This document shows positions 1 through 57,918 of a stretch of DNA of 57,918 bases, piece after piece; positions within the stretch are counted from its first letter, which is position 1, and every line of letters starts with the position of its first letter. Source of the stretch: a virus. The notes under the pieces were generated by a model. That model searched no databases and was not told the origin of the DNA. It was given only the letters and a program-made list of their open reading frames with translations. The stretch covers positions 1 through 57,918 of the IMG/VR virus record IMGVR_UViG_3300032799_000270, one strand, 5' to 3'. A program made the position numbers and the translations under genes.

Positions 1-123
1 GCTACGATGAACTCATTGGTGTGGCCTGCGTTCGATCCGAGCCATTCGGCCGTGCCAGTCAGGAAGAACTGGAGGGTTCCGTGGCCGTCGTTGAAGTCGA
101 AATCTCGGTAGTGGGTCAGTTTA
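1..123. repeat. Terminal direct repeat, left copy
   Basis: These 123 bases are identical to the last 123 bases of the window. The simplest reading is that the sequence is a closed circle from an assembly graph, opened here. The repeat stops exactly at the outer end of a 17-bp inverted repeat (107-123), which suggests that assembly paths diverge at that point. It also lies inside a truncated PEP-CTERM gene. A true terminal redundancy is the alternative. Confidence 0.9.
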
Positions 124-161
124 CAATTCTTGGGGCTTGACTTCGGCCCCGGTCCTGCCAT
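2..161 (-). CDS. 5' part of chimeric PEP-CTERM copy 2 (continues at 57918)
   Basis: On the circle, an ATG at 161 opens a minus-strand frame. It first encodes about 18 unrelated residues (starting MAGPGPKSS), crosses the inverted repeat as KLTHYR, and enters PEP-CTERM sequence at DFDFNDGHG. It then runs on through the join to the stop near 57552. The normal N-terminus and signal peptide seen in the intact copy at 3.1-3.6 kb are missing, so the product should not be exported. It is best read as a truncated gene fused to insertion sequence. Confidence 0.5.
   Translation of the reverse strand, partial: MAGPGPKSSPKNCKLTHYRDFDFNDGHGTLQFFLTGTAEWLGSNAGHTNEFIV
107..123 (-). repeat. 17-bp inverted repeat, left arm
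   Basis: The plus strand reads GGTAGTGGGTCAGTTTA, and its exact reverse complement lies at 2880-2896. Weaker similarity continues for about 17 bases (ATTCT, GG, CTTG). The minus-strand reading, which begins TGTAAACTGACCC, resembles IS21-type ends as I remember them. The arm sits precisely where the second PEP-CTERM copy loses similarity to the first. Confidence 0.75.
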
Positions 162-164
162 ACT
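137..164 (+). promoter_or_regulatory. Sigma70-like promoter
   Basis: A -35 TTGACT (137-142) and a -10 CATACT (159-164) are separated by 16 bp. The start should fall near 171, only a few bases before the ATG at 175. Confidence 0.55.
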
Positions 165-174
165 GGAATCGATC

Positions 175-426
175 ATGCCTGACCGCTCAAAGAAGCGCCC
201 CCGAGACCCAAATGTCCTGGCGTACCAGGTGATGCTGGAATCGACCGGGCAAGTTGCAAAGTACCAGCCATCGGCCCCCGACCCGGCCAAAAATCCCCAT
301 GCGGTCGCCTTGGGGCGCCTGGGTGGGCTGAAAGGTGGTGCAGCCAGGGCCGCCGCTCTCGAACCCCAAAAACGCTCCCAGATTGCCGCGAAGGCCGCAA
401 AGGCGCGATGGGGGAAGAAGGCGTAG
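175..426 (+). CDS. Small basic protein, unknown function
   Basis: This is an 83-residue protein. Its second half, NPHAVALGRLGGLKGG followed by a lysine- and alanine-rich stretch ending KARWGKKA, resembles short histone-tail-like bacterial proteins that I have seen but cannot name. I chose the ATG at 175 because a good promoter ends just upstream; a further ATG lies at 130. It is charged and has no membrane segment. It may bind nucleic acid, but that is inference. It stands alone, facing the transposase gene. Confidence 0.6.
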   Translation: MPDRSKKRPRDPNVLAYQVMLESTGQVAKYQPSAPDPAKNPHAVALGRLGGLKGGAARAAALEPQKRSQIAAKAAKARWGKKA

Positions 427-876
427 CTATGCATTCCCGCCTCGTCTAGATTCCACGGTCTGCTTCAGGAGATAAAGCCCCTCTCGCAGGGCTTCCACTG
501 TGCCGCGCAGTGTCTTAATCTCTGCCGTCCTTGTTTCGGTCTCTCCCTTTATGCTTTTTGCAAGACTCTCTAGGGATTGTGCGGTTTCTTCCTTGGCGGC
601 CTGCATGGTCTTCAGTAAGGCTTCCGTGGTCTTCTGTTGGGTAGCCCGCAAAGTGTTCAGTACCCAACTTCGGCAGCGATCAAAAGCCCACAGCGCCAGA
701 ATACACAGCGATAGGAAGGCGGCTCCGCGAAATCCGTACATCCAGGGCATCGGGATGGCCGATAGAGTACTCCCGATCAACATACGCAAGACCTCCAGGG
801 CAAAATCCCCAATGCCCACGGCCGACACCGCGATTGCAATGCGATCTTTGGTTGCCTGTGACATGGCGTAGAGCAT
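427..876 (-). CDS. Membrane protein with C-terminal coiled coil
   Basis: At 149 residues, it has a hydrophobic first half with two likely membrane segments (about residues 15-60). A long heptad-like helix rich in K, E and T follows (about 75-140), with TLRGTVEALREGLYLLKQTVE near the end. Such layouts occur in membrane-anchored scaffold or lysis-accessory proteins, but I recognise no family. The start at 876 follows AGGTG; ATG 864 is possible. It diverges from the transposase gene. Confidence 0.55.
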   Translation of the reverse strand: MLYAMSQATKDRIAIAVSAVGIGDFALEVLRMLIGSTLSAIPMPWMYGFRGAAFLSLCILALWAFDRCRSWVLNTLRATQQKTTEALLKTMQAAKEETAQSLESLAKSIKGETETRTAEIKTLRGTVEALREGLYLLKQTVESRRGGNA

Positions 877-981
877 ATCACCTGCGGATCTGCCTGAGCT
901 TCGTCTCCTGGCCAAAATGACCCATTCAGTAGACCATCATAACGAATCTGGAAAACACGCACGTCTTTTTGCATTTTTCTA

Positions 982-1010
982 TTGACTTTTATGCTTGACC
1001 GCTGTACAAT
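982..1010 (+). promoter_or_regulatory. Strong promoter of a leaderless transposase gene
   Basis: TTGACT (982-987), a 17-bp spacer and TACAAT (1005-1010) form a near-consensus promoter. The ATG at 1017 lies six bases past the -10, so transcription should begin at or beside the start codon. Confidence 0.65.
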
Positions 1011-1016
1011 TGAATC

Positions 1017-1841
1017 ATGAACAGGCTGGACAGCACAAAGCGGGCGCAAGTGGTTGCGGCGCTGGTAGAAGGCAATTCGATCCGGGCCACGGTTCGCATG
1101 ACCGGGGTTGCCAAGAACACGGTTGCGAAACTTCTGGTAGAGCTTGGGGCCGCCTGTGCGGACTACTTGAACAGGGCTCTCGTCAACCTCCCCTGCAAGA
1201 GGATTCAATGCGATGAAATCTGGTCGTTCGTCGGAGCCAAGCAGAAGAACGTCACCCGCAAGATGGCAGAGCGACAGATCTGCGGGGATACGTGGACCTG
1301 GGTTGCGATGGACGCGGACAGCAAGTTGGTGTGCTCTTGGCTGGTCGGGAAGAGGGATGCCGGATGCGCCACGGAGTTTCTTCAGGACTTGTCGGGGCGC
1401 TTGGCAAATCGAGTGCAGCTTACGACCGATGGTCTGAAAATCTACCTGAACGCAATTATCGACGCCTTTGCAAACGACATCGACTATGCCATCCTGCACA
1501 AGCTCTACGGGACGGATCGGAAGACCGAAGCCCGATACAGCCCGGCGAAGTGCATCGGCTGCGAAAAACACGAAATGCTTGGGGAACCCGATCCCAAGCA
1601 CATCTCGACCAGCTACGTTGAGCGACAGAACCTCACTATGCGGATGCAGATGCGCCGGTTCACCCGGCTGACAAACGCCTTCTCGAAGAAGATCGAAAAC
1701 CATGTGGCCGCTATCGCTCTTCACTACATGCACTACAACTTCTGCCGCATCCATCAGACGCTCCGCGTCACTCCTGCGATGGAGGCTGGCCTTTCGGATC
1801 ACGTGTGGGAGGTTCAGGAGTTGCTTGCCCTTCTGTCTTAG
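1017..1841 (+). CDS. IS1-like DDE transposase
   Basis: The 274-residue protein has an N-terminal helix-turn-helix (about 16-45) and an RNase H-type DDE core. D66 lies in CDEIWSFVG, D138 in TTDGLKIY and E202 in SYVERQN, followed by the conserved MRMQMRRFTRLTNAFSKK region. This matches the IS1-like transposases common in acidobacteria and rhizobia. It appears intact. The mRNA would be leaderless, which may keep expression low. Its 3' end overlaps the convergent gene by 74 bp, and I could not identify terminal repeats tight around this gene, so it may not be an autonomous IS. Confidence 0.85.
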   Translation: MNRLDSTKRAQVVAALVEGNSIRATVRMTGVAKNTVAKLLVELGAACADYLNRALVNLPCKRIQCDEIWSFVGAKQKNVTRKMAERQICGDTWTWVAMDADSKLVCSWLVGKRDAGCATEFLQDLSGRLANRVQLTTDGLKIYLNAIIDAFANDIDYAILHKLYGTDRKTEARYSPAKCIGCEKHEMLGEPDPKHISTSYVERQNLTMRMQMRRFTRLTNAFSKKIENHVAAIALHYMHYNFCRIHQTLRVTPAMEAGLSDHVWEVQELLALLS

Positions 1842-2760
1842 GTATGTTCTGCACTATTTCACCTGCCTTTTTCAGGAACGCCTCTCTTTCGCGTGGAGTC
1901 AGTGTCTCTAGATCACCAGCGGCGATCGCCAAGGTTAAACCGGCCGGTACCCTTGCGTACGGATCATTGATGGTATTCAACCCCGCCTTCAGCATTGTTC
2001 TCACAACCTCTGTTACATGAGCTTTATGCAGATCCCGAACGCTTTCAGCAAAAGTGACAAGTTCCCGCTCTAGGCGCACCATCGACATTCCGGTATCGGC
2101 GCACGAAAGAAGGATCGCATTGACATAGCTATCGTAGGCACGAAGCCTGTCAGCCATTTCCCTGATGTATGCTTGGTCTTCAATGAAAATCCCATTTTGA
2201 CGCACAATAGCCACCGAAAACGGACCCTTCACGTAGTTTGATGTGTTCTCTGCCACGGTGAGCATGTATAACGCGGCCAATACTCCCTGGGAAACGCTGA
2301 TCTGCTCTCGGAAGAACTTTCTCAAAACGTGAGTGTACAGCGGGATCTCCCATCCCACCACCTCATATGCGTCAATGCGTATAAGGCGCTGATCTTTTGT
2401 GACCCATACCTCGTAGCCCTCTGACGACACCGCAGCTACTAGAAAACCAAGATACTTATCCTCTTCTGAAGCTGAAAAAGTAGAGACCTCATCCCTCTTG
2501 AATAACTCCAACTCTGTTTCGAAGATGTGCTGAAAGTCAATCAAAGAGGAACTGAGCTCAGTGGCCATTCGTCGCACCATCCGCTCCACGAATGAATCAA
2601 TCAACTCTGATAGGCCACTCCCGGCAATCACCACTGCGAACTGGCCCATCAGTTTCTGCTCTACTTTGTCCCGTGATGAGCGGTAGTACCCCGCAGTCTC
2701 TTGCGTGTTAGCACAGAGGACAACACCATCTGGGCAGCGAATTCCAGTGATCAACGTCAT
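1768..2760 (-). CDS. Proteasome-like Ntn-hydrolase family protein
   Basis: This is a 330-residue protein. After the initiator Met, the sequence TLITGIRCPDGVVLCANTQ resembles the mature N-terminus of proteasome beta and HslV subunits, with Thr as a possible nucleophile. A lysine in SSRDKVEQK lies near the Lys33 position; the usual Asp17 is Asn. GQFAVVIAGSGL matches the next core strand. Activity is therefore uncertain. The C-terminal tail is proline-rich. The start at 2760 is supported by AAGGAGAG seven bases upstream; the open frame extends further but without a ribosome site. It is a cargo gene in the inverted-repeat segment. Confidence 0.6.
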   Translation of the reverse strand: MTLITGIRCPDGVVLCANTQETAGYYRSSRDKVEQKLMGQFAVVIAGSGLSELIDSFVERMVRRMATELSSSLIDFQHIFETELELFKRDEVSTFSASEEDKYLGFLVAAVSSEGYEVWVTKDQRLIRIDAYEVVGWEIPLYTHVLRKFFREQISVSQGVLAALYMLTVAENTSNYVKGPFSVAIVRQNGIFIEDQAYIREMADRLRAYDSYVNAILLSCADTGMSMVRLERELVTFAESVRDLHKAHVTEVVRTMLKAGLNTINDPYARVPAGLTLAIAAGDLETLTPREREAFLKKAGEIVQNIPKTEGQATPEPPTRDPKGQPPSQE

Positions 2761-2879
2761 ACGTCTCTCCTTGGGTTTGGCTTCCCAAGGATACCGCCGA
2801 TGCTTGAGCGGTACAACGGGCTGCTTGGGGTCACCCTTGGGAGCATGCTTCATCCCCTTGGTGCAAGGGGCCAGAATGT

Positions 2880-2896
2880 TAAACTGACCCACTACC
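2880..2896 (+). repeat. 17-bp inverted repeat, right arm
   Basis: TAAACTGACCCACTACC is the exact reverse complement of 107-123. It lies between the proteasome-like gene and the intact PEP-CTERM locus. Confidence 0.75.
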
Positions 2897-2979
2897 CCAC
2901 ATACGGGGCAAATCACCACCTCGCAGTTGCCGAAGTGATCGCCGCTCGTGGCTCCGCTACCCATTATCCGGCTACCTGC

Positions 2980-3025
2980 GGGGAACGACACCTACGGTTT
3001 TTTCCCCTCCCCTTTTTCTTCCCTC
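2980..3025 (+). repeat. Hairpin/polypurine repeat, copy A
   Basis: One of six related copies. On the minus strand, a purine-only tract of about 25 bases is followed by an imperfect hairpin with arms GGGGAA and TTCCCC around ACC-GTA-GGT. It lies just past the stop of the intact PEP-CTERM gene and may act as its terminator or an RNA 3' structure. Confidence 0.65.
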
Positions 3026-3056
3026 AAAACGGAGCGGCGGGCTGGAAACGTGCCAC

Positions 3057-3599
3057 TCAGGACTTCTTCTTCAAGCGGCTCAGACCGAGTAGCCCCAATC
3101 CCACCAGCACCAAGCTCGCTGGCTCGGGGACTGGGTTGATCTGCTCGGTCCAGACATGGGGGGCACCGTCGCAGTTCCGTGAGGCTGGGCCGGAGTAATA
3201 TGTGCTCCCCGTCGTGAGGTCTCGGAACTGGATTATCAGTTCCACATCCGGCGTGTAGCTGAACGTCACGGGGCCGGGCGTCGAAGCGTTGATGTGCTGG
3301 CCGGCTACGATGAACTCATTGGTGTGGCCTGCGTTCGATCCGAGCCATTCGGCCGTGCCTGAGGTGAGGAACATAATCGTGCCGTGGCCGTCGTTGAAAT
3401 CGAAATCTCCATTGATCCCTGGAGCCGTGTTGCCCCAGTTGTCATTGGCCCATACGTCCCAGGTCGAGCCTGGTATGCCGATGATGAGACGGCCGATGCC
3501 CGGGTCGGAAAGGCTCAACGGAATCCCGTCTGGATTCATAACGGGTGTGGCCTGTAGCGAGAAGCAGGCCAGGAACAGGACTGCGAATAGGTTCTTCAT
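3057..3599 (-). CDS. PEP-CTERM sorting-domain protein (intact copy)
   Basis: The 180-residue protein has a Sec signal peptide (MKNLFAVLFLACFSLQATP), a beta-rich middle with DFDFNDGHG and GNTAP, and a C-terminal PEP-CTERM signal: VPEPASLVLVGLGLLGL followed by SRLKKKS. In the known system, exosortase cleaves at this signal and the protein goes to the cell surface or exopolysaccharide of a Gram-negative host. No exosortase is encoded here, so the host's would be used. The promoter is TATACT (minus strand of 3641-3646) with its -35 in the XRE operator, so it appears repressor-controlled. GGAGACC precedes the ATG. Such a gene on a phage-like element is unusual. Confidence 0.9.
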   Translation of the reverse strand: MKNLFAVLFLACFSLQATPVMNPDGIPLSLSDPGIGRLIIGIPGSTWDVWANDNWGNTAPGINGDFDFNDGHGTIMFLTSGTAEWLGSNAGHTNEFIVAGQHINASTPGPVTFSYTPDVELIIQFRDLTTGSTYYSGPASRNCDGAPHVWTEQINPVPEPASLVLVGLGLLGLSRLKKKS

Positions 3600-3640
3600 G
3601 TGGTCTCCATTTCAAGTTTCGTTTTGATCCGTTCTCCTTC

Positions 3641-3685
3641 AGTATACCCCTCCTCTTGACTGATGGTCAAGCCTCATGTTATGCT
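3641..3685. promoter_or_regulatory. Divergent promoters sharing one palindromic operator
   Basis: The palindrome CTTGAC-TGATG-GTCAAG (3655-3671) carries a -35 box in each arm. Rightward, TTGACT (3656-3661), an 18-bp spacer and TATGCT (3680-3685) serve the XRE gene. Leftward, TTGACC, an 18-bp spacer and TATACT (3646-3641) serve the PEP-CTERM gene. A repressor bound here would block both. A near-identical 16-bp site lies at 48052-48067. Confidence 0.75.
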
Positions 3686-3691
3686 TTAGAC

Positions 3692-4000
3692 GTGGCCAAG
3701 CCCACTACCAAAGATCCTCTGTTGCGGCTGGTGAACCCGGTCCAGGACGCCCTGAACCGCATGAGCTATTCGGACATCGCCCGGAAGAGTTGCATGACGC
3801 TCAGCTTCATCTCGCTGCTGTTCCGCGGGCGGCGCCACGCCAAAGCCGAGACGCTGAGCAAGATCGCCAAAGTGCTGGGAGTGACGATGGATGAGCTGCA
3901 CAGTCATCTCTCGAAGCTCGGCAAGGATGGCCGGCGGTACGGCTGGGGGAAGGCGCAAGTGCTACGCAGCAAACAACGGACCACTGAGATCGAGACATGA
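3692..4000 (+). CDS. XRE-family repressor-like regulator
   Basis: This 102-residue protein has a clear helix-turn-helix of the Cro/cI type (about residues 23-75): MSYSDIARKSCMTLSFISLLFRGRRHAKAETLSKIAKVLG. The basic C-terminal tail has no known domain. The GTG at 3692 is chosen because it lies six bases after the -10 box, which would make the message leaderless. It probably represses itself and the divergent PEP-CTERM gene, and through the matching site near 48.05 kb the parB-containing operon. It is a candidate master regulator of the silent state. Confidence 0.8.
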   Translation: MAKPTTKDPLLRLVNPVQDALNRMSYSDIARKSCMTLSFISLLFRGRRHAKAETLSKIAKVLGVTMDELHSHLSKLGKDGRRYGWGKAQVLRSKQRTTEIET

Positions 4001-4146
4001 AGATCAGATGGTTACCTTGGATGTGCTCCATCTTCAGAGAGGCCATGATCGCTGACTATGCAAATCCCATAAGGAAGAACCACTGGGCTTGGTTTGTATG
4101 GTGGCTCGGAGCAAAACTCAAGCGTCGAGTTGTCTCAGCCGCTTGA
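3997..4146 (+). CDS. Small tryptophan-rich protein coupled to the XRE gene
   Basis: A 49-residue frame starts in an ATGA overlap with the XRE stop. It is rich in Trp and basic residues (starting MKIRWLPWMC; HWAWFVWWLG near the middle) and ends in LKRRVVSAA. It could associate with membranes. A tiny hydrophobic or basic partner behind an XRE gene recalls toxin-antitoxin and superinfection-exclusion pairs, but nothing proves that. It overlaps the 3' end of the convergent recombinase gene by 29 bp. Confidence 0.5.
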   Translation: MKIRWLPWMCSIFREAMIADYANPIRKNHWAWFVWWLGAKLKRRVVSAA

Positions 4147-4714
4147 GCACGGTACTTCTGGAAACCCCCAGTGAGTTGGCCATCATGGCCAGGCTGTAGC
4201 CCTTCTTCTGCATCTTGGCGAGTTGTTTCGTGTTGATCGTCAAGGGGCGCCGTCCGAAAGTCTTGCCCTCCAGTTTGCACCTGGCGATCCCCGCCTTGAC
4301 CCGTTCCGAGATCCGGTTGCGCTCCAAAGCAGCCACAGCCGCCAGAATCGCCATGACGGCCTCCCGGAAGGGCCCCAGCGTGTCGAGGTACTGTTCCTGG
4401 AGGCTCAGGAAGCGGATACCCATGCGATCAAGCTCCTTGAGCCCGTGGAGCGTGGCGTAGGCGCCTTCTCGGCTGAAACGGTCCAGGCTCCAGAACAGCA
4501 AGAGATCCCACTTCCGGCCGGGCTTGGCGGCATCCTGGAAGAGCCGGTTGTAGGCTTCGCGCTGCTTGCCCTGGCTTGCCGATTCCCGGTCTTCGTACAC
4601 CTGGGCTACTTTCCAGCCCTTCGACTGGGCTAGGGCCTGGAGCTGCAAGAGCTGGTTGCGGGGGTCCTGGTCCTTGTCACGGCTCGAGACGCGGATGTAG
4701 AGGGCGCAGGTCAT
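4118..4714 (-). CDS. Serine recombinase (resolvase/invertase family)
   Basis: A complete 198-residue small serine recombinase. The catalytic Ser lies in YIRVSS (Ser10), with arginines in WSLDRFSREG, a long E-helix region, and a C-terminal Hin-like helix-turn-helix (GYSLAMMANSLGVSRSTVLKRL). Known relatives resolve cointegrates or dimers, or invert DNA. In a plasmid-like element it could resolve dimers. It ends the 12.6-to-4.1-kb operon. Its first 11 codons are duplicated 317 bp upstream as the start of the neighbouring gene, and its ATG overlaps that gene's stop (ATGA). Confidence 0.9.
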   Translation of the reverse strand: MTCALYIRVSSRDKDQDPRNQLLQLQALAQSKGWKVAQVYEDRESASQGKQREAYNRLFQDAAKPGRKWDLLLFWSLDRFSREGAYATLHGLKELDRMGIRFLSLQEQYLDTLGPFREAVMAILAAVAALERNRISERVKAGIARCKLEGKTFGRRPLTINTKQLAKMQKKGYSLAMMANSLGVSRSTVLKRLRQLDA

Positions 4715-4718
4715 CGGG
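4686..4718. repeat. 33-bp direct repeat, copy 1
   Basis: The true start of the recombinase gene plus a few upstream bases. An identical 33-bp copy lies at 5003-5035 in the same orientation, so 284 bp of unrelated coding sequence sits between two copies of the recombinase start. Confidence 0.9.
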
Positions 4719-5031
4719 ACTCAAGATTCTTCAGTTGTTTTGTGGATGCTTCTGCCATCGTCGCTTCTCCCCATAAGACACCCTTCTCGTACTTGCCGCA
4801 TCTGGCACAGAGCCGCTCCACATCCGTCATCCCGGTCCCCAGAAGGGCAAACTCCGGTAGCCCCATGCAGCACGCCAACAGCAATAGCATATTGAATTTG
4901 AGAGCAAGGGCGCCGTCCTCGAATTTAGGAGGAGGGTTGAAGTTGGTGGTCGCAATCCAGTCATGTCCCTTTCTGCGGCACTTGCGTTTGCGGAAGAAGC
5001 GGGAGACGCGGATGTAGAGGGCGCAGGTCAT
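4711..5031 (-). CDS. Chimeric small protein with a borrowed recombinase start
   Basis: This 106-residue protein opens with MTCALYIRVS, identical to the recombinase, then changes to unrelated sequence. It has a basic stretch (RFFRKRKCRRKGHDW), a hydrophobic helix (MLLLLACCMGLPEFALLGTG) and a Cys pair (CARCGKYEKG). The start lies in an ATGA overlap with the gene upstream and its stop overlaps the recombinase ATG. It looks like a gene inserted into the recombinase 5' end with duplication of 33 bp. Function unknown. Confidence 0.6.
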   Translation of the reverse strand: MTCALYIRVSRFFRKRKCRRKGHDWIATTNFNPPPKFEDGALALKFNMLLLLACCMGLPEFALLGTGMTDVERLCARCGKYEKGVLWGEATMAEASTKQLKNLESR

Positions 5032-5035
5032 CGGG
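5003..5035. repeat. 33-bp direct repeat, copy 2
   Basis: Identical to 4686-4718. This copy supplies the start codon and first 11 codons of the chimeric gene. Confidence 0.9.
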
Positions 5036-5219
5036 CTTGCCGCTTTATGGTGCGTGCTTTCTTAGAGGCGGCGTTCGCCAGATCATAGACGCCATACTGT
5101 TTTGCCCACCGCATGACAGTCTCGACCGTGGCCAGTCCTCTACATCGTCGGAGCACATCCCAGTAGGTTTCTACCTCAGAGCTGGAGGGATTTGGGAACA
5201 GGCGCATTTTGGGGGTCAT
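5028..5219 (-). CDS. Small unknown protein
   Basis: A 63-residue soluble helical protein (TYWDVLRRCRGLATVETVMRWAKQYGVYDLANAASKKARTIKRQAR). The middle could form a winged-helix or HTH-like helix pair, and the tail is basic, so nucleic-acid binding is possible. Both ends overlap neighbouring genes through ATGA junctions, which strongly supports translation. No family recognised. Confidence 0.6.
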   Translation of the reverse strand: MTPKMRLFPNPSSSEVETYWDVLRRCRGLATVETVMRWAKQYGVYDLANAASKKARTIKRQAR

Positions 5220-5518
5220 AATCCGTCTACTTCAGGGGAACGCAACCTACGGTTTCTTTCCCCTGGCCCTTTTCTTCCCTTCAGCCAGGCGTGCGCGCAG
5301 GCTGAGCAGAACCACCGCTTCGGAAGCCTCTTCCCCGGTTTGACATGGAAGACATGCCCGCACTTCAGGGTCAGCACGACCCGTAGTCCGGTTCCCAGAT
5401 TCTCGGGCGGCTCGGAGGAAACCACCCGGCGCGGAAACGCGAAGCGGAGCCAGTGGGCGAGCCGGTAGGCAGGCGGGGCTGGTTTCTGCCACTCCGGTTT
5501 AGAGTCGAAAGTCATCAT
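5216..5518 (-). CDS. Small protein with possible zinc ribbon
   Basis: This 100-residue protein starts MMTFDSKPEWQ in an ATGA overlap with the gene upstream. The second half holds LKCGHVFHVKPGKRLPKRWFCSAC, in which two Cys and His sets could bind zinc. Its last about 15 codons lie in hairpin-repeat copy B, read in another frame than the tail of the 5805-6101 gene. Function unknown; a structural or nucleic-acid role is plausible. Confidence 0.6.
   Translation of the reverse strand: MMTFDSKPEWQKPAPPAYRLAHWLRFAFPRRVVSSEPPENLGTGLRVVLTLKCGHVFHVKPGKRLPKRWFCSACAHAWLKGRKGPGERNRRLRSPEVDGL
5235..5282 (+). repeat. Hairpin/polypurine repeat, copy B
   Basis: Same layout as copy A, here overlapping the 3' end of the 5216-5518 gene. 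The arms GGGGAA and TTCCCC are kept although the loop-side bases differ. Confidence 0.65.
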
Positions 5519-5766
5519 GAGACTCCTCCAATTCTGTAGCGCGGGAACAGCCGGTACAGTTTCAGCTTCCACCACAACCAACCCAAACTGCTCTCGCCCT
5601 CTGGCTTTCCGCGAGGCTTGATGTTGGGGCTGAGTATCCATTCGAGCATCAGCACGGCCGATTCGTTATCGACCACGCCAAGGTGCGGCTGCACAGCGGC
5701 CATGGACTTCGCCAGCAGCTTCCGGCGGTAAAAAAGCTCTTCTTGGATCTCAGCCTCGGTCTTCAC
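5515..5766 (-). CDS. Unknown small protein
   Basis: An 83-residue protein. An N-terminal helical half (AEIQEELFYRRKLLAKSMAAVQPHLG) is followed by ESAVLMLEWILSPN and an aromatic stretch (SLGWLWWKLKLYRLFPRYR) that may touch membranes. It starts at GTG with GGAGAAGAGG upstream, and its stop overlaps the next start (ATGA). No family recognised. Confidence 0.55.
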   Translation of the reverse strand: MKTEAEIQEELFYRRKLLAKSMAAVQPHLGVVDNESAVLMLEWILSPNIKPRGKPEGESSLGWLWWKLKLYRLFPRYRIGGVS

Positions 5767-5804
5767 TTCTGCCGCCTCTTCTCCGGGGACCGGCGTGTCA
5801 TTGG

Positions 5805-6101
5805 TCAGTTACCTGATTGGGACGCAACCTGCGGTTTCTTCCCCCTCGCCCCCTGCTTCCCTTCCGCTTCCAGCTCCTGCAAGAGTTGAGCTTTATTACG
5901 CGCCAATCTTCTGCCCAGCCTTGCCAGGGCGGGCACTTCTCGTTTCAGTTGGGCCAACAATGCTTCCGCGGTCGAGAATTCAATTTGTGCAGTCTTCACA
6001 TGCAGCTTTGCGCGATCCAGATACGAAGCGCCCGTGTCGAAGTGCGTAAGCGCGGAAGCCATCATCGACGATTGCAGTTCGTCCAGATGTGGCAGCTTCA
6101 C
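5805..6101 (-). CDS. Helical small protein ending in repeat-encoded tail
   Basis: A 98-residue, mostly alpha-helical protein (LDRAKLHVKTAQIEFSTAEALLAQLKREV). It starts at GTG behind a near-ideal AGGAGG site. The last 15 or so residues (GARGKKPQVASQSGN) are encoded by hairpin-repeat copy C, so the repeat has become the C-terminus. Start overlaps the upstream stop (GTGA). Function unknown. Confidence 0.6.
   Translation of the reverse strand: MKLPHLDELQSSMMASALTHFDTGASYLDRAKLHVKTAQIEFSTAEALLAQLKREVPALARLGRRLARNKAQLLQELEAEGKQGARGKKPQVASQSGN
5819..5864 (+). repeat. Hairpin/polypurine repeat, copy C
   Basis: A shorter-arm version (GGGA with TCCC) of the same repeat, lying in the coding end of the 5805-6101 gene. 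On the minus strand it encodes GKKPQVAS, also found at copy D. Confidence 0.6.
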
Positions 6102-6415
6102 TTGGTCCTCCTCAATGGCGGATTCCGTGGTTTACCCCTCAGGCAATCGCAGACGTGGCAGCCGTCAAACAGATGCTTGCGCGAGTTCTGGCAGTCGGGA
6201 GGGCACGGGACATTGGCAATCGGCGGGCAGTGGGGTTTGAGCACCTGCCAGTGGGCTTGGTAGTCAACCTTCTTGCAAGCAGCCTGAAATGTCGGCAGCA
6301 CAATCGCAGTCAGGGTTGCTAGAGACTGGAGAGCGCCGTAACAGAACGCCAACTCCACATCAGGAGAGAAGCTGTCTCTCTTAGGCTTGCCACGGTCTTT
6401 CCTGGGTTGGCGCAT
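6098..6415 (-). CDS. Cysteine-containing unknown protein
   Basis: A 105-residue protein with a basic N-terminus, a hydrophobic helix (LAFCYGALQSLATLTAIVLPTF) and a Cys-rich C-terminal part (CPPDCQNSRKHLFDGCHVCDCLRG) that could bind metal. GAGGGAGCG precedes the ATG, and the stop overlaps the next GTG. No family recognised. Confidence 0.55.
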   Translation of the reverse strand: MRQPRKDRGKPKRDSFSPDVELAFCYGALQSLATLTAIVLPTFQAACKKVDYQAHWQVLKPHCPPIANVPCPPDCQNSRKHLFDGCHVCDCLRGKPRNPPLRRTK

Positions 6416-6422
6416 CGCTCCC

Positions 6423-6800
6423 TCACCTCGGCATGACCACCGGCGTGGCGCCGCTCAGCGGGATGTCCTCATGGCGTTCCACCGTGACGATGAGATGCTC
6501 TCCAGGCCGAAGTTCCAAGGCCAGGAAGCGAGCGAACTCGCCAGCCTTGTCGGCTACGACGGCCCCTACCTGCCTGAGTTCCAAGATCTGCCGTTCGCTT
6601 TCAGATTCAGAACTGACCGACACGCGCATGGAGAAATTTGCCAGCCTCGGCATACCCCAACCCGGAGGCGGCTCGGCAGGCTTCGGGAACATCTCCTTCA
6701 TGGTCTCGGAAAACGCCTGAAGGAAGTAATCTGTCTTGTCCTTCACCGTCACCAGAGACGGATGCACACGGCGCAGTCTTCTTCGAGTTGCTTCAGCCAC
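6423..6800 (-). CDS. Unknown soluble protein
   Basis: A 125-residue protein. I chose the GTG at 6800 because AAGGAG lies six bases upstream and just past the preceding gene's stop; upstream codons have no such signal. The N-terminal half is basic and helical. The C-terminal half is beta-like (FSMRVSVSSESESERQILELRQVGAVVADKAGEF). No family recognised. Confidence 0.55.
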   Translation of the reverse strand: MAEATRRRLRRVHPSLVTVKDKTDYFLQAFSETMKEMFPKPAEPPPGWGMPRLANFSMRVSVSSESESERQILELRQVGAVVADKAGEFARFLALELRPGEHLIVTVERHEDIPLSGATPVVMPR

Positions 6801-6814
6801 AACAGTCTCCTTGT

Positions 6815-6916
6815 TCAACGTTTTCTCGGCGGCAACCAGCCCTTCACCGCCGGCCAGACCACATACAGGATCAACACAGCCACAGCCACCCAGACCCACC
6901 AGGGGGTTGCGTTCAT
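6815..6916 (-). CDS. 33-residue single-pass membrane peptide
   Basis: MNATPWWVWVAVAVLILYVVWPAVKG then PPRKR: one membrane helix with a basic cytoplasmic end. The ATG lies in an ATGA overlap with the preceding gene, and the next gene has its own ribosome site directly after the stop, so this tiny gene is well supported. It may be a holin-like or regulatory peptide. Confidence 0.6.
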   Translation of the reverse strand: MNATPWWVWVAVAVLILYVVWPAVKGWLPPRKR

Positions 6917-7119
6917 AGCTCCCGGGTCCTTCCCGCATACCGCCCCTCGGTCTCGGCAGTCCCACATAGGCAACGCCAATAGCGGACCTTCCGAATGTTC
7001 TCTCCCAGCCGCTTGACGAAAGTAAAACGACGCGTAGGAAACAAGCACCGATGCCCGGTCCAACGACAAAACCGGAAGCACTGCGGAGTGTTCACTTGCC
7101 GCTCCAGATCATCTCGCAC
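6913..7119 (-). CDS. Small basic Cys-rich protein
   Basis: A 68-residue protein starting at GTG. It is rich in Arg, Cys and aromatic residues (CFRFCRWTGHRCLFPTRRF, RYWRCLCG). The Cys and His could bind zinc. It overlaps the previous gene by 28 bp and the next by ATGA. Function unknown. Confidence 0.5.
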   Translation of the reverse strand: MRDDLERQVNTPQCFRFCRWTGHRCLFPTRRFTFVKRLGENIRKVRYWRCLCGTAETEGRYAGRTREL

Positions 7120-7367
7120 TTCGCCCTATGAACCGGCTCTTGCCGCTTCCTGGCCCGTCTCCAACTGCACCACCAGCACAGCACGACCCAGCGTACCCAG
7201 ATACCTTCGTCGGTCGCACGCCGGCGCACGAAGAGGCCCAGTCCCGTAGGCTTGCCATCGCGGATGTCACCGACGAAGAACAGTTTACGTTTCCACTTCG
7301 AGTCATGCGGGCACGCGAGCACGGTCTCGCCGTCGCGGGGCTGGTCGAAAGAGGCGGGTTGGCTCAT
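7092..7367 (-). CDS. Unknown small protein
   Basis: A 91-residue protein with AGGAGG seven bases before its ATG. It contains a beta-like N-terminal domain (ETVLACPHDSKWKRKLFFVGDIRDGK) and an aromatic stretch (WVRWVVLCWWCSW) that may be membrane-associated. It is coupled upstream by ATGA. Confidence 0.6.
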   Translation of the reverse strand: MSQPASFDQPRDGETVLACPHDSKWKRKLFFVGDIRDGKPTGLGLFVRRRATDEGIWVRWVVLCWWCSWRRARKRQEPVHRAKCEMIWSGK

Positions 7368-7585
7368 ACCGTCCTCCTGATCTTGGCCGCCAACTCTTCG
7401 AGCCGGGGTACGAGATTTTCAACTGGGACTGCTTCAATCTGTAAATTGGCCATGTGACCGACGCAGAGCAGAATCCCGTGCTCATCATAGAAGGCCGGTC
7501 GATCACAGCCCTTGACAACGCAACACGGCTTGGCAATGAGCGTCTTGCTGTCGTTCTCCACGAACTGAGTGGGACGTCCGTTCAT
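7364..7585 (-). CDS. Small zinc-binding-like protein
   Basis: A 73-residue protein. CCVVKGCDRPAFYDEHGILLCVGH gives four Cys/His pairs arranged like a treble-clef zinc site, followed by a helical tail (ENLVPRLEELAAKIRRTV). ATGA overlaps at both ends. Probably structural or nucleic-acid binding; no family name offered. Confidence 0.6.
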   Translation of the reverse strand: MNGRPTQFVENDSKTLIAKPCCVVKGCDRPAFYDEHGILLCVGHMANLQIEAVPVENLVPRLEELAAKIRRTV

Positions 7586-7974
7586 GGTTTCAATCCATCC
7601 AGGTTTCTGAACCCCGGCTTGGCCCCTGGAGTCTCACCATGCACCGGGCAGGTGGTTAGGTTCACCGCCACGCCTCCGGTAGAGGTTCGGATACAGCGGC
7701 ACTCCGAGTCCCCGATATAGTGAGCCTTCAGGCCAAGGTACGCTTTCCTTGTGACCGAGAATTGCGGCTCGGGTAGTTGGAGGGCCGACATGTCCCCCAG
7801 CAACGCCAGGACGGCTCGATACAAAGTCAGGTACTCTTTCTCGTACCCTCCATTTCTGAGCGCATCTCGGAAGTTCTCGGCGTCTTTGCGTGTTCGGACA
7901 CAACCCGAAGAGGCGACCTTGACGAGCAAGGCCGCCCCTCCTTCGGTCCCTGGTGCGACAGACGGGAAGCTCAT
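7582..7974 (-). CDS. Unknown 130-residue protein
   Basis: It starts in an ATGA overlap at 7974 (MSFPSVAPGTEGG). A helical middle (VRTRKDAENFRDALRNGGYEKEYLTLYRAVLALLGDMS) leads to a Cys-rich tail (DSECRCIRTSTGGVAVNLTTCPVHG). The longer upstream frame is ruled out because it overlaps the preceding gene fully. No family recognised. Confidence 0.6.
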   Translation of the reverse strand: MSFPSVAPGTEGGAALLVKVASSGCVRTRKDAENFRDALRNGGYEKEYLTLYRAVLALLGDMSALQLPEPQFSVTRKAYLGLKAHYIGDSECRCIRTSTGGVAVNLTTCPVHGETPGAKPGFRNLDGLKP

Positions 7975-8549
7975 ACGCCGAGCTTGGTTGCGATCTTGTT
8001 CACCGTGCCTTCGATCCTGACCACCGCTGCGGCCGTGGCTTGGGCCTGGTCGGCCACCTGTTCCGGTTCGGTCTGCACGTCGATGTTGCGGATCTCCCAG
8101 CCCGCCATGTGCGACGGGCGCCGGATCTTCTGAGTCGGGCTGAGCGGGCCGTTGAGCGGAACCGGGACCGTATTGCCCGTGCCCGGTGCGCTGCCACCCA
8201 CCGTGGTGGGCTTGATGTTCAGCTTGATGGCCTGGGGAACCGGCAGTGCCAGATTCTCCAGCACGCCCTCCTGGTTGGCGTCGGCCTTGTCCCTGAAACA
8301 GTAGTGATACACTACCCATGGCAGACCGCCAATCTGAAAGTGCATCTTGGTCTTTGGCTTCGGACTCTCGCCCGGGCCGGGTTCGGGATCGGGTTCGCCA
8401 GCCTTGGGATCAAACCAGAGCTTCTGGTCTTCCGTGGCGACGTAGGTTTTGGCTCCAGGAGCGCCGGCGGCTGCCGCGTCCTCCTGGGTTGCGAAAGTTC
8501 GGGCGACCTGGTGGCCCTCAAGGGATTCCCAGGCCGGTTTGGTTTCCAT
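7971..8549 (-). CDS. Unknown 192-residue protein
   Basis: A soluble protein with an alanine-rich start (TFATQEDAAAAGAPGAKTYVATEDQKLW), a proline-glycine linker (PDPEPGPGESPKPK), a beta-like middle (MHFQIGGLPWVVYHYCFRD) and a helical end (VADQAQATAAAVVRIEGTVNKIATKLGV). CAAGGAGAG precedes the ATG. It may be a minor virion or accessory protein; no family recognised. Confidence 0.6.
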   Translation of the reverse strand: METKPAWESLEGHQVARTFATQEDAAAAGAPGAKTYVATEDQKLWFDPKAGEPDPEPGPGESPKPKTKMHFQIGGLPWVVYHYCFRDKADANQEGVLENLALPVPQAIKLNIKPTTVGGSAPGTGNTVPVPLNGPLSPTQKIRRPSHMAGWEIRNIDVQTEPEQVADQAQATAAAVVRIEGTVNKIATKLGV

Positions 8550-8599
8550 CGTTTCTCTCCTTGTCTGCTTGTTTTCGTTGTAGACTTCTCTGGGTACTG

Positions 8600-8881
8600 C
8601 TAACCTCCCGGCGGTGTCGGCGGCGGGATCGTCGGCAAGCTGCCTACCATCGCCTCCACACCGTCAGCCGTGGTGGCCAACCCCTGAGCCATTTGGCCGA
8701 GCGTCCCGGCCAATTGGTTGAGCCGGGTCTGAGCGTTCGGCAATGCGGCTCGCAGGGCGTCATTCTCCGCCTTCAGCACGCCCACGCCGGTCTGTACTCT
8801 GGGCCATGCCGTGTTCAGCCGGGCCAAAGCTGCGTTGGCCGCGGCGAGTTGCGTTTCAACTGCTGCAAAATCGAGTTCCAC
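8600..8881 (-). CDS. Coiled-coil protein
   Basis: 93 residues, almost entirely heptad-like helix (VETQLAAANAALARLN, VGVLKAENDALRAALPNAQTRL), with a Pro-Gly tail. GTG 8881 is chosen because GGAGGACC lies directly upstream. Probably an oligomeric spacer or scaffold; function unknown. Confidence 0.6.
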   Translation of the reverse strand: MELDFAAVETQLAAANAALARLNTAWPRVQTGVGVLKAENDALRAALPNAQTRLNQLAGTLGQMAQGLATTADGVEAMVGSLPTIPPPTPPGG

Positions 8882-8924
8882 TTTGGTCCTCCAAAACAAT
8901 CGGTACATCCATGTCCATCTCATT

Positions 8925-9458
8925 CTACTTGGCTCGGAGCCGGATCGACCACACCCCGTCTTTGTCCACAGTCACCAGGAAGTCCTGGGCGTCGTATCTC
9001 AAGCCCGGCCGAGGGATGAAGTCCGTCAGGTCGTAGTTCAGATACAGGACCTGCCAAACACCCTGCCGGCAGACGTAGGGCCGCAATGCTGAAACTACTT
9101 GACCAGCTTCATCGTGAATTGGTCGCAGGGTCAAGGCTCCCTTGGGAGCGGAGCAGGGCAGACCGACCGCCAGCTCTACCTCGGGAACATCGATCCAGTG
9201 CAGCACTTTCTCGGGATCGAAGACTCCTGAGGTCCCCGGCGCCGGCAGAATCCCAGCTTTCCAGATCACGAACGGCAGACCGCGGGGATCCGTCTCGACC
9301 GTCATCCCTTCGGGCAGGGTGGCGTAGCGCCAACATTGGTCGGAGGGATGCTGAGGGCAGAACCAGTCGTAGATCGGGATGAGCCATCGGTCCCGAGGAC
9401 CGATGACTTGAGCGTGGAGGCCGGTCCAGCAAACCAACAGGCACAACCATGCTCTCAC
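8925..9458 (-). CDS. Secreted protein, unknown function
   Basis: At 177 residues it has a short signal peptide (MRAWLCLLVCWTGLHAQ) and a mature part with several Cys (FCPQHPSDQCWRYATLPEG, LPCSAPKG, PYVCRQG) suited to disulfides in the periplasm. It starts at GTG in a GTGA overlap. No family recognised. Confidence 0.65.
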   Translation of the reverse strand: MRAWLCLLVCWTGLHAQVIGPRDRWLIPIYDWFCPQHPSDQCWRYATLPEGMTVETDPRGLPFVIWKAGILPAPGTSGVFDPEKVLHWIDVPEVELAVGLPCSAPKGALTLRPIHDEAGQVVSALRPYVCRQGVWQVLYLNYDLTDFIPRPGLRYDAQDFLVTVDKDGVWSIRLRAK

Positions 9459-9826
9459 GGGATCACCTGCGTAATGACGAAACCAAGGCGCTTCATCACT
9501 TGTGGGAAGTGCTCTTGGGCCAGTCCGATCATCTCATCGAAAGTGAAGATGCCTTGCGCCAGAAAGTTGCTGTTGCTTTTCCCTCGGTGATCTACGGAGC
9601 GATCCCAGAAGGACAAGACGGTCCAACCATCTTTTTGACGGAGGACTGCCAGACCTTCTATTTCTGGGCCCACAGGGCACAGGCCAGAATCGATATTAGC
9701 CCTCCATGGATTTGTGTAGATCAGCTCCGACACTGCTCTCCGCTCCTCAAGGGTTTGCGCCGGAGTCGAGGGATGCATGTAGTGGCCTGTCGTGTCAATG
9801 CAGCCGAAATAGTAGACTGTAGCCAT
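9455..9826 (-). CDS. Unknown soluble protein
   Basis: 123 residues starting MATVYYFGCIDTTGHYMHPS, compact and mixed alpha/beta, with DGWTVLSFWDRSVDHRG and a helical end (FTFDEMIGLAQEHFPQVMKRLGF). The start reads like an enzyme or ligand-binding fold, but I recognise no family. The stop is coupled to the next GTG. Confidence 0.6.
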   Translation of the reverse strand: MATVYYFGCIDTTGHYMHPSTPAQTLEERRAVSELIYTNPWRANIDSGLCPVGPEIEGLAVLRQKDGWTVLSFWDRSVDHRGKSNSNFLAQGIFTFDEMIGLAQEHFPQVMKRLGFVITQVIP

Positions 9827-9828
9827 GT

Positions 9829-10401
9829 TTATGGTGCCACCTTCAACCCAAACGGCACGGTCACGTAGACCAATCCCTGCTTGCAGTCCCCCGTGGCCAG
9901 CACGAAGATCGCCGGGAGCATCTCGCCTTCTGGTGCCTTGGTCTGCTCACCTCCTGGTCTACCTGTGTATCGCTCCGCGATGATCGGTAGCCCGATCGCA
10001 CAACCCGCCATGCTGTAGGCCACGGCCTTTCCGACTCCCTTGCTGGGATCGAGCGCGACGGCTCCACCATTCGTCACGCCCGCAGCGATCGCACAACCTC
10101 CGGCGGCGCCCCACATGATCCACTTGGGCAGGTTGCTCCCTTCCAGGCTGCGCTCCACCTCGCGGATCGCCGTAGGGGTCTGGAGTTGCAGATTCTGGGC
10201 CTTGGCCTTGGGCCACACGTCCCGGAAGGTTTGTACCGTTGCGTTCATGGGGCCGTTGTTACAGACCGAGACGGCGTAGAGCTGCAAGGGTCCGAAACTG
10301 GCCTGCTGCCAGGTGAAGTCGGCCGAGATGAACTCAGGCGGGGTCTGGGCCGTGATCGATAGTGTCAGGAATAAGGACAAGCCGTTCAACAGGCTTCTCA
10401 T
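9829..10401 (-). CDS. Secreted or membrane protein
   Basis: 190 residues. The signal peptide (MRSLLNGLSLFLTLSITAQ) ends in the A-Q seen in other exported proteins here. A glycine-rich hydrophobic stretch (WIMWGAAGGCAIAAGVTNGGAVALD) and a second (AVAYSMAGCAIGLPIIAERY) may be membrane segments. GGAGGGATC supports the ATG at 10401. Function unknown. Confidence 0.6.
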   Translation of the reverse strand: MRSLLNGLSLFLTLSITAQTPPEFISADFTWQQASFGPLQLYAVSVCNNGPMNATVQTFRDVWPKAKAQNLQLQTPTAIREVERSLEGSNLPKWIMWGAAGGCAIAAGVTNGGAVALDPSKGVGKAVAYSMAGCAIGLPIIAERYTGRPGGEQTKAPEGEMLPAIFVLATGDCKQGLVYVTVPFGLKVAP

Positions 10402-10606
10402 TGCTGATCCCTCCGTCCTGCTGTAGTTGCTGTTCGAACTTCGCCTCATCGATGAGATGCTTGTAGGCTTCGATCTTGGCGCTTAGGAAATCCATTTCTG
10501 CCTGCGCTCTGATATGGGCTTCCGTGGCGTTCAAGGCTTCAAGACGCACCTCGCGCAGTTTTCGAATTGCGAGAAGAGTGAGTTGTCTTTCTTCTTCATC
10601 AGTCAT
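10334..10606 (-). CDS. Helical protein overlapping the next gene
   Basis: 90 residues, highly alpha-helical and charged (MTDEEERQLTLLAIRKLREVRLE). It overlaps the following secreted-protein gene by 68 bp in another frame, recalling nested spanin genes. It has no membrane segment or lipobox, so I do not call it a spanin. Confidence 0.5.
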   Translation of the reverse strand: MTDEEERQLTLLAIRKLREVRLEALNATEAHIRAQAEMDFLSAKIEAYKHLIDEAKFEQQLQQDGGISNEKPVERLVLIPDTIDHGPDPA

Positions 10607-11031
10607 CGGAAGATTTGGTCCATGTCTTCGGACTGCAAACCAGCGAGGTCGCCCTTTTGTGCCTCAGGGTAGAAGTAGGTCCAAGGCCAGCGTCTCATGA
10701 ACCAAGGCTGGATTCGGTCATAGCCCTCGGAGATCAGGATGACCGGGACCATCACAAGTACCAAAGCACAACCGAAGGCCAGAAGTAGCATTTTCATTGG
10801 CCAGCATACCGCATCTAGCATGTGGCGCCGTCTCCAGCCGGTGAAACTACGGTTCGTCATCGGGACATTTCCCAGCCAAGCATCAATCCGAGGTATCGCC
10901 CATCGCCATGCAGGATAGATGCCGAGCAGCCAGAAGCCGAGGCCAGACCAAATCCAGAGCATGATGCTCACCTCAGGCGTCTGGGCCCGCAAGCCCGTGA
11001 GGACCGTCGTCAAGAGGATCAGGGTTCTCAT
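10603..11031 (-). CDS. Polytopic membrane protein
   Basis: 142 residues with an N-terminal hydrophobic segment (TLILLTTVLTGLRAQ), a second (IMLWIWSGLGFWLLGIYPAW) and a third (MLLLAFGCALVLVMVPVILI). GGAGAACAAGC precedes ATG 11031. It may be a holin-like or transport-related protein; unknown family. Confidence 0.6.
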   Translation of the reverse strand: MRTLILLTTVLTGLRAQTPEVSIMLWIWSGLGFWLLGIYPAWRWAIPRIDAWLGNVPMTNRSFTGWRRRHMLDAVCWPMKMLLLAFGCALVLVMVPVILISEGYDRIQPWFMRRWPWTYFYPEAQKGDLAGLQSEDMDQIFR

Positions 11032-11524
11032 GCTTGTTCTCCTTCTTCTCATGGACTCGGAACGCCTTCTGGGTTTCCTCCCACACACCATCCCAGTTAA
11101 GATGTACCGCAGAGGCCAACTCGCCCACAAATACGTCCAAGGTAGGATCCGTCATGGCGAGCCCCAACCGCTCCAGCGCCAGCGGGAGTTGTTGGCGCAA
11201 CAGCATCCTCAGGGTGTGGTAGCGACGGAGCCTCTCAAGGCCCATCTGGACCGCTGAGCTTTGGGCGGGTTGCGGCGATTGCAGCGAATCCAGAATGGCG
11301 CCCCAGTCTGCCGCATACAATCCAGCATAACGTTCCATCCCATCCAGAGCATCATCCAGGTTGTCAGCAATCGAAAGCACTTTACTCATGGGATCAGACG
11401 CTGAACCACTATAAATTGCCAGACCACCATCCCCTGAATCGAGAAAGAGTGCGACATGAGAGCCGAGCAGACTATTGAACAGCATGTAGCGCCGGGCGGC
11501 TTCCAGGATTTCGGGAGGAATCAT
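10973..11524 (-). CDS. Unknown helical protein
   Basis: 183 residues, mostly alpha-helical, starting MIPPEILEAARRYMLFNSLLGS in an ATGA overlap. Several leucine-rich helices (LERLRRYHTLRMLLRQQLPLALERLGL) suggest an oligomer. It overlaps the next gene by 59 bp. No family recognised. Confidence 0.55.
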   Translation of the reverse strand: MIPPEILEAARRYMLFNSLLGSHVALFLDSGDGGLAIYSGSASDPMSKVLSIADNLDDALDGMERYAGLYAADWGAILDSLQSPQPAQSSAVQMGLERLRRYHTLRMLLRQQLPLALERLGLAMTDPTLDVFVGELASAVHLNWDGVWEETQKAFRVHEKKENKHENPDPLDDGPHGLAGPDA

Positions 11525-11826
11525 GGGGTCGGTGCCTCGGTCGTCTGCAACTCTGCCAGCCTCAACTCGGCGTAGCGTTCGAGACGCTCCAGCACGTGGC
11601 GTTGGAAGGCAAGGTGCCAAGTAATCCATTTCTGTTCATCCCGCGGTTTCTTAAACCTGCCGGTAGAGCATGGTTTGCCCCCCAGCACACTGATATGGAA
11701 GTCACCGATCAGCAACGTGAAGTTGTCGGGCGTCCCAAACAGGAACCCCGTACCGGTTTGTGGGGGGCCCATGCGAACTGCTTGCGCGTCTGGCGCGGCC
11801 AAATCCAATTCAGTCTTCTCAGCCAT
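11521..11826 (-). CDS. Unknown small protein
   Basis: 101 residues: a beta-like first half (GFLFGTPDNFTLLIGDFHISVLGG) and a helical second half (WITWHLAFQRHVLERLERYAELRLAEL). AGAGGAACG lies upstream of the ATG. Coupled to the next gene by ATGA. No family recognised. Confidence 0.6.
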   Translation of the reverse strand: MAEKTELDLAAPDAQAVRMGPPQTGTGFLFGTPDNFTLLIGDFHISVLGGKPCSTGRFKKPRDEQKWITWHLAFQRHVLERLERYAELRLAELQTTEAPTP

Positions 11827-11838
11827 CCTGCGTTCCTC

Positions 11839-12342
11839 TCACGTGTCCAGCCAGGTCTGCAACTCGACCCTGCACTTGGGATGCAGCACCATCATCAGGT
11901 CCATGAGGTTCCGACCGTCAAGGGTCAGGTCCTTGCGCTGGCACTGCCAGTAGTCCCCGTTCGCATCCGCCCCGCTCCAGCCGGTCGAGCCCAGGTAGAG
12001 CACAGCGATGTAGCCGATGGACAGGTATCGCCACGAAGGGTCCATCTCTACATTTTCGCGATTCGGGAACTGCCGTTTCGTGCTCTCGTCCGGGTCCTTA
12101 TCGTAAAAGATATGCTGCAAGCCTCCAGAGCAGATCGGATAGTCAAGACCCTTCGGAGGTACTACCACCAGGCGCACGAACATGCCGCCTTCCCGGGTAT
12201 TTTGCCATTTCGGGTCTTCGACCGGGAAACGAACGAGACCGTGGATGCGCTCCCACTTGGCCGACGAGTAGGCCAGGCCGTCGTAGTCCATCTTGCGCTT
12301 GGTGGGGTGGCTCACCTGTTTGACAGCGTGCTTCATCTCCAT
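11839..12342 (-). CDS. Unknown 167-residue protein
   Basis: A soluble alpha/beta protein with LVRFPVEDPKWQNTREGGMFVRLVVVPPKG and LSIGYIAVLYLGSTGWSGAD. It starts just inside the preceding gene's end. I recognise no motif. Its size and position suggest an accessory enzyme or binding protein. Confidence 0.55.
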   Translation of the reverse strand: MEMKHAVKQVSHPTKRKMDYDGLAYSSAKWERIHGLVRFPVEDPKWQNTREGGMFVRLVVVPPKGLDYPICSGGLQHIFYDKDPDESTKRQFPNRENVEMDPSWRYLSIGYIAVLYLGSTGWSGADANGDYWQCQRKDLTLDGRNLMDLMMVLHPKCRVELQTWLDT

Positions 12343-12563
12343 CCCTGGTGCTCATACTCACGCATTCTGCCAACTGGGACCACTATCTCCCAGTCCATGA
12401 ACACAGTTCCTTGTGAGTCGACCGACTTCTTCAACCGGACAGCTTCTCCGCTTTCGTCGTGTTTTCTGAGGTGATTAGACTTCGCCAATTCTGAGCGGAG
12501 CTTTCTGCCACAGAACGGGCAGGGCCGTACAGTTCCCGCTTCCGCCTCTCGGGCTGCCGACAT
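12333..12563 (-). CDS. C2H2-type zinc-finger protein
   Basis: 76 residues. CPFCGRKLRSELAKSNHLRKH has C-x2-C and H-x3-H spacing like a classical C2H2 finger, rare in bacteria but known in Ros/MucR-type regulators. A beta-like tail follows (TVFMDWEIVVPVGR). As first gene of the operon it could bind DNA and regulate it. CAGGAGAGC precedes the ATG. Confidence 0.6.
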   Translation of the reverse strand: MSAAREAEAGTVRPCPFCGRKLRSELAKSNHLRKHDESGEAVRLKKSVDSQGTVFMDWEIVVPVGRMREYEHQGWR

Positions 12564-12590
12564 GTGCTCTCCTGTTTTTCTGAGACCTCT

Positions 12591-12686
12591 TTTGCGAACA
12601 CTTTGCGAACAGGTTTGTTATACCACAGGTCAGGGGGCAAAGCAAGGGGTTTCAGTAGGCTTTTCCAGGAGGGGGTTTTGCGAACA
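12591..12686. repeat. Three TTTGCGAACA iterons
   Basis: Exact or near-exact copies of the 10-mer lie at 12591-12600, 12602-12611 and 12677-12686, all in the same orientation. Two sit at the predicted transcription start and one upstream of the -35, the layout of an operator for an unidentified regulator. Confidence 0.6.
12617..12645 (-). promoter_or_regulatory. Promoter of the 12.6-to-4.1-kb operon
   Basis: Read leftward: -35 TTGCTT (12645-12640), a 17-bp spacer, and -10 TATAAC (12622-12617). The start near 12610 falls within the TTTGCGAACA repeats. Confidence 0.65.
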
Positions 12687-12705
12687 GCCGGTTTAGGGCA
12701 GCGAA

Positions 12706-12731
12706 GCCCCCCGCTTGGGAGAACGGGGGGC
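12706..12731 (-). terminator. GC hairpin ending the long operon
   Basis: An 8-bp perfect stem (GCCCCCCG with CGGGGGGC) and a 10-base loop, without a clear U-run. It lies after the transglycosylase gene and before the next promoter, so it probably ends transcription of the long operon. Confidence 0.5.
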
Positions 12732-12830
12732 CCGCACTAGCACTCGCTCATCGAATCATGAGAGGAGAATCTCACGTGTGATGGGATGATGGTACACCCG
12801 ATCCGCCTACCTGTCAAGAGGAGAATCTGG

Positions 12831-12858
12831 AGGGGCGACCCGTCACTAGATCGCCCCT
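12831..12858 (-). terminator. Second hairpin after the long operon
   Basis: Arms AGGGGCGA and TCGCCCCT (8 bp, perfect) with a 12-base loop, 67 bp past the transglycosylase stop. With the hairpin at 12706 it fills the 12564-12924 gap, which otherwise holds only the promoter and repeats. Confidence 0.5.
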
Positions 12859-12924
12859 GCTTCGGAGGGAACTAGACACCGCACTTCACGTATGGGATGA
12901 GCCTACCAGAATTTTGCGGGGCTG

Positions 12925-13422
12925 TCAATCCCGGCGTGCGATCCAGGCTACCGCCACGACCCCCAGGCCGGCCAGCCAGACCCAGAGGGGAATGTTCTCC
13001 AGGTTGGGGATGATGGAGGCTAGTTGTGGCTCGACCGAGCCTGTCAGCGGCGCTGTGACGCCGTAGACCTCGGCTCTCCCCAGAACGTCCTGAGCGTACT
13101 GCCAGGATTCGGGAGGCGTGGTCCCCCGGGCCATGTTCCCCGGCCCGCCGTTGTAGGCCGCCAAGGCTTTGGTCCAGTCGCCGAACTGCCGGTAGAGCTT
13201 GGAGAGATAGGCAATTCCGCCTTCGATGTTTTCGGTTTCATTGTACGGGTTCACGCCCAGGTCCGAAGCGGTCCCCGGCATGAGTTGGAAGACGCCCACT
13301 TCTCCGGCCCTGCCGCGGGCGCCCTGGTTGAAGCCCGATTCCTGTTGAGCGACGGCCAAGGCCAAAGCCGGGTCTACCCCGTAACGCAGCGCGGTCTCGC
13401 GGATCTGGTCCTGGATGGCCAT
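12925..13422 (-). CDS. Membrane-anchored lytic transglycosylase
   Basis: 165 residues. An SLT domain comes first: AVAQQESGFNQ (catalytic Glu28), GEVGVFQLMPGTASDLG, and AYNGGPGN. A single C-terminal membrane helix follows (PLWVWLAGLGVVAVAWIARRD). It cleaves the glycan strands of peptidoglycan. A transglycosylase anchored this way recalls virion-membrane enzymes such as PRD1 P7, though a host-lysis role is equally possible. It sits next to an M15 peptidase. The start has CAGGAGTGG upstream and follows the previous stop by one base. Confidence 0.85.
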   Translation of the reverse strand: MAIQDQIRETALRYGVDPALALAVAQQESGFNQGARGRAGEVGVFQLMPGTASDLGVNPYNETENIEGGIAYLSKLYRQFGDWTKALAAYNGGPGNMARGTTPPESWQYAQDVLGRAEVYGVTAPLTGSVEPQLASIIPNLENIPLWVWLAGLGVVAVAWIARRD

Positions 13423-13423
13423 G

Positions 13424-13948
13424 TCAAGCTTCCACTCCTGACACGTCAGGGAAGATTCTTGGGAGCACTTGGGCCAGGGCCACGGTTCGGCCGTCCTCGT
13501 CGTAGCCCCATTGAACCCGGGCCAGAGTAGCCCGCACATCCACGTGGACGTAATCAGGATGCCCCTGACGGCCCTTGGAAGATTCTGGAGCGGCTGGAGG
13601 AGCCAGGCCGATGCCTTGGAAGCCGGGAACCTGGAGCGCGGCCTGGTAAACCTCCCCAAGCGGTCGCGTGGGACATTGCACGTCGGCCGCCCGGCCCGGT
13701 AAGCCCGTATGAGGGTTGTAGAGGTGCTGGCTCGACGCCTTGCCGCCCTCATGCTTGTTCCAGGCGGCACAACGGCAACCGCTGGTGATGAGGAGCCGGT
13801 GTTCCTTTTGGCCTTCCGTGAGGTTGGCATTCAGGATCGCTCGCCAAGCTTCCAAGCCCTCGATCAACTCAGGGGCTATCAGCGGCTCCCCGCAGTTCCC
13901 ACAGTGGCACTTGAACTCATTCGAGTCGAAGTGGGCCGAGAGCTTCAT
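13424..13948 (-). CDS. Peptidase M15A-like endolysin
   Basis: 174 residues. Zinc ligands of the M15 family are recognisable: H75 in SSQH, D89 in GRAADV and H135 in YVHVDV, with ITSGCRC in the usual strand. Family members cleave D-Ala peptide cross-links in peptidoglycan. Extra Cys (CHCGNCG) near the N-terminus may hold another metal or disulfides. No signal peptide. Together with the transglycosylase it forms a wall-degradation pair. Confidence 0.85.
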   Translation of the reverse strand: MKLSAHFDSNEFKCHCGNCGEPLIAPELIEGLEAWRAILNANLTEGQKEHRLLITSGCRCAAWNKHEGGKASSQHLYNPHTGLPGRAADVQCPTRPLGEVYQAALQVPGFQGIGLAPPAAPESSKGRQGHPDYVHVDVRATLARVQWGYDEDGRTVALAQVLPRIFPDVSGVEA

Positions 13949-14148
13949 ACCAGTTTACCGCCTGCCACTTCAGAAAACCATTCGCCGCACGACAGGATCG
14001 GATGGGGATGCTCTGTATCGCACAGCGGGGAAGGACGATGGGCCGTGAGTTTGGGATCGTCCAGAAAAAACAGAACGGTTTCATGAGCGGGGTAAGGAGG
14101 TTCGTATCTGCACTCCGTCTGCCTTGGTCTTGGTGTCGATTTATCCAT
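13945..14148 (-). CDS. Unknown small protein
   Basis: 67 residues from ATG 14148 (an upstream TTG would add 17). It contains ETVLFFLDDPKLTAHRPSP and CDTEHPHPILSCGEWF. The stop overlaps the M15 start (ATGA). It is preceded by a strong hairpin, so its expression may be tuned. No family recognised. Confidence 0.5.
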   Translation of the reverse strand: MDKSTPRPRQTECRYEPPYPAHETVLFFLDDPKLTAHRPSPLCDTEHPHPILSCGEWFSEVAGGKLV

Positions 14149-14168
14149 ATAAACAAATCGAAATATAA

Positions 14169-14210
14169 CGGGAGCGCCCCCGCCGGTCGGTGTGGACAAG
14201 GACGCTCCCG
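14169..14210 (-). terminator. Intra-operon hairpin
   Basis: Perfect 8-bp arms CGGGAGCG and CGCTCCCG with a 26-base loop between two genes. It has no U-run and probably acts as an attenuator or RNA-stability element. Confidence 0.4.
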
Positions 14211-14244
14211 GGCGAACCCCGAAGACAGCGGGCCTCTTCGGAGA

Positions 14245-14451
14245 TCAGGGCTTGGGGACCAACTCCACGGTCACCTGGACCGTCTGCCCTCCAAGCGAAG
14301 TTGTGAGGCGTACTGCGTTGCCCTGCAAAAGCTCGACAAGCAGTCCCCGTATCCAGGTCTCGAAACGTTCCTGAATGAAGGCCAGCTTGGGAGCCAAGCT
14401 GTTGACGATCGCTTCGCCCAATTCCTTTTCATTGATGACGCTGAGACTCAT
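14245..14451 (-). CDS. Unknown small protein
   Basis: 68 residues, helical first (KELGEAIVNSLAPKLAFIQERFETW) then beta (VRLTTSLGGQTVQVTVELVPKP). It starts one base past the holin-like gene's stop. It could be a lysis accessory or virion component. Confidence 0.55.
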   Translation of the reverse strand: MSLSVINEKELGEAIVNSLAPKLAFIQERFETWIRGLLVELLQGNAVRLTTSLGGQTVQVTVELVPKP

Positions 14452-14452
14452 C

Positions 14453-14791
14453 TCATCCTTCCTTAAGGGCTTGTGCCTCGCCGTTCTTCGTGCGTTTGAA
14501 CAGGCCGCGGTAGAGACCTTCCTGGATGGCGCCTTGCCAGAGTACCGCCAGCACGAACGACACGCCGCTGGTCAAGGTGAGTCCGGCGATCGTCATCGCT
14601 CCCCCGGTCGGGTCGTAGTGTATGGTGATCCCCACCGAGGCCGCTGCGGCCAAGAGGGCCGAGACGAAGCGGTTGAGTTGATTCGTGTTGTCGTTAATGA
14701 ACGGCAGCCACTTGGCGGCCTTCAGGCGCTGGATGATCCAGACGGCCAGGAAGCCGATACCTACCTGGTCCTGCATGACTGATTGGTTCAT
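14453..14791 (-). CDS. Holin-like membrane protein
   Basis: 112 residues with two to three hydrophobic segments (GIGFLAVWIIQRLKAAKWLP, FVSALLAAAASVGITIHY, GLTLTSGVSFVLAVLWQG) and a basic C-terminus (LFKRTKNG). Size, topology and position beside wall hydrolases fit a holin that would release or activate them. GAGGAGCGT precedes ATG 14791. Holins have little sequence signature, so this is inference. Confidence 0.6.
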   Translation of the reverse strand: MNQSVMQDQVGIGFLAVWIIQRLKAAKWLPFINDNTNQLNRFVSALLAAAASVGITIHYDPTGGAMTIAGLTLTSGVSFVLAVLWQGAIQEGLYRGLFKRTKNGEAQALKEG

Positions 14792-14808
14792 ACGCTCCTC
14801 TTTGCGGG

Positions 14809-15132
14809 TCAACCCACTTCCGTTCCATTCGCCAGACGGCGGGTTCGGAGCGCCCGCATCTCCGACCATACCTCTTTGCCGAGCAGAGCGGCGATGCCGG
14901 CCAGGATTCCCCAAACCATCCTACCCAGACCGTCCAGCCGCTCCTCGATTCGCGCCATGCGTTCCGGTACGCCGTTCATAGCTTCGAGCTTGACGGAATG
15001 TTCAGCCAATTTTGCTGTGAAATTCATGTGGGCGTCAATGTTGTCTTTCTCGCGGGTGAACGTCTGGGGGAACGCATTGACTAGAACCACCAGTACTAAG
15101 ATCGTGACTGCAACGAATCCCCCCAGTCTCAT
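14809..15132 (-). CDS. Membrane protein, possible holin or spanin-like
   Basis: 107 residues. An N-terminal membrane helix (GFVAVTILVLVVLVNAF), a charged helical middle (MARIEERLDGLGRMV) and a second hydrophobic helix (GILAGIAALLGKEVW). Adjacent to the holin-like gene. GGGGAGATGAC supports ATG 15132. Function inferred from context only. Confidence 0.5.
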   Translation of the reverse strand: MRLGGFVAVTILVLVVLVNAFPQTFTREKDNIDAHMNFTAKLAEHSVKLEAMNGVPERMARIEERLDGLGRMVWGILAGIAALLGKEVWSEMRALRTRRLANGTEVG

Positions 15133-15168
15133 GTCATCTCCCCACTGCGTCGTCACCCCATCTCCAGA

Positions 15169-16938
15169 TCAGATTCCTACACAGGTCCAGGCACCGTTGA
15201 GCCGGATCGCCAAGGCGCCCGAACTGGCCCCGCCTGTCGAGCAAACCGTGGGCCCGGCCCCTGCTATCGCAGGATCGCAGTTGGAGCAGTACACGATGGT
15301 GCCATTGGCCGGGGCACCTAGATTTCCTTGGGTGAGCGGGGCGATGGTCATGCCGCCGGTTCGGCTAAACCGCGCTCTCTCAGTCATGGCAATGGCCCCA
15401 TCGTTGGCGGTGGAGATGATGAGGGCACCCGGCATGTCTCCGGCTCCCGGTGCGGCGTCCACGATGGCGGTGATCTCGGCTCCACCCACGAAGTCGTTTC
15501 CGTCCCATCCGTTTGCCCTCCAACTTCCGAGTTCGTCTCCTGCGTTCAAGATCACGGGGGCCGCAATTGTCCCCCTGGCGTGACGTGCCGCGAAGTCGGC
15601 TCCATCGGCTCCGTCGAAATACTGAGTAGACCTCACGATGACCCCGCCGGCGGTATTGCGGAAGTCGGTCAGAAAGTTGTTTCCGGCCACACCCGTGATG
15701 TGCAGATTGGCCAGGTCGTCATTGTCAACGGTCGCGAAGTAGTGCAGCTTGATGTCTGCCCCCGCTGCGCTGATTGTAGGCTGCGCCGGGCCTGCGAGGT
15801 TGGCAAGGTCGAGTCCGTAGGTGTACTGTCCGCCAGGCGTGGATCGTACCGTGACAGCCCGGAAGGCCGCCGGCACGGTGGCGGTAGGCGCCGCGTCTCC
15901 TTCGAGCATGGCCAGCACCACGGCGTCAGGGATGTTGTTGGCCGAGCCATCCTTGACTACTCCCATCAGGGCCGCCTTGCCTCCGGGGTTTTGGAAAGTG
16001 GTGGTGGGGTTCACGCCCGGAGTCTGATAAATACCCATCACGCCAGCCACGTAGCCGTTTGGGGCGTCCGCGGCGTTCACTTCGTTGATCTGGAGCCAGG
16101 AAGTCAGACCATAGAGGTTCGGTCTGACGATGCTCCCGTCATCCTGGATCGCGTAGACGCTCGCGCCATACAACTCACCCAGGTTGGAGCCCTTCTCGGC
16201 TCTTCCGACGAGCTGCACAGGGCGGATGCCGCCTGTTCCATTTCCACCTGAGGCCGCCAGAGTCACTGAGAATCCGTCCGTGTAGCCGGTCGCCGTGGCG
16301 TCCCGGGCGTAGATCTGCCAGATATTGTCGCCCGTTGTGAAGTTGGTCAAGTACGAAGCCGTGGTTCCACTCTGGATCTTCGGGAATCCCAAGGCTGGAA
16401 ACCACGGACTTGCCACGGCGCTCGTCCAGTTCAGTACCGGGCCCGACTGATCGCGGTTGTTGATCGATGCCGTGATCTGTTCTCCCCTGGCCTGTACCGT
16501 GCCTGCTGTGGGCCAGTTCACCACGCCTCCTCCCACATCCTTGAAGGCGAGCGCGGCGGTGTTGCTGGCGACCACACAATTCGCACACGTATTGGTCAAG
16601 GGCCAGTTGGGCGTAACCAACCGGATCACGTCGTAGCCCGTAGCGCCGGGTTGCGCCGGCCAGGAAACAGCCACCGGGTTGGCCCCCAGTCCAGCCACGC
16701 CTTGAGTTTGTCTGGCGATGCCGGGGCCTTGCTGGATGCTCACTCCCGCTGGGTACCGTGCGATGACCCAGTAGTATAGGCTGACGGTACCGGGGACTCC
16801 GGTGGCGACCGCCGTAACCCTGACAACTGGGCTGACTGCGCCTGCCTTGAATGTCAATTGGTCGATGATGCTCTGCTGCCCCCATCCGGCCGTGGCCGTC
16901 AAAAGGGCCAGCAACACTCCGAAGATTGTTTGCTTCAT
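15169..16938 (-). CDS. Secreted fibre-like protein
   Basis: 589 residues with a signal peptide (MKQTIFGVLLALLTATAGWGQQ). The mature part is beta-rich and glycine/alanine-rich. Near the C-terminus, IISTANDGAIAMTERARFS and a turn-rich end with Cys pairs (YCSNCDP) resemble receptor-binding or fibre domains of phages. Sec export of a virion fibre is unusual. It might instead be a host-surface or membrane-virion protein. RBS CAAGGAGTG. Confidence 0.6.
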   Translation of the reverse strand: MKQTIFGVLLALLTATAGWGQQSIIDQLTFKAGAVSPVVRVTAVATGVPGTVSLYYWVIARYPAGVSIQQGPGIARQTQGVAGLGANPVAVSWPAQPGATGYDVIRLVTPNWPLTNTCANCVVASNTAALAFKDVGGGVVNWPTAGTVQARGEQITASINNRDQSGPVLNWTSAVASPWFPALGFPKIQSGTTASYLTNFTTGDNIWQIYARDATATGYTDGFSVTLAASGGNGTGGIRPVQLVGRAEKGSNLGELYGASVYAIQDDGSIVRPNLYGLTSWLQINEVNAADAPNGYVAGVMGIYQTPGVNPTTTFQNPGGKAALMGVVKDGSANNIPDAVVLAMLEGDAAPTATVPAAFRAVTVRSTPGGQYTYGLDLANLAGPAQPTISAAGADIKLHYFATVDNDDLANLHITGVAGNNFLTDFRNTAGGVIVRSTQYFDGADGADFAARHARGTIAAPVILNAGDELGSWRANGWDGNDFVGGAEITAIVDAAPGAGDMPGALIISTANDGAIAMTERARFSRTGGMTIAPLTQGNLGAPANGTIVYCSNCDPAIAGAGPTVCSTGGASSGALAIRLNGAWTCVGI

Positions 16939-16941
16939 GCT

Positions 16942-17334
16942 TCACTCCTTGTTGGAAGTTGGCCCGCTTGCCTTTTTGGGAGCGGGGGTTGCCGGTTTGG
17001 TTTCGGAAGGGGCAGGCTTCTTCGTCCAAGTGAAATCCGCATTCAGTTCGCAGTCGAGGCAGGCGTACTGCGATTTCAGAGATTGAAGAAGACGGTTAAG
17101 ATTTTCCTCGGCCTGACGCACTTGCGCCTCGGCCTGAAGATGGTTGATGTGCGCCTGGGCGATGACTAGTTGGGCTTCTCGGATGAACAGGCGATCCGCT
17201 TCGAGCAGAACTGCTGCGCCTTCGCGCTTGGACTCAGGTTTGGCTGGCGGCTCCTGAGCCAAGCCCAGAGCCACGAAAACAAGGCAGGAGGGAAGTAGCG
17301 TTCTCATAATTGCGCGTGAAAAGTGAACCATCAT
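16942..17334 (-). CDS. Secreted coiled-coil protein
   Basis: 130 residues. Signal peptide (MRTLLPSCLVFVALGLAQ after a short N-extension), then a long helix (LLEADRLFIREAQLVIAQ, INHLQAEAQVRQAEENLNRLLQSL), a Cys pair (YACLDCELN) and a Lys/Pro-rich tail. Start in an ATGA overlap. It could be a periplasmic or virion-surface trimer. Confidence 0.6.
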   Translation of the reverse strand: MMVHFSRAIMRTLLPSCLVFVALGLAQEPPAKPESKREGAAVLLEADRLFIREAQLVIAQAHINHLQAEAQVRQAEENLNRLLQSLKSQYACLDCELNADFTWTKKPAPSETKPATPAPKKASGPTSNKE

Positions 17335-18521
17335 ATCGCCTCTTCTTTCCAACTGATGATCGTGGCTCCCGCCCCAAAGCTCGCGCTCTGGCTGCGGATC
17401 GCATAGTACACTTGGTCGGGTGTCAGAAAGTCGGTGCGACCTACGGTATGAACCTGGAAGAAGTGCTGTCCGTCGATGCTCCAGCGGCAGATCCGATCCG
17501 TGGCGTTGGCCTCGATCTGCATGAAGAGCCACTGGACATCAGGTGCCGCGATGCTGGTGTAACCGCCGTTGAAGGACGTGGAAGTGTTCCATTTGGTGGT
17601 TTCCAGGTTAAAACCGCTATTGTGGTAGTAGGAGAATGATGCCAGTTTCCCGTCTGAGGACTGCCGCCAGCCGATGTCGAAGGCATTGTAGTTGGCTCGG
17701 TTGAGTTGCAAAAGCACCAGGACGGTGATCTTGTAGTTCCCCGCCTTGGCCTTGTAACGGACGTACTCTTCCGTGGTGTTGTTGGCCGTGGTTGAGATGT
17801 AAACCCCGCCATACGTCGTATCCACCGTGGCGGTGTCCTGGTTGTCCCAGGCAAAGCCTGAATCGTCATGCAAGGTTAAAGGGAAGCCGGGCCCCCAGGG
17901 AGACCAGACATTTGCGGCTCCGCACCTGAGCAGGTTGTAAAAGCTGTCCGATGGGAGGTAAGCGTTGCCTGCCGTGCAGACGGCTGGCAGGGCCGCGTAG
18001 GTTCCGGTCGAGATAGTGGCTCCCCCGCCCGCTCCGCCGGCTTGAGGCTGGAACAGCGTCAGGTCCACCTCGTAGGTCCCCGCCCCTCCATTGGTGCTCG
18101 TCACAACCCCGATCACCTGGCCCGTGGTCGGGTAGCTCGCCCCTCCGTCCATGCAGTCGCCCGCCGTCGAGGTGTCGTTGATGACGTAGTGTCCGGCGGT
18201 GGTGGCCGAATCGAAGACGCACGACGCTTTGCCCGCGAAAGCGATGTCGGCATTTCCAGCCACTCCAGCTCCCGCTACTACGATCCCGATGATGCCCGAG
18301 GTGTCCCCTGTAGCGGTGAGGATCGCCGTCGAAGGGGCGCCCGTCAATTTGGCCAGCTTGTTCAGGGTCGTGCCAGCCATGGCTTCGTTGGGGAAGCGGA
18401 CGTTCTGGCTCGAAACGTAGGTCCGGCCCATGTTCACGGTCTGGCTGGGGATTGACAGGGCGGCGGCGAAGATCAAGACAGTGGCCACTGCCGCCAACCA
18501 AAGGAAGGGTGAACGTCTCAT
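17331..18521 (-). CDS. Secreted fibre/spike-like protein
   Basis: 396 residues with a signal peptide (MRRSPFLWLAAVATVLIFAAALSIP). An N-terminal repeat-like domain (NEAMAGTTLNKLAKLTGAPS ... GIIGIVVAGAGVAGNADIAFAGKASCVFD) is followed by a lectin-like beta-sandwich candidate (YVRYKAKAGNYKITVLVLLQLNRANYNAFDIGWRQ, WSIDGQHFF). It is probably host- or glycan-binding. GGAGGAAAAGCG precedes the ATG. Confidence 0.6.
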   Translation of the reverse strand: MRRSPFLWLAAVATVLIFAAALSIPSQTVNMGRTYVSSQNVRFPNEAMAGTTLNKLAKLTGAPSTAILTATGDTSGIIGIVVAGAGVAGNADIAFAGKASCVFDSATTAGHYVINDTSTAGDCMDGGASYPTTGQVIGVVTSTNGGAGTYEVDLTLFQPQAGGAGGGATISTGTYAALPAVCTAGNAYLPSDSFYNLLRCGAANVWSPWGPGFPLTLHDDSGFAWDNQDTATVDTTYGGVYISTTANNTTEEYVRYKAKAGNYKITVLVLLQLNRANYNAFDIGWRQSSDGKLASFSYYHNSGFNLETTKWNTSTSFNGGYTSIAAPDVQWLFMQIEANATDRICRWSIDGQHFFQVHTVGRTDFLTPDQVYYAIRSQSASFGAGATIISWKEEAI

Positions 18522-18568
18522 CGCTTTTCCTCCAACCGTCTCAGCCTGTAGTGTAGCTCATCGCTCAT
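18518..18568 (-). CDS. 16-residue coupling ORF
   Basis: MSDELHYRLRRLEEKR is a tiny helical frame joined by ATGA overlaps to the genes on both sides, and it contains the downstream ribosome site. It may serve mainly to carry ribosomes across the junction. Whether the peptide matters is unknown. Confidence 0.4.
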   Translation of the reverse strand: MSDELHYRLRRLEEKR

Positions 18569-19131
18569 TTCGCGTACTCCTGCCGGCTGCCGGCCGAGTC
18601 CACTTGGAAGTGGAAGTCGATCTCCAGCAGACCGGCATCGTCGGGGTAGGTGTCCGTGGTCGGATCGCGCCAGATCCGGCACATCAACATCGAACTGATC
18701 TTCTTGCCTGTGCCAGTCAGGTTCTGGAAAATGAGAACCTGATGCTGCCAGGCCGTTCCACTGGCGTTGTCGTTGTTTGAGGTCGCGCCCAGAACAGGAA
18801 TCAGATCCCCAATGTTCAGCCAGTAGTAGTCAATCCTCCAAATCACACTTCCGGCGTTGTTCGTCGTCGGGCACCAATGCACATGCGGGTAGAGGTCTGA
18901 GCCTTCCTGGTAGGTATGCGGGAGTTGGGCCGTGAAGTCCATGCTCTCTACCGTGGCTGCCCCATTGAAGCCCCGGATGCGAACCGCTCCTCCGGGTCCG
19001 TAGACGATCGGATCGGCCGGAGTTGCTCCAGGAGCCAGGGCATTCACCGGCACGCGCAGGTCGTCCCACAGCAGACTGGCAGCGGCGAAGGGCAGCGCGT
19101 TAGACCAGGAATGAGGCACGGGTGGCGGCAT
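18565..19131 (-). CDS. Putative virion protein
   Basis: 188 residues without a signal peptide. LPHTYQEGSDLYPHVHW is a strand-turn motif I have seen in phage structural proteins, followed by GTGKKISSMLMCRIWRDPTTDTYPDDAGLLEIDFHFQVD. The beta-rich fold suggests a capsid-associated or fibre protein. It ends in an ATGA overlap. Confidence 0.6.
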   Translation of the reverse strand: MPPPVPHSWSNALPFAAASLLWDDLRVPVNALAPGATPADPIVYGPGGAVRIRGFNGAATVESMDFTAQLPHTYQEGSDLYPHVHWCPTTNNAGSVIWRIDYYWLNIGDLIPVLGATSNNDNASGTAWQHQVLIFQNLTGTGKKISSMLMCRIWRDPTTDTYPDDAGLLEIDFHFQVDSAGSRQEYAK

Positions 19132-19167
19132 CCTTCCTACCCCTTTTTTTGGTTGGTGATAGTTTCA

Positions 19168-20085
19168 TCAGTAGGTTCTCACAATCACGATGCCTGCGGC
19201 GCCATTGCCGCCTGCGCCAGAGTCGGAACCGTTGGGGGCCGCACCACCACCGCCGCCCCCGCCGCCGTAGGTCCCACCATTCCCGCCCGCCCCGCCATTG
19301 CCTGCATTGTGTGAAGCTCCTCCACCACCGCCAGCCCCGCCCCATATGGAATTAGCCGGAGCTGCTGCACCGTTCCCGCCCGCCCCACCACTTGCCGCCC
19401 CAGCGGCACCTCCGGCGTAGCCCGTGCCATCAACACAGATGCTGGCTGTTCCACCGCTACCTCCGTCGTCATCATCGTTGACGGTATCGAGTCCACCACC
19501 GCCACCACCCCCCGCCGAGGCGGTAGAGAGAGCAGTAAGGGAAGTACCTGCATTGTTGCTACCTGATGCCCCTGCCGTGGCAGAGAATAAGTTACCGCGA
19601 CCAACAGCTCCACCGGCCCCGGCAGTAGTGCTGCCGCCGCCCCCTGCCCCGCCGCCTATCACGGTAAAATAAGCGCCAAAGGACGAGTTGCCGCCCACAG
19701 TACCGTTGTTTCCAGTGCTGTCGTCGGAAGTTTGTGACGCTCCACCAGCACCGCCCGCCCCAACCGCAATTGCTACAATCGCAGGTAGCGTACTTGCCGG
19801 GAATGTCAAATAACCCCAACCCCCTCCAGCCCCGGCACCACCGCCGTAACGGTTGACGCCCGCTGCCCCCACGCGACCAGATCCTCCGCCCGCTCCTCCA
19901 GCGATCAGGTAAACCTCGACCAATTTGTAGTTTCCGGCGGGCTTGTTCCAGTTGCCGCCTGCCAGAAAAGTCTGAATGTCGCCACTGTTCAGAATCTGTA
20001 TCCCACCGATCGACGTATTTCCAATGTCAGCCGTCTGACTTATTAGGGGACAGCAGACGGCGAGCATGAAGAGCAGTTTCCACAT
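19168..20085 (-). CDS. Secreted glycine-rich adhesin-like protein
   Basis: 305 residues. Signal peptide (MWKLLFMLAVCCPLISQ), a beta domain (WNKPAGNYKLVEVYLIAGGAG) and then long GG, GAGG and GGGG runs to a short end (GIVIVRTY). This resembles the polyglycine sandwich adhesins at phage tail tips (gp38-like, as known from phage S16) and the related glycine-rich domain family. A receptor-binding role is likely. The low-complexity DNA may vary in length between relatives. Confidence 0.7.
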   Translation of the reverse strand: MWKLLFMLAVCCPLISQTADIGNTSIGGIQILNSGDIQTFLAGGNWNKPAGNYKLVEVYLIAGGAGGGSGRVGAAGVNRYGGGAGAGGGWGYLTFPASTLPAIVAIAVGAGGAGGASQTSDDSTGNNGTVGGNSSFGAYFTVIGGGAGGGGSTTAGAGGAVGRGNLFSATAGASGSNNAGTSLTALSTASAGGGGGGGLDTVNDDDDGGSGGTASICVDGTGYAGGAAGAASGGAGGNGAAAPANSIWGGAGGGGGASHNAGNGGAGGNGGTYGGGGGGGGAAPNGSDSGAGGNGAAGIVIVRTY

Positions 20086-20086
20086 A

Positions 20087-20968
20087 TCATTGCACTCTCA
20101 AGCTGCACGCCCAGACCGTCACGGTTCCTCCGGTCAGGAACGTGGCCGCACCGTTTCCGAAGTTCCGGCCCGTGGCGATGAAGTGGGCCGACACCGTTCC
20201 TCCGGCAACAGCCATGGTCATGCTCTTGAACCCGGTCGTGTCCTGGAAGGTGGTGTCAGCCACACCCGTAGCTTCCCCAATCGAAGCGGCGGAAGCGAAC
20301 TGGGTATAGGGTGCCACGGCGTTGCCCACGGAGATTGACACGTCCGTCATGGCCCCCCCACCATCCGAGAACTGAGCCGAGTGCTTGATCGTGTTTCCCA
20401 CGATCTTGCCGTACTGGGGCAGCGTAAACAGAGTCACGTCGGCCACGGTGTTCGCCACGAGGAAGGCTGCATCTGCGCTTGTGATCGTGTAGGGCGCACA
20501 GGCAACCGCCCCGCCTCCTTGAACCACACAGTACCCCGTTGTCGCGCCGGCAAACGTGGCGATGACCTCGAAGGTCGCGGCATTGATGCTGATGGAGGCC
20601 GGCTCGAAATACAGGGGGGGAGCGGAATTGTCGTAGCACGCCACCTGGAGATTTGCCGAATTGAAGCCGTGCTCCGCGTTGGTCATCGACACATTCACGA
20701 CGCCCACGAAGTCTTCTCGGTAGGCGGTCCCGCCGGCTGAGTTGATGTACGTCACCCCGCCGCCGGCGATGGTGCAATCTGTTCTGAGCGCCCCGGCGTT
20801 GTCTGCGCAGACCACCCCGGCCCCCGTGAAGTTGAGCGTGGACCGCCTGGCCAGCGCCCCGGCTTCGTCCATGATGAGGTTGTAGGCGGCCGGGGCCACC
20901 CCTGAGGCATAGAGGAGCACAGCCACCACCATCAGCGCCGTTGCGGTCTTGAACAGTGTGGATCTCAT
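20087..20968 (-). CDS. Secreted or anchored fibre-like protein
   Basis: 293 residues from ATG 20968. N-terminal hydrophobic segment (ATALMVVAVLLYASGVAPA), then a linker (LARRSTLNFTGAGVVCADN) seen in similar metagenomic phage proteins, then two beta domains (LQVACYDNSAPPLYFEPASI; NTVADVTLFTLPQYGKIVG). Probably a surface fibre. It lies just downstream of other such proteins. Confidence 0.6.
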   Translation of the reverse strand: MRSTLFKTATALMVVAVLLYASGVAPAAYNLIMDEAGALARRSTLNFTGAGVVCADNAGALRTDCTIAGGGVTYINSAGGTAYREDFVGVVNVSMTNAEHGFNSANLQVACYDNSAPPLYFEPASISINAATFEVIATFAGATTGYCVVQGGGAVACAPYTITSADAAFLVANTVADVTLFTLPQYGKIVGNTIKHSAQFSDGGGAMTDVSISVGNAVAPYTQFASAASIGEATGVADTTFQDTTGFKSMTMAVAGGTVSAHFIATGRNFGNGAATFLTGGTVTVWACSLRVQ

Positions 20969-20978
20969 CGCTCGCCTC

Positions 20979-21962
20979 TCAATATCTCGCGTAGGTGACG
21001 AAGCCGCCACCCGTCACGGCCGCCGAGGTCGTCAGACACAGCGCATTGGCGACCGGCACGGTTACCAGCGAACGGCCTTCCAGGTCCAATGCCAAACTGA
21101 GGATGTTGGTGTAGGCCCCGGAGATAGCCGTCGTTCCTACGCCGCAGTTCGCCCCGGTTCCGTAGACCAAGGTAAGGTTCGTCGCGCCGGAATAGGACAG
21201 CGACAGATGACAGACCCGGATCTGGTCGCCTGCGGCCAGGGCGACGATTTCCAGTGTTCCAGCTCCCGCAATAGTGATGGCCGCTCGCTCCGTGCAGGCT
21301 GGCACTGGGGTATAGGCTGTGGCCGCCCCGTCGTAGTATTCCTGGCCTGCCGACAAGGGGTTGGCTAGTGTTCCGAACGGGTTGGTACCATCACTGAGCC
21401 GGCTGAACAGCGGGTTCGCCTGAGTTCCTTGCGCCGCCGCTCCGTCCGACAAGTAGACTGGCCAGCGGTTTACGGCGGTGTTTGCTGCGCCCTGATTGGC
21501 CGTTACGACCGCTCCCGGAGCAAAGCTCACAATGCTAAGGGATCGGTAGCCGTAAAAGGTCCCGCGCAACCTCCGTCCCGCTCCCGCCACCGCCCCAGTC
21601 AGCGTGATGCGCTGCCAGGGGTAGTAGCCGTACAGAATCGTGGAAGCCTGGGTCAAGGCCACATTCGGGTTCACACCTTCCAGTGTCGCTCCAGCGAACG
21701 CCACCCAAGCCGCCGGGGCGCCGTTGTTGTCCGCCGAGGATTGAAAGGTCAGCGTGAGGGCGGGGAAACCCGTGCTGGTGTAGGCCACGTACCAGCTCTT
21801 GCAGCCGATGAAGCGGTTGTCAAAACTCGCGCTTGAACCGTTGCCTGTGAAGTCGAAGAAGATCATGCAGTCCGGGATGACGTTCACCGGCGTGGTCAGC
21901 GGTTGCGCCCAGAGCGCAGAACCAAACAGCAGAACGAAGATCAGAACTCTAGCGCCGCGCAT
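20979..21962 (-). CDS. Secreted beta-rich protein
   Basis: 327 residues with a signal peptide (RGARVLIFVLLFGSALWAQ). A beta-sandwich-like N-terminal part (TLTFQSSADNNGAPAAWVAF) and a C-terminal part ending LALDLEGRSLVTVPVANALCLTTSAAVTGGGFVTYARY. The last strand resembles those ending other proteins in this module. Probably virion surface. Confidence 0.6.
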   Translation of the reverse strand: MRGARVLIFVLLFGSALWAQPLTTPVNVIPDCMIFFDFTGNGSSASFDNRFIGCKSWYVAYTSTGFPALTLTFQSSADNNGAPAAWVAFAGATLEGVNPNVALTQASTILYGYYPWQRITLTGAVAGAGRRLRGTFYGYRSLSIVSFAPGAVVTANQGAANTAVNRWPVYLSDGAAAQGTQANPLFSRLSDGTNPFGTLANPLSAGQEYYDGAATAYTPVPACTERAAITIAGAGTLEIVALAAGDQIRVCHLSLSYSGATNLTLVYGTGANCGVGTTAISGAYTNILSLALDLEGRSLVTVPVANALCLTTSAAVTGGGFVTYARY

Positions 21963-23769
21963 AAAGCAAAATCTCCAATCCGGCCACAATCTGAGTGGCC
22001 ATGGGCAGAATGCCTCCGCTCAGGTTTGGCACGTTGACGATGTACCGCAGGGTCTGCCCGCTCTGGATCTGAATGCCGCCGTCCAACCCGTATGCCTGCT
22101 GGCGGCTGCCGAGTCGTACTAGCACGTTGCCCAGGTGAATCGCGTAGGTCCGATTGACCTGGAGCCTCCACTGGATGTCCCCGTTGCCGTCCGCGAAGCC
22201 GGGACCCGTGTAATCATGGAACAGGGCGGTAATCAGCCCATCGTAGCCGGTGGGAACCCGGAAGTTGAAGATCTCCACGTCTCCCGAAATCGCCAGAGGG
22301 GTAGGGATGGCCCCAGTCGGCCGGCGCGAGATGAAATCCTTCGGCGCCCTCACGCTGTCGATGTCCACCCAGGTCTCCTGCTGGCAGCAGGTCCGCGCTC
22401 GCATAAACTGCTGCTCGCCCTTCAGTTGCTCCTGAAGGCAACGGTCGAACTGGTTCGGGACCAGAACCACCATGCGCCGGGAACCGGCCAGGGGGATGAC
22501 CGCGGGCGCCCCGGGAGGCCCGGCAATCGAAAACCAGTAGAAGCTACCGGCAACAGGAAAGCCTCCAATGAGCCCTGACATGCCCACGAGAAGCATCGGG
22601 TCCACCACATCCATGATGGGCGGCGAAAGGTAGTATATCGGCCCGCCTGGCGGATCGAAAGACGGGTTGGCCAATTCGTCGTGGAAGATCGTACCGGCGG
22701 CGATCGGACCGCCGCTGTAAGTTGCGAACAGGATGCGCGAGAGGGGTGTCAAACCATCGAGCGTCGTTTGCTCCACCCACCACAGATAGGTTTGCCCGCC
22801 CAGCGTGGAAGCGTGGATGCTCCCCGAGCGGGCCGTGCCCTCCGCATTCAGCCGCTGGGTCGGAACGGCTACTTGAGTGATGGCAGGATTCGGAGCCGTG
22901 TAAGGATCGACCACCAGCATCCCGCCGGTCCAGTACTGGTCCAGTTCGGAAGTTCCGTTTTCGACCGGGAACGGGAAGATCAGCATAGTTCCGACGCGGT
23001 CGGGAAAGCCGAAGGTCTGGTCCGAGATGAAGTTGTAGGTGTAGACCACCACTGGGGCGGTCATCACGCCGGCGGAACTGATCTGGCGGTAGTACACAAT
23101 CCGGGGCTTCTGGGGGCCGACTCGCGGCCGCTCGCTGTAGATCACATGCGCCGTGCCCGCCGGGTCCATGTAGATAGCTTCGAGGCAGCAGAGCTTGCTC
23201 TGCGGCAGAAGCACGTTGTCACTGACCACGATGGGGGCCAGAAAGCCCACGCCGTCGTGCCGGTAAAGCGTGATCTGCTGGCCTACAAAGAAGACGGGGG
23301 CTACTGTGGCAGCATAAATCCAATCCTCGGCCATCACGACATTACGATGGTAGCCGGCAATCTGCGGGGCCAGGGCTGCAAACGCATCGCAGTTGAACAA
23401 GAGCGGGCCGAGCGTGTTGGTAATGCAGTCGAAATCCCGCACGGCGGGGATATTCAAACCGGCAGTTTCGGGAGGCCCCCCAGGGTAGCAGATGCGGATT
23501 GTGTCTGCGTTAAGCCTGGCGGTTGCCACCAGCAAATTACCACCGCTGGGCATAGCCGCCACGTCCTGAGAAGCCCAGGTTAAACCGGCATCTGCGCTTC
23601 GGTACACTCGCAGATCAGCCGAGGCTTCGCCTGTTGCGATGAACCAACTGGCGTACCGCTCATTGCCTCTGATGTGAGGACCGGGATAGTTGCAGCTTTG
23701 CCCTCTGACATGGAACCAAGACGTGAAATCCACGCCAGCCAGAAACGGTCCTTGGGCAGTGTATGGCAT
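21949..23769 (-). CDS. Large propeller protein with shared C-terminal beta-domain
   Basis: 606 residues, no signal peptide. The N-terminal 450 residues look like a beta-propeller; YRSADAGLTWASQD is an Asp-box of the sialidase type. The last ~110 residues (FNFRVPTGYDGLITALFHD ... LRYIVNVPNL) clearly match the C-terminal half of the next gene, so a common virion-attachment domain is likely. The propeller may bind or cut host glycans. Starts right at the previous stop. Confidence 0.7.
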   Translation of the reverse strand: MPYTAQGPFLAGVDFTSWFHVRGQSCNYPGPHIRGNERYASWFIATGEASADLRVYRSADAGLTWASQDVAAMPSGGNLLVATARLNADTIRICYPGGPPETAGLNIPAVRDFDCITNTLGPLLFNCDAFAALAPQIAGYHRNVVMAEDWIYAATVAPVFFVGQQITLYRHDGVGFLAPIVVSDNVLLPQSKLCCLEAIYMDPAGTAHVIYSERPRVGPQKPRIVYYRQISSAGVMTAPVVVYTYNFISDQTFGFPDRVGTMLIFPFPVENGTSELDQYWTGGMLVVDPYTAPNPAITQVAVPTQRLNAEGTARSGSIHASTLGGQTYLWWVEQTTLDGLTPLSRILFATYSGGPIAAGTIFHDELANPSFDPPGGPIYYLSPPIMDVVDPMLLVGMSGLIGGFPVAGSFYWFSIAGPPGAPAVIPLAGSRRMVVLVPNQFDRCLQEQLKGEQQFMRARTCCQQETWVDIDSVRAPKDFISRRPTGAIPTPLAISGDVEIFNFRVPTGYDGLITALFHDYTGPGFADGNGDIQWRLQVNRTYAIHLGNVLVRLGSRQQAYGLDGGIQIQSGQTLRYIVNVPNLSGGILPMATQIVAGLEILLYARR

Positions 23770-24381
23770 TCAGGGCCTCGGGTAGAACCAGCCGTATATG
23801 GCGCACAGGATGCGCCCGTTCGGATCGAGCAAAGCGAAGTTGTTCACCCGTGCGATGTAGCGGATGGTCTCGTGGCTGTAGATCCGAATGCCTCCCCCGC
23901 TCAGCGAAGAGGGCGCCTGTAAATCACCCAGGCTGGTGAGGATCTGCCCGTAGTCGGGAGCATACCGCCGGGAAAGCTGGATGCGCCATTCGATGTCGCT
24001 TGAGCCTTCGACAAAACCAGCCCCAATGAAGCGGTTGACCATCCCCATAATCACGCCGTCGTACCCCATGGGAACCTGAAACCCCACAACTCCGGTATCG
24101 GTCGCCAAGGGGAAAACGGCAAGAGGCAGGGTGTTGATTTCCTGGTAGCGCCTGCCCTGTTGAGGCATCTTGACCCAGGGGGGTTCGTCGTCGGAATACT
24201 TCATCGACTCGGCCCTTCGGCACAGACCCGTAATCCCGCCACAGCATTGGATGTTGTACCAGATGGCCGTGTCCTGGGCCAGACAAGCATCGAAGTGGTT
24301 GCCCGGCTTGCCGTGGCACATCGGGAAACCGTGGCCCGCCGGGAAGGGCTGCGGAATTCGCAAGGTCCCGAGGTGTCTCAT
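23770..24381 (-). CDS. Virion protein sharing the attachment-like domain
   Basis: 203 residues. Residues ~86-203 (FQVPMGYDGVIMGMVNRF ... DIEWRIQLSRRY ... IRYIARVNNF) align with the end of the propeller protein. The N-terminal part has several Cys and His (CHGKPG, CCGGITGLCRR). Possibly the capsid-bound base to which the propeller homologue is related. ATGA start. Confidence 0.65.
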   Translation of the reverse strand: MRHLGTLRIPQPFPAGHGFPMCHGKPGNHFDACLAQDTAIWYNIQCCGGITGLCRRAESMKYSDDEPPWVKMPQQGRRYQEINTLPLAVFPLATDTGVVGFQVPMGYDGVIMGMVNRFIGAGFVEGSSDIEWRIQLSRRYAPDYGQILTSLGDLQAPSSLSGGGIRIYSHETIRYIARVNNFALLDPNGRILCAIYGWFYPRP

Positions 24382-24917
24382 TGCTTGTAGACCTCGCAGG
24401 GTTCGGCCGTAAAGATGATGAGCTGGGGCCGGATCGCCACGGCCGCCGTGTTAGCGATGTCCACCGCCAGCAGGCCCGGTTCCAAGATGAGTCTCGGCTG
24501 GGTCAGGAGATGCGGCAGCATGGCATTGCGTTGATCGGTGAGAGTAGCTTGCAGGCTGCTGAAGGCCGTCCCTTGCACGAAGTCGCTGAAGAACGGGATT
24601 CCGTTGCACGTGTCGGTGATCTGGAGCCACACGTCGTTGGCCGCGATCTGGGCGAACGGGGCTACCAGCCCGAAGCGGTTGCAGAGCAAGGCCCACACGT
24701 AGGACCGGGGCGTGACCCGAAGCTGATATTCCAAGGTCCGGTAGGCCGCGATGGTCGAGTTCTCGTCGTCGGGGATGACGTACCACTTGGGCCGGTACGT
24801 GTTGGCCCGCCTGAGCACGTCCAGGGCTCCTAAGGCGCTCGCCATGTAGTAGCCCGGACGATAGCGGATCGCCGGATTCAGCGTGAAGGCGTCGATGATG
24901 GAAGGCAGTCCGTTCAT
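24378..24917 (-). CDS. Putative capsid-module protein
   Basis: 179 residues, beta-rich. PRLILEPGLLAVDIANTA followed by a strand (QLIIFTAEPC) resembles the corresponding segment of the 24928-25794 protein (ERFITPAGLLAMDLYTVA then a strand). It is probably a single-domain member of the same family. AGGAGAAAACC precedes the ATG. Confidence 0.6.
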   Translation of the reverse strand: MNGLPSIIDAFTLNPAIRYRPGYYMASALGALDVLRRANTYRPKWYVIPDDENSTIAAYRTLEYQLRVTPRSYVWALLCNRFGLVAPFAQIAANDVWLQITDTCNGIPFFSDFVQGTAFSSLQATLTDQRNAMLPHLLTQPRLILEPGLLAVDIANTAAVAIRPQLIIFTAEPCEVYKQ

Positions 24918-24927
24918 GGTTTTCTCC

Positions 24928-25794
24928 TCACACCGTCTCTTGCCGGCGGATGCCGTGGAAACAGATCTGATAGGTGGACGGCAGCAACGGGGCTGTCAAC
25001 AGGCTGGTGACTTCAAAGCGGATGAACGTCTGGCGCCGGTAAAGCACCGAAGGAACCGGGAACACCGGGTTGTAGAAGTGGACCAGACCCGAGGCCGCGT
25101 CGTTCAGGTAAACGTCCAGTACCGGAGCGTTCGACAACTGCTTCCCCCGCTCATCGAAGAGTTGCAGCTTCACTTCAGAGTCCGGTACCGCATTGGTCGG
25201 CACTCCGGCCTGCGCCGTCCGAATGATCGTGATGCGCTGAAGCTCAAAGTCGCAACCTTCGGTTATCGGGAACGAGAACTTGCGGGGTTCGGCATCCGTG
25301 CCGGCCCAAGTCACGTTGAACGCCTGAACGTAACTGAACGGTCGCTCGATATACTTGTACTCGCTTTTCCCCGGATATGCGATCTCTCCCCCGGGAGGTT
25401 GCAGGTAGCGCCTCACCCCCTGAAAAGCGATCTGCGCAAAGAAAATGGTGACCATGCCCGCGACCCGGTTAGCTCTGGCCACCGTGTACAGATCCATGGC
25501 CAGCAAGCCGGCCGGCGTTATGAACCGCTCCGGGGCGATGGGGTAGGTTCGGGGCATGACGAAGCCGGCATTGGCCCCAGTCAAGGGAACCACGCTGGCG
25601 CGGAACTGAACCCGGGCCGCCAGTTTGTCGGCTCCCATGATCTGACGCAACGCGAAACCCGCGTCATTGTCGGCTACTCGGGTGTCGATGTTCGAGTAGC
25701 TCGCTCCATCGGTGAGCGCGTCCCCGTCGTAGACGTGCATGTAGGGCAGGTCGTAGTAGCCCGCAGGCGTTTGGTACTCGGCTAGTTGGAACAT
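24928..25794 (-). CDS. Tandem beta-domain protein, candidate double jelly-roll capsid protein
   Basis: 288 residues that appear to be two related beta-domains. The first ends IAFQGVRRY near residue 125 and the second ends ICFHGIRRQ at the C-terminus. Each has an xDFxxxR-like opening and a late P-rich strand (YPIAPERFITPAGLLAMDL; YNPVFPVPSVLYRRQTFIRFEV). The 25822-26250 gene is a one-domain version ending VLRGAKRYRL. Tandem related beta-barrels are the architecture of double jelly-roll capsid proteins in the PRD1-adenovirus lineage. The fold is my inference from repeats, not shown. Confidence 0.6.
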   Translation of the reverse strand: MFQLAEYQTPAGYYDLPYMHVYDGDALTDGASYSNIDTRVADNDAGFALRQIMGADKLAARVQFRASVVPLTGANAGFVMPRTYPIAPERFITPAGLLAMDLYTVARANRVAGMVTIFFAQIAFQGVRRYLQPPGGEIAYPGKSEYKYIERPFSYVQAFNVTWAGTDAEPRKFSFPITEGCDFELQRITIIRTAQAGVPTNAVPDSEVKLQLFDERGKQLSNAPVLDVYLNDAASGLVHFYNPVFPVPSVLYRRQTFIRFEVTSLLTAPLLPSTYQICFHGIRRQETV

Positions 25795-25821
25795 GGCAGC
25801 GTCCTTTCTCTGCCCGGCCGA

Positions 25822-26250
25822 CTAGCGCCGCGCCGCCGGCAACCGATACCGCTTGGCTCCGCGCAGAACGATCTGCACCGTGTTCGGAGCCGCCGACAGT
25901 TCGTTGATCTCGATGCCAATTCGGGAGCCTGCCGGCATGAGCAACTCGGGGAAGATCGGATACGGGTACGGAACCGTCCCCGACAGCAGGTTGGCCGACA
26001 GCATGAAGCCCGAACTCAGGTAGTAGCCTTGGCTGTCGTTGAACCGGAACGAAAACGCTCCGGTGGCCTGGCTGAGAATCACGGCCCGCCACACGAAGTC
26101 GCTATCGGTGTGGATCGGGACCGACTGATCTCTCAGGATCTGGGACGCCAGCAGGTTCACGTCGTACACGTAGTCGAAGCTGACATCCACGAAACCCAGT
26201 GGGAACTCGGGAACCAGTCCATTTTGAACCGGCGTTGCGTAGGGGTTCAT
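25822..26250 (-). CDS. Single beta-domain protein, capsid-family candidate
   Basis: 142 residues. SDFVWRAVILSQ, YPIFPELLMPAGSRIGIEI and TVQIVLRGAKRYRL match each half of the 24928-25794 protein in order and spacing. It is probably a penton, minor or second capsid protein. A strong AAAAGGAGGG site precedes the ATG, and two large hairpins lie upstream, separating it from the 26420-27061 gene. Confidence 0.65.
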   Translation of the reverse strand: MNPYATPVQNGLVPEFPLGFVDVSFDYVYDVNLLASQILRDQSVPIHTDSDFVWRAVILSQATGAFSFRFNDSQGYYLSSGFMLSANLLSGTVPYPYPIFPELLMPAGSRIGIEINELSAAPNTVQIVLRGAKRYRLPAARR

Positions 26251-26306
26251 CGGAACCCTCCTTTTCTCCCGCCCCGGTCATGCAGGCGGGTTTAGCCTCA
26301 AACGGA

Positions 26307-26386
26307 GGGCTGGCGGGGGCCCGGAGACCGGAGGCCCCCGTTTCCTGCCAGCCCCGATCCCGGCCCACCCCTGCCGATGGGCCGGG
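26307..26386 (-). terminator. Pair of long GC hairpins between capsid-module genes
   Basis: One stem has outer arms GGGCTGGC/GCCAGCCC and inner arms GGGGGCC/GGCCCCC (26307-26354). The second has 9-bp arms CCCGGCCCA/TGGGCCGGG (26359-26386). They follow the 26420-27061 gene. Such structures usually attenuate transcription or protect RNA 3' ends, raising the upstream product relative to downstream ones. Confidence 0.6.
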
Positions 26387-26419
26387 AAACTCGCTAGAGC
26401 AGATCCAGCCGGATCAGCT

Positions 26420-27061
26420 CTACATCACTGGACGAGCGTGCAGACCGTCGAGCAGGCACATCAGACAGAACGTGCCCGTCACGGTGTAAGGCCCGCCCGT
26501 CAACTGGGCGTAGAACTCGCCCTGGTTCTCGATCACGAGCGGGATCGCCAACTTGTGCATCGAGCTGCGATCCGCTACGCCGTTGGTGTAGGCCCCCAAG
26601 GCCGCAGCGTTGGCGTTGATGTTGACGAACCCGCCGCCGGCACTGTAGTACCAGATGGGGCCGCGGTTGTAGCACTTCTGGCCGAGGAAGAACTCGAAGC
26701 AGAAGTTGGTGAGCGCGTTGCCCACGATCGCCAACAGATCCGCGATCAGCATGTCCTCGTTCCAGTAGAGCCGAATACCCAGCACGGAGTGAGCCTCTGG
26801 AGCGGGGAGCCGCCTGGACTGCGTGAGGTTGGTTTGTCCCAGGGTCTTGCCCGAAGCTGGTCCTACGGCCGTGAACAGCGCCGTGTTGGCCTGCGTGATC
26901 GGAACCGCGCCCAGGAAAAAGGTGTCGTACAAGGGCTCGTTTTGAACATCCAACTTGCCCTGTACGTAGGTTTCACCCTGGAACGCATCCAGGATGGTCA
27001 TGTCCTGCGGGCTGAGAATCTGGCTCAGCGCCGCTCGTCTTGCCTGACTGATCTTTGCCAC
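26420..27061 (-). CDS. Candidate major virion protein
   Basis: 213 residues without a signal peptide or long helix. A helical N-terminal arm (MAKISQARRAALSQILSPQD) precedes a mixed fold with HKLAIPLVIENQGEFYAQL and GTFCLMCLLDGLHARP. Its own strong site (GGAGATTTGAA before GTG) and the hairpin pair after it suggest high expression, as for a major capsid protein. I cannot match it to HK97. Confidence 0.55.
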   Translation of the reverse strand: MAKISQARRAALSQILSPQDMTILDAFQGETYVQGKLDVQNEPLYDTFFLGAVPITQANTALFTAVGPASGKTLGQTNLTQSRRLPAPEAHSVLGIRLYWNEDMLIADLLAIVGNALTNFCFEFFLGQKCYNRGPIWYYSAGGGFVNINANAAALGAYTNGVADRSSMHKLAIPLVIENQGEFYAQLTGGPYTVTGTFCLMCLLDGLHARPVM

Positions 27062-27175
27062 TTCAAATCTCCAGTTCTCGAAGGGGCCGCACTGCCTTTA
27101 CGTTCCAGGACCTGTACGTCCCCCTCCGTTCGACTTCTCAACGGTTTCAGGTGCTCTGATGTCCGGTAGCCCGGC

Positions 27176-28042
27176 TCAGTAGCCCCCGTAAGCCCTTGCC
27201 AATCCCGACATGGCCACTGGCGCTGCCACCGGCAGAGCCCTCAGCGGGTTCTCGGGGATCGACCAGTCCGCGTTCATGATCCCGGCCAGCCCGACCTGGC
27301 GGGCGATGGCGGGCAGGAAGGCGTTCAACGCCACCGAGCCGGTTTGGATGAGTCCTCCAAAAAGGACTGCATCTGCCACCGTCTGGTCCTTGACCACAGC
27401 CCGGGCGATCATCTGCGCGACGAACGCCGAAGCTCCGGTTGCGACAGTCCGCATCAGGTTGCCCTGCACGAACTGCCCCGGGATCAGGGTCGGGATGAAC
27501 TTGGCCGCAGCCATGCCGGCCATACCGGCGACAATGGCCTTGGCCATCCCCGCGCCCCGAAGCCCGAAAGCCCCCGGGTTGCGCCGCCGTGCGACACTGC
27601 GCCGGCGGTGTGAAGTCCTGCGATTGCGCCTGCGGGGAGCCGTCACCACTACACGGGTAGCGTTACGACGCCGCCGACGAGGATTGGCCGCTCGTGCGGT
27701 CTTCTTTCTGCGTCTCTTCTTCACTGCACTCCTCCTTGGATTGACGGCTCCCAGAGTGACCAACAGAGCCGGATTGAGTTGCCGTCTCTTGCGTGCCGGA
27801 GCTTTCCGGCGCCGAGCGCGGACCTTGCGGCGCGGGTTGACACTGGCCTTGGGGCTCACCCGACGACGGACGACTTTCGCCTTCCTTCGCCGATGAGCCT
27901 TCAGGGCCGCTTTCTGTCGCTTCGAGCCGAAAAACCTGATCTGCTTGGCGGTCATCCGGCGCCGGTGCCCAGGATTCTGCTTCCTCTTGCGACTCCGGCG
28001 CTGCGGATTGGCGACCAAGCGTCTCACCCTTGTGACGACCAC
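27176..28042 (-). CDS. Arg/Lys-rich protein with hydrophobic C-terminus
   Basis: 288 residues. The first ~170 are extremely basic with NPRRR-type repeats, and MTAKQIRFFGSKRQKAALK is a recognisable block of this family. The last ~120 are hydrophobic (AIVAGMAGMAAAKFIPTLIPG). It probably condenses or tethers DNA at a membrane or capsid inner face. It shares WSIPENP with the 34115-34591 protein, where 21 bp of DNA match. GTG 28042 has AAGGAGAG upstream. Confidence 0.65.
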   Translation of the reverse strand: MVVTRVRRLVANPQRRSRKRKQNPGHRRRMTAKQIRFFGSKRQKAALKAHRRRKAKVVRRRVSPKASVNPRRKVRARRRKAPARKRRQLNPALLVTLGAVNPRRSAVKKRRRKKTARAANPRRRRRNATRVVVTAPRRRNRRTSHRRRSVARRRNPGAFGLRGAGMAKAIVAGMAGMAAAKFIPTLIPGQFVQGNLMRTVATGASAFVAQMIARAVVKDQTVADAVLFGGLIQTGSVALNAFLPAIARQVGLAGIMNADWSIPENPLRALPVAAPVAMSGLARAYGGY

Positions 28043-28125
28043 TTTGCACTCTCCTTCCCCCTGAAACATCCAGGGGCTCGTCTTCACCCTGGTTGCCCAG
28101 GGGGAAATCTTTCTGGCCGAAAGCA

Positions 28126-28173
28126 AAAGGGGGCTGCCAGAGACGGATTACTCCATCCCCGACAGCCCCCTTT
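28126..28173. terminator. Bidirectional terminator-like hairpin
   Basis: Perfect 11-bp arms AAAGGGGGCTG and CAGCCCCCTTT around a 26-base loop, with U-runs on either strand, followed by a small CGAAAG-gctg-CTTTCG stem. It lies in the gap beside the inserted HNH gene and may limit read-through or process the long transcript. Confidence 0.6.
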
Positions 28174-28379
28174 CGAAAGGCTGCTTTCGGCTTCCTCACC
28201 CCCCGGCCGCGAACCGGAGGGCTCATCAGAACGCTATGAAAAGATCGTGCCTTTCAACTCGAAAAGGCGTATACTGCTACTGGGGATAGGCCACGGGAAT
28301 CTAGACCCGTCGGCTGACTTCCGGTCGCTCCGAAGCCGGGTCCCCATTTATCAAATTCGGAGGCCACGCGGAGGTGGCC

Positions 28380-29060
28380 ATGTACGACAAAATCTGTCCT
28401 TGGTGTTCTGCCTCGTTCCGAACAAACCGTAGGTGGAGGATATACTGCTCCAAACGGTGTTCGCTGGTGCATCGGAACACCAAACCGAGAGAACAGGTCT
28501 TCGTAACGAAACAGTGTCCGGAGTGCCAAAAAACGTTCGAATCCAGAAGATGTCTGCGCCTCACCTTCTGCTGCCGAAAGTGTGCAAGGGATTATCACGG
28601 TTTCCACAACCGTCTGCCCGTTGCAATTCGTCTCTATAGAAGAATCCAGAAAACTGAAATCGGCTGTTGGAACTTCATGGGATACAGAGATCAAGCCGGG
28701 TACGGTCGCATCGTTTGTGGAGGAAAGTTGAGACCCGCACATCGCGTTTCCTACGAACTCCAGTACGGTGTTATCCCCCAAGGCTTGGAGATTAACCATC
28801 TCTGCAAAAATAGAGCTTGCGTGAACCCTGAGCATTTGGAAGCCGTGACTCATCGGGAAAACGTCCAGTATTCCAAGGGAACTACCGCAACACGTTGGGG
28901 TTGTGGTCATGAAAGAACCGAAGCGAACACGATGCGAAGAAGAACCGGAATCGAGCAATGCCGAATGTGTCTTCGCCGCCAAGCTAGGCAGTCCTACTGG
29001 AGACATGCAGAAAAACGCCGCCAAGCAGTTAAGTCCCACTACCATAGCGTCAATCAATAA
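28380..29060 (+). CDS. HNH homing endonuclease
   Basis: 226 residues on the strand opposite the surrounding operon. N-terminal zinc fingers (CPWCSASFRTNRRWRIYCSKRC; CPECQKTFESRRCLRLTFCCRKC) are followed by an HNH core (GCWNFMGYRDQAGYGRI, AHRVSYELQYG, GLEINHLCKNRACVNPEHLEAVTHREN) typical of free-standing homing endonucleases. It would cut an allele lacking the gene and promote its own copying. Start ATG 28380 has GGAGG upstream. Its end overlaps the 29050 gene by 11 bp. An independent invader. Confidence 0.85.
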   Translation: MYDKICPWCSASFRTNRRWRIYCSKRCSLVHRNTKPREQVFVTKQCPECQKTFESRRCLRLTFCCRKCARDYHGFHNRLPVAIRLYRRIQKTEIGCWNFMGYRDQAGYGRIVCGGKLRPAHRVSYELQYGVIPQGLEINHLCKNRACVNPEHLEAVTHRENVQYSKGTTATRWGCGHERTEANTMRRRTGIEQCRMCLRRQARQSYWRHAEKRRQAVKSHYHSVNQ

Positions 29061-31332
29061 TGCCTGGATCTTCCACACGGTATGCGCCTCCAGAGATGCT
29101 CAACAGCTTGTTGATCGGGTCATAAAGGAGGAACGGTTGACGCCCTGATTCCTCCCCAAGTTGGTGTTCATAGTCCGTTAACTTGAAGTTCTGAAACCCC
29201 TTTTCTGTTTGATAAACGAGCGAGGTCAACACCCCGATCGCCATGGAATCCTTCAGCCACTTCTCGCCGTCCATCTTCAAGGCTTTCAAATCCAACTCCT
29301 GATCGCCGCCTTCGATGTACAACTGCTGGCCGTCTTCCGAACTGCACAGGTTGGGAGCGCCCTTTGTGAAGCTGATTGTGGCCTCCAGGTTGGTCAGCGT
29401 GGCGACCTTCAATTCGACCAGGAGCCCCAACTGAGTGAGCCACTCGTGCTCCCGCTTCTCGGTGACGATCTCCAGGGTTTCGCCTGGAGGCTTCCCGTGG
29501 AAGTCTTCGTAGAGCGCAGCGGCATCGGATTCAGGATTACTTCGCCCTCTACCCACCAAACTATTCCAGGAGTTTACAGCATTGTCCGTTTCAGGAAACC
29601 TCACCTTTTTTTCCAAACGGGAATGGAGTGTCCCACGACGTGCTGGCTGGTTCGGGTCTGAGCTGATAGTCCCGCCAGGATGCAGCGCGGGGCTGGGGAC
29701 CTCCACGTAGAGAGGCTTGCCAAAAGGTTGGTCCCCAGGACCGTATGCTCTGCCGCGAATCACCGCTACCGGCAAACCATAACTGCTTGCACTGTGCTTC
29801 GTGGTCAGCCGAACTTCAACAGCACGCCCTTTGGCGTCGTAGGTTATGACCCTTTCGTCTCTTGGCGGATTCCCGGCACGTCGAGCCTTGGCCGCAATTC
29901 GCTGAAACCGCTTCGTGCCGTACTTGCGCCTCCCGATCCACGCCGCCAATGCACCAGGGTCTTCCACGCCGGGCCGGGCCGCAAGTTTCGACTCCAGGGC
30001 AGCGAAGCGTTCGCCAGAGCCGAGATCGTCCTCAGGATTCCGCCGCCGCATGAGCAGGCCCTGGCCGGTCACGGTAGAGATATGACCAATGAGCTTCTTG
30101 TAATTGGGAACGCCGTAGGCGCTCTTGATCCGGTAGATGTTGCCGGTCCCCCGGTCGAGCATAAATGCGCCGCTAGTGCCTTCATCCAGCATGGCCCACC
30201 GCTGCTTGTACTTCACGGTATGCGGATAGTACGTATCGTAGTTGAGGTTCGGGGCATCATGCTCGAATCTGGCACGACCGGCCTCATGCCAGTCCTTCAA
30301 AAGCACGTCCACCTTGGACTTCCACTCTTCAGGCCAATCGGGAGCAGGATTCTCATACGCCTCGCACAGGTCCTGCGCCGTCATGGCCGCCGCCTGCTCG
30401 TCAGGGGTGGCCTCCTGAAACTCTGGCCGGGTGGTCATGCCCAAGTGCTCATCGTAGGAGGTAATGGCGTCGGCTACGTCGGGGGCGGGGTTCTGTCTCC
30501 GAATCTGCCGGATGAAACTGTCAAGCAGATTCTGCGCCTCGGCCTCCGAAAGCCCCGAAACGTCGTAGACCTCTCCCGACCCGCCGCCCATGAACACCTT
30601 TACCCCATGGGAGGACATCAGCCGGTAAACTTTACGGGCTTGGTCAATTGAGGTCCCTGCAGATGGGCTGTTCACGAAGGTTCGGAAAAGTTGTTTGTGC
30701 GGTGGGTCCACGTCCGCCCATCCGACGATGTGAATAGGTCCGAGGTCTTGTGGATAAAAACCGGGGGTGGGGTTTACCTTCGCCCTTGCCTCGTCGTTCC
30801 ATCCACGCATGAAGTCGCCCCAGGCGTATCCCCACTCTTCACGATCCGCAATACTCGGTGTGAGATTGACTGTGCCGTGTTGGGCAGCAGCATAACGAAG
30901 TTTGGAGCGACCGGCGCGGTAGGCATCGCTTTGATGGGCAGGTTGCGGGTTCGGCCTTGTCCCCGGCACAATCGTCCTGAACTCCTTGTACTTCCCCGGC
31001 GACTGCTGCCGGAACCGCCAGAAGGTGGCGCCCTCATCCTTGCCGCTGCCCGTGAATCCATGCTCCTGAAGCCAGGTCTTCGCGGCGTCTCCAGTCCACT
31101 TCAGCTTGTCGAAGATCACGGACTGAACTTCGGAGATCCGGCGACCGGCTTTCCGTGCGATGCCCAGCACGAACTTGATGCCGCTGTCGGGATTCGCCAT
31201 AGCTCCGATCAGCAACTCCACGTCGGGGACGGGAGCGGCGAGCAGTGCTCCGACCTTGGCCAAGGTTGAAGGCCGATGTTTGGCGGCCCGGTGGATGGCA
31301 TGATGCTTACGGGCTGTGGCGTGTCGTGCCAT
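29050..31332 (-). CDS. Large multidomain protein with NP-linked modules
   Basis: 760 residues, the largest protein here. A basic N-terminus (MARHATARKHHAIHRAAKHR) precedes domains separated by eight NP-containing linkers (ANPDSG, RPNPQP, VNPTPG, QNPAPD, ENPAPD, RNPEDD, GNPPRD, SNPESD). No membrane segment and no catalytic motif. The NP linkers recur in neighbouring genes and might be cleavage or docking sites. It is probably an internal virion protein. Starts in a TAATG overlap. Confidence 0.55.
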   Translation of the reverse strand: MARHATARKHHAIHRAAKHRPSTLAKVGALLAAPVPDVELLIGAMANPDSGIKFVLGIARKAGRRISEVQSVIFDKLKWTGDAAKTWLQEHGFTGSGKDEGATFWRFRQQSPGKYKEFRTIVPGTRPNPQPAHQSDAYRAGRSKLRYAAAQHGTVNLTPSIADREEWGYAWGDFMRGWNDEARAKVNPTPGFYPQDLGPIHIVGWADVDPPHKQLFRTFVNSPSAGTSIDQARKVYRLMSSHGVKVFMGGGSGEVYDVSGLSEAEAQNLLDSFIRQIRRQNPAPDVADAITSYDEHLGMTTRPEFQEATPDEQAAAMTAQDLCEAYENPAPDWPEEWKSKVDVLLKDWHEAGRARFEHDAPNLNYDTYYPHTVKYKQRWAMLDEGTSGAFMLDRGTGNIYRIKSAYGVPNYKKLIGHISTVTGQGLLMRRRNPEDDLGSGERFAALESKLAARPGVEDPGALAAWIGRRKYGTKRFQRIAAKARRAGNPPRDERVITYDAKGRAVEVRLTTKHSASSYGLPVAVIRGRAYGPGDQPFGKPLYVEVPSPALHPGGTISSDPNQPARRGTLHSRLEKKVRFPETDNAVNSWNSLVGRGRSNPESDAAALYEDFHGKPPGETLEIVTEKREHEWLTQLGLLVELKVATLTNLEATISFTKGAPNLCSSEDGQQLYIEGGDQELDLKALKMDGEKWLKDSMAIGVLTSLVYQTEKGFQNFKLTDYEHQLGEESGRQPFLLYDPINKLLSISGGAYRVEDPGIID

Positions 31333-31637
31333 TAGCGTTTCCTGGTCATCATGAACAGCGTGGCGGCTCCCACTCCGGCAATCACCAGCCACATGGCGGG
31401 CGCCCGGCAGTAGACCGTATCGCCGGCCGATTGCAGATCCTCGTACCACTTGCAAGGAGCTTCGACCTGGCGGGCGTAGTCCCGTTCGATATAGACCGTG
31501 GGCGACGGCTGGTAAGCGGGGTACATCATGGGGAATGGAGGCCCCGGTGGTGGACCCGGCGGTGGCGGCCACGGTGGAGGTGGTGGAGGCGGGGGTGGTC
31601 CGTTGCCGATCCCCAGAAGTGTTGCATTGGTCATCAT
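31332..31637 (-). CDS. Proline-rich tail-anchored protein
   Basis: 101 residues. After a short start comes a long polyproline tract, then YIERDYARQVEAPCKWYED and a C-terminal membrane helix (MWLVIAGVGAATLFMMTRKR). AGGAGGACAGC lies before the ATG, which overlaps the upstream stop (TGATG). First of the run of C-anchored small proteins. Confidence 0.6.
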   Translation of the reverse strand: MMTNATLLGIGNGPPPPPPPPPWPPPPGPPPGPPFPMMYPAYQPSPTVYIERDYARQVEAPCKWYEDLQSAGDTVYCRAPAMWLVIAGVGAATLFMMTRKR

Positions 31638-32818
31638 CAAGCTGTCCTCCTGTAAGCTCCGGTATGCCCGTAGTGCCGGCGCCTCAATCTCCAAATCTCC
31701 CTGGAAAACCGGGAGCGGTCATCGGCGGAAGTCGCATGAACCATCTCGACGGCCGCCGGAACCGTCATGGCATCCGATTCGCCTTTCATGGTCAGCAGAG
31801 CCAGAGCGTACTGCCGGTAGCTTTCCGCTCCCCTGGCTGCGGGGTTGTATTGCCGGGTGAGACGCCCATATCCAGAAGCCCGCAGAGTGTTGGCGTGCAG
31901 CATGTTGCAACTTCGGCAAGTCCAGATCAGATTTTCAGGCCGGTCGTTCTCTTCGTGCCCATCGACGTGTCCGATCTGAACCTGCTGATTAGTTCCGCAG
32001 AAGGCGCAGAGTTTCGGCCCGATGGGAGGATTGGCGTTGGCCCGGTATCGGTAGGCTCGGTCGGTGAGGTGGAGTTGCGGATTCCTCCGCTGCGCATCCA
32101 CAAACCGCTTGGCGTCCTTCAGGCTATCAAACCGACTGTCGGGGTCAATCGACACCTGATACCCGTCCCCAACCCTGAAAATCCTAGTGCCCTTGTAGCC
32201 GAAACTGGGGGCCTGGGCTGTTCTGTTGTCACCCTCCTCGACCCCACGCCAGAACTCGCGCTCCAGCCTGCTGCGGATCTGCGGAGACCGCTTGTCGAGC
32301 TTGGCCTTGACTAGCCACGGCTCAAATCCTGAGGTGTCCCCGATCCGTGCTCCGGCTTGGCGTGCCGCTACCATGGCCTCGGAGAAGGTGGGACCGGCGG
32401 GGTTTTGCTCTGCCATGCTTCGGGCTACGGACTCCAATATTTCATCCCTCAGGTTTGGATTCGTCAAAGGTTCGGCAACAGCAGCCGGATGGTAAACGGC
32501 ATAGTCCAGACTCCCGATTCCGTGTTTAGGGCCAGACCAACCGTGCTGTAGCCACCATTGCAACGCGAATGCTCGTGGCACAATCAACTGTGGGACGCCG
32601 GGCATCCGAATTTGTTCCTTGAGCACAACCTCTGTAAGTCTTGAATGCCTTGGGTTCTGCTCGGCGCAGTAGTAATGCACCTTCCCGCCCTGCTCGCTGA
32701 ACTTCCAGGTCTGGCCCGGAAGAATCGGCTTGTCGCACACCTTGCAACGCGAGGCCAGGGCGTAGAACTTCTTCAGGCTGGGTGCCCCGACTGCCCGTCT
32801 TGTGTCCTGTGCCGCCAT
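31637..32818 (-). CDS. HNH-domain protein with N-terminal zinc site
   Basis: 393 residues. An N-terminal LIM-like site (CKVCDKPILPGQTWKF ... VHYYC) and a C-terminal HNH-like core (LCAFCGTNQQVQIGHVDGHEENDRPENLIWTCRSCN). The middle has NP linkers as in its neighbours. The nuclease core looks complete, so DNA cutting is possible, for instance in genome processing or exclusion of rivals. Operon position suggests a virion-linked role. Start has GGAGGCAAG upstream. Confidence 0.65.
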   Translation of the reverse strand: MAAQDTRRAVGAPSLKKFYALASRCKVCDKPILPGQTWKFSEQGGKVHYYCAEQNPRHSRLTEVVLKEQIRMPGVPQLIVPRAFALQWWLQHGWSGPKHGIGSLDYAVYHPAAVAEPLTNPNLRDEILESVARSMAEQNPAGPTFSEAMVAARQAGARIGDTSGFEPWLVKAKLDKRSPQIRSRLEREFWRGVEEGDNRTAQAPSFGYKGTRIFRVGDGYQVSIDPDSRFDSLKDAKRFVDAQRRNPQLHLTDRAYRYRANANPPIGPKLCAFCGTNQQVQIGHVDGHEENDRPENLIWTCRSCNMLHANTLRASGYGRLTRQYNPAARGAESYRQYALALLTMKGESDAMTVPAAVEMVHATSADDRSRFSREIWRLRRRHYGHTGAYRRTA

Positions 32819-32822
32819 ACTG

Positions 32823-33311
32823 CTACTTGTTCTTGCCTCCGGCAAAGACCAACAGTGCAATCACTGCCGCCCCGCCCAGCAACAGCACAGGCGGAAAGCT
32901 GGACAGAAAAGCCCGTGCCTGCACTAAAGGATTGCTCGACCGAGCTACCCCTGCCGGTACGTGACACTGGATGTCTTCCCAGCCTATTACTCCGTCAACC
33001 AAGCGCGCCCGGTAGAATGGCGAGTCTGTCCCAATATCCGAAACCCCGAGTACGCAGCAAGTCCCCAACCGTTTCTGCTCTTCTGCCGTTGCTTTGCGGT
33101 CGATATACGTGATTCGGGCCATGCGCGCTTGGTACTCAGCTTCCTCTCCGGCGCTGTACCCCCCCGTGCCGATCACATCTGCCATCAGTTGCGCTGCCGG
33201 TCCATCTGCGTACACGTAATCATCGCATGCGCCCGAGGCGCGTTCGGAGAAGTTGTAACCTACCCCCACTAATCCTTCTAGCCCGAGCATGTGCTGATTT
33301 ATGTGTGCCAT
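32823..33311 (-). CDS. Tail-anchored membrane protein
   Basis: 162 residues. A soluble N-terminal domain with several Cys (GACDDYVYADG, GTCCVLGVSD), an SNPLVQA linker and a C-terminal helix (PPVLLLGGAAVIALLVFAGGKNK). A 13-bp motif (TTTAGAGTCGAAA) lies just before the ATG. Unknown function; possible virion-membrane protein. Confidence 0.6.
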   Translation of the reverse strand: MAHINQHMLGLEGLVGVGYNFSERASGACDDYVYADGPAAQLMADVIGTGGYSAGEEAEYQARMARITYIDRKATAEEQKRLGTCCVLGVSDIGTDSPFYRARLVDGVIGWEDIQCHVPAGVARSSNPLVQARAFLSSFPPVLLLGGAAVIALLVFAGGKNK

Positions 33312-33320
33312 GTTTCGACT

Positions 33321-33488
33321 CTAAACTCCACCGATCCGGTACGGCTGGAACTGGACAACTGGCCCCTCTGCCTCAACCGGCATGTAGGACTCGGGAACAC
33401 CCTTATTGACCGGCTCGCCTTTGTCCCGCAGCAGCAGCCAAGCCGCCAGAGCCACCACCCCGAGCATCACTACATCCTTCGTTTCCAT
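33321..33488 (-). CDS. Small N-anchored membrane protein
   Basis: 55 residues: METKDVVMLGVVALAAWLLL then a charged stretch and a short tail ending QPYRIGGV. It starts in a TGATG overlap. Probably a minor membrane component. Confidence 0.55.
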   Translation of the reverse strand: METKDVVMLGVVALAAWLLLRDKGEPVNKGVPESYMPVEAEGPVVQFQPYRIGGV

Positions 33489-33685
33489 CAGCGTTTCACC
33501 ATCAGCTCCCACCGCGAAGGCAACCGAACCCCTACGGCGAACGCCACCGCCTTGACCTCCCGCACAATCACCGGAGTGGAACTGAGCATGCTGGCGGTCT
33601 TACGCGAGGGCGTCACGAAACCCTGCACGCCGGGAATCCGGTACTTGAAACCGCCGCGGTCCTCGATTGCCTCCACCGTTATCAT
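33488..33685 (-). CDS. Small soluble protein
   Basis: 65 residues (MITVEAIEDRGGFKYRIPGV ... VIVREVKAVAFAVGVRLPSRWELMVKR), beta-rich, coupled at both ends. No family recognised. Confidence 0.55.
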   Translation of the reverse strand: MITVEAIEDRGGFKYRIPGVQGFVTPSRKTASMLSSTPVIVREVKAVAFAVGVRLPSRWELMVKR

Positions 33686-33906
33686 TGGTTCCTCAGCAAA
33701 AGCAGCGCCGCGACTCCGACGCCAGCGACCAGCCACCAGTTGAACTGGCAGACCGGATACACCGTGCCGATGTCGCAACCCGAAAACGGCCCGGTGTCGC
33801 TCGTGCATTTGATCGGTCGTTCGCGCTCCCACAAAGCACAGGGAGCCAGTTTCGGTATCGGAACTTCATCGGTCATCAGCATCGCCGTTCCAAGTGAAGT
33901 CAGCAT
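33682..33906 (-). CDS. Tail-anchored membrane protein
   Basis: 74 residues: N-terminal hydrophobic start, a Cys-containing loop (KCTSDTGPFSGCDIGTVYPVC) and a C-terminal helix (WWLVAGVGVAALLLLRNQ). ATGA and TGATG couplings. Loop disulfides fit an external or periplasmic side. Confidence 0.6.
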   Translation of the reverse strand: MLTSLGTAMLMTDEVPIPKLAPCALWERERPIKCTSDTGPFSGCDIGTVYPVCQFNWWLVAGVGVAALLLLRNQ

Positions 33907-34118
33907 CACGCCTCCCACGGGCTCCGCATGGGCCGAAACTCGACCGCCTGATTCATCGCCTCTTGCCTCTCGGCACACCCGCCGCACTGCCGAATGTGGA
34001 GGGCGTCGGTCAACTGCTTGATGAGATCCCCACCGCGTACCCGTTCCTGAAGGAATGGGACTGGGATGCTCAAGAGTTGACGAACGCCCCCCTCTTCGGT
34101 GTTTGGGAAAAAGCTCAT
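33906..34118 (-). CDS. Small soluble protein with a CxxC motif
   Basis: 70 residues (LLSIPVPFLQERVRGGDLI, HIRQCGGCAERQEAMNQ). Coupled at both ends by overlaps. CGGC could bind metal. No family recognised. Confidence 0.5.
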   Translation of the reverse strand: MSFFPNTEEGGVRQLLSIPVPFLQERVRGGDLIKQLTDALHIRQCGGCAERQEAMNQAVEFRPMRSPWEA

Positions 34119-34591
34119 ACGAACTTCTGATACCTCCTCGGCCTTGCGGCCCTGATACTGGCCACTTTGGCTTTGTACTGAGCGCGGGCGGCTGCAATCT
34201 CTGATCTACGTTGACTTCCGCCGCCACCCGTGAACAGCACCAGACCGACGATGCCCACCCCTACTACGGCCCAGGTCTTCCAGTCGCCCATTGACGAGGT
34301 GACGGATTTCAGCACGTCATCAACCGCCCCGTCCAAACCACACAACCCGACTTCGCAACGACGAGCAGGGGGGCCGCAACCGAGACCAACCGGCCCCAGG
34401 GGATTTTCCTCAACCGCTTCGGCCAGTTTCTGTTTGGCCAGGATTTCAAGCACAATCGGGTTGGGAGCCCAGGTCGAGATGCCGCTCACGATGGCGCTCA
34501 ACCCGAAGGCCCGGCGGATCGGGTTCTCGGGGATCGACCACAGGGCCGGCAGGAAGACCCCGATGCCGGGAGCGAGATGGGATGTCAGCAT
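34115..34591 (-). CDS. Membrane protein with SIPENP motif
   Basis: 158 residues. An N-terminal hydrophobic region with WSIPENPIRRAFGLSAIV, a Cys loop (CGPPARRCEVGLCG), a membrane helix (TWAVVGVGIVGLVLFTGGGG) and a basic tail (SIRAARPRRYQKF). SIPENP and its DNA match the end of the basic 27176-28042 protein, so the two may interact or derive from each other. AAGAGGTGACT precedes the ATG. Confidence 0.6.
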   Translation of the reverse strand: MLTSHLAPGIGVFLPALWSIPENPIRRAFGLSAIVSGISTWAPNPIVLEILAKQKLAEAVEENPLGPVGLGCGPPARRCEVGLCGLDGAVDDVLKSVTSSMGDWKTWAVVGVGIVGLVLFTGGGGSQRRSEIAAARAQYKAKVASIRAARPRRYQKFV

Positions 34592-34593
34592 AG

Positions 34594-35013
34594 TCACCTC
34601 TTCATCAAAAACAGCACTACAAGCACTGCCCCGCCGATGAGGAGAAGCGGCCCGTAGTCCTTCAGCACTTTCTCGGCTTCTTCGGCCGTCAAGGGAAGCT
34701 TCCCTTCGGGCGCCCACTCGCCACTGGCTTGTTGCTCGGCCAGATACTTGCGCCAAGCCTCCTGAGTTCGTTCCAGGCTCGACTGCGACAAATCCACCAC
34801 CTCATGCCCGGTGTAGATGGCTTCGCCTTCGGCAGTCATAGCCGGAGTCCCTGGAGGTTCAAACGGGATGGCTTTGGGTATCTCTCCGTATTGGTGTTCC
34901 TCGTAGACCTCGGCGGCGAACTCCCCGCAGAACATCCTGGCCAACCAGGAGCCTTCAGGAAAAATGCAGCCCTTCAAGTTCGCCAACCCGGGATGGAGGA
35001 TCAGATGCGCCAT
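34594..35013 (-). CDS. Tail-anchored membrane protein
   Basis: 139 residues. A soluble domain with CIFPEGSWLARMFCGEF and a helical region, ending in a membrane helix (YGPLLLIGGAVLVVLFLMKR). Starts one base after the previous stop. Unknown; fits the anchored-protein series. Confidence 0.6.
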   Translation of the reverse strand: MAHLILHPGLANLKGCIFPEGSWLARMFCGEFAAEVYEEHQYGEIPKAIPFEPPGTPAMTAEGEAIYTGHEVVDLSQSSLERTQEAWRKYLAEQQASGEWAPEGKLPLTAEEAEKVLKDYGPLLLIGGAVLVVLFLMKR

Positions 35014-35014
35014 G

Positions 35015-35242
35015 TCAGTCCCTTATCACCAGTAGAGCCACCACTCCAAACGCCCCCAAGATCCACCATTGCAAGTTGCTGGCCTTCGGCTTCTCTGCCG
35101 TGCCGGTTGCGGAGAACGAAGGCACTCGGCAAATCTCTTCACAGTTCCCCGCCCCAGTCTCCAGGCAACCGTAATAGCACGAGGCTTCAAGCGTAAAAAA
35201 CTCGCTCACCGTCTGCTGCCCCAGACCGAGGCTAACGTGCAT
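35015..35242 (-). CDS. Tail-anchored Cys-rich membrane protein
   Basis: 75 residues. CYYGCLETGAGNCEEIC suggests two disulfides, followed by a linker and a C-terminal helix (WWILGAFGVVALLVIRD). Overlaps the upstream gene by 11 bp. Confidence 0.6.
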   Translation of the reverse strand: MHVSLGLGQQTVSEFFTLEASCYYGCLETGAGNCEEICRVPSFSATGTAEKPKASNLQWWILGAFGVVALLVIRD

Positions 35243-35480
35243 GCTGCCCTCCCAGTCTCACCCGCCCGTAGCCGTCCATGTGGAACCGGAGCTTTCCGAA
35301 GTTGCTCCGTAAGGCCCGGTCGATCTCCTTCTTGTGCGTCCCGTAGATGCCCCGTAGCAACAGGTTGGGAGAACCTTCGACCAGACGCTCCAGAACGCGG
35401 ATCGCCAGGATGTCCACCCGTCCGGTCGGGTCGGGCCCGCGCCGGCGAACAGGAACCGAATTGGTCTTGGCCTTGGCCAT
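35232..35480 (-). CDS. Small basic protein
   Basis: 82 residues. MAKAKTNSVPVRRRGPDPTG, then VDILAIRVLERLVEGSPNLLLRG and KKEIDRALRSNFGKLRFHMDG. Helical and basic with no membrane segment. Start in a TAATG overlap with the 35480-35659 gene. May bind nucleic acid. Confidence 0.55.
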   Translation of the reverse strand: MAKAKTNSVPVRRRGPDPTGRVDILAIRVLERLVEGSPNLLLRGIYGTHKKEIDRALRSNFGKLRFHMDGYGRVRLGGQHAR

Positions 35481-35659
35481 TACCGCTTCCTTGCTTTTGC
35501 CTTTCTGCTGGTCTTCTTCTTTCTGCCGCCGAAGATCAAAGCTCCAGCGGCCACCGCAGCGGCAAGCCACCACCAGGCCGGAAACGAACACGGAACTTCG
35601 GCTTCAGCCAGGGCGCTCTCGTAGCAGCCCTCGGGAATCTGCCAAGCGTAGCAGTCCAT
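35480..35659 (-). CDS. 59-residue tail-anchored membrane protein
   Basis: MDCYAWQIPEGCYES, then a helix (PAWWWLAAAVAAGALIFGG) and a very basic end (RKKKTSRKAKARKR). The stop overlaps the next ATG (TAATG) and the start follows the previous stop closely. Short enough to be missed by automatic annotation. Confidence 0.6.
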   Translation of the reverse strand: MDCYAWQIPEGCYESALAEAEVPCSFPAWWWLAAAVAAGALIFGGRKKKTSRKAKARKR

Positions 35660-35668
35660 GATCGGCTC

Positions 35669-36073
35669 CTATGCCCAACCCAATGGCATGAGGTAGCCCA
35701 TGCCGCTGATGCCGGCCGTCACCCGCCTTGCGAGGTACTCTTCGGCGTAGATCGCACCTGGGTCCGCCCCGCCCGCCAACAGATCGCGCTGCTGCTCCAC
35801 GCCGGTCTTCTGGGAGACCATCCAGTTCCATTCGCCGATGGTGAGCCGGCCGTCCCAACCTGCCGCTGAGCGGCCTTGCGCGAAGTTGAACAGGTCGTTC
35901 CGGGAGATGGCCGCGAAGTCCGCAGGCTTGGCTTGCTCGACCGCCGGTTTCTCGGCTTCCTCGGCTGGTTTTGCGGCAACTGCTCCACCGAGCAGGCCGC
36001 TCGTCTGCAAGTACCGATAGACCATGTAGCCCGCGCCGCCGATGGCCAGCCAAACGATCAGATTGCCCTTCAT
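35669..36073 (-). CDS. N-anchored membrane protein
   Basis: 134 residues: an N-terminal membrane helix (MKGNLIVWLAIGGAGYMVYRYL), an Ala/Glu/Lys/Pro linker, and a small helical domain (NDLFNFAQGRSAAGWDGRLTIGEWNWMV). ATG overlaps the upstream stop (ATGA). Confidence 0.55.
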   Translation of the reverse strand: MKGNLIVWLAIGGAGYMVYRYLQTSGLLGGAVAAKPAEEAEKPAVEQAKPADFAAISRNDLFNFAQGRSAAGWDGRLTIGEWNWMVSQKTGVEQQRDLLAGGADPGAIYAEEYLARRVTAGISGMGYLMPLGWA

Positions 36074-36315
36074 GATGTCCTCCGTAACAGCACGTAGCCC
36101 GTTCCCAACAGAAGAGCTGCCAGGATCGGGTTCCGACCGATCCAGCAGTTGAAACCTGAGAGCCAATCGGTCGGAACGAAATACTGAACCACCGGGGCGG
36201 GCTTGGCCTTGATGGTGGGATGCCCCAAGCTCTGCTGGGCCGCTTCCATCATCTCGGGTGTGACCGTGCCGGCCCACATGCACAGATCGGTGTCGATGAT
36301 GCCCAGGCCCGTCAC
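36070..36315 (-). CDS. Tail-anchored membrane protein
   Basis: 81 residues. A helical start (IIDTDLCMWAGTVTPEMMEA), SGFNCWIGRNP, then a C-terminal helix (ILAALLLGTGYVLLRRTS). Starts at GTG in a GTGA overlap. Confidence 0.55.
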   Translation of the reverse strand: MTGLGIIDTDLCMWAGTVTPEMMEAAQQSLGHPTIKAKPAPVVQYFVPTDWLSGFNCWIGRNPILAALLLGTGYVLLRRTS

Positions 36316-37136
36316 TTACCGCTCCCCATGACGAGAAACAGAACCAGCGCCGCTCCACCGACTAGGAGCAACGGATTCGAGGTGAGCGACTCCATCCAAC
36401 TAGGAGCCACTTCTTGCTTTGCCTGGTCCGCCAAGGTTTCCACGACGGTTTTCTGTGGAGGCGGTGCGGGTTGTGGCACGGCTTCGACCACGAAGGCCAG
36501 TTGTCCCGCCGCCACTCCACCCACGCTGAAGTCCTGCACCCAGGTCCCGATTTCGGCCGAGGTCATCCGGCCGCCGGTAGTCCAGACGCCGGAACTGTTG
36601 GTACGGCCCATCACGGTTCGGTTGCGTTGGCCGGCGGGCCCGCCTACCGATAGCACGTCGGAGTTAGGAGGCCCCGAAACTTCCAGAGTCCAGGAATCGC
36701 CGACTCGCAGCAGAGACGTGTTGCCCGTCGAGGTATTGCGAAAAGACAAGGTGGCATTGTAGCGAGATTCTTCTCTGCCAACGTAGCGGCCCTCTTCTCC
36801 GGCAGAGGGAATCACGGCAGGCTTTTCGGCCGCTGGCACGTATGCCGGTGGCGTTTCTTCGGCCGAAAACATGAGCCGATAGCGGTCTGCCTGAATGGTG
36901 GCGATGTTCTCCGGGCTGTAGATCCACCAGGGCTGACCAGACTGAGTGAGGTCCGTGGACAGTTCAGGGTAGCCCGTCATCCTCATCCATACCCTGACGT
37001 TGGGAATGGAAAGCCTCTGAGGTTCGACGTTACTCTCCATGCGTGTAGTGAAGCCGCGAGCCTGAAGCGAAGCCGCAACGGAGGCCGCAAACTCCTCCAC
37101 TGTCATGGCCCCAAGGCTCCCCAAGCTGAGCATCAT
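36312..37136 (-). CDS. Tail-anchored protein with a beta-domain
   Basis: 274 residues. A helical start (MTVEEFAASVAASLQARGF), a beta-sandwich-like middle (SLSFRNTS-type strands, SWTLEVSGPPNSD, VWTTGGRMTSAEIGTWVQDF), a Pro/Lys linker and a C-terminal helix (SNPLLLVGGAALVLFLVMGSGK). A candidate external spike or vertex protein held in a membrane. Confidence 0.6.
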   Translation of the reverse strand: MMLSLGSLGAMTVEEFAASVAASLQARGFTTRMESNVEPQRLSIPNVRVWMRMTGYPELSTDLTQSGQPWWIYSPENIATIQADRYRLMFSAEETPPAYVPAAEKPAVIPSAGEEGRYVGREESRYNATLSFRNTSTGNTSLLRVGDSWTLEVSGPPNSDVLSVGGPAGQRNRTVMGRTNSSGVWTTGGRMTSAEIGTWVQDFSVGGVAAGQLAFVVEAVPQPAPPPQKTVVETLADQAKQEVAPSWMESLTSNPLLLVGGAALVLFLVMGSGK

Positions 37137-37870
37137 TTCCCACCTCCCGCAGTCAGACCCAGCACCAGCAACGCCGCAGCTCCGACGAGCAACAGCCCAC
37201 CTCCACCCGCTCCTCCATCCGTGAACAACCCGCCCGTCAGGGTGTCGATCAGCGATCCGTCCACGCCCAGAATAGGATCGGGCTTCACGTTCGGATCGTT
37301 GGCGATCGGGTCCCGGTAGCCCACGAACCAGTTCCAACATCCCCCAGCTTCTTGCCATTGGCACGACCCGGCTTGGCGATCCGAGATGCAACGCTTCCCC
37401 GGTTCGCCGTACTGTTCCAGTTCGCAGTTCTCGACTAGCGTGTTCCAGACCGCATCGAAGTTGGCCAGCGCCTGAGCTTGAGAGGAAACCGTGTGCGGGC
37501 CGGCTTGGTAGGCGCGGACGTTCTCCTGAAGCATGGGCTCAAGCTCGTTCACGATCTCCGTGGTCTGCACCTTCTGATGGGGGCCTTTGCGATTGAACCA
37601 GGCGGTCAACGCGAGAACCACCGCAGCTACAGCCACGCCGATAATGGGGATGGCCAATGATGCCGCAGCCGCTCCTGTCGCAGCTCCACCACTCGCAGCC
37701 GCTGCGCTACCTCCAGCCCACAAAGGAGCTGTGCCCATGGCAATTGCCCCAGCCGAGGAAACAGATTGCAAAGCGATCCTCTGCCCTGCGGTCTGTTGCC
37801 CCAAGCCGTAGACTCCCTGCATCCCCGAGGACCAGGGAGAGTAGGCCGGGCTGAGGGGCTGCAATCGCAC
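37133..37870 (-). CDS. Tail-anchored membrane protein with conserved soluble core
   Basis: 245 residues. A hydrophobic Ala/Gly segment (SLAIPIIGVAVAAVVLALTAWF), a conserved-looking core (VNELEPMLQENVRAYQAGPHTVSSQAQALANFDAVWNTL, Cys-rich CISDRQAGSCQWQEAGGCWNWF) and a C-terminal helix (GGGLLLVGAAALLVLGLTAGGGK). I have seen this core in other metagenomic phages but know no function. Starts at GTG right after the previous stop. Confidence 0.6.
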   Translation of the reverse strand: MRLQPLSPAYSPWSSGMQGVYGLGQQTAGQRIALQSVSSAGAIAMGTAPLWAGGSAAAASGGAATGAAAASLAIPIIGVAVAAVVLALTAWFNRKGPHQKVQTTEIVNELEPMLQENVRAYQAGPHTVSSQAQALANFDAVWNTLVENCELEQYGEPGKRCISDRQAGSCQWQEAGGCWNWFVGYRDPIANDPNVKPDPILGVDGSLIDTLTGGLFTDGGAGGGGLLLVGAAALLVLGLTAGGGK

Positions 37871-38485
37871 TTAGTCTCGTTCCTCGACGTGACTGACATG
37901 CTTGGCATCCCAAGGCCAGTCTTGTGGATCGCCTTTGCGGTAGACGCTATGCGTGTACACAATAGTAAGGAGAGTACCGTCTGGCGCTACTACATCTTGC
38001 ACCCAACGCTCCTCTGGGCGATACTCGTCAACGAATGCGTTCCCAACTTCCCTGCCGGATTCCCTGTCAGGTTTGAGTTGCTTAAAACTGAAACCAGAAA
38101 ACAGCTTTCTGGGGTTGTGCAGCCTGCCCCCGTTATTACCTGTCACCATCACCACCGACTTGACCCGTCTCCCCAGCTTGCGGACGGCCTGCATGGCTGC
38201 CTTGAGGCTGGCCGGGTTCTGGCTCTTGAGCGGGATCTTGAGTTGGATCTCGCCTGAGGGGAGACGGCGGACCTGGGCGCGGAGGCCGGGGTTCTGTGCT
38301 TCTTCGGGGTAGAGCTTGCGAAATCGTTTGCCTTCTCTGAGACCAGAGGCATATCCCCCGGATTCTATTCTGCGTATCTGGCGATCAGACAGCATCCGAG
38401 AGAAGCCAGCCCATTGCTCCGAAGATTCCTGTTGGCTCATCTCAGTGGCTTCCGCAAACCCGCGCAAGAAACTTGTTGGGTTCAT
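37871..38485 (-). CDS. Unknown protein with NP linkers
   Basis: 204 residues, soluble and basic. NPTSFLRGFAEATEMSQQESSEQW, QNPGLRAQVRRLPSG, QNPASLKAAMQAVRKLG and HNPRKLFSGF mark modules. A beta-like end (VAPDGTLLTIVYTHSVY). No family recognised; probably virion-associated. Confidence 0.5.
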   Translation of the reverse strand: MNPTSFLRGFAEATEMSQQESSEQWAGFSRMLSDRQIRRIESGGYASGLREGKRFRKLYPEEAQNPGLRAQVRRLPSGEIQLKIPLKSQNPASLKAAMQAVRKLGRRVKSVVMVTGNNGGRLHNPRKLFSGFSFKQLKPDRESGREVGNAFVDEYRPEERWVQDVVAPDGTLLTIVYTHSVYRKGDPQDWPWDAKHVSHVEERD

Positions 38486-38488
38486 CGT

Positions 38489-38800
38489 CTACCTCCTCCT
38501 CCCGATCCGAATCTGGATCTGCCCGCCCTTGCGCGAGACCATGGCCGGGGTCCACCGGCTGGGGATGGCGGGATTATTCTCCGTGAGTGGTGAGTCGGAG
38601 CTTGCAAAAACCCGGCCACGGCTGTCCTCTACCCAAACCCATGCCCCATCACCAATACGGTCGTAGGCTGCCAGCAAGCCACGAAGGTCCCGAACGCCTC
38701 TGATGCCTTCATCGACGGCCCACTTTCTGGCGGCTGCATCCAACGTGGCTGCTCTTACATCACCCGAAGCGGCGTCCGATTTGAAATAATAAGTAGGCAC
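38489..38800 (-). CDS. Small protein, paralogue of the next gene's tail
   Basis: 103 residues. GTG 38800 follows GGAGGAGATAAAC. The last 22 residues (SRWTPAMVSRKGGQIQIRIG) match the end of the 38803-39273 protein, within a ~75-bp DNA repeat about 306 bp away. A recent tandem duplication. Function unknown. Confidence 0.55.
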   Translation of the reverse strand: MPTYYFKSDAASGDVRAATLDAAARKWAVDEGIRGVRDLRGLLAAYDRIGDGAWVWVEDSRGRVFASSDSPLTENNPAIPSRWTPAMVSRKGGQIQIRIGRRR

Positions 38801-38802
38801 GT

Positions 38803-39273
38803 TTATCTCCTCCCCATCCGGATCTGGATCTGCCCGCCCTTGCGCGAGACCGTGGCCGAGGTCCACCGGGTCGGGATGGCAGAGGGGCCGGGGTTCGCCT
38901 GTGCGCCTGCCTTGTCACCCACAACGGCCCACTGCCCGTGAACCTTTCTGGCGCGGAATGAACCAGGCACGAAGAAGCCAGAGCGTGTCTGCTTGTAGAC
39001 GTTGTTGTAACGCGCCATCTCTTCGGCTTGAGACTTCGACTGCGCGTAACTCCAAATGTGGATGGCAGAGGGGCCGGGGTTCTGCGCTCTGCCTTTAACT
39101 TTGCGAGCGTGTTCGGTGGGAACGTCGTGGAGACCGGAAGAGGGCGTGTCAATCACCATGCGGCCGCCAGCCTTGATCTGCTTCACGCGACCATGGAGGC
39201 GCTTGCCAAACCACGGAACGGATACAGTATCCCCAACTCGAAAACGAACGTGAGGGTTTGACCGTCTTGCCAT
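38803..39273 (-). CDS. Unknown protein with internal NPGPSAI repeat
   Basis: 156 residues. A KOW-like beta start (VRFRVGDTVSVPWFGKRLHGRVKQIKAGGRMVI), then two NPGPSAI modules and the tail shared with its neighbour. Could bind DNA or RNA through the beta-barrel start, by inference. AAGAGGTGAACG precedes the ATG. Confidence 0.5.
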   Translation of the reverse strand: MARRSNPHVRFRVGDTVSVPWFGKRLHGRVKQIKAGGRMVIDTPSSGLHDVPTEHARKVKGRAQNPGPSAIHIWSYAQSKSQAEEMARYNNVYKQTRSGFFVPGSFRARKVHGQWAVVGDKAGAQANPGPSAIPTRWTSATVSRKGGQIQIRMGRR

Positions 39274-39276
39274 CGT

Positions 39277-39615
39277 TCACCTCTTGGCCAGCATGAACAC
39301 CAGCAACAGCGCGGCGCCGCCGAGCAGCACCAACCCCATGCCAGGGCTGCCCTGCGCCGATACTCCCACTGTCCCAACCGGCAACGTCACTTGGCTGCCC
39401 GCCGGCTGCACGTAGGTGAACACGCCCGGTGAGGTCTGGGTCAGTACGCCGCGGGCGATGTTCTGCTGTGTGAGAATGTTCTGCCCGGTTTTGCTCCAGC
39501 CCGCAATCTGTTCGGAGAGAATGTCCCAGAAGCCCTTGCCTGATGCGGCAGTGTTTTCCTGAGCAACCTCTCCTGATTGGCCCAGCCCGCAAGGCGGATA
39601 GCAGCCTAGCATCAT
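39277..39615 (-). CDS. Tail-anchored membrane protein
   Basis: 112 residues with GFWDILSEQIAGWSKTGQNIL, a turn-rich middle and a C-terminal helix (GMGLVLLGGAALLLVFMLAKR). Starts in an ATGA overlap with the protease-like gene. Another of the anchored set. Confidence 0.6.
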   Translation of the reverse strand: MMLGCYPPCGLGQSGEVAQENTAASGKGFWDILSEQIAGWSKTGQNILTQQNIARGVLTQTSPGVFTYVQPAGSQVTLPVGTVGVSAQGSPGMGLVLLGGAALLLVFMLAKR

Positions 39616-40286
39616 GACGCTCTCCTTCTCCGACCAAGCAACATCTGCATCAGGGTAGGCCACAAGGCAATCAGAAAGAGGCCCGCCACGATCCAATCCC
39701 GGAGGCCCGCGTCCATCGGCCATTCCTGCCGGCGCGTCACGTTCTCGGAAACTTCCCACCCAGGGTACTGCCCGTGCGACGTATCGAGGGCGATTCGCCC
39801 TGACCCTGGATACGCCGCTACGTACACGTGGGAGAACTGACCGGGGATTCGGGGATCGGCCGCCGCCGTCACGAAGCTCGACCGGATGCCGTGCGCCATG
39901 AGCAGCGCCGCGGTGAGCATGGCGTAGTCGTCGCAGTCCCCGACCTGTCGTTGCCCCGTGTCCTCCCGCCAGGTCACCATGTCCACGGGCCGGATCAGCA
40001 CCTCTACCACGGGAATGTCCGCCAGGCCCATCTTCGACAACCGGGAGGATAACGGTTCAGCCGTGCGCTCATCGTGCTGGAAGCGGATTAACTGCTTGAC
40101 GTGCCAGAACACGGCCTCGATGGGATCTACGCCTGGAGGCGCAACCGTGGCTGCATCCTTTATTACTGTGGGGTTGCGCGAGTCTTCGCAGACGTACCGC
40201 GTCATCAGGCTGATCGTGTCGGCCACCTGCTGATCCGGGTCGTCGCCGGTCAGGGTGGCTTCCCATTTGAGGGTCGCCGGCAGCAT
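39612..40286 (-). CDS. Membrane-anchored transglutaminase-like protein
   Basis: 224 residues. The papain-like transglutaminase core has C118 (GDCDDYAMLTAALL), H153 (FSHVYVAAYP) and D168 (ALDTSHG). A C-terminal membrane helix (WIVAGLFLIALWPTLMQML) and an Arg tail follow. Relatives are proteases or amidases. As first gene of the long operon it might process virion proteins or wall peptides. The NP linkers of downstream products are speculative targets. Confidence 0.75.
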   Translation of the reverse strand: MLPATLKWEATLTGDDPDQQVADTISLMTRYVCEDSRNPTVIKDAATVAPPGVDPIEAVFWHVKQLIRFQHDERTAEPLSSRLSKMGLADIPVVEVLIRPVDMVTWREDTGQRQVGDCDDYAMLTAALLMAHGIRSSFVTAAADPRIPGQFSHVYVAAYPGSGRIALDTSHGQYPGWEVSENVTRRQEWPMDAGLRDWIVAGLFLIALWPTLMQMLLGRRRRAS

Positions 40287-40338
40287 TCGTCAGTCAATCA
40301 TGTCGGTCTCCGCTCGGGACTGCTGTTCGCCGTCTTTG

Positions 40339-40389
40339 ATACTACACCACTATTTTGCCTGTGGCAATCAACAATGTACTATGTATAAT
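40339..40389. promoter_or_regulatory. Divergent promoters sharing a TTGCC-TGT-GGCAA operator
   Basis: The perfect palindrome at 40355-40367 overlaps both -35 boxes. Rightward: GTGGCA, 17 bp, TATAAT (40384-40389). Leftward: TTGCCA (40367-40362), 17 bp, TAGTAT (40344-40339) for the 27-kb operon. One regulator could switch both. Confidence 0.65.
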
Positions 40390-40435
40390 ACACATGTGCG
40401 GCAACTTGAACTGAAGGAGAGGAAGATGCACTAAA

Positions 40436-42301
40436 ATGCCCAAAGTCACCACCAAACCCATCGAACCAAGCGGCAGCGCAGCGGCTGAACACCCCCCGCC
40501 AGGTGGCCAAGACACGCCGTCACCCGTGTCTGAGATGCTCGAATCCTCCCAGTTGTTAGGTGAAGAGGACCAAGTACCCGAGACACAGCCCATTTCGCCC
40601 CGCCAGGCCAGGTTGAAGCCTACCCCTGAGCCCCCGTACTACAAATTCCATTCGGACAACCCACGCGGCCGGCGCCCGAACGACTTCTTCGCCTACTGGA
40701 ACAGTATCGGACCGGAATTCCGGGAGCGCCTCACGGTCTACATCTACCGCAACTGGCCCGTGATCGCCATCATGGTTCCAGACAGGAAACGCGGAGGGCT
40801 AAAACCCACCTGCCAAATCGCCAAGATCCCGGGCGAAGACGCCATTCGAGACGAAGATCATCTGATGCGCCGGTTCGGCAGTGGAGATTACACCATCCGC
40901 CTGAACGACGCTACGGTTCGCAAATCCATCGCCTTGTGCGTCATCAAGGGACTGCGCGGAGGCGAAGACCACCCGCCGGTGATCGAAAACTACGATCAGC
41001 TCGTAACGGACGACCCGGCAAACCAGTCCTTCATCGAAGGTCTGAGACAAAAGGGAGCAATGCTAGGAGAAACCGAAATGGCAGGATCAGAAGCAATGAG
41101 CATTCTCGCAGGGACGGTGAAAGACCTTAGCGCCCAGAACGCCGCCCAGGCCGCCGCCCAGGCCAAGAAAGAACCAGCCCCCCAGCAGACGCCGGCGGAA
41201 GTAACGATCGCAACTCTGGAGATGGCCGGCAAAGCCTTTGACCAGGGGGTAGCGCTGACAGAAAAAACCATGGCGGCTCAGACTGAGGCAAAAGTTGCAA
41301 CAGCCAAAGCCGAAGCCGCAGTCACAGCCGCACAGTTAGTCCCTGCGCCGAACACCGGCCCGACCGACGCCCTGGACATGCTCACCAAAGTGGTGGGCAT
41401 CGTGTCCACGCTCGCAGCAGGCGGGCAGAAGGCGGAAGCGTCTCAACCCGTCCTCGACAAGGTGACAGCGCTGGCTGAAAGATTCATGGCGCGGGAAAGC
41501 GTTCTGGAAGGTCGCATCACATCGTTGATCGACGCCCGTATCCAGAGCCTGGAGACCCAACTCAAGAATCCACAGCCCGAACACGCTCAAGTTCCGAAGG
41601 ACGATCCGATCGCCAACCTGGAGAAGCTGCTCAACATGAAGGACAAGTTCCAGAATCTGTTCGGCGGCGGCGAAGGCGACGAGAAGGCAGAAAAAGTTCC
41701 GGCCTGGATGAGCATAGTTCAGTCTCTCAGCACCGGCCTGCCCGCGGCAGCGACCGCGCTACTCGCCATGAGCTACAACATGGCCATCGCCCGAACGGGA
41801 AGCGGAACCCCCATCCCTCCAGTTCCGGTTACGGAGAATCCCAGCTTGCCGCCGGCGCCAGATACATCCAGAACCACGACAGGAGAGAATGCCATGGGGA
41901 ATGCGGTTGCCAACTTCCTGAGCCAGATCGAACGTCCGCTCATCAACCACCTGAACGACTCCTCGAAAACCGGGGCGGACTTCGCCGACTGGGTGTCGAG
42001 CGGCTACGGGGACATTGGGTACCAAGCGGCCAAGGAAATGGGCAAGGACACGCTCCTGGCTGTGCTGGCTTCCCGGCCGACCATCGCCGCGGTCATCCAG
42101 CAGATTCCCGAACGCACCAGCCAGTTCATCGACGAATTTCTGACGGCCGACGAGGGGAACGAGGGCGACGAAGAACCAACTGAGACGGGTAATGTCAGAA
42201 CCTTCGTGGCTCCAGCCGAAGGCGCGGCTCAGATCGTGGATCTGCCGCCCATCGTGCAGGCTCAAGAGGGCGCAGGGAAGAAACGGAACGCAGGCGTTTA
42301 G
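40436..42301 (+). CDS. Large helical protein of phage type, unknown function
   Basis: 621 residues, the only plus-strand gene between 29 and 55 kb. An N-terminal conserved domain (NDFFAYWNSIGPEFRERLTVYIYRNWPVI ... RFGSGDYTIRLND ... VTDDPANQSFIEGLRQKG) is followed by long Ala/Glu/Lys helices, a possible membrane segment (GLPAAATALLAMSYNMAIA) and an acidic end. I have seen the N-terminal domain in other uncultured phages. Scaffold, assembly or packaging role possible. AAGGAGAGG precedes the ATG. Confidence 0.6.
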   Translation: MPKVTTKPIEPSGSAAAEHPPPGGQDTPSPVSEMLESSQLLGEEDQVPETQPISPRQARLKPTPEPPYYKFHSDNPRGRRPNDFFAYWNSIGPEFRERLTVYIYRNWPVIAIMVPDRKRGGLKPTCQIAKIPGEDAIRDEDHLMRRFGSGDYTIRLNDATVRKSIALCVIKGLRGGEDHPPVIENYDQLVTDDPANQSFIEGLRQKGAMLGETEMAGSEAMSILAGTVKDLSAQNAAQAAAQAKKEPAPQQTPAEVTIATLEMAGKAFDQGVALTEKTMAAQTEAKVATAKAEAAVTAAQLVPAPNTGPTDALDMLTKVVGIVSTLAAGGQKAEASQPVLDKVTALAERFMARESVLEGRITSLIDARIQSLETQLKNPQPEHAQVPKDDPIANLEKLLNMKDKFQNLFGGGEGDEKAEKVPAWMSIVQSLSTGLPAAATALLAMSYNMAIARTGSGTPIPPVPVTENPSLPPAPDTSRTTTGENAMGNAVANFLSQIERPLINHLNDSSKTGADFADWVSSGYGDIGYQAAKEMGKDTLLAVLASRPTIAAVIQQIPERTSQFIDEFLTADEGNEGDEEPTETGNVRTFVAPAEGAAQIVDLPPIVQAQEGAGKKRNAGV

Positions 42302-42310
42302 ACTCGAAAC
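42298..42310 (+). repeat. 13-bp dyad motif TTTAGACTCGAAA
   Basis: A variant of the motif TTTAGAGTCGAAA found at 5498, 33313 (inverted), 48084 and 55743. It has a GANTC centre and near-palindromic arms. Here it covers the stop codon of the plus-strand gene. It may be a protein-binding or methylation site. Confidence 0.45.
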
Positions 42311-42316
42311 CTGAAA

Positions 42317-42394
42317 GGGGCGGCTGGCAACCCCGTGGAGAGAACCTGCCGCCCCCTCACGCCTCCGCTCTACGCCAAGACTAACGGAGCGGAG
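42317..42394. terminator. Two hairpins between convergent genes
   Basis: Arms GGGGCGGC/GCCGCCCC (42317-42355) and CTCCGCTC/GAGCGGAG (42363-42394), both 8 bp and perfect. They separate the ends of two convergent transcripts and probably terminate both. Confidence 0.6.
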
Positions 42395-42409
42395 ACGAAC
42401 TTGCAGAAC

Positions 42410-42943
42410 CTATTTCACCTCTCGCAGAGATTCCAGCAGCTTCTGCGGATCTACCTGTAATTGTCGTTTCTGCACCCGTTCCGATAGCATGGACTGGAAC
42501 TTGGGAGTGCTCGCAACTCGGGAAAGTTGAAGGACGCTGAGCGTCAGGTTGAATTCCTTTTGCTGCTCCCTGGTCAACTTCTCAAAATCAACCTGAATCT
42601 GATGGCGCATCCCCCGAACCGAAGTGCGGTTGATGTGGCGGATCACAGACGCTCCGCTTTTGACAATCTCAACGTCGGTCAACCGCTTGACGCCCTGATC
42701 CAGAAGAACTCCGATCACCATACCGTGCTCGCGGAGGACCTTGCGCCTAGCCGCTAGAAGATTCGCCCTGGCTTTCCCCTGGACGTTCCGATGGATCAGT
42801 TCGCTGAGTTCGCCATACGAAACCGATTCTCCTACTTTGAGGCCCGCCAAGCGAATGGCCAGTTGTTTGGTCTCGAAACTGATCTGCCCGATGGGGCGTT
42901 GATCTTCGTATTTCTCCTCTGATGCTACGTTTTGTCCCGCCAT
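42410..42943 (-). CDS. Conserved phage-type protein, possible DNA-binding
   Basis: 177 residues. A winged-helix-like N-terminal part (LKVGESVSYGELSELIHRNVQGKARANLLAARRKVLREHGMVIG) followed by QGVKRLTDVEIVKSGASVIRHINRTSVRGMRHQ. I recall similar sequences from phages without assigned function. The ATG lies directly after pentamer array 1, so the array forms its leader; upstream ATGs inside the array are possible starts. Last gene of the parB operon. Confidence 0.6.
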   Translation of the reverse strand: MAGQNVASEEKYEDQRPIGQISFETKQLAIRLAGLKVGESVSYGELSELIHRNVQGKARANLLAARRKVLREHGMVIGVLLDQGVKRLTDVEIVKSGASVIRHINRTSVRGMRHQIQVDFEKLTREQQKEFNLTLSVLQLSRVASTPKFQSMLSERVQKRQLQVDPQKLLESLREVK

Positions 42944-42953
42944 AAAGCTGCTC

Positions 42954-43018
42954 TTGTCTTGTCGCGTCATGGTGAGTCGAATTCTGTTATGTCGCGTTAA
43001 GTCGTGTCAAGTCGAGTC
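42954..43018. repeat. Pentamer array 1 (13 units of NNGTC / GACNN)
   Basis: Thirteen 5-bp units whose third base is G in 12 and whose last three are GTC in 9. Left flank CTGCTC and right flank GAAAAnCCGCTGAT match the other two arrays. Noncoding, in the leader of the 42410-42943 gene. Confidence 0.85.
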
Positions 43019-43070
43019 GCGAAAACCGCTGATCCCTTCATTTGTCAAAAGTTCAGCATGAGAACTGCTC

Positions 43071-43165
43071 TTGTCTTGTCATGGGCGGTCATGACGGGTC
43101 CGGTCCAGTGCGGTACGGTCATGTCTTGGCGAGTCATGTTGAGTCAAGTCATGGTCTGTCCTGTC
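43071..43165. repeat. Pentamer array 2 (19 units)
   Basis: Nineteen units, all with G at the third base and 12 with GTC. The flanks (GAACTGCTC and GAAAAGCTACTGAT) match arrays 1 and 3. It follows the 43172-43762 gene. The 52 bp to array 1 hold only a four-codon ATG frame, as if a gene had been lost between the arrays. Confidence 0.85.
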
Positions 43166-43171
43166 GAAAAG

Positions 43172-43762
43172 CTACTGATTCTGTCCCCTCCATTCGTCCA
43201 GCGGCACGCCGTCCACGGCCTCCACCCTGAACCTGCCAAAGTAGCCATTGCGCTCGGGGCGGAACCAGCCGAGTCCAATGAACTTCCCGGCCTCTTCCGC
43301 ATGATGCACCAGAACGGATGGGGTGATTACATCGTCCAGAACGGTTACGACGCAATTCCCGCCCCACTTGTGGATGATCCCGAAGCACTTCCAGACTCGC
43401 TTGGCGCCACCTCGCATCCCATCCGATGGCAGGTAGAACCACTCGCCGGGAACCTCGTCTTTCTTTGCGTCCAGCACCATCGAATCGCTCACGAAGATGC
43501 CGGACTCGAAGTGCTTGGTGAAGGTCGATTTGCCCTTCCCCGGGATCTGCTCTCCCAGGTACTTGGCGATGCTCGACAACATGTTCTTGAAGGCCATCTG
43601 GGAGATGAACACGTAGCCCAGATCAGTGGCTCGCATCCTCTGCCGCCAGGTTCGCTTTTCGTAAGCGGCCGAGCTTTCTTTGGCCATCTTGGGCGGATCG
43701 GCATAGGGTGCGCTTTGGGCGTAAGGGCTGATGCCCTTTAGCGTGAAGGTCGTGGTATACAT
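43172..43762 (-). CDS. Conserved phage protein, unknown function
   Basis: 196 residues. YTTTFTLKGISPYAQS, GYVFISQMAFKNMLSSIAKYLGEQIPGKGKSTFTKHFESGI, GEWFYLPSDGMRGGAKRVWKCF and EEAGKFIGLGWFRPERNGYFGRF are blocks of a family widespread in phages (from memory). It is small and cytosolic, probably acting on nucleic acid. GKGKST is not a convincing Walker A. GAGGAGAATCGA supports ATG 43762. Flanked by pentamer arrays 2 and 3. Confidence 0.65.
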   Translation of the reverse strand: MYTTTFTLKGISPYAQSAPYADPPKMAKESSAAYEKRTWRQRMRATDLGYVFISQMAFKNMLSSIAKYLGEQIPGKGKSTFTKHFESGIFVSDSMVLDAKKDEVPGEWFYLPSDGMRGGAKRVWKCFGIIHKWGGNCVVTVLDDVITPSVLVHHAEEAGKFIGLGWFRPERNGYFGRFRVEAVDGVPLDEWRGQNQ

Positions 43763-43790
43763 TCGATTCTCCTCTTCATGAAAACTGCTC

Positions 43791-43860
43791 TTGTCTTGGC
43801 TGGTCCGGTCCTGTCGAGTCGTGTCCAGTTCAGGCGCGTCGTGGTCGGGCGCGTGCGGTC
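43791..43860. repeat. Pentamer array 3 (14 units)
   Basis: Fourteen units, all with G at the third base and 8 with GTC. The flanks are AAAACTGCTC and GAAAAATCCGCTAT. It lies directly downstream of the parB-like gene, where plasmid partition sites often sit. Confidence 0.85.
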
Positions 43861-43872
43861 CTGAAAAATCCG

Positions 43873-44745
43873 CTATTGCCTTTCCATCAACTCCCGCATC
43901 CGGTTCAGCACGGCCCGGGGCCCAGCTTCCCCGTCGATGCACTTTACCACCGTCGAGCACAGCTTCAGGATCGGCTCTTCAATCGTGCCGTCCTGGCAGC
44001 CCGCGAACTCGGCGAACAGGTTGCGGATTTCCTTGCGGCTCAACCCGACCGGACCGGCGGTCTGTTCGCCCCGTTCCACTTTCTCGCGCTTTACCTTGCG
44101 GACGTGCTGGCGGGTGACTTTGGCCGTCGCTTCCGGTTTGCCGGCGGCTTTGGCTTCGGCCCGGGACTCCTCCATCACCTGCTCGCGGGCTTCGGCGGGC
44201 ATGCTGACCATCTCGTAAGCCGTGACGGCCGGGAGCTCGCCCCGATGCACCTTGCGCTGGAGATCGGCGGGCAATTCAGCGAGTTGCAGTGTGGTCGAAA
44301 TGAGGGTCTCGCTGCACTCCAGGAGTTTGGCGATCTCTTTCCGGGTCCGACCGTTCGACTCCAGTGTCCGCATGATGTAGGCCAGGTCGATGGGCGAAAA
44401 GCCCTTGCGCTTGTGGGTGGCGGCAATCGAGGCTTCGTAGCTGTTCTCGCCTTTATAAACCTCGCAGCGGACCTTCAGGGGTTCAGCCGGATTCAGGCCG
44501 TTCTCGTTGATGTAGCGGATGGCGGTCACGCGCCGGTTACCGTCCAGAATGTGCGGCTCGCCCTGCTTGTCCGTGTAGATCACCACGGGCACCAGTTGGC
44601 CGTGCTCCAGGATCGACTGAGCCAGTTCCAGGACTTCGGTATCGGGCTTGTTCCTCGGGTTTTCCCCCGGCTGCAAGTGCTCCGGTGGAATCTGATAAGC
44701 GTTGGAGCGGCTCACGCCCTCCAACTCGACCAGTTTCAGCGGCAT
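43873..44745 (-). CDS. ParB/Spo0J-family DNA-binding protein
   Basis: 290 residues. ParB-type N-terminal domain (QIPPEHLQPGENPRNKPD ... LAQSILEHGQLVPVVIY ... GEPHILDGNRRVTAIRYI, with the GxxRxxA motif) and a helix-turn-helix (TRKEIAKLLECSETLISTTLQLAELP). ParB proteins bind centromere-like sites and work with a ParA ATPase, but none is seen here. It may use host ParA, or act as a regulator or nuclease as some ParB-like proteins do. The adjacent pentamer arrays are candidate binding sites. Confidence 0.85.
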   Translation of the reverse strand: MPLKLVELEGVSRSNAYQIPPEHLQPGENPRNKPDTEVLELAQSILEHGQLVPVVIYTDKQGEPHILDGNRRVTAIRYINENGLNPAEPLKVRCEVYKGENSYEASIAATHKRKGFSPIDLAYIMRTLESNGRTRKEIAKLLECSETLISTTLQLAELPADLQRKVHRGELPAVTAYEMVSMPAEAREQVMEESRAEAKAAGKPEATAKVTRQHVRKVKREKVERGEQTAGPVGLSRKEIRNLFAEFAGCQDGTIEEPILKLCSTVVKCIDGEAGPRAVLNRMRELMERQ

Positions 44746-44775
44746 GTTGTTCTCCAGGGCAGGCTGGGAATGCTG

Positions 44776-45060
44776 CTATGCCGGAACGGCTTCGTCCTCG
44801 TCGCCCTCGTCTTCCTCTTCGGTTTCCAGCACGAACTCCCACTCTTCGACTTCGTGGTCCTCTTCCACGAGTTCAGGATGCCCGTCCACCATGCGGTAGA
44901 TCTGAGCGTCTTCGGCCTCTTCGGCGCTGTCCACGGTCGTGAAGTGCAGCACGCCGCCGCATTCGATTTCAGCCGTGTCGCCGTAGTCCGCGACTCCCGA
45001 CTCTTCGCCGCCCGGTCCTACCAGTTGGTAGCCGTCGTCGTCCACTTCGATCTTCAACAC
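44776..45060 (-). CDS. Acidic small protein
   Basis: 94 residues with a very acidic second half (LVEEDHEVEEWEFVLETEEEDEGDEDEAVPA). Such proteins can mimic DNA and inhibit DNA-binding enzymes, but no family is recognised. The first half is beta-like. Strong AGGAGGAAACGC site upstream. Confidence 0.55.
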   Translation of the reverse strand: MLKIEVDDDGYQLVGPGGEESGVADYGDTAEIECGGVLHFTTVDSAEEAEDAQIYRMVDGHPELVEEDHEVEEWEFVLETEEEDEGDEDEAVPA

Positions 45061-45105
45061 CTGCGTTTCCTCCTCCGTTCAGTATGGGCGGCTCATGACC
45101 GCCCG

Positions 45106-45321
45106 TCAAGATCTCAAATGCTTGGCCTTTGCCAGCCCTCGGATGATCCCTGCCAGGGCCGAACGGGTCTGTGGGTCCTCTATCGCGGCCTGCAATTCCT
45201 CAGGCGTGAGACGGCACAAAATCCCGTTGTGCAACACGCACACACCTGAGCACTTCCCGCACACCGAGATTTGCCCTTCCTGGGTCAGACACCTTCCCCT
45301 GAGGTTGAACTGATCGGTCAC
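45106..45321 (-). CDS. Zinc-ribbon protein with displaced 5' end
   Basis: The usable GTG at 45321 gives 71 residues (VTDQFNLRGRC ... ISVCGKCSGVCVLHNG). The in-frame sequence just upstream still encodes CPHCSRR, the expected other half of a zinc ribbon, but has no start codon. About 20 bp resembling that 5' end (including ATGACC and CCTGCCCCCACT) recur at 45721-45745, beyond the 45350-45655 gene. It therefore looks split by insertion of that gene. Intact relatives are common small phage zinc ribbons. Confidence 0.5.
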   Translation of the reverse strand: MTDQFNLRGRCLTQEGQISVCGKCSGVCVLHNGILCRLTPEELQAAIEDPQTRSALAGIIRGLAKAKHLRS

Positions 45322-45344
45322 CCGGCGAGAGCAGTGGGGGCAGG
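45322..45344. repeat. Imperfect direct repeat flanking the 45350-45655 gene, copy 1
   Basis: About 21-23 bp (plus strand CCGGCGAGAGCAGTGGGGG-CAGG) resemble 45721-45741. The pair looks like a duplicated target on either side of an inserted gene. Confidence 0.5.
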
Positions 45345-45349
45345 CGGGT

Positions 45350-45655
45350 CTACTCGGACACCTCCGTTGCGAGCGCGGCGAGGTCTTCCGGCAACTCCTC
45401 GCCGTTGGCGAGCAACCAGCGCGCGGCCTCATGCTTGGAGATCCATTCGGCATGAGGCAGGCTTCCCTGCCATTGCGAGGTGTGCTCGATGTAGTACCGC
45501 CCCTTCCGGCTGCGGTAAAGCGTCTGGTGGTTCCATTGGGTTCCGGTGGCAACCGAGATATAGTTATTCCCGTCCCATCGTGTGCCTTCTTCCCAGGACT
45601 GGGTGGCGTTTTCGGTCTTGACGACCGTGCCATCGTCCATTCGGTAGGTGCTCAT
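45350..45655 (-). CDS. Conserved small protein (MSTYRMDDGT type)
   Basis: 101 residues starting MSTYRMDDGTVVKTENATQSWEE, with WDGNNYISVATGTQWNHQTLYRS, YYIEHTSQWQG and a helical end (HEAARWLLANGEELPEDL). I have seen close relatives in soil phages and bacteria without known function. AGGAGGATCAT precedes the ATG. The same frame extends upstream to an ATGA-coupled ATG at 45745 through a leader with three small hairpins. Apparently inserted into the zinc-ribbon gene. Confidence 0.65.
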   Translation of the reverse strand: MSTYRMDDGTVVKTENATQSWEEGTRWDGNNYISVATGTQWNHQTLYRSRKGRYYIEHTSQWQGSLPHAEWISKHEAARWLLANGEELPEDLAALATEVSE

Positions 45656-45741
45656 ATGATCCTCCTGCGGCTCTGCCGCATTTGCGATTCGCGGTCCTAC
45701 CCGCGCTCCCGGCCAGCAAGCCGGCGGGGAGTGGGGGCAGG

Positions 45742-46173
45742 TCATTGAGACTCCACCAAGCGCAGAATACCGTAGTCCTTGGCGTCTAAGCCCAAGGCCA
45801 CATCCATCGCGTAGTACATCGGATAGCTCTTCCCGCTGGTGAGGAAGTACCATTCTCCCAGCTTGGGCAGCCGGCGCTCTCCCGTGTCCTGGAACGTGGC
45901 GTAGGCTTCAGCCTTGCCTTTGCCCACTAGCATCCCGATCAGGAACGCCGGCACGACCGCGGCATCCAGAATCCGCTTCTCCTCCATCTTTCCCTTGCCG
46001 GCCATCTTGGCCGCGTACTCCATGGCCTGAGCGAGCTTCAGCCCGAACTCGGGGACTTCGAGCATGGCGGCGTAGGCGCTTTCGATGTCTGGCTTGAGCA
46101 AGAGATCGTAGCAGGAGATGGCCTCCCGCAACTCTGCGGCGGTCACTTCGATTTTGATTTCGGTCTTTTCCAT
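45742..46173 (-). CDS. Unknown helical protein
   Basis: 143 residues, alpha-helical (ELREAISCYDLLLKPDIESAYAAMLEV ... KLAQAMEYAAKMAGKGKMEEKRILDAAVV) with a beta-like end (EWYFLTSGKSYPMYYAMDV). CGGAGGGGAC before the ATG. No family recognised. Confidence 0.6.
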   Translation of the reverse strand: MEKTEIKIEVTAAELREAISCYDLLLKPDIESAYAAMLEVPEFGLKLAQAMEYAAKMAGKGKMEEKRILDAAVVPAFLIGMLVGKGKAEAYATFQDTGERRLPKLGEWYFLTSGKSYPMYYAMDVALGLDAKDYGILRLVESQ

Positions 46174-46289
46174 GTCCCCTCCGAGCGGTGTCTCCTGCCG
46201 CCCATCAGATTCAGAATGGTGAGCAACCCGAACGGGAAGCGCCAGGAATCATGCGCAAAGCGTCTCGGCTTACTCTTTCTTCTGGCCAT
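46143..46289 (-). CDS. 48-residue basic protein
   Basis: MARRKSKPRRFAHDSWRFPFG, then LLTILNLMGG and RRHRSEGTWKRPKSKSK. An excellent AGGAGGGAGT site precedes the ATG inside the end of the previous gene, and it overlaps the next start by 31 bp. A hydrophobic core between basic ends suggests membrane or DNA association. Too short for routine detection. Confidence 0.55.
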   Translation of the reverse strand: MARRKSKPRRFAHDSWRFPFGLLTILNLMGGRRHRSEGTWKRPKSKSK

Positions 46290-46404
46290 ACTCCCTCCTG
46301 AGGTACTCCTTGAAAGCGGCATCGTGCTTCGGGTAGAACTCCGCGATGAGCAGGCCCACGGCGATGCCCGCCAGGAACAGGACGATAGCGAGGAGCACAA
46401 TCAT
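46270..46404 (-). CDS. 44-residue single-pass membrane protein
   Basis: MIVLLAIVLFLAGIAVGLLI followed by AEFYPKHDAAFKEYLRREYG. One N-terminal helix, cytosolic charged tail. ATGA overlap with the previous stop. Possible holin-like or exclusion peptide. Confidence 0.6.
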   Translation of the reverse strand: MIVLLAIVLFLAGIAVGLLIAEFYPKHDAAFKEYLRREYGQKKE

Positions 46405-46550
46405 TGGGAATCGTTCGAGCGCGATGCCACAAGAAACATGGCCGTGAACAACGCAACTGCGAATACTATAGCCCTCAGATTCCTCAGACCGCATGTGTAG
46501 GCGGTTATCCCGCATAACACGCCTGCGCAAAAATGACGAAACTCTCTCAT
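46401..46550 (-). CDS. 49-residue membrane protein
   Basis: MREFRHFCAGVLCGITAYTCG and LRAIVFAVALFTAMFLVASRS form two hydrophobic segments. ATGA overlaps at both ends, part of a trio of tiny membrane genes. Confidence 0.55.
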   Translation of the reverse strand: MREFRHFCAGVLCGITAYTCGLRNLRAIVFAVALFTAMFLVASRSNDSQ

Positions 46551-46738
46551 TTGAGCATCCACACCACGGCCACCACCGCCACGCTGGCGAACAGCGCGAC
46601 TCTGCCCCATCTGCCGAGGCTCCTGAGCACGGCCACACCGACCAGCGCCACAGCCGAGAAAACGAGTACCACGGTGAACAGCGCCACGATGGCGCCGTCC
46701 TGGTCCAGACTCCGCAAGGTTTCCAGTGCTTCGTTCAT
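46547..46738 (-). CDS. 63-residue two-helix membrane protein
   Basis: A helical start (MNEALETLRSLDQD), then AIVALFTVVLVFSAVALVGV and VALFASVAVVAVVWMLK. Overlaps the next gene by ATGA. The trio 46270-46738 could alter the host membrane, for example in exclusion. Confidence 0.6.
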   Translation of the reverse strand: MNEALETLRSLDQDGAIVALFTVVLVFSAVALVGVAVLRSLGRWGRVALFASVAVVAVVWMLK

Positions 46739-46748
46739 AAGCTTCTCC

Positions 46749-47153
46749 TCAGTTCAACTCATCCATGTGGCTGGCCTGGATGTCGTCGGACCAGGGCTTG
46801 GTTTCCTTGAACTCGCACCGGCAACTCACGGTGAACTCAGCCTCAGCCCCGTAGAACGTCCTGGTGCCCCGCCCCTTGCCTTCCGAGCGGTCAGTGCGAT
46901 CCGCACTCGGGTCTTCCAGGTCCAGGGCATGAGCTTCGTCGTCAGGATGCTCGGCCATGTGCTTTGCGGCCTCGGGAAAGTCCACATCTACATCGAAGGT
47001 CGCTTCGGTCATCTCCGCGCCGCAATCCGCGCAGGCGTTCACAATTCTGACCGTGCCGGTGACTTCGCCCGTCGTCTCGTCGGCTTCCAGTTCGATTTCG
47101 GGATCGCCCTCGGTGTCGAGCGAAACAAACTTGTTACATTCGGGGCAGCGCAT
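46749..47153 (-). CDS. Zinc-ribbon phage-type protein
   Basis: 134 residues. CPECNKFVSLDTEGDPEIELEADE and CADCGAEMTEATFDVD give a four-Cys ribbon split by an acidic beta segment; an acidic middle and FTVSCRCEFKETKPW follow. Similar proteins are frequent in soil phages (from memory). Role unknown, probably structural zinc. Confidence 0.65.
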   Translation of the reverse strand: MRCPECNKFVSLDTEGDPEIELEADETTGEVTGTVRIVNACADCGAEMTEATFDVDVDFPEAAKHMAEHPDDEAHALDLEDPSADRTDRSEGKGRGTRTFYGAEAEFTVSCRCEFKETKPWSDDIQASHMDELN

Positions 47154-47154
47154 T

Positions 47155-47850
47155 TCAGTTCTCTTTTTCTTCTGCCAGCGGGTCCAGGGCTTCGTACGCT
47201 GACCCTTGATGATCCGGGTCGTCATCCGGCACTACCACGGGCGTGATCCCCCGCAACCGGAGCTTCTCCATGGCCTCTTGATCCTGCGCCTGACTCTCGG
47301 TGACAATCTTTTCGATGGCGGTCGGTCGGAAGACTCGGAACACGCCCGCCACTTCGCCCTGGCCTTCACATTGTTCGCAGGTTTTCTGCTCCACCGCCTC
47401 GAAGCAGTCGCCCTGGCAGACCGGGCAAACCGCTGCCTTGGGATGGGCCAACAGTATCCAAGTCTCACTCAGCTTGAAACCTTGCGGCACGGCGGAGATC
47501 CGCTTGCTGATCCCCAGTTCGTCGGCCTCTCGACAGAAGGCACCTACCGTGCCGTAGAACTTTTCCCCGACCCAGAGCAGCCCGGCCTTGCCTATCGCCT
47601 CTGGCTCCATGCACAGCGGGCACCAGGATTCATCACGACAACCGAAGTGACGGCCCTTGTCTTCGCCTCCGAGAAGGTGGGGTACGCTGATCCAGGTCCA
47701 CCCCCGGCTCTGCTTGATGCCCGCCCCACAGCAGGGACAAATCCCCAAGATCAGCGGGAGCCGATCACACTGCTGGCCGCTGCCCGGAGCCACGAGGTAG
47801 AGGCCACCGACCTTGCGGTAGCCGCAAGCACGTCTGAGTTCAACGGCCAT
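47155..47850 (-). CDS. Multi-zinc conserved phage protein
   Basis: 231 residues. AVELRRACGYRKVGGLYLVAPG, CPCCGAGIKQSRGWTWI, CPLCMEP, CPVCQGDCFEAVEQKTCEQC and PTAIEKIVTESQ ... LRLRGITPVVVPDDDPDHQ are blocks I recall from a widespread phage family of unknown function. Several CxxC pairs suggest three zinc sites. May bind nucleic acid or recruit a host enzyme. Confidence 0.7.
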   Translation of the reverse strand: MAVELRRACGYRKVGGLYLVAPGSGQQCDRLPLILGICPCCGAGIKQSRGWTWISVPHLLGGEDKGRHFGCRDESWCPLCMEPEAIGKAGLLWVGEKFYGTVGAFCREADELGISKRISAVPQGFKLSETWILLAHPKAAVCPVCQGDCFEAVEQKTCEQCEGQGEVAGVFRVFRPTAIEKIVTESQAQDQEAMEKLRLRGITPVVVPDDDPDHQGSAYEALDPLAEEKEN

Positions 47851-48016
47851 TCGCTACGTCCTCCACTGGCACGATCTGTCCGAAGTAGTGGAGCACCCCC
47901 AGCGTATCCGACACTCCAAATCCGTAGCCGTCCTTATGGTCCGTGTGCAGCTCAGCCACTGTGCGGATGTCCTCAGGGGAGCCGTCCCGCAACAGGAAGG
48001 TGTCACCGGGCTTCAT
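47840..48016 (-). CDS. Small beta-rich protein, first gene of the parB operon
   Basis: 58 residues (MKPGDTFLLRDGSPEDIRTV ... GFGVSDTLGVLHYFGQIVPVEDV). ATG 48016 follows GGAGAG by seven bases. SH3-like or KOW-like by pattern. Directly behind the XRE operator, so it should be among the first genes derepressed. Confidence 0.6.
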   Translation of the reverse strand: MKPGDTFLLRDGSPEDIRTVAELHTDHKDGYGFGVSDTLGVLHYFGQIVPVEDVANGR

Positions 48017-48039
48017 GCTGACTCTCTCCACGTTTCCAG

Positions 48040-48067
48040 TTTGCCATAATGTTGACCATTAGTCAAG
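48040..48067 (-). promoter_or_regulatory. Promoter with second XRE-type operator
   Basis: On the minus strand CTTGACTAATGGTCAA matches 15 of 16 bases of the operator at 3655-3670. TTGACT serves as -35 and CAAACT, 17 bp on, as a weak -10. The shared site implies one repressor for both loci. Confidence 0.65.
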
Positions 48068-48083
48068 GGGTCGCCACACTTTA

Positions 48084-48096
48084 TTTAGAGTCGAAA
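48084..48096 (+). repeat. 13-bp dyad motif TTTAGAGTCGAAA
   Basis: One of four exact copies in the window, here 17 bp upstream of the XRE-type operator. The rest of the 48074-48185 gap holds a run of nine C and weak hairpins. Confidence 0.5.
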
Positions 48097-48185
48097 TTTA
48101 AGAGACGGAAACGCGCCAGAGGCGTCTAGGAGCGTTCGCGGGTAGTCGCCGCGTGGGTAACGGCACCCCCCCCCTCTAAATCGCG

Positions 48186-48488
48186 CTACGGCGCTTTTAC
48201 GGCCCAACATTGGGCATCCTGTCTGAAATCCTGGGTAGCTTCGCGCAGGTTGCGGGCGTACTCTGCCAAGCTTTTGGCTTCTTTGGAGTCCGTGGAGCGG
48301 ATTACAAGTTCTTCACATGCGGCCGCCAGTGAGGGATGATAGGTCATGTTCCGCAGACATACTTCGCCTGGCCGGCGAGACTTTAGGCCAGTCTTCGCAA
48401 CCTCAGCGACATGCCAGCCGCAATCATAGCGGCTGATCCGCAGCCCGTTCTTTTCGTATACTATTGATTCTTCAGTCTTCATCCTCAT
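48186..48488 (-). CDS. Unknown small protein
   Basis: 100 residues (MKTEESIVYEKNGLRISRYDCGWHVAEVAKTGLKSRR ... EELVIRSTDSKEAKSLAEYARNLRE), alpha/beta and soluble. Start in an ATGA overlap. Last gene of the early-type operon. No family recognised. Confidence 0.6.
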   Translation of the reverse strand: MRMKTEESIVYEKNGLRISRYDCGWHVAEVAKTGLKSRRPGEVCLRNMTYHPSLAAACEELVIRSTDSKEAKSLAEYARNLREATQDFRQDAQCWAVKAP

Positions 48489-48808
48489 TGAGCGCCTCCG
48501 TGGTGTCTTTCGGGCGAAATCCCGCCCCTCCTCCAAAACCCCTTCAACTCCCGCCTCCAACACCCGGTCTTGTCCCATCCCCCGAAGTTGTGGGTAGATC
48601 CGTGCCGGCCGCAGGGGCATCTCCAGCCTCCCGGTTCCATCCAGAACGACGGGAAGACGGCCGGATGCTGAATCAGGTGGCACGCCACCCGACCCAGAGC
48701 ACAGAGCCGGTAGATCACCCAAAAGAACGGTCCCCCGTGACAGCGGTGGTAAGCCGGCGGGTCGGGGAACTGGTTCATGCAGCGCGAGCAGTAGTGCCAG
48801 TCAGCCAT
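48485..48808 (-). CDS. Zinc-finger-like protein
   Basis: 107 residues. MADWHYCSRCMNQFPDPPAYHRCHGG and GWRCPCGRHGSTHNFGGWDKTGC suggest two metal sites. The ATG lies eight bases inside the preceding gene. Similar Cys/His-rich small proteins are common in this operon. Function unknown. Confidence 0.55.
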   Translation of the reverse strand: MADWHYCSRCMNQFPDPPAYHRCHGGPFFWVIYRLCALGRVACHLIQHPAVFPSFWMEPGGWRCPCGRHGSTHNFGGWDKTGCWRRELKGFWRRGGISPERHHGGAQ

Positions 48809-49004
48809 GGGGGGCCTCGGGTTGTTCAGGCGCCGCATGTACAGGGAGATGTTTTCTGTCGTACCAGCCCAAAACAAACCGAACAGCGTCCCAGAATGGC
48901 ACTTGGCTTAACGCCACGTTCTCCCATTTCCCATTGACCTGGGAGCGAACGCAGATCGAATCCTGGTGCTCCGCACAATAGTCGAGAAGCTCGTCCAAGC
49001 TCAT
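48801..49004 (-). CDS. Unknown small protein
   Basis: 67 residues (MSLDELLDYCAEHQDSICVRS ... PFWDAVRFVLGWYDRKHL). Strong GGAGGAGG site before ATG 49004. Compact alpha/beta. No family recognised. Confidence 0.6.
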   Translation of the reverse strand: MSLDELLDYCAEHQDSICVRSQVNGKWENVALSQVPFWDAVRFVLGWYDRKHLPVHAAPEQPEAPHG

Positions 49005-49042
49005 GTTGTTACCTCCTCCGTCATACCTCCCACGGCGTTGAG

Positions 49043-49321
49043 CTACCGTGGCATCCGTTCGTAGATCTTGTCCCGCACCAAGTCGATCACGTAGCTCTCG
49101 GTGTGGGCCATCGGTGTTTCGCCCCAGAACGTGTCGCGGTAGACTGAAACGCGCAGGTCCACTTCCCCGCAGGCCATCTCCAAGGTGCTGAAGCAGCCTA
49201 CCCGTGTCGCTCTGGCGACGGCCAGGTAGCGATGAACCCGGGTGTCCAGAATCATGGGCATGGTTTTGCTGAGGGCTACCAGTTTCTCGTAAGCGAGCCG
49301 TCTCTGGTCTTGTTCCCACAT
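49043..49321 (-). CDS. Unknown soluble protein
   Basis: 92 residues (MWEQDQRRLAYEKLVALSKTMPM ... MAHTESYVIDLVRDKIYERMPR). ATG 49321 overlaps the preceding stop (TGATG), with GGAGGAG upstream. Helical start, beta middle. No family recognised. Confidence 0.6.
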   Translation of the reverse strand: MWEQDQRRLAYEKLVALSKTMPMILDTRVHRYLAVARATRVGCFSTLEMACGEVDLRVSVYRDTFWGETPMAHTESYVIDLVRDKIYERMPR

Positions 49322-49437
49322 CAGCTCCTCCATAATGGTCTGTCCTGCCGATCAGGGAAAAAGGGGGCGGCGGGGAAGAAACCGTAGGGTTTCGTCCCTG
49401 CCAGCTTCAAGCAATCCAGCACATCTGAATCTGTCAT
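49321..49437 (-). CDS. 38-residue ORF containing hairpin repeat F
   Basis: MTDSDVLDCLKLAGTKPYGF then FPAAPFFPDRQDRPLWRS. It starts by ATGA and ends by TGATG overlap, so it is translated with its neighbours. Its middle is the hairpin repeat in opposite orientation to the other copies, giving a Phe/Pro-rich peptide. Confidence 0.5.
   Translation of the reverse strand: MTDSDVLDCLKLAGTKPYGFFPAAPFFPDRQDRPLWRS
49354..49398 (-). repeat. Hairpin/polypurine repeat, copy F (inverted)
   Basis: The only copy in the opposite orientation. Plus strand runs from the purine tract to GAAACC-GTA-GGGTTTC and TCCC, giving the longest inner stem of the family. Inversion argues that the DNA or RNA structure, not the peptide, is what is conserved. 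Confidence 0.65.
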
Positions 49438-49703
49438 CGGCGGCGTGCCTCCATCTCGAACAACTCTGTCTGTACAAGCTCCACAGTCTTGGGTCTCGCC
49501 CTGGGCAGGTGCTTGACTTGGTAGCGGTCCATCAACTCCTCAAACTCCTTGATGGCCTGAACGACCGGCGCCTCGGCCTGGCTGATCCGGTAGAGCGCCT
49601 CGCAGTAGATGCAGCCGCCCCGGATGGCTCCTCTTCCGTCCGAGGGCCGGTAGACCGGGTGCTTTGGGCAGGCGGCGTGGAAGGTGAGCTTCAGGTCGAG
49701 CAT
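49434..49703 (-). CDS. Conserved small zinc-binding-like protein
   Basis: 89 residues. ACPKHPVYRPSDGRGAIRGGCIYCEALYRI has C-x2-H and C-x2-C pairs of a treble-clef type, then a helical tail. I recall this pattern from soil phages. It overlaps the methyltransferase gene by 13 bp. Function unknown. Confidence 0.6.
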   Translation of the reverse strand: MLDLKLTFHAACPKHPVYRPSDGRGAIRGGCIYCEALYRISQAEAPVVQAIKEFEELMDRYQVKHLPRARPKTVELVQTELFEMEARRR

Positions 49704-50932
49704 GGGGGTTCCCCTTGCAGTAGGGGTAACAGATTGTCGAGTCGGGTTTGAGCGATCCCAACGTAGTGCGGGTCGATCTCAATACCCACCACTTCGTCCC
49801 AGCCCCCGTTCCACGCTCCGATCATCTCCGAACCTGAACCCGCGAACGGCACAATGATACGGCGTGGGGCTTCGCTTCTCGCCGGCGGCAACAGGAGCTT
49901 GGCCAGGTAGCGGCAGAGGTCCAACGGTTTCACGGTCGGATGGATATTGCGCCCGCGCTTGGTAACCGTGTCCAAGCCCTTGTCGCGTTCGTCCGTATTG
50001 GCCTTGGCGGTGTAGAAGAAACGGGATGCACCGCCGGAGTCGCCAGGATACTCAGTGCTCTTGTGGTTGTCTGTGCCCCATGCCGTGCCTTCCACACGGG
50101 CGCTCTGGCTGCGAGGACTACGCTTGCCAGTCGTGCTCGTGGTCCCGCTCTGTTCATCCAGCATCGCCCCAGCCTCTTCGTCCAGGATGAGGTTGGCGGG
50201 CCAGCGACCAAGTGAAGACTGTTGGAAATCGGGGATGTCTCCGGGGTTCGGCGTATGCCCTTGCGCGAATTTTCCGCCACGAATATCGTCACGGACGGTT
50301 GACCCTTGAAGCTTTTCAGTTGTCTCGACCCTCCCCCCATCAATCCCCACCCCCGCCACCCCCCACTTCAGAGCGTTCTCCGCGAACGTCCCCTCGCAGG
50401 GCTTCATGGCGAGTAGGATGGGTTCCCAGGCAGGCTTCAGGGCTGTGCCGTAGCCGGACCACTGGCGGGCGGTATCAGTGGCAGGGGCAGTGATACTAGG
50501 ACCTCCGGTGTTACCACCTGCATAGATGCCTGCGTATTGCACACCAGAAACTGGTCTGTGATTTGGGTTCTCTCCGATAATCTCTCGCTTTGCCCCTGCC
50601 GCCTTGTCAATCGCCTTCGAGATGTCCAGCGACTTCGGAAACCCGCTCCCATACAGCCACATCAGCGTATCCCTCAACTCGAACCCAGCGTCCTCGATGG
50701 CACACGCCAGCCGGTGCCAAGTACGGGTGCCACCGAAGGCCAGTAGAAATGCACCGGGCTTCAGAACGCGCAAGACCTCTCGCCATATCTCCGGTGATGG
50801 TATTCCGTGGTCCCACAACTTGCCCATGAACCCTAAACCATAAGGCGGGTCGCACAGGCAGGCGTCGAAGGAACAGGCAGCCAACTTGGGCAGCAACTCG
50901 GCTACGTCTCCCTGGAGAATGCGGTAGCTCAC
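49691..50932 (-). CDS. DNA methyltransferase (DPPY class)
   Basis: 413 residues. DPPYGLGFMGKLWDHG near residue 28 (catalytic motif IV, N6-adenine or N4-cytosine type), a SAM-binding FAGSGSEMIGAW near the C-terminus, and NIHPTVKPLDLCRYL before it: the usual order for the N4/N6 methylase family. No restriction enzyme is nearby, so it probably protects the element's DNA from host restriction or regulates it. Start GTG in a GTGA overlap. Confidence 0.9.
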   Translation of the reverse strand: MSYRILQGDVAELLPKLAACSFDACLCDPPYGLGFMGKLWDHGIPSPEIWREVLRVLKPGAFLLAFGGTRTWHRLACAIEDAGFELRDTLMWLYGSGFPKSLDISKAIDKAAGAKREIIGENPNHRPVSGVQYAGIYAGGNTGGPSITAPATDTARQWSGYGTALKPAWEPILLAMKPCEGTFAENALKWGVAGVGIDGGRVETTEKLQGSTVRDDIRGGKFAQGHTPNPGDIPDFQQSSLGRWPANLILDEEAGAMLDEQSGTTSTTGKRSPRSQSARVEGTAWGTDNHKSTEYPGDSGGASRFFYTAKANTDERDKGLDTVTKRGRNIHPTVKPLDLCRYLAKLLLPPARSEAPRRIIVPFAGSGSEMIGAWNGGWDEVVGIEIDPHYVGIAQTRLDNLLPLLQGEPPCST

Positions 50933-51486
50933 CCCCCGCCTCCCATCATGCCCCGCAACTCGGCAAGACCCCGCAATAGCTCCTCGGCTTTCGACTCCAA
51001 AACGTCCAACTGAGCCTGGGCCGTAGGCCGCTCGACCGGGACCGCGGCTGCGAGTTTCGCAACCAGGTGCATCACGGAGGTGTGATGAAACCCACCGAAG
51101 ACCCGGCCGATGAGCGGGAAGGAGTAGCCTAACTCGCGCCTTATGGCTGTCATGGCTTCGGCCCGGGCCTGGACGATCAAATGGAACCGGCCGCCGTGCT
51201 CGCCGTTCTTTTGGAGTTGCTGCGGTTCGATGCCATGCTTTGCAGCGATGGAGGCGATGATCTTGCGGGCCCGGGGCCAACCCGTCAGCATGTCGGCCCT
51301 TCTGGTGTTGCGGGTCATGCCAGCTCTCATCTTGGCGGCGTAGACGTCCAACTCGGCCCGATGGGGAGTGGTAAGCGGTGGCCGGAGCGGACCAGAGCCA
51401 GGGCGATCACGTCGGACAGGATGATCACCCTGACCCGCAACGATGAGCCGGTCCAGTTCTCCCAAGCGTTCACAGCGGGCGCTCAT
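50929..51486 (-). CDS. Stand-alone DnaA domain IV-like protein
   Basis: 185 residues. Residues ~73-143 match the DNA-binding domain IV of DnaA: IIASIAAKHGIEPQQL, FHLIVQARAEAMTAIRREL, YSFPLIGRVFGGFHHTSVMH. The AAA+ ATPase domain is absent. It could bind DnaA boxes to start replication, recruit helicase through other proteins, or block host initiation. It lies between the methyltransferase and other early genes. ATGA overlap. Confidence 0.75.
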   Translation of the reverse strand: MSARCERLGELDRLIVAGQGDHPVRRDRPGSGPLRPPLTTPHRAELDVYAAKMRAGMTRNTRRADMLTGWPRARKIIASIAAKHGIEPQQLQKNGEHGGRFHLIVQARAEAMTAIRRELGYSFPLIGRVFGGFHHTSVMHLVAKLAAAVPVERPTAQAQLDVLESKAEELLRGLAELRGMMGGGG

Positions 51487-51827
51487 CGTCTCTCCATCGC
51501 CGCAATCGGGTAGAAGCGTACCGGCTCAAACTGGCACGTCTGGTCCTCGGGGAGTTGGTTCAAGATCAGGCAGCACACCTGGACATGCGCACAGTTGGCG
51601 CAGGTCTTTCCCCTGGGTAGATTTTTGGTGGCGTACATGCCTCCCTCATCTGGGCAGGCGCCGTCCTCTGCATGGGCCCGTTTCAGGCATGAGCAGTTCA
51701 CACAGCGGCCAGTACGCAGACTCACGGGGCGCCGCGCACGGGTGAACAGAACCGCATCCTGAGTGCGTAGCTTCAAGTGTTTCTGGCCCTTGAGGATTCC
51801 CATGGGTCTGTACCACTGAAATGGCAT
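51483..51827 (-). CDS. Cysteine-rich protein
   Basis: 114 residues. CVNCSCLKRAHAEDGACPDEG and CANCAHVQVCCLILNQ suggest iron-sulfur or zinc binding. ATG in a TAATG overlap. Several such proteins in phages have unknown roles. Confidence 0.6.
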   Translation of the reverse strand: MPFQWYRPMGILKGQKHLKLRTQDAVLFTRARRPVSLRTGRCVNCSCLKRAHAEDGACPDEGGMYATKNLPRGKTCANCAHVQVCCLILNQLPEDQTCQFEPVRFYPIAAMERR

Positions 51828-52009
51828 TAACGCAACCTCTTCACCCTCACCGTGAATGGCACGGCTTCAAAATCGACATGCGACAGCGGATTGTCTCGCA
51901 GCATGGAGTTTTCATGCAACTCGAAACACGCCCAGTCTTCGACTTGCTGATCCGTTGCGCCGATAACCTCCGGCACTTCCACTTCACAACGGACTTCGTA
52001 GCGGGGCAT
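51827..52009 (-). CDS. Small soluble protein
   Basis: 60 residues (MPRYEVRCEVEVPEVIGATDQQVEDWACFELHEN ... VPFTVRVKRLR), alpha/beta ferredoxin-like by pattern. TGATG and TAATG couplings. A common small phage protein type; function unknown. Confidence 0.6.
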   Translation of the reverse strand: MPRYEVRCEVEVPEVIGATDQQVEDWACFELHENSMLRDNPLSHVDFEAVPFTVRVKRLR

Positions 52010-52110
52010 CAGGACAACTCGTTGGACTCAGATTTCAAATCGTCACCTGTCAGGGACGCAACCTGTGGTTTCTTCCCCGACCCCCCTTCTTCCCTTTTTT
52101 CGGAATTCAT
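52009..52110 (-). CDS. 33-residue ORF containing hairpin repeat D
   Basis: MNSEKREEGGSGKKPQVAS then LTGDDLKSESNELS. ATGA at its start and TGATG at its end tie it into the operon. GKKPQVAS also ends the 5805-6101 protein, because both lie in the same repeat. Confidence 0.5.
   Translation of the reverse strand: MNSEKREEGGSGKKPQVASLTGDDLKSESNELS
52053..52095 (+). repeat. Hairpin/polypurine repeat, copy D
   Basis: Purine tract on the minus strand and hairpin arms around ACC-ACA-GGT; same orientation as A, B, C and E. Confidence 0.65.
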
Positions 52111-52493
52111 TCCGTGAGCCCCTTCCACTTCCGCCAGGCTGCCAGAACCTTCTCCCGAGCCGCCACCGAGAGCCCTTCGAGACAGCCGAACGTCAAATCG
52201 GGGAATAGGCCCTCACGGAGCGTCTCCCACATCACAGTGAATACCCAACCTCCACATGAGAACTTGCCGCGGATCTCAATGCACAGCACGCAAGTTTTGT
52301 ACGAGCCGACATGATCCTCCCACTTTCCCGATACATGTTCGTATGGTTGGCCTCGAAGGATCGGCTCATGGCACTCACAGCAGGCGTGGCGTTTGCGGGC
52401 TGTCCTGGTTTTGGATCGATAGAAGTCGGCCGGCTCGCCGTCGAAGCTCAAGACGCACACCTCAGAGCAGGGGCCTTCGGCGAGTTCAGGCAT
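52107..52493 (-). CDS. Conserved zinc-binding phage-type protein
   Basis: 128 residues. YRSKTRTARKRHACCECHEPILRGQPYEHVSGKWED, YKTCVLCIEIR and GGWVFTVMWETLREG form blocks I recall from phage genomes. C-x2-C and C-x2-C pairs fit a zinc knuckle. Function unknown. Confidence 0.65.
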   Translation of the reverse strand: MPELAEGPCSEVCVLSFDGEPADFYRSKTRTARKRHACCECHEPILRGQPYEHVSGKWEDHVGSYKTCVLCIEIRGKFSCGGWVFTVMWETLREGLFPDLTFGCLEGLSVAAREKVLAAWRKWKGLTE

Positions 52494-52659
52494 GGGAGAC
52501 CTCCGTTTTCGCCTCCAGGTAATCGACGTACCGGATCACTTGCCGGAGCATCGGGCGTAGCGGGTTGCGATCATGGCGCGGCTCCTCCCGGTCCTCGGCC
52601 GTCTCACGGATGATGGGCAGGAGCTTCGCTTTGAAGAAGTCGGCCTGTTCGCTATCCAT
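52486..52659 (-). CDS. Small helical protein
   Basis: 57 residues (MDSEQADFFKAKLLPIIRETAED ... MLRQVIRYVDYLEAKTEVSHA). GGAGGTGCTCC precedes ATG 52659. Soluble, helical, no family recognised. Confidence 0.55.
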   Translation of the reverse strand: MDSEQADFFKAKLLPIIRETAEDREEPRHDRNPLRPMLRQVIRYVDYLEAKTEVSHA

Positions 52660-53086
52660 GGAGCACCTCCGGTCGCTGGTCCCATTCCCACAACCCAAGG
52701 CTGCCTTTTGCTGGGATGTGCCCCGGTAGCGGCTGCACGTTGTCTAGAATCCAAGCGTACCGGCCCCCTCCATAATCTCCGAATGCCTGCTCCTGTTTCG
52801 TGAACAAGTGGCGGAATAAGGGGCTCACTTCGATGCTCTCGGTTGGGATGCAGTCAAGCAGCCGGCACGTTGCCAGCACCGCTCCACGCGGATACTCATA
52901 GTGCCTACCGAGCATCACGCTCACGGGCGGGACGGCGCTAAACCTCCGTGCCTCCTGCGGGAATCCCTTCGCTGCGTGAATCGCCAACGGCCCGCGGTAG
53001 GACGTGCCCCAACTCCGCGTCTCGAGCCGCTTCGCGCCGATCACCACCAGCGTGGCCCAGGGTTGCGTCAGGGTCAGAGCTTTCAT
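52652..53086 (-). CDS. ASCH-domain protein
   Basis: 144 residues. MKALTLTQPWATLVVIGAKRLETRSW, YRGPLAIHAAKGFP, GAVLATCRLLDC and GRYAWILDNVQPL follow the ASCH beta-barrel pattern. The family binds RNA or modified nucleosides; some members are nucleosidases or amidohydrolases. ATGA-coupled to the Gp37/Gp68 gene, with which it often travels. Confidence 0.8.
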   Translation of the reverse strand: MKALTLTQPWATLVVIGAKRLETRSWGTSYRGPLAIHAAKGFPQEARRFSAVPPVSVMLGRHYEYPRGAVLATCRLLDCIPTESIEVSPLFRHLFTKQEQAFGDYGGGRYAWILDNVQPLPGHIPAKGSLGLWEWDQRPEVLHG

Positions 53087-54038
53087 CCCCACCCCTCCGG
53101 TCGCTGGTCCCACAGCTTGCCGTCGAGCATCCGACCAGCGCCTTTCTTGCCGACGCGTTGATGACTGATGCCATGGAGGTTCACGGGCATCCACTCCCCC
53201 CACTGCTTGAACAGGAACGGCACGCCTGCCGCAACGCACTGGTCCCGAATCGACCGTACCCACTCGCGGTGCATCGGCCTCGCCCCCGGCCCTGACTCGC
53301 CGCCGATGATCACCCAATCTAGGCCACGGAATTGCATCGGCATGTCGGGCTCCCTGTCACACTGTTCGGACGACAGCATGTGAGTGCCGCCGCATCCGTC
53401 GCATGGTTCAGGGTCGGAAAGGTAGTCCCGCAAACACACCTCGCCCAACAACGGCTCCAGACTCACAAACCTCATCGCCGCAGGGGTAGCCAGCAAGTCC
53501 GGTATCTGCTCATCGGCCCGCTCCTGATCTTCGCAGGAGACGCCCAGGATCAGGTTGGGGAGAGGCCATCGGTATGTGCCGAGGGCTTTGGCGTAGGCGG
53601 TGATCGCCGCCGGTCCCGTTAGTAGGTCTGCCCAGTCGCTCAGACGATTACTGGCCACATTGCCGACATACACCTTCATCCTCTGCGCCCGCTTGGTGAG
53701 CATGATGAACCGATGCTGTGGGCACAGCGCCATCACCGCGAACATCCGGTCCAGCCACTCGTCGGGCACAGATTCATGGAAAACGTCTCCCATGAAACCG
53801 AGCCCGATGACGGCGGGCTGACGCCGGTGCAACAACTCCTCCAGGGCGGTCTGATTAAATGCCGTCTTCCCGGTCCAGTTTCCCTCGCGGTCAACCACGT
53901 CTTGGTATTGCTTGATGCCAGCACTGCGGAGCCTCCGCGCCATGCGCCGGGCCCAACATCTCTCCGCACAGGGCAGGCTCATATCGCAGCCCACGATGGG
54001 GTTGGAGGTGAAGTCGAGGTACTCAATGCCGGTACGGT

Positions 54039-54042
<4 letters not shown>
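53083..54042 (-). CDS. Phage Gp37/Gp68-family (DUF5131) protein
   Basis: 319 residues. IEYLDFTSNPIVGCDMSLPCAERCWA carries the Cys cluster near the N-terminus, then GLGFMGDVFHESVPDEWLDRMFAVMALCPQHRFIMLTKRAQRM, LPNLILGVSCEDQ, RFVSLEPLLGEV, WVIIGGESGPGARPMHREWV and PFLFKQWGEW. These are hallmarks of the family, thought to be radical-SAM-like but without a settled reaction. Possibly nucleic-acid modification, given the methyltransferase and ASCH neighbours. Confidence 0.85.
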
Positions 54043-55007
<965 letters not shown>

Positions 55008-55122
55008 GCAGTCCTCTCTGTGACTGGGCAGCGACGGGCCGAGCAGAGAGTCCCGACCCGTCAGGCTGCCTCCGGCTTCCTACCCGGTCGGTGTACTGCC
55101 GCCGGTTCGCGCCGCGGTGGTC

Positions 55123-55151
55123 AGTATACCAGAGCCGGGTTGACGGTTCAA
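55123..55151 (-). promoter_or_regulatory. Promoter of the 55.0-to-48.2-kb operon
   Basis: -35 TTGAAC (55151-55146), a 17-bp spacer, -10 TATACT (55128-55123). The leader of ~110 bases holds GC-rich inverted repeats (GACGGG with CCCGTC). Confidence 0.65.
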
Positions 55152-55300
55152 GAGCCTTTCTTCTTTTTCTTGTGTTTCTGCCAGCGGGTTCGGCCAGCTT
55201 TGGAGGCGATCTCCCGGCGCCGCTCGGGAGTCAGGGACTCGGCCCGCTTCTTCGCCATACGACGAGCCCATTCTTGCAGCGTGAATCGTTGCGTTGCCAT
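55148..55300 (-). CDS. Small basic protein with a GRTRW tail
   Basis: 50 residues: ATQRFTLQEWARRMAKKRAESL, TPERRREIASKAGRTRW, QKHKKKKKGS. The middle resembles the histone-tail-like end of the 175-426 protein. The ATG is seven bases after a TATACT -10, so the mRNA is probably leaderless. It could be a DNA-binding or antirepressor-type protein. Confidence 0.6.
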   Translation of the reverse strand: MATQRFTLQEWARRMAKKRAESLTPERRREIASKAGRTRWQKHKKKKKGS

Positions 55301-55307
55301 CCTGGAC

Positions 55308-55385
55308 AGTATACGGCTTGCCGTAAGAAAATTCAAGCGGAAAGTACACTTTTCTCTTGACAAGCGCCTCCACCTCCCTCATAAT
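55308..55385. promoter_or_regulatory. Divergent leaderless promoters with a palindrome
   Basis: Leftward: TTGAAT (55336-55331), 17 bp, TATACT (55313-55308), with palindrome TACGGC-TT-GCCGTA (55312-55325) in the spacer. Rightward: consensus TTGACA (55357-55362), 17 bp, CATAAT (55380-55385). Both start codons lie six to seven bases beyond the -10 boxes. Confidence 0.7.
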
Positions 55386-55391
55386 GGGGCT

Positions 55392-55763
55392 ATGCTTGCG
55401 GCAAGAGAGAGGATAGAAACCCAGGGGATAGAACAGGATAGCGTTGATTCCACTGTCCTCTTCTGCCTCTCCTGCGGGAGCCCGCGCCTGGATTGGACCG
55501 GCACGGGGTGGAGTTGTCAGGACTGCGGAACGGCGGAACGGTTCGTACAAGCCGCAACCGTGCTGTGCGCCTGGTGCTACGGCGAGTTCCCAGCCGCCGA
55601 ATTACCCGCCCATCGGCTCGATTGTTCTCGGTTACGCTACAGCCGGGCGACCCGCCTGGAATTGGAGCGTGAGGAGCGCGAGTGGCGGCGTTCGGTACGG
55701 CCAGTGGATGCCGATTGGGAGCTGGTACACGTCCAAGCTGAATTTAGAGTCGAAAGGCAGTGA
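55392..55763 (+). CDS. Zinc-finger protein
   Basis: 123 residues. CLSCGSPRLDWTGTGWSCQDCG and CAWCYGEFPAAELPAHRLDC give two zinc sites, the second like a C-x2-C/H-x-C finger. A charged helix follows. Expected to bind nucleic acid. First gene of the plus-strand early operon, from a near-consensus promoter with no leader. Confidence 0.65.
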   Translation: MLAARERIETQGIEQDSVDSTVLFCLSCGSPRLDWTGTGWSCQDCGTAERFVQAATVLCAWCYGEFPAAELPAHRLDCSRLRYSRATRLELEREEREWRRSVRPVDADWELVHVQAEFRVERQ

Positions 55764-55769
55764 TGGACG

Positions 55770-56015
55770 ATGAGAGGCAATTGGTACCATGTGCGGGCGA
55801 TGAAGCCCAATGAAACCATGTGCGGCTACGCGTGTTGCGGTGCCGCCGAGCGTGACAGCCGCGTGCGTCGGCTGAAAGGTGAGCTTCCGGTGGGGTCTCG
55901 TATTGATGTGTTTCTGGCTCCCGCCTGCGTCGTGAGTCATGGGCCGATACTCTCCTGGTTTCACAAAGTTAACGGATGGAAGCGAATTCGGCCGAAGACC
56001 CCGGAGGTTGATTGA
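55770..56015 (+). CDS. Unknown small protein
   Basis: 81 residues (MRGNWYHVRAMKPNETMCGYACC ... LPVGSRIDVFLAPACVVSHGPILSWFHKVNGW). Beta-rich and basic. Starts a few bases after the previous stop. No family recognised. Confidence 0.55.
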   Translation: MRGNWYHVRAMKPNETMCGYACCGAAERDSRVRRLKGELPVGSRIDVFLAPACVVSHGPILSWFHKVNGWKRIRPKTPEVD

Positions 56016-56017
56016 CC

Positions 56018-56368
56018 ATGCTCCACCGCTACACCCGCCTGAGAACCTACACGAGACTGCGACCTTACCGCCTGAAGCCCCGCCGCGGGCGCATCGAAGA
56101 TCCGGCGTACCTCCGCTGGATACGCTCGCTTCCGTGTATGATCCAAAACCGGGAGTGCCGGGGCTCATCCGACCCTCATCATGTCGGGCACTACGGACAG
56201 GCCAGGTCGAACGATCACAACGCCGTGCCGCTCTGCCGGGTCCATCATGATGAAACGGAGCGGCTGAACAACGGCCCGTTCGAGGAGAAGTACGAAGTCA
56301 GTTTCGCAGCCGCCATCCAGGGGCTGAATGAGGAGTACCGGATAATTCAAGCCAGAAGGATTACATGA
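56018..56368 (+). CDS. HNH nuclease (DUF968/NinG-like)
   Basis: 116 residues. Basic N-terminus, then DPAYLRWIRSLPCMI, GSSDPHHVGHYGQ, SNDHNAVPLCRVHHDE: the compact HNH pattern of phage recombination or packaging nucleases. No zinc CxxC pair at the front. It may act in recombination like lambda ninR proteins. ATG 56018 has GGAGG upstream; an in-frame TTG lies six bases earlier. Confidence 0.75.
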   Translation: MLHRYTRLRTYTRLRPYRLKPRRGRIEDPAYLRWIRSLPCMIQNRECRGSSDPHHVGHYGQARSNDHNAVPLCRVHHDETERLNNGPFEEKYEVSFAAAIQGLNEEYRIIQARRIT

Positions 56369-56553
56369 GCACTCGATTGACGCCACGGCAACGGGCTGCA
56401 CAGACACGCTACATCAGGGCGCATTCAGCCTACATGAACACGTTCGATCCTACGGCCGCACAAAGTGAAGAGTTCGATGCAGCCACAATTGAGTTTAAGG
56501 CTGCTGAAGAAGAAGCAGAACAGATCCCAGCAGCAAAAGGAGCGGAATCATGA
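56365..56553 (+). CDS. Small helical protein
   Basis: 62 residues (RLTPRQRAAQTRYIRAHSAYMNTFD ... AATIEFKAAEEEAEQIP). ATGA overlaps at both ends. Helical and charged; no family recognised. Confidence 0.6.
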   Translation: MSTRLTPRQRAAQTRYIRAHSAYMNTFDPTAAQSEEFDAATIEFKAAEEEAEQIPAAKGAES

Positions 56554-57113
56554 GTATCTTGAAATTTGCCGTCAACACGCCGGTTCGCGTGGCCCTGAGC
56601 TATCCGACCGGCAAGGAGTTTGCTGGAAAGTTTGGGCCTCGGGTTTTGTTCAGCCTCTGCCTGGCGCCCGCCGGCGAGCGCAGCATGTATCTGCCGCCGA
56701 TTGCCGCTGAGCAGATCGCTAAGCTCGGGATTGTCCAGGGCGAGCCGTTCCAGATCGTCAAGGCGACGGTCCCGAACGTTGGCCGGCCTAAGATCGAATG
56801 GCAGGTGAGCAGGATTGAGACGAAACACGCCGAGCGCGAGACGAACCCGGCCGCTGCCGAGACGAAACCGGCCGCTGCCGAGACGAAACCGCAGCAGACG
56901 GGCCATGCCACGAAGAACGGCGTGCCGTACCGAGACCCCAAGGCCGAGTGGCTCAGATGCGCCGATGAAGCTGTGGAGGTTCTGGTGACGGCCCGGGCCC
57001 ATGCCGCGGCCAAGGGTCTGCCGGTGCAGTTCAGCGGGGAGGACGTGCGGGTGGTGGCTTCGACGCTCTATATCGGGCGGGGGCAGGATCGGCGGGCTTC
57101 AGCCCTTCGCTGA
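56550..57113 (+). CDS. Conserved phage protein with repeat linker, possible ssDNA-binding
   Basis: 187 residues. N-terminal beta domain (VNTPVRVALSYPTGKEFAGKFGPRVLFSLCLAPAGERSMYLPP ... GIVQGEPFQIVK), a linker with ETKPAAAETKPAAAETKP repeats (21-bp DNA repeat), and a C-terminal helical domain (WLRCADEAVEVLVTARAHAAAKGLPVQFSGEDVRVVASTLYI). I recall both domains from uncultured phages. OB-like N-terminal pattern makes single-strand binding plausible. Confidence 0.6.
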   Translation: MSILKFAVNTPVRVALSYPTGKEFAGKFGPRVLFSLCLAPAGERSMYLPPIAAEQIAKLGIVQGEPFQIVKATVPNVGRPKIEWQVSRIETKHAERETNPAAAETKPAAAETKPQQTGHATKNGVPYRDPKAEWLRCADEAVEVLVTARAHAAAKGLPVQFSGEDVRVVASTLYIGRGQDRRASALR

Positions 57114-57458
57114 GAGTGGCTGGTAGCCCGGCATCAGTTCCAGCGCCTGCCCATCCTCGGTCAGCATGTCTTTGACGATGCCGCTGAGTTGCCGCAGAAT
57201 CTCAGGTCTGGGCTTCTGCTTGAACTTTGGCAGTGCGTCGTTGATGCGCCGGGCTATCTTCTGAGCGAACGCCAGACCGTGCAGACACACCGGAATGCAG
57301 TAGGTCGAGGGCACGTGGGTCAGCCGGAAGCATCCATTCTGATGGGCCGTGCAGAGTCCCTGGGTTACCGCCCAGTCGCCAACCTGGAAGAACAGCGTGA
57401 CCCGCATTTCCTTGGTGCCATGAGGCTGGAGCTTCACCGAAAGAGTGCGTTGGCTCAT
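57099..57458 (-). CDS. Unknown soluble protein
   Basis: 119 residues (LQPHGTKEMRVTLFFQVGDW, NGCFRLTHVPSTYCIPVCLHGLAFAQKIARRIND, a helical end). Converges on and overlaps the plus-strand operon by 15 bp. No ribosome site is clear. Its leader is hairpin-repeat copy E. No family recognised. Confidence 0.55.
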   Translation of the reverse strand: MSQRTLSVKLQPHGTKEMRVTLFFQVGDWAVTQGLCTAHQNGCFRLTHVPSTYCIPVCLHGLAFAQKIARRINDALPKFKQKPRPEILRQLSGIVKDMLTEDGQALELMPGYQPLSAKG

Positions 57459-57473
57459 AAGTCGGCTACTTGA

Positions 57474-57520
57474 GGGGAACGACACCTACGGTTTCTTTCC
57501 CCTCCCCTTTTTCTTCCCTC
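57474..57520 (+). repeat. Hairpin/polypurine repeat, copy E
   Basis: Nearly identical to copy A and, like it, directly after a PEP-CTERM stop; the two loci are paralogous. Confidence 0.7.
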
Positions 57521-57551
57521 AAAACGGAGCGGCGGGCTGGAAACGTGCCAC

Positions 57552-57918
57552 TCAGAACTTCTTCTTTAAGCGGCTCAGACCGAGTAGCCCCAATCCCACC
57601 AGCACCAAGCTCGTCGGTTCGGGGACTGGGTTCTGCTCGGTCCACACATGCGGGGCACCGTCCGGGTTGCGGCTGGCCGGGCCTGAAAAGTATGTCGTGC
57701 CGGTGGTCAGATCCCGGAACTGGATTATCAACTCCACATCCGGCGTGTAGGCGAACGTCACGGGGCCGGGGGTAGCGGCGTTGATGTGCTGGCCGGCTAC
57801 GATGAACTCATTGGTGTGGCCTGCGTTCGATCCGAGCCATTCGGCCGTGCCAGTCAGGAAGAACTGGAGGGTTCCGTGGCCGTCGTTGAAGTCGAAATCT
57901 CGGTAGTGGGTCAGTTTA
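57552..57918 (-). pseudogene. Truncated PEP-CTERM copy 2
   Basis: The frame matches the intact copy from DFDFNDGHG to the C-terminal VPEPTSLVLVGLGLLGLSRL, including GTAEWLGSNAGHTNEFIVAGQHIN. Similarity ends where the inverted repeat begins (position 106-107 on the circle), so the signal peptide and first ~65 residues are lost. The chimeric 5' part is at 2-161. Probably a decayed duplicate left by insertion; it could serve as recombination substrate with the intact copy. Confidence 0.75.
57796..57918. repeat. Terminal direct repeat, right copy
   Basis: Identical to 1-123; see the left copy. Removing one copy closes a circle of 57,795 bp. Confidence 0.9.

Follow-up and report, generated by a model that had tools for sequence, protein, structure and literature searches.

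Why should a virus genome carry, beside a phage-type regulator gene, a gene whose product ends like an exosortase substrate? We addressed this question in the IMG/VR record IMGVR_UViG_3300032799_000270, whose 57,918 bases were analysed as a whole (the window), following a preliminary description that had read the locus as a PEP-CTERM surface protein gene under the control of a phage-type repressor. The best explanation is that a temperate or plasmid-like phage carries a host-derived accessory gene, which would be controlled by the XRE regulator and would depend on the exosortase of the host; to this account as a whole we assign a probability of about 0.5. The features concerned are collected in table 1.

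Table 1. Positions of the features discussed, numbered from the first base of the window.
Feature	Position	Strand	Description
IS1-like transposase gene	1017..1841	+	profile match
Proteasome-type NTN-hydrolase-like gene	1768..2965	-	PF00227, E 1.8e-5; next leftward gene after PEP-CTERM
Dispersed gene-junction repeat	2969..3024	-	directly downstream of the PEP-CTERM gene; common to related viral contigs
PEP-CTERM protein gene	3057..3599	-	180 aa, intact; Pfam and NCBIfam profiles
PEP-CTERM tail PVPEPASLVLVGLGLLGLSRLKKK	3063..3134	-	motif, hydrophobic helix, basic end; profile match 3069-3134
N-terminal leader-like stretch MKNLFAVLFLACFSLQA	3546..3599	-	sequence, judged by eye
Predicted PEP-CTERM promoter TTGACC-18-TATACT	3641..3670 (3670-3641)	-	consensus promoter scan
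Candidate operator O1, perfect palindrome CTTGAC-TGATG-GTCAAG (CTTGACTGATGGTCAAG)	3655..3671		contains both predicted -35 boxes
Predicted XRE promoter TTGACT-18-TATGCT	3656..3685	+	consensus promoter scan
XRE/HTH_3 regulator gene	3692..4000	+	102 aa, GTG start, divergent from the PEP-CTERM gene
Small serine recombinase/resolvase	4118..4714	-	PF00239, E 1.1e-31; convergent with XRE, order as in G404 and L148
Candidate operator O2, GTTGACCATTAGTCAAG	48051..48067		intergenic, upstream of leftward gene 47840-48031
Second PEP-CTERM copy	57463..57901	-	88% identical DNA, without the first 64 codons

The PEP-CTERM gene and its viral setting

The assignment to the PEP-CTERM class made in the preliminary description holds, since the tail of the protein exceeded both curated cut-offs, with 30.4 bits against 20.7 for PF07589 (Pfam, PEP-CTERM protein C-terminus) and 22.8 bits against 16 for TIGR02595 (NCBIfam, PEP-CTERM protein). 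Read from the sequence, a membrane helix and a basic cluster follow the PEP motif (VPEPASLVLVGLGLLGLSRLKKKS). The tail is of the PEP-CTERM type and not the LPXTG type of SasX. The N-terminus has a charged start and a hydrophobic core, resembling a Sec leader by eye. A structure model of low confidence (pLDDT 41, too poor for a structure search) also ended in a C-terminal helix. The XRE protein contains an HTH domain (HTH_3, E 2.5e-10, 40.6 bits, cut-off 23). Among defence-system models, none matched the PEP-CTERM protein, and the XRE protein gave weak HTH matches only.

The virus is probably a phage of soil Acidobacteriota. Comparison of the genome with itself revealed a direct terminal repeat, positions 1..123 being identical to 57796-57918, from which a circle of 57,795 bases is expected. 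Its nearest relative was the 55-kb contig G404, in which most structural genes were about 54-80% identical, the resolvase 66% and the XRE protein 40%. The order of the XRE gene and its convergent resolvase was kept in three viral contigs (the window, G404 and L148), and in all three the XRE gene lay beside a divergent early unit, as is typical of a phage repressor; the regulator is a syntenic phage regulator, in agreement with what had been proposed. In G404 and L148, the place divergent from XRE was occupied by an early phage gene, which in G404 had no homologue in the window, and the PEP-CTERM gene was found in neither contig. Considering that the relatives have other genes in this place, the PEP-CTERM block occupies a variable site beside a conserved phage regulator. 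Host contamination was rejected because phage-specific elements, the junction repeat and the XRE gene, flank the PEP-CTERM gene on both sides.

Further properties of the virus were recorded. Both a ParB-like protein (43873-44745) and the resolvase are present. PHROGs scans of the window matched neither terminase nor portal nor HK97 capsid, and a search of both the window and G404 for Walker A motifs gave nothing convincing. A conserved structural protein of 288 aa (24928-25794) was modelled with low confidence (pLDDT 57), and the best matches of the model were double-jelly-roll capsid proteins (PR772, iridovirus, PBCV-1; tectiviruses), which hints that the virus might possibly be a large membrane-containing jelly-roll phage. 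With this protein as the query, no prophage of this type was found in 399 Terriglobia genomes. Some nine proteins (31332-40286 and 12925-13830 in the window; also in G404), an SLT transglycosylase among them, terminate in a membrane helix with a short, mostly basic tail. The junction repeat (45-50 bases, core GAAACC-GTA-GGTTTC) often covers the stop codon of the preceding gene and sits immediately ahead of the following start; besides the copies that adjoin the PEP-CTERM gene and belong to its second copy (57463-57519), it occurs at 5213-5280, 5811-5863, 49354-49404 and 52047-52095, and also in the distant viral contigs L135 and L148. The beginning of the resolvase gene has been copied onto the ORF that follows (4711-5031), which leaves an exact 33-base repeat (4686-4718 and 5003-5035).

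The second PEP-CTERM copy matches 2969-3409, junction repeat included. It spans the join of the circle and is truncated at its 5' end, with its break point inside the direct terminal repeat, and it forms an in-frame fusion with the antisense of a small plus-strand gene at 175-426 (464 to 57552 across the join). No terminal inverted repeats of the IS1-like gene were detectable, and distant relatives of the NTN-hydrolase-like gene were present in 23 of 299 Terriglobia genomes. The main rival to our account is that a host surface-protein gene was picked up by recombination, was duplicated and is now in decay, without being of use to the phage; its proximity to XRE would then reflect a variable insertion site. 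The truncated second copy, the IS1-like and other accessory genes nearby and the absence of the gene from both relatives are consistent with such neutral carriage; since only one virus has the gene, it may be recent, non-functional cargo, of which the second copy is already truncated. However, the frame of the complete copy is intact, its N-terminus resembles a leader, a GGAG precedes the start codon and the predicted promoter is good, and we consider neutral carriage possible but doubtful.

Divergent promoters and operator-like sites

The two predicted promoters overlap, so that only one polymerase at a time could use them, even without a repressor. The GTG of the XRE gene coincides with the expected transcript start, giving a leaderless-looking transcript. 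According to the preliminary description, the -35 boxes of the two genes are the arms of one palindrome that would silence both when bound, and the palindrome itself was borne out (O1). Taken alone, the O1 dyad is weak evidence of an operator, because opposed TTGAC boxes are naturally palindromic partners and when the 92-bp intergenic region was shuffled, 9% of the resulting sequences contained an equal dyad (perfect arm of at least 6, loop of at most 12). In both relatives the -35 boxes abut as well, but without a shared palindrome. All of this would fit a palindrome that is simply two opposed -35 boxes, with XRE acting elsewhere and the PEP-CTERM gene being either constitutive or governed by polymerase interference. 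A second site argues against that reading, which we regard as tentative: O2 is identical to O1 in 15 of 16 bases, and the promoter scan found no opposed promoter there.

On the minus strand, TTGACTAATGGTCAA (48052-48066) is one base off the O1 15-mer, and with at most one mismatch allowed, this 15-mer was found genome-wide only at O1 and O2. No such match occurred in 150 random sequences that had the length and dinucleotide composition of the genome; a fairer baseline is given by random 15-mers of this genome, 11 of 300 of which had a match elsewhere with at most one mismatch. O2 sits 20-36 bases upstream of the leftward ORF start at 48031, for which an in-frame ATG exists at 48016. The recurrence of a near-identical site lends moderate support to a repeated operator. 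Joint repression of both genes by XRE is thus plausible and was strengthened by the second site, while the binding of XRE to these sites is what we infer.

Host, exosortase and possible function

The best match of the IS1-like transposase (71% identity) came from Acidobacteriota, only slightly better than matches elsewhere, and its relatives are spread over many phyla, so that the host call is tentative. Exosortase, which the preliminary description had suggested should be sought in candidate hosts, was present in 89 of 151 Terriglobia genomes, under this tentative host assignment. It was not found in the virus or its relatives, and sorting would therefore depend on the host. Searches for relatives of the PEP-CTERM protein, made partly by exact peptides and therefore liable to miss distant ones, gave none in phage records, plasmids, GTDB contigs or IMG/VR (scanned twice). 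In 399 Terriglobia genomes and in 257 genomes from the order to which G004 (the Bryobacterales MAG of L007) belongs, the only matches, none of them close, were tail-driven or distant. The PEP-CTERM proteins of Terriglobia were distantly similar, mainly through the tail, and such similarity is normal for the class (PMC1569441). A host chromosome carrying the same block without the phage, which would have spoken for host sequence, was sought and not found, the identity of the host being tentative. Titles, abstracts and passages of papers that link PEP-CTERM to phages, prophages or auxiliary metabolic genes contained no description of phage-borne substrates.

Based on the arrangement of the locus, we hypothesized that the phage acquired the PEP-CTERM gene, probably from a Gram-negative host lineage, by insertion at the variable site adjoining the XRE repressor gene, where it would have become the first gene of a leftward early unit. 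Binding of XRE at O1 would repress both promoters, including that of XRE itself, and the PEP-CTERM protein would appear chiefly when the phage infects or is induced. The protein may be exported via Sec and then trimmed by the host exosortase, to be released or to stay attached to the surface. The sorted protein could alter the cell surface or matrix, and the simplest effect would be to hinder further adsorption. Such exclusion is a guess, as is any other change of the surface or biofilm. That the phage exploits the host exosortase by means of a repressor-controlled early protein that blocks competitors or loosens biofilm is correspondingly speculative.

The carrier state offers another possibility. 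If repression were weak or absent, the protein might be expressed in lysogens, altering their surface or matrix to the benefit of the host; the sorted surface protein SasX, borne on a prophage, is thought to act in this way in staphylococci (PMC8655729). This precedent, together with the surface-type protein, the accessory position and the promoter of its own, would favor lysogenic conversion. Nevertheless, the PEP-CTERM promoter overlaps both the XRE promoter and the candidate operator, which argues for silence of the gene when XRE is present and makes conversion rather unlikely. A virion or release component in the envelope is very improbable, since the gene is missing from relatives with the same structural genes and the several other virus proteins that end in a membrane helix and a basic end, which might suggest such a role, have no PEP motif.

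Comparison with known systems

The protein shares with the PEP-CTERM/exosortase (EpsH) substrates (Haft et al. 2006, PMC1569441) a C-terminus made up of the PEP motif, a hydrophobic helix and a basic end, as well as the leader-like N-terminus and the usual restriction of homology to the tail. Unlike them, it is borne on a virus, and the exosortase is not in the same genome. Here a sigma-70-like promoter is predicted beside the XRE gene; a sigma-54/PrsR site has been described for Proteobacteria. SasX/SesI, an LPXTG surface protein on the staphylococcal phiSPbeta prophage (PMC8655729), is likewise a phage-borne protein with a C-terminal sorting tail recognised by the host. The difference lies in the machinery, LPXTG and sortase A of a Gram-positive there, PEP-CTERM and exosortase of an outer-membrane bacterium here.

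The regulatory region resembles the CI/Cro-type divergent phage switches in its small HTH regulator, its leaderless-looking transcript and an early promoter that diverges at a candidate operator, but it has a single HTH domain and one site, and the early place is taken by a surface-protein gene. As an envelope-directed accessory gene with its own promoter that is absent from relatives, the PEP-CTERM gene is also akin to phage morons and superinfection-exclusion envelope proteins, among which we know of none that uses exosortase. In Gram-positives, phages are already known to carry genes for surface proteins that have sorting tails; an exosortase counterpart, of which to our knowledge there is no earlier phage-borne case, would be new and, if the account is true, would connect phages with the system by which abundant but hard-to-culture soil bacteria build their matrix.

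Follow-up and report, generated by a model that had tools for sequence, protein, structure and literature searches.

The 57,918-nt stretch of DNA analysed here (IMG/VR record IMGVR_UViG_3300032799_000270; 'the window') appears to be the complete circular genome of an undescribed lineage of bacterial viruses; its members are probably tailless and icosahedral, with an internal lipid membrane and a genome of ~47–62 kb that would be enclosed by co-assembly without a packaging motor. The sequence-only reading of this DNA had suggested a virus that has no tail, contains a membrane, and carries an unusually large genome. Recurrent tail anchors, a PM2-like design, jelly rolls, and absent hallmark genes support that proposal; because particle shape and lipid content lie beyond sequence tests, this is support and not proof. 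The sequences establish the gene content, its conservation and collinearity, the excess of tail anchors, the homology and duplication of domains, and the lack of recognizable hallmarks and Walker A motifs; from these we infer the shape of the virion, its lipid, packaging without a motor, and which protein is the main component of the capsid.

The circular genome and its relatives

An exact 123-bp direct repeat is present at both ends of the window, so the contig closes as a circle of ~57.8 kb. We found 23 relatives in IMG/VR (12 that were fully analysed, with 10 larger genomes among them, and 11 further contigs); with the window, the set comprises 24 contigs. Several relatives are circular (47–62 kb): seven are closed by exact terminal repeats of 97–127 bp, and in G007 synteny continues across the contig ends. 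Ten genomes (44–62 kb) have a collinear core in common, which encodes a transglutaminase-like enzyme with a tail anchor, a membrane protein with two helices, a basic protein resembling DNA-binding proteins, a universal protein of ~210 aa, and the jelly-roll family (Table 1; proteins are designated by the first coordinate of their genes). Protein 40436, which has no significant Pfam or PHROG family, has orthologs in nine genomes, adjoining the transglutaminase-like gene in each. The window also encodes a ParB-like gene, a serine resolvase, a DnaA-like domain, PEP-CTERM genes, and a methyltransferase.

The tested core proteins have no tblastn match in 50,697 reference phage records, the universal core protein (26420) has none in 72,556 plasmid records, and scans of genome contigs with families A2 and A3 found no provirus. 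We found no description of the lineage in the open-access literature (without preprints), which is weak evidence of absence; the 2025 Charybdis elements (PMC12324425) were considered as the same entity and rejected, that is, they are marine elements of 4.6 kb.

Table 1. Features of the window, with coordinates, strand, and supporting observations.
Coordinates	Strand	Feature	Observations
40436..42301	+	621-aa protein	divergently transcribed beside transglutaminase-like gene across lineage
39612..40286	-	transglutaminase-like cysteine enzyme, C-terminal membrane helix and RRRR tail	operon gene 1
39277..39612	-	tail-anchored protein, 111 aa	tail MGLVLLGGAALLLVFMLAKR; orthologs G001, G002, G005, G007
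37133..37870	-	two-helix membrane protein, conserved, Cys/Trp-rich domain (CWNWFVGYRDPIANDP)	
36312..37133	-	tail-anchored protein, 273 aa	tail LLLVGGAALVLFLVMGSGK; weak relatives G006, G007, G012
36070..36315	-	small tail-anchored protein, 81 aa	C-terminus NPILAALLLGTGYVLLRRTS read directly; orthologs G001, G005
35480..35659	-	small tail-anchored protein, 59 aa, long basic tail	hydropathy; ortholog G001
35015..35242	-	small tail-anchored protein, 75 aa	hydropathy
34594..35013	-	tail-anchored protein, 139 aa	hydropathy
34115..34591	-	late membrane helix and 33-aa basic tail	hydropathy; orthologs G001, G002
33682..33906	-	small tail-anchored protein, 74 aa	hydropathy
32823..33269	-	tail-anchored protein, 148 aa	hydropathy
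31637..32818	-	HNH-endonuclease-like protein	PHROG HNH matches, E 1e-4; relatives G001, G003, G005, G009
31332..31526	-	small tail-anchored protein, 64 aa	hydropathy
29050..31332	-	760-aa protein	C-terminal ~165 aa conserved in lineage
27176..28042	-	strongly basic protein; N-half rich in Arg/Lys, C-half hydrophobic	10-member alignment
26420..27061	-	universal ~210-aa protein, candidate major capsid protein	GKTLxxTNxxxxxLPAPE signature
25822..26250	-	single-domain jelly-roll-family protein, candidate penton or minor capsid protein	
24928..25794	-	jelly-roll protein with an internal duplication (double-jelly-roll-like); capsid protein candidate	
24378..24917	-	single-domain protein, distant relative of 25822	prob 87%, E 4e-6
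23770..24381	-	beta-rich protein, paralog of 21949-23769 C-terminus	
21949..23769	-	606-aa protein	C-terminal domain like 23770
15169..16938	-	fibre or spike-like protein, N-terminal signal-like helix	PHROG tail-fibre domain, residues 427-532, E 8.7e-15
13424..13948	-	M15 peptidase endolysin	Pfam Peptidase_M15_3, E 8.3e-11 (window set); PHROG endolysin, E 7.5e-18
12925..13422	-	tail-anchored SLT lytic transglycosylase	Pfam SLT, E 4.4e-25; tail WVWLAGLGVVAVAWIARRD

Tail anchors and predicted jelly rolls in the virion operon

Using one hydropathy criterion for all gene sets (window, lambda, PM2, and PRD1), we found a C-terminal membrane helix in 14 of the 40 genes of the virion operon (12925–40286), as compared with a mean of 2.2 and a maximum of 5 in 50 residue-shuffled controls; two of the 14 (14453 and 20979) are not clean tail anchors. 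The rest of the window has such a helix in 2 of 52 genes, phage lambda in 1 of 58 (shuffled, 1.1), PM2 in 3 of 19, and PRD1 in 5 of 26 (shuffled mean, 1.9). The claim that at least eleven named proteins end in a helix and a short tail holds: eleven of the twelve named pass the criterion, and the twelfth (36070) is just under the cut-off, yet has a visible terminal helix and basic tail (NPILAALLLGTGYVLLRRTS). Protein 34115, with a longer basic tail, is a further case beyond that list. Each of the ten larger relatives that were analysed in full shows this design again, with 8–15 C-terminal helices per genome (shuffled means, 0.7–2.4). The nearest known design is that of the PM2 membrane proteins, that is, P3, P8, and gp j, which by the same criterion end in one helix and a short basic tail. 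The suggestion that the tail-anchored proteins are cysteine-rich was rejected (1.76% vs 1.51%); likewise, NCBIfam matches to PFE-CTERM and MYXO-CTERM were insignificant and concerned one tail anchor, so the tails are not taken for sortase-type signals.

Profile comparison relates the N-half of 24928 to its C-half (prob 89%, E 2.6e-7) and 25822 to both halves (prob 98.9 and 98.5%); in the control, pairs of jelly-roll proteins with the unrelated families A16–A18 all scored prob <1%. The model of the 24928 C-half is an eight-stranded sandwich (pLDDT ~60), and the N-half was modelled poorly. The C-half model matches viral jelly rolls with moderate scores (Z 8–9.4): the top match is the cement protein of a Helicobacter phage (KHP30/40), other matches include the internal-membrane viruses HHIV-2, HCIV-1, and SH1 (Z 8.0–8.4), and those in BFVD include capsid proteins. 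A jelly-roll fold for 24928 is supported by this modest model; given the moderate Z scores, the pLDDT of ~60, and the cement protein as top match, the predicted fold is not in itself proof that 24928 belongs to the shell. The 26420 family is found in 12 of 12 fully analysed relatives; its structure model, built from two sequences, has a pLDDT of 30 and gives no fold, and profile comparison revealed no relationship between 26420 and the jelly-roll proteins.

Other operon proteins are also conserved. In the transglutaminase-like family, 7 of 11 orthologs match Pfam Transglut_core, and D117-C118, H153, and D168 are invariant across all 11; the gene lies near the A18-family gene in 11 of 11 further contigs. 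Orthologs of the two-helix protein 37133 occur in all 10 larger genomes and 11 more contigs, and 29050 has matches in 12 of 12 fully analysed relatives (30–75% identity). From its composition, we propose that 27176 may be a DNA-condensing, membrane-associated nucleoprotein. Several fibre-like or large surface-type proteins have Sec-signal-like N-termini. Profile searches of PDB sequences with families A11, A15, A17, and A18 returned nothing meaningful.

Tailed-phage hallmarks and packaging ATPases

The sequence-only reading had noted no tailed-phage hallmarks in the element, and Pfam, PHROGs, six-frame HMM, and Walker A tests bear this out. When 80 proteins of the window were scanned against Pfam, none of the matches listed (25 of 32 families) was to a terminase, portal, capsid, or tail family. 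The only PHROG tail or head labels in the window fall on the SLT domain of 12925, the fibre-type domain of 15169–16938, and a glycine-rich, low-complexity region (19168–20085); the 'tape measure' label on 12925 was rejected as due to the SLT domain. The terminase check proposed in that reading gave no match: six-frame HMM searches found no Terminase_6N in the window or its 23 relatives, and the window's Pfam and PHROG lists contain none. The same type of search found neither Phage_portal (PF04860, E up to 10; other portal families were covered through the window scans) nor the HK97 Phage_capsid family (PF05065) in the 24 contigs.

The proposed search for an A32/FtsK-type packaging ATPase also came back empty: FtsK was absent from the six records searched by six-frame HMM, and no predicted gene of the window or G001 has a Walker A motif (the packaging ATPases of PM2 and PRD1, the positive controls, were detected). 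HerA-type (DUF87) ATPases are found in only 3 of the 24 contigs (G003, G010, and G011), the window not being one of these. The ATPases of the relatives (AAA_24, VapE, DEAD, UvrD, and HerA) are patchy and lie outside the collinear core.

Proposed assembly, alternatives, and significance

In the mechanism that we favor, many tail-anchored proteins would enter the cytoplasmic membrane, where they delimit a patch; the Arg/Lys-rich 27176 would condense the circular genome and tether it to that membrane; and the jelly-roll proteins (24928, 25822, and 24378), with the universal 26420, would build a shell over membrane and DNA together. The virion would co-assemble around the membrane and the condensed circular DNA, with no ATP-driven filling of a preformed empty shell. 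Virion proteins may be processed or cross-linked by the tail-anchored transglutaminase-like enzyme, and peptidoglycan may be opened at entry or exit by the M15 endolysin and the tail-anchored transglycosylase. We know of no icosahedral prokaryotic virus that packages as much as 58 kb of double-stranded DNA without a motor. Also counted against this mechanism are the fibre-type domain (15169–16938), which tailed phages also have, the Sec-signal-like N-termini of the fibre-like proteins, which it does not explain, and the three HerA-type ATPases, which could be packaging motors in their own genomes.

The same type of virus might instead package by ATP hydrolysis, using a host FtsK/HerA-type ATPase or a viral one too far diverged to be recognized, which some members would have lost or replaced. 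Packaging ATPases are encoded by the majority of double-jelly-roll genomes (PMC5894146), and the HerA-like enzymes of G003, G010, and G011 are possibly borrowed or replaced motors; however, the window and G001 have no Walker A gene, and the patchy, non-core distribution of the relatives' ATPases makes this a possible but rather doubtful explanation. It is unlikely that the virus is pleomorphic, enveloped, or filamentous and is budded or extruded through the membrane, with the tail-anchored proteins as envelope or coat and no icosahedral shell. The many single-helix membrane proteins, the absent motor, and the Sec-signal-like N-termini of several large surface-type proteins would fit, but a shell is suggested by the conserved, internally duplicated jelly-roll family and lytic release by the presence of two enzymes that degrade peptidoglycan, and PM2 carries the same tail anchors within an icosahedral shell.

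We consider it quite unlikely that the window is a tailed phage in which the terminase, portal, capsid, and tail genes are all too divergent for detection, the jelly rolls serve as decoration or as fibres, and host takeover or lysis is the task of the membrane proteins; the cement protein as best structural match of 24928, the fibre-domain matches in 15169, and the M15 and SLT lysis genes point this way. However, no HMM hallmark was found across 24 related contigs, terminases require a Walker A motif that no window gene has, and tail anchors are rare in lambda. Least probable, indeed very unlikely, is a nonviral, large plasmid-like element that displays adhesins and envelope proteins on its host. 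The absent motor and the ParB-like, resolvase, DnaA-like, PEP-CTERM, and methyltransferase genes would agree with a plasmid; the collinear core across many contigs of a virus collection, the endolysin and transglycosylase, the fibre-type domain and viral-type jelly rolls, and the lack of a match to the universal core protein in the plasmid records argue against one.

Returning to motor-free co-assembly, PM2 (Corticoviridae, Vinavirales) also has circular double-stranded DNA, and its membrane, DNA, and shell have been proposed to assemble together (PMC6356626); M15 endolysins occur in Vinavirales relatives such as Jorvik (PMC10589892). However, the window's genome is ~6 times larger, the P9 packaging ATPase of PM2 has a Walker A motif and the window has no such ATPase, and the tested core proteins are unmatched by tblastn in a phage collection that includes PM2. 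Portogloboviridae (Sulfolobus polyhedral virus 1) combine a circular genome, jelly-roll capsid proteins, and an internal membrane with a nucleoprotein core, and have no recognizable polymerases or replication initiators, which we count as a likeness (PMC8459092); the circular contig and 27176 would fit such packing, as far as genes can tell. These viruses differ in being archaeal, presumably nonlytic, and only 20 kb in size, whereas the 58-kb window has DnaA-like replication genes as well as an endolysin and a transglycosylase. The phage collection showed no sequence relationship with them.

The Odin and FLiP (Finnlakeviridae) groups have a jelly-roll capsid module without a packaging ATPase, and the Odin group also has ParB-family nucleases and sporadic M15 genes (PMC5894146); however, Odin genomes are 7–11 kb, and FLiP-type genomes are single-stranded DNA of up to 17 kb. 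Sphaerolipoviridae and their relatives, to which HCIV-1, HHIV-2, and SH1 belong, cover an internal membrane with single-jelly-roll capsid proteins, which the 24928 C-half model matches in structure; viruses of this type have two single-jelly-roll major capsid proteins, to which 25822 and 24378, single-domain relatives of the jelly-roll protein, might correspond. A packaging ATPase is expected in this group, and none was found in the window. The genomes are linear and ~30 kb (PMC12643093). With the double-jelly-roll viruses of Varidnaviria the window may have in common a capsid protein with a duplicated domain (24928, its C-half modelled as a jelly roll), but not the FtsK/HerA-type packaging ATPase present in most members (Odin and FLiP groups excepted). 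The likeness to Caudoviricetes consists of genome size, endolysin and transglycosylase domains, and one fibre-type domain; the difference is that neither a terminase, a portal protein, or a tail module nor a match to the HK97 Phage_capsid family was detected in the 24 contigs.

In the literature covered, bacterial membrane phages without a tail have small genomes (about 9–17 kb), those without a packaging ATPase being among the smallest; the window's genome is ~4–6 times larger than the 10–15 kb that is typical of known viruses of this type, and we know of no such phage as large as 47–62 kb. Tentatively, and with less than even confidence, we suggest an undescribed lineage of high rank, that is, circular double-stranded DNA viruses of 47–62 kb with a jelly-roll shell and an internal membrane that package without a motor around a membrane-bound nucleoprotein. 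Further members and their hosts may be sought using the 26420 signature and the transglutaminase-like gene adjoining a 37133-type membrane protein. If the suggestion is true, it would account for the lineage escaping surveys based on terminase, HK97 capsid, or packaging-ATPase markers; genome size would be uncoupled from the requirement for a packaging ATPase, and large double-stranded DNA genomes could be enclosed by a route other than a motor.

Tailed-phage hallmarks and tail-anchored proteins

We read the lineage as probably a tailless jelly-roll virus with a membrane. Among the window proteins, Pfam and PHROGs profiles identify genes for lysis, recombination, methylation, partition and replication, but neither a terminase, a portal, an HK97 capsid protein nor a tail module. 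The only tail-type matches are a fibre-type domain (15169-16938), a glycine-rich protein with low-complexity tail matches, and the transglycosylase, whose tail labels stem from its SLT domain. Apart from these matches and labels, the scans bear out the sequence-only reading, which had found no tailed-phage hallmarks in the window. The HMM search for terminase that it had suggested was also performed: Terminase_6N has no match in any of 24 contigs (the window and 23 relatives), and neither do Phage_portal and Phage_capsid.

The same reading had described many tail-anchored proteins in the virion operon (12925-40286, - strand), and this enrichment holds: a C-terminal membrane helix is present in 14 of its 40 genes (shuffled mean 2.2, maximum 5), in 2 of the 52 genes elsewhere in the window and in 1 of 58 genes in lambda. 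The corresponding counts are 3/19 in PM2 and 5/26 in PRD1, the latter only modestly above its own shuffles; the larger relatives have 8-15 such helices per genome vs shuffled means of 0.7-2.4. The C-termini of PM2 proteins P3 and P8, TLLLGFGGLLVLGLVMRGNK and NNQLLIVGAVVIGLFLVIKRK, are built in the same way as the window tails LLLVGGAALVLFLVMGSGK and MGLVLLGGAALLLVFMLAKR. The cysteine content of the window tail-anchored proteins is not unusual. A role in entry or lysis fits the tail-anchored SLT transglycosylase and the M15 endolysin.

Sec-signal-like N-termini, which are unusual for phage spikes, occur on large fibre- or surface-type proteins of the window (see table) and of relatives G001, G003-G005 and G008-G011; none were found on such proteins in G006, G007 and G012.

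Additional features of the window
Position	Strand	Feature	Remarks
107-2896		Probable insertion element	33-bp inverted repeats at ends, 82% complementary; no relatives in the other genomes
1017-1841		DDE transposase ORF	Inside the probable insertion element
2998-3426; 57493-57918		~400-bp segment present twice	Flanks the insertion element; 78-96% match over its parts
3057-3599; 57552-57761		PEP-CTERM protein, one per ~400-bp copy	Full; short
8925, 9829, 10603, 15169, 17331, 19168, 20087, 20979 (first coordinates)	-	Sec-signal-like N-termini	Large fibre-/surface-type proteins
26420-40286		Asn-Pro dipeptide 36 times in the proteins (shuffled mean 7, maximum 14)	Frequently beside basic residues; 2.6 per 1000 aa elsewhere in window; could be processing sites or linkers
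34115-34591; 27176-28042		Motif WSIPENPxR (N-terminus; C-terminus)	Suggests a short common interaction segment
38489-38800; 38803-39186		Adjoining genes, C-termini near-identical (74-bp repeat, 92%)	Basic tail duplicated in tandem
42944-43854		Intergenic repeats, around 43 kb	Rich in TCTTGTC and GAGTC-type words
54434-54824		24-bp repeat array, unit TGTCCGGCGTTTCGGTGGTCAACT	Near replication-type genes; candidate iterons or partition site

Circular relatives and their collinear core

At first a single relative with shared synteny was located, G001 (55.3 kb). Scanning with a degenerate DNA pattern (GKTLxxTN...LPxP) for the protein encoded by 26420 (genes are named by first coordinate), and then with an alignment, enlarged the set to 12 contigs; an alignment of the 37133 membrane protein gave 11 more, all 11 with a transglutaminase-like gene near the 37133-type gene; many of the 23 relatives are 38-62 kb. 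The tested core proteins have no match among 50,697 phage records, and the universal core protein 26420 has none among 72,556 plasmid records.

The IMG/VR record that forms the window (57,918 bp) carries a 123-bp exact direct terminal repeat. Assemblers leave repeats of this size on circular contigs, so we take it as a sign of circularity rather than a biological terminal repeat; closed, the contig is a circle of ~57.8 kb. Seven relatives, G005 to G010 and G012, are likewise closed by exact terminal repeats (97-127 bp); the one in G001 measures just 23 bp, and no such repeat is present in G002, G003, G004 or G011. The G007 contig has the transglutaminase gene at one end and its divergent neighbour at the other, which is what a circle would give.

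Ten larger genomes share the gene order 39612, 37133 (a two-helix membrane protein), the conserved end of 29050, 27176, 26420, 25822, 24928, 24378 and 23770 (gene starts in the window are approximate, since the calls come from a home-made codon model). The divergent gene 40436 (621 aa), paired with transglutaminase-like 39612, is found in nine of the ten; the basic protein 27176 is recognised in all except G006, and in G010 and G011 the best 24928 match is further downstream, within longer genes. In the two 24-kb contigs, G003 and G004, the 29050-end, 26420 and 25822 can still be recognised, with similar-looking neighbours. Because Cys118, His153 and Asp168 are kept in 11/11 aligned orthologs of the 39612 protein, and seven of these match Transglut_core, it is probably active, as a protease or cross-linker.

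Jelly-roll proteins and DNA packaging

Modelling of 24928-25794 gave a poor structure as a whole (pLDDT 41), but in the second half eight strands form a sandwich at a pLDDT of about 60. Viral jelly rolls make up most of the top structural matches to this half: a cement protein from a Helicobacter phage scores Z 9.4, satellite panicum mosaic virus Z 9.3, and capsid proteins from HHIV-2, HCIV-1 and SH1, three viruses with an internal membrane, Z 8.0-8.4. In profile comparisons with orthologs added, the halves are related to each other (probability 89%, E 2.6e-7), 25822 is related to both (98.9% and 98.5%), and 24378 is more weakly related to 25822 (87%; 49% on rerun); pairs with unrelated core families are all below 1%. 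These relations and structural matches make 24928 an internally duplicated protein of predicted jelly-roll type that has single-domain relatives. The candidates for the main shell protein are 24928 and 26420, the latter more widely kept; 24928 is not recognised in G003 and G004.

No predicted window gene contains a Walker A motif, using a pattern that picks up the PM2 and PRD1 packaging ATPases. P-loop proteins are patchy in the relatives (AAA_24 type, VapE, DEAD and UvrD helicases; HerA-type in G003, G010 and G011), none is part of the shared core, and none is found in the window or G001. Published jelly-roll viruses that lack a packaging ATPase are small, 7-11 kb in the Odin group and up to 17 kb in the FLiP group (PMC5894146). 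PM2, though it has such an ATPase, is proposed to enclose its supercoiled DNA during membrane and shell formation (PMC6356626), and in portogloboviruses the circular DNA lies as nucleoprotein beneath a jelly-roll shell and membrane (PMC8459092). In the window, a nucleoprotein or co-enclosure role of this kind would suit the Arg/Lys-rich protein 27176.

Follow-up and report, generated by a model that had tools for sequence, protein, structure and literature searches.

Gene content and virus group

The window, which is the whole stretch of 57,918 nucleotides that was analysed, carries a block of genes that look like the shell genes of an undescribed, probably tailless group of viruses of soil Acidobacteriota, known from its genes alone (Table 1). 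Among them are the four open reading frames singled out in an earlier note (24378-24917, 24928-25794, 25822-26250 and 26420-27061), all of which we recovered on the minus strand. A terminal repeat, computed on the window sequence, marks the window as a circular genome, which measures 57,795 bp if circular (~57.8 kb). The comparison set for the group comprises 20 genomes or records, with the window genome as G000; nine of the 20 look circular because exact terminal repeats of 97-127 bp lie at their ends (sizes 46.9-61.6 kb). The group is absent from PHROGs by PHROG family matching, and among titles and abstract openings of the open-licence PMC literature we found none describing it. Searches with single sequences or two-row profiles gave only chance-level PHROG or Pfam matches for the proteins starting at 21949, 24378, 24928, 25822 and 26420, and sequence comparison tied none of these shell-module proteins to any known capsid.

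Table 1. Genes of the proposed virion module and associated genes (positions in the window)
Feature	Position	Strand	Remarks
Candidate major capsid protein, 213 aa	26420..27061	-	Two N-terminal helices and one predicted jelly-roll
Putative penton-type capsid protein for the five-fold vertices, one jelly-roll, 142 aa	25822..26250	-	Same domain as the halves of 24928
Putative vertex or spike-base protein, two tandem jelly-rolls, 288 aa	24928..25794	-	Barrels at ~13-131 and 148-286
Jelly-roll-related protein, 179 aa	24378..24917	-	Common second half of the jelly-roll domain
Second-domain-type protein, 203 aa	23770..24381	-	Domain also at the C-terminus of 21949-23769
Suggested receptor-binding protein, 606 aa	21949..23769	-	Asp-box N part (putative propeller) and 23770-type domain
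Lys/Arg-rich protein, suggested genome-condensing or membrane-linking virion protein	27176..28126	-	Role suggested by composition
Core protein with conserved C-terminal domain	29050..31572	-	Family in 19/20 genomes
Small proteins, one C-terminal hydrophobic segment each, candidate virion membrane proteins	31332..39759	-	
Possible maturation protease of transglutaminase fold, hydrophobic segment at the C-terminus	39612..40286	-	
Divergent core gene, 621 aa, left border of virion module	40436..42301	+	Family in 18/20 genomes
Lysis or entry enzymes: lytic transglycosylase (12925), M15-type peptidase (13424)	12925..13948	-	

A jelly-roll family with a tandem member

The earlier note had read the tandem protein (24928-25794) as two copies of one domain, ending IAFQGVRRY and ICFHGIRRQ, and its neighbour (25822-26250) as a single copy ending VLRGAKRYRL; these ends are found in the translations, and profile-profile comparison bears out both readings. 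The N and C halves of the tandem protein match at 97.7 % over 115 columns, and the single-domain protein matches the N half at 99.0 % (E 2.5e-18, 114 columns) and the C half at 98.1 % (116 columns). The claim that the PGLLAVDI strand is common to the 24378-24917 protein also holds, with PGLLAVDI beside AGLLAMDL and a 94 % match between this protein and the single-domain protein over 74 columns (hhalign), which covers the second half of the domain; the 24378 family occurs in 18 of the 20 genomes. When only the window and a single close relative are used, the internal repeat is barely detectable (hhalign N versus C half: 13 columns, 4 %). A non-iterated test profile made from 25 single-domain relatives only matched the N half in 11 of 14 proteins of the tandem type at E<=2e-4 and the C half in four of the 14 at E<=0.01; the best E among 560 shuffled control halves was 1.0. 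When all window ORFs were compared with this profile, only the tandem protein fell below E 1 beyond the family itself (E 0.0037), its own two halves being weak (0.068 and 0.28). Likewise, an N-half profile found 7/14 C halves at E<0.01 (best shuffled control 9.5), and a C-half profile found 4/14 N halves (best shuffled control 2.8). By sequence comparison, one family takes in both the tandem and the single predicted jelly-rolls; the 26420-27061 protein is unrelated to it by sequence (profile-profile, all <=0.2 %). In BLAST clustering, the jelly-roll, 23770 and 21949 families merged in one cluster, in our opinion because of a mobile insert, and this cluster was left out of homology claims between the three families.

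The AF2 model of the tandem protein, built from 21 sequences, consists of two tandem jelly-rolls (pLDDT 86.7, pTM 0.86). Of the double jelly-roll (DJR) capsid proposed in the earlier note, the predicted jelly-roll fold and the pairing of a tandem duplicate with a single-barrel partner stood, but the two-barrel unit does not superpose on DJR chains. Were the tandem protein nonetheless a DJR capsid protein, with 26420-27061 as an accessory protein, this would suit the best Foldseek PDB matches to the whole model, which are DJR capsids (PBCV-1, PM2 P2 at E 3.2e-5, PR772 and PRD1 P3), the best BFVD matches, likewise DJR (Gluconobacter phage GC1, NCLDV), and the length of 288 aa, close to that of PM2 P2 (269 aa). 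However, the barrels match the PM2 P2, PRD1 P3 and PBCV-1 chains singly (Foldseek E 1.8e-5 to 1e-4), the barrel pair of the AF2 monomer model fails to superpose on any of the PBCV-1, PM2, PR772 and PRD1 chains listed (TMq 0.21-0.28, rmsd 16-20 A), and among the matches listed by a second aligner the DJR chains span one barrel each. The lead of DJR chains in the Foldseek list was therefore rejected as grounds for a DJR assignment. In addition, the tandem protein is missing from the two smallest records (G024 and G025), has large inserts in several relatives, and is present twice in G003, with a ~400-aa insert. The earlier note had also doubted that so large a genome could belong to a PRD1-type virus, and rightly so, as DJR prokaryotic viruses have genomes of ~7-18 kb (PMC5894146). 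No HerA ATPase was found in the window. DJR viruses such as PRD1, PM2 and FLiP do share with this group tandem jelly-rolls in one protein, a single-barrel partner and a lytic transglycosylase gene, but here the barrel pair does not superpose, the genome is three times larger and the tandem protein is not universal. We consider a DJR capsid quite unlikely and suggest instead that the tandem protein is a vertex or spike-base protein. A PHROG scan of all members of its alignment returned 0 families. Its N barrel also matches nucleoplasmin (Z 7.2), a pentameric fold; this match was not used.

The candidate major capsid protein

The main building block of the shell is more likely the single-barrel 26420-27061 protein than the tandem protein. 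The earlier note's reading of the genes at 24378-27061 is partly supported, but the role of major capsid protein fits 26420-27061 better than the tandem protein. The top structural matches of its AF2 model (pLDDT 83.0, pTM 0.79, from 28 sequences) are SPV1 (6oj0_A, Z 8.1), HHIV-2 (7.9), SH1 (7.7) and HCIV-1 (7.4), all four of them viral vertical single-jelly-roll chains, and the alignments of this predicted model begin at residues 14-23, so that the N-terminal helices are partly covered. The match to P23-77 VP17 has Z 6.6. The tool itself rates a Z of ~8 as usual for folds without a match, and unrelated folds lie close behind (a copper monooxygenase and the tail fibre 9rkv_O, Z 7.2). Foldseek against viral models (BFVD) gave weak, mixed matches (best E 3e-4), which we do not count as support. 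Deeper profiles found no credible PDB sequence match and no PHROG match, a PHROG scan of all members of the alignment returned 0 families, and no phage records encoding the protein were found. A two-row profile run over genome contigs returned 97 stretches, none of them a relative; a later profile search did succeed.

Gene order speaks for the candidate. It is present in 20/20 genomes, between the very basic protein and the jelly-rolls, and the order basic protein, capsid candidate, jelly-roll recurs in all 20; in 18 of them the transglutaminase gene lies upstream. Conservation does not single it out, because the 25822-26250 protein is at least as conserved (44-50 % to G002 and G003, versus 34-41 %), and the argument from greatest conservation was dropped.

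A two-protein lattice like that of HCIV-1, SH1 and P23-77 would combine 26420-27061, in the place of VP7, with the tandem protein or 25822-26250, in the place of the tall partner VP4, in mixed capsomers across the facets. PMC6414509 describes HCIV-1 VP4 as two stacked jelly-rolls pairing with single-barrel VP7, SH1 and HHIV-2 chains match the models of both the tandem protein and the capsid candidate, and the candidate gene adjoins the jelly-roll genes. Yet G024 and G025 have no tandem protein, the large insert of G003 would then sit on every capsomer, and the candidate has no sequence relation to the jelly-roll family, so that we regard such a lattice as unlikely. The 25822-26250 protein is a second predicted single-jelly-roll protein in this module, and any heteromeric capsomers are putative.

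Other genes of the module

The 23770-24381 protein matches the C-terminus of the 21949-23769 protein at 99.6 % over 135 columns (profile match). This is a second repeated domain, left out of the earlier note's listing, with 49 ORF matches in the loci, a count in which some contigs figure more than once, and one chance-level match in phage records. The 21949-23769 protein has no Pfam family and carries one Asp-box (SADAGLTW), and its N part matches the insert in the G003 tandem protein (25 %, 415 aa, E 7e-8), which fits a receptor-binding domain on the virion surface moving from one carrier protein to another. We suggest that it is a receptor-binding protein, the N part of which may be a propeller.

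The Lys/Arg-rich protein, present as a family in 20/20 genomes, has 25 % K+R and carries NP-RRR repeats; towards the C-terminus it is hydrophobic. The family cluster of the 29050-31572 core protein also holds 31637-32860. C-terminal hydrophobic segments occur in 9/18 gene candidates at 31.3-40.3 kb, the 39612 protein included, versus 5/75 elsewhere; the small one-segment proteins start at 31332, 32823, 33682, 34115, 34594, 36312, 37133 and 39277, and the 37133 and 34115 families are each found in 18/20 genomes. The transglutaminase assignment of the 39612 protein comes from PF04473 and PF01841, each found once in a pooled Pfam scan that gave no member names; its Cys118, His153 and Asp168 are invariant in four relatives, and 18 of 21 further records have the family. 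For 40436-42301, neither Pfam nor PHROG gave a family below E 0.1. The same pooled scan found SLT and Peptidase_M15_3 (12925 and 13424), and the 12925 lytic transglycosylase, whose family is in 19/20 genomes, has a C-terminal hydrophobic segment.

Tailed-virus hallmarks and packaging

A clear HK97 capsid elsewhere in the window, named in the earlier note as evidence against its reading, was not found. The HK97 capsid (PF05065), portal (PF04860) and terminase (PF03237) families were found in 0/20 genomes, the window included, with positive controls detected in 4, 4 and 6 of 14; highly diverged members may escape. Among the 25 of 82 PHROG families shown for window ORFs, none is a head, portal, terminase or tape-measure family, and with a longest ORF of only 840 aa, the 57.8-kb genome lacks a gene of the size usual for tape measures. 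Together with the predicted jelly-roll fold and the pairing of tandem and single-barrel proteins, the failure to find HK97 capsid, portal and terminase families makes a virion without a tail the best reading. Alternatively, the virus could be tailed, with head and packaging genes too diverged for recognition and with the jelly-rolls as domains of tail fibres, baseplate or decoration proteins: jelly-roll-like domains do occur in tail fibres such as 9rkv_O, and for many core genes no family is assigned. Set against the missing families and the short longest ORF, we judge this highly improbable.

No recognisable packaging ATPase was found in the window genome: no Walker-A motif was seen in plausible window genes, and HerA (PF01935) is absent from the window and present in 5/20 records. 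With HerA in only five records, it was ruled out as the packaging ATPase of the whole group, but some members may have a motor, because these relatives have a HerA-type ATPase. The other P-loop proteins seen were DnaB, UvrD, VapE-like, DEAD and AAA_24.

Host

In our survey, which sampled genomes for proviruses, profiles of the capsid candidate matched 9 of 399 Terriglobia (Acidobacteriota) genomes, and in eight of these nine other module genes adjoin the match. One integrated module, flanked by integrase genes at both ends, is part of a contig of 4.86 Mb. A phylum-wide draw gave 1/396, the genome already found in the class draw, and a look at eight genomes carrying the IS1-type transposase gave 0/8. 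From the relatives and an IS1-family transposase, we infer that the host of this genome probably belongs to the Acidobacteriota.

Proposed shell and relation to known viruses

We favour as the best and probable reading that these genes encode the shell of tailless icosahedral viruses, an undescribed group of Acidobacteriota, resembling portoglobo- and helvetiaviruses, probably with an internal membrane and with 26420-27061 as the major capsid protein, a group seen so far through its genes. With its one upright jelly-roll and a helix at the N-terminus, this protein would form hexameric capsomers that build the facets, as SPV1 VP4 does, and the 25822-26250 single jelly-roll would close the five-fold vertices. 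The tandem protein would be a duplicated and fused vertex-type domain at the base of the vertex spike, possibly alternating with 21949-23769 as carrier of the receptor-binding head, and 24378 and 23770 may be minor vertex or spike proteins. The basic 27176-28126 protein would compact the circular genome, the small one-helix proteins may hold the shell to the membrane, and packaging would proceed without a virus-coded motor.

SPV1 (Portogloboviridae) gives the best structural match to the model of the capsid candidate, with no sequence similarity found. It has VP4 hexamers, VP10 pentamers and circular dsDNA (PMC8459092); its single-jelly-roll hexamer and pentamer proteins recall the candidate 26420/25822 pair, its genome is circular as here, and it has a DNA-wrapping protein where this group has a very basic core protein. 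SPV1 is also without a packaging ATPase (PMC8812541), and no recognisable one was found in the window genome. The internal membrane and coiled nucleoprotein core of Portogloboviridae may have counterparts here, to which the C-terminal hydrophobic proteins and the core protein with 25 % K+R are at most consistent hints. In contrast, SPV1 infects Saccharolobus, an archaeon, with a 20-kb genome (PMC8459092), whereas the circular records of this group have 47-62 kb and many extra genes, with relatives integrated in Acidobacteriota; the window genome is about three times the size of that of SPV1.

The Helvetiavirae/Singelaviria (SH1, HHIV-2, HCIV-1 and P23-77) have the upright single-jelly-roll fold that the candidate's predicted model may share (Z 7.9-6.6, with unrelated folds reaching 7.2). 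Their virions contain an internal membrane as well as penton and spike proteins, features suspected here too. They have two single-jelly-roll major capsid proteins and an FtsK/HerA ATPase (PMC8812541), of which the HerA type (PF01935) was found in only five of our 20 records and not in the window, and genomes of 16-30 kb (PMC12642351, PMC12643093), smaller than in this group. Upright single-jelly-roll viruses became their own realm in 2025 (PMC12714852).

More tentatively, and with doubt, the group may be a separate high-ranking lineage of circular Acidobacteriota viruses of about 45-60 kb with an SPV1-like single-jelly-roll shell, mostly motorless, in which a basic membrane-linked protein condenses the genome in place of pumping and the vertex jelly-roll was duplicated and fused independently of DJR capsids. 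If so, that fusion would be a natural replica of the disputed DJR-making step. A published proposal sees in SPV1 a likeness of the ancestral condition that preceded capsid gene doubling and the gain of a packaging ATPase (PMC8812541), and a shell like that of SPV1 in bacterial viruses that are large and temperate, if real, would test that proposal. It would also pose the puzzle of how, with no recognisable motor, a ~58-kb genome enters the shell. For soil Acidobacteriota, it would mean a group of tailless viruses that family libraries miss. Because integrated copies exist, a host culture could be induced.

Results

Conservation of the virion gene cluster

The candidate major capsid protein 26420 (genes are named by start coordinate), the basic protein 27176 and the jelly-roll cluster occur in all 20 genomes compared, always in the order basic protein, capsid candidate, jelly-roll; in 18 of them the transglutaminase gene lies upstream. 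The 29050 and lytic transglycosylase families are present in 19 of the 20, and the transglutaminase-like protein, 40436, 37133, 24378 and 34115 in 18 each; replication genes differ among members (DnaB, UvrD, VapE-like, DEAD and AAA_24 proteins). The comparison covers 20 of roughly 30 further contigs, mostly 40–63 kb, collected first with the transglutaminase-like gene 39612 as query and subsequently with 25822 and 26420 alignments; the records are metagenomic and some are incomplete. A close relative, IMGVR_UViG_2124908035_000001 (55,349 bp), shares 68–80 % identity for ORFs 23770, 24378, 24928, 25822 and 26420. The window carries an exact 123-bp terminal repeat, so its genome is most likely circular, at 57,795 bp; exact terminal repeats of 97–127 bp occur in 9 of the 20 records.

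None of the 20 genomes yielded a member of the HK97 capsid family, the portal family or the one terminase family searched. HerA-type ATPases (PF01935), for which packaging and replication roles are both conceivable, are carried by five of the 20 records (G007, G017, G019, G023 and G025) and not by the other relatives or the window. As no plausible window gene has a Walker-A motif either, any packaging motor of this virus is unrecognisable.

Features of the window discussed in the text
Feature	Position	Strand	Remark
PEP-CTERM gene, two near-copies	3057-3599; 57552-57917/3-434		Sorting signal PF07589; repeats D2, D3, D5
Related protein	24378-24917	-	
Tandem jelly-roll protein	24928-25794	-	
Single jelly-roll protein	25822-26250	-	
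Capsid candidate	26420-27061	-	213 aa
Basic protein	27176-28126		Lys/Arg-rich
Asn-Pro-rich segment	27176-40286		27.1-40.3 kb
Probable HNH endonuclease	28374-29060	+	65 % identical in G001
Near-repeats D6, D8	42944-42987; 43057-43154; 43777-43854		Scattered; span 42944-43854
ParB-like gene	43873-44745		Beside D6, D8
24-bp tandem repeats D1	54434-54824		Within ORF 54039-55007; code repeated LTTETPDK

Tandem and single jelly-roll proteins

All four ORFs named in the earlier note are present, and its proposal that 24928 holds two copies of one domain is borne out. In profile comparisons with relatives, the N and C halves match each other at 97.7 %, the single-copy protein 25822 matches them at 99.0 % and 98.1 %, respectively, and 24378 shares part of the domain (94 % with 25822). 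A non-iterated test with 560 shuffled controls concurs, with the window's own halves among the weaker scorers. Because the two approaches agree, the internal repeat is real and far above chance; from the window and one close relative alone it is hardly detectable.

The AlphaFold2 model of 24928 (21 aligned sequences, mean pLDDT 86.7, pTM 0.86) has two all-beta domains, at residues ~13–131 and 148–286. Its top Foldseek matches among solved structures are mostly double-jelly-roll capsid chains (PBCV-1, PM2 P2 with E 3.2e-5, PR772 and PRD1), but at TM-scores of 0.21–0.28 (by query length) and rmsd of 16–20 Å, which indicates that the barrels fit singly and not as a rigid pair. The best rows from a second, slower aligner likewise span single barrels: satellite panicum mosaic virus (7.7), SH1 (7.1) and the STIV turret (7.1) for the C barrel, and nucleoplasmin (7.2) for the N barrel. 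Since the barrels match one at a time, the jelly-roll part of the suggested double jelly-roll capsid stands as a predicted fold, but the PRD1 reading does not follow.

An alternative by analogy with HCIV-1 would give the shell two capsid proteins; HCIV-1 has two, one a stack of two barrels (available text of PMC6414509), and the realm Singelaviria was created in 2025 for upright single-jelly-roll viruses (available text of PMC12714852). Both barrels lie in one ORF in 17 of the 20 records and in two consecutive ORFs in G013. G003 has two tandem proteins, of 684 and 697 aa, whose N barrel contains a long insert; in the 684-aa copy this insert is a homologue of the N-terminal region of the suggested receptor-binding protein 21949-23769. 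An exchangeable large domain of this kind would suggest a location on the particle surface. The small records G024 and G025 (~24 kb, possibly fragments) retain the basic protein, 26420, one jelly-roll and a 23770-type protein, and the tandem protein is absent from both. Being missing in some records and doubled in G003, the tandem protein is unlikely to be the main shell brick. In G024 and G025, two distant relatives (L172-L175), the single jelly-roll protein opens with a Cys-rich, zinc-finger-like stretch.

Candidate major capsid protein and shell model

The model of 26420 (28 sequences, pLDDT 83.0, pTM 0.79) best matches SPV1 6oj0_A (Z 8.1, 130 residues, 3.3 Å), followed by HHIV-2, SH1 and HCIV-1 chains (Z 7.9–7.4) and, lower down, P23-77 VP17 (6.6). 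These Z-scores are borderline, as by the aligner's own warning values of 7–8 may reflect a mere common arrangement, and unrelated folds score up to 7.2 (peptidylglycine monooxygenases, a tail fibre). We rate the match above a common arrangement because each of the top four is an upright single-jelly-roll chain from a virus and the N-terminal helices are partly aligned. The predicted likeness to these capsid chains is suggestive, not proof.

In the best-supported mechanism, 26420 would build the facets, 25822 would close the vertices, 24928 would carry or form the spike base, 27176 would condense the DNA, and small one-helix proteins would tie the shell to the membrane. The model for this is SPV1, in which VP4 forms hexamers, VP10 forms pentamers and circular DNA is wrapped by VP1 (PMC8459092); no particle is known here, and the folds are predicted. 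SPV1 is described as having no packaging ATPase in the available text of PMC8812541.

The Asn-Pro dipeptide is strongly enriched in the part of the virion cluster at 27.1–40.3 kb (38 observed vs 7.6 expected; 35 vs 26.9 in the rest of the genome), counts that are approximate as window genes were picked by hand from ORFs. Across G000–G025, it is enriched in the basic protein (130 vs 19.0), 29050 (117 vs 19.6) and 34115 (33 vs 7.3) families and not in the 26420 and jelly-roll families. These dipeptides may be sites at which the core transglutaminase-fold protein cleaves.

Integrated relatives and other genome features

The 26420 profile matches 9 of 399 genomes of Terriglobia (Acidobacteriota), the class of a Bryobacterales genome, and 1 of 396 genomes of the phylum draw. 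Other module genes surround the match in eight of the nine; in the ninth, G191, it stands alone within the stretch fetched. The G184 module sits within a 4.86-Mb contig, flanked on either side by integrase genes and accompanied by a primase-polymerase gene. Provirus jelly-rolls appear single, the tandem profile being the best label for no provirus ORF, although two jelly-roll ORFs of G047 are longer (348 and 295 aa). The IS1-family transposase of the window has its nearest copies in Terriglobia (71 %).

The opposite-strand gene within the virion cluster probably encodes an HNH endonuclease, judging from inspection and HNH families in the pooled scan, and is perhaps a homing-type insertion. The near-repeats beside the ParB-like gene are possible partition or regulatory sites. 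The PEP-CTERM genes are unusual cargo for a virus.
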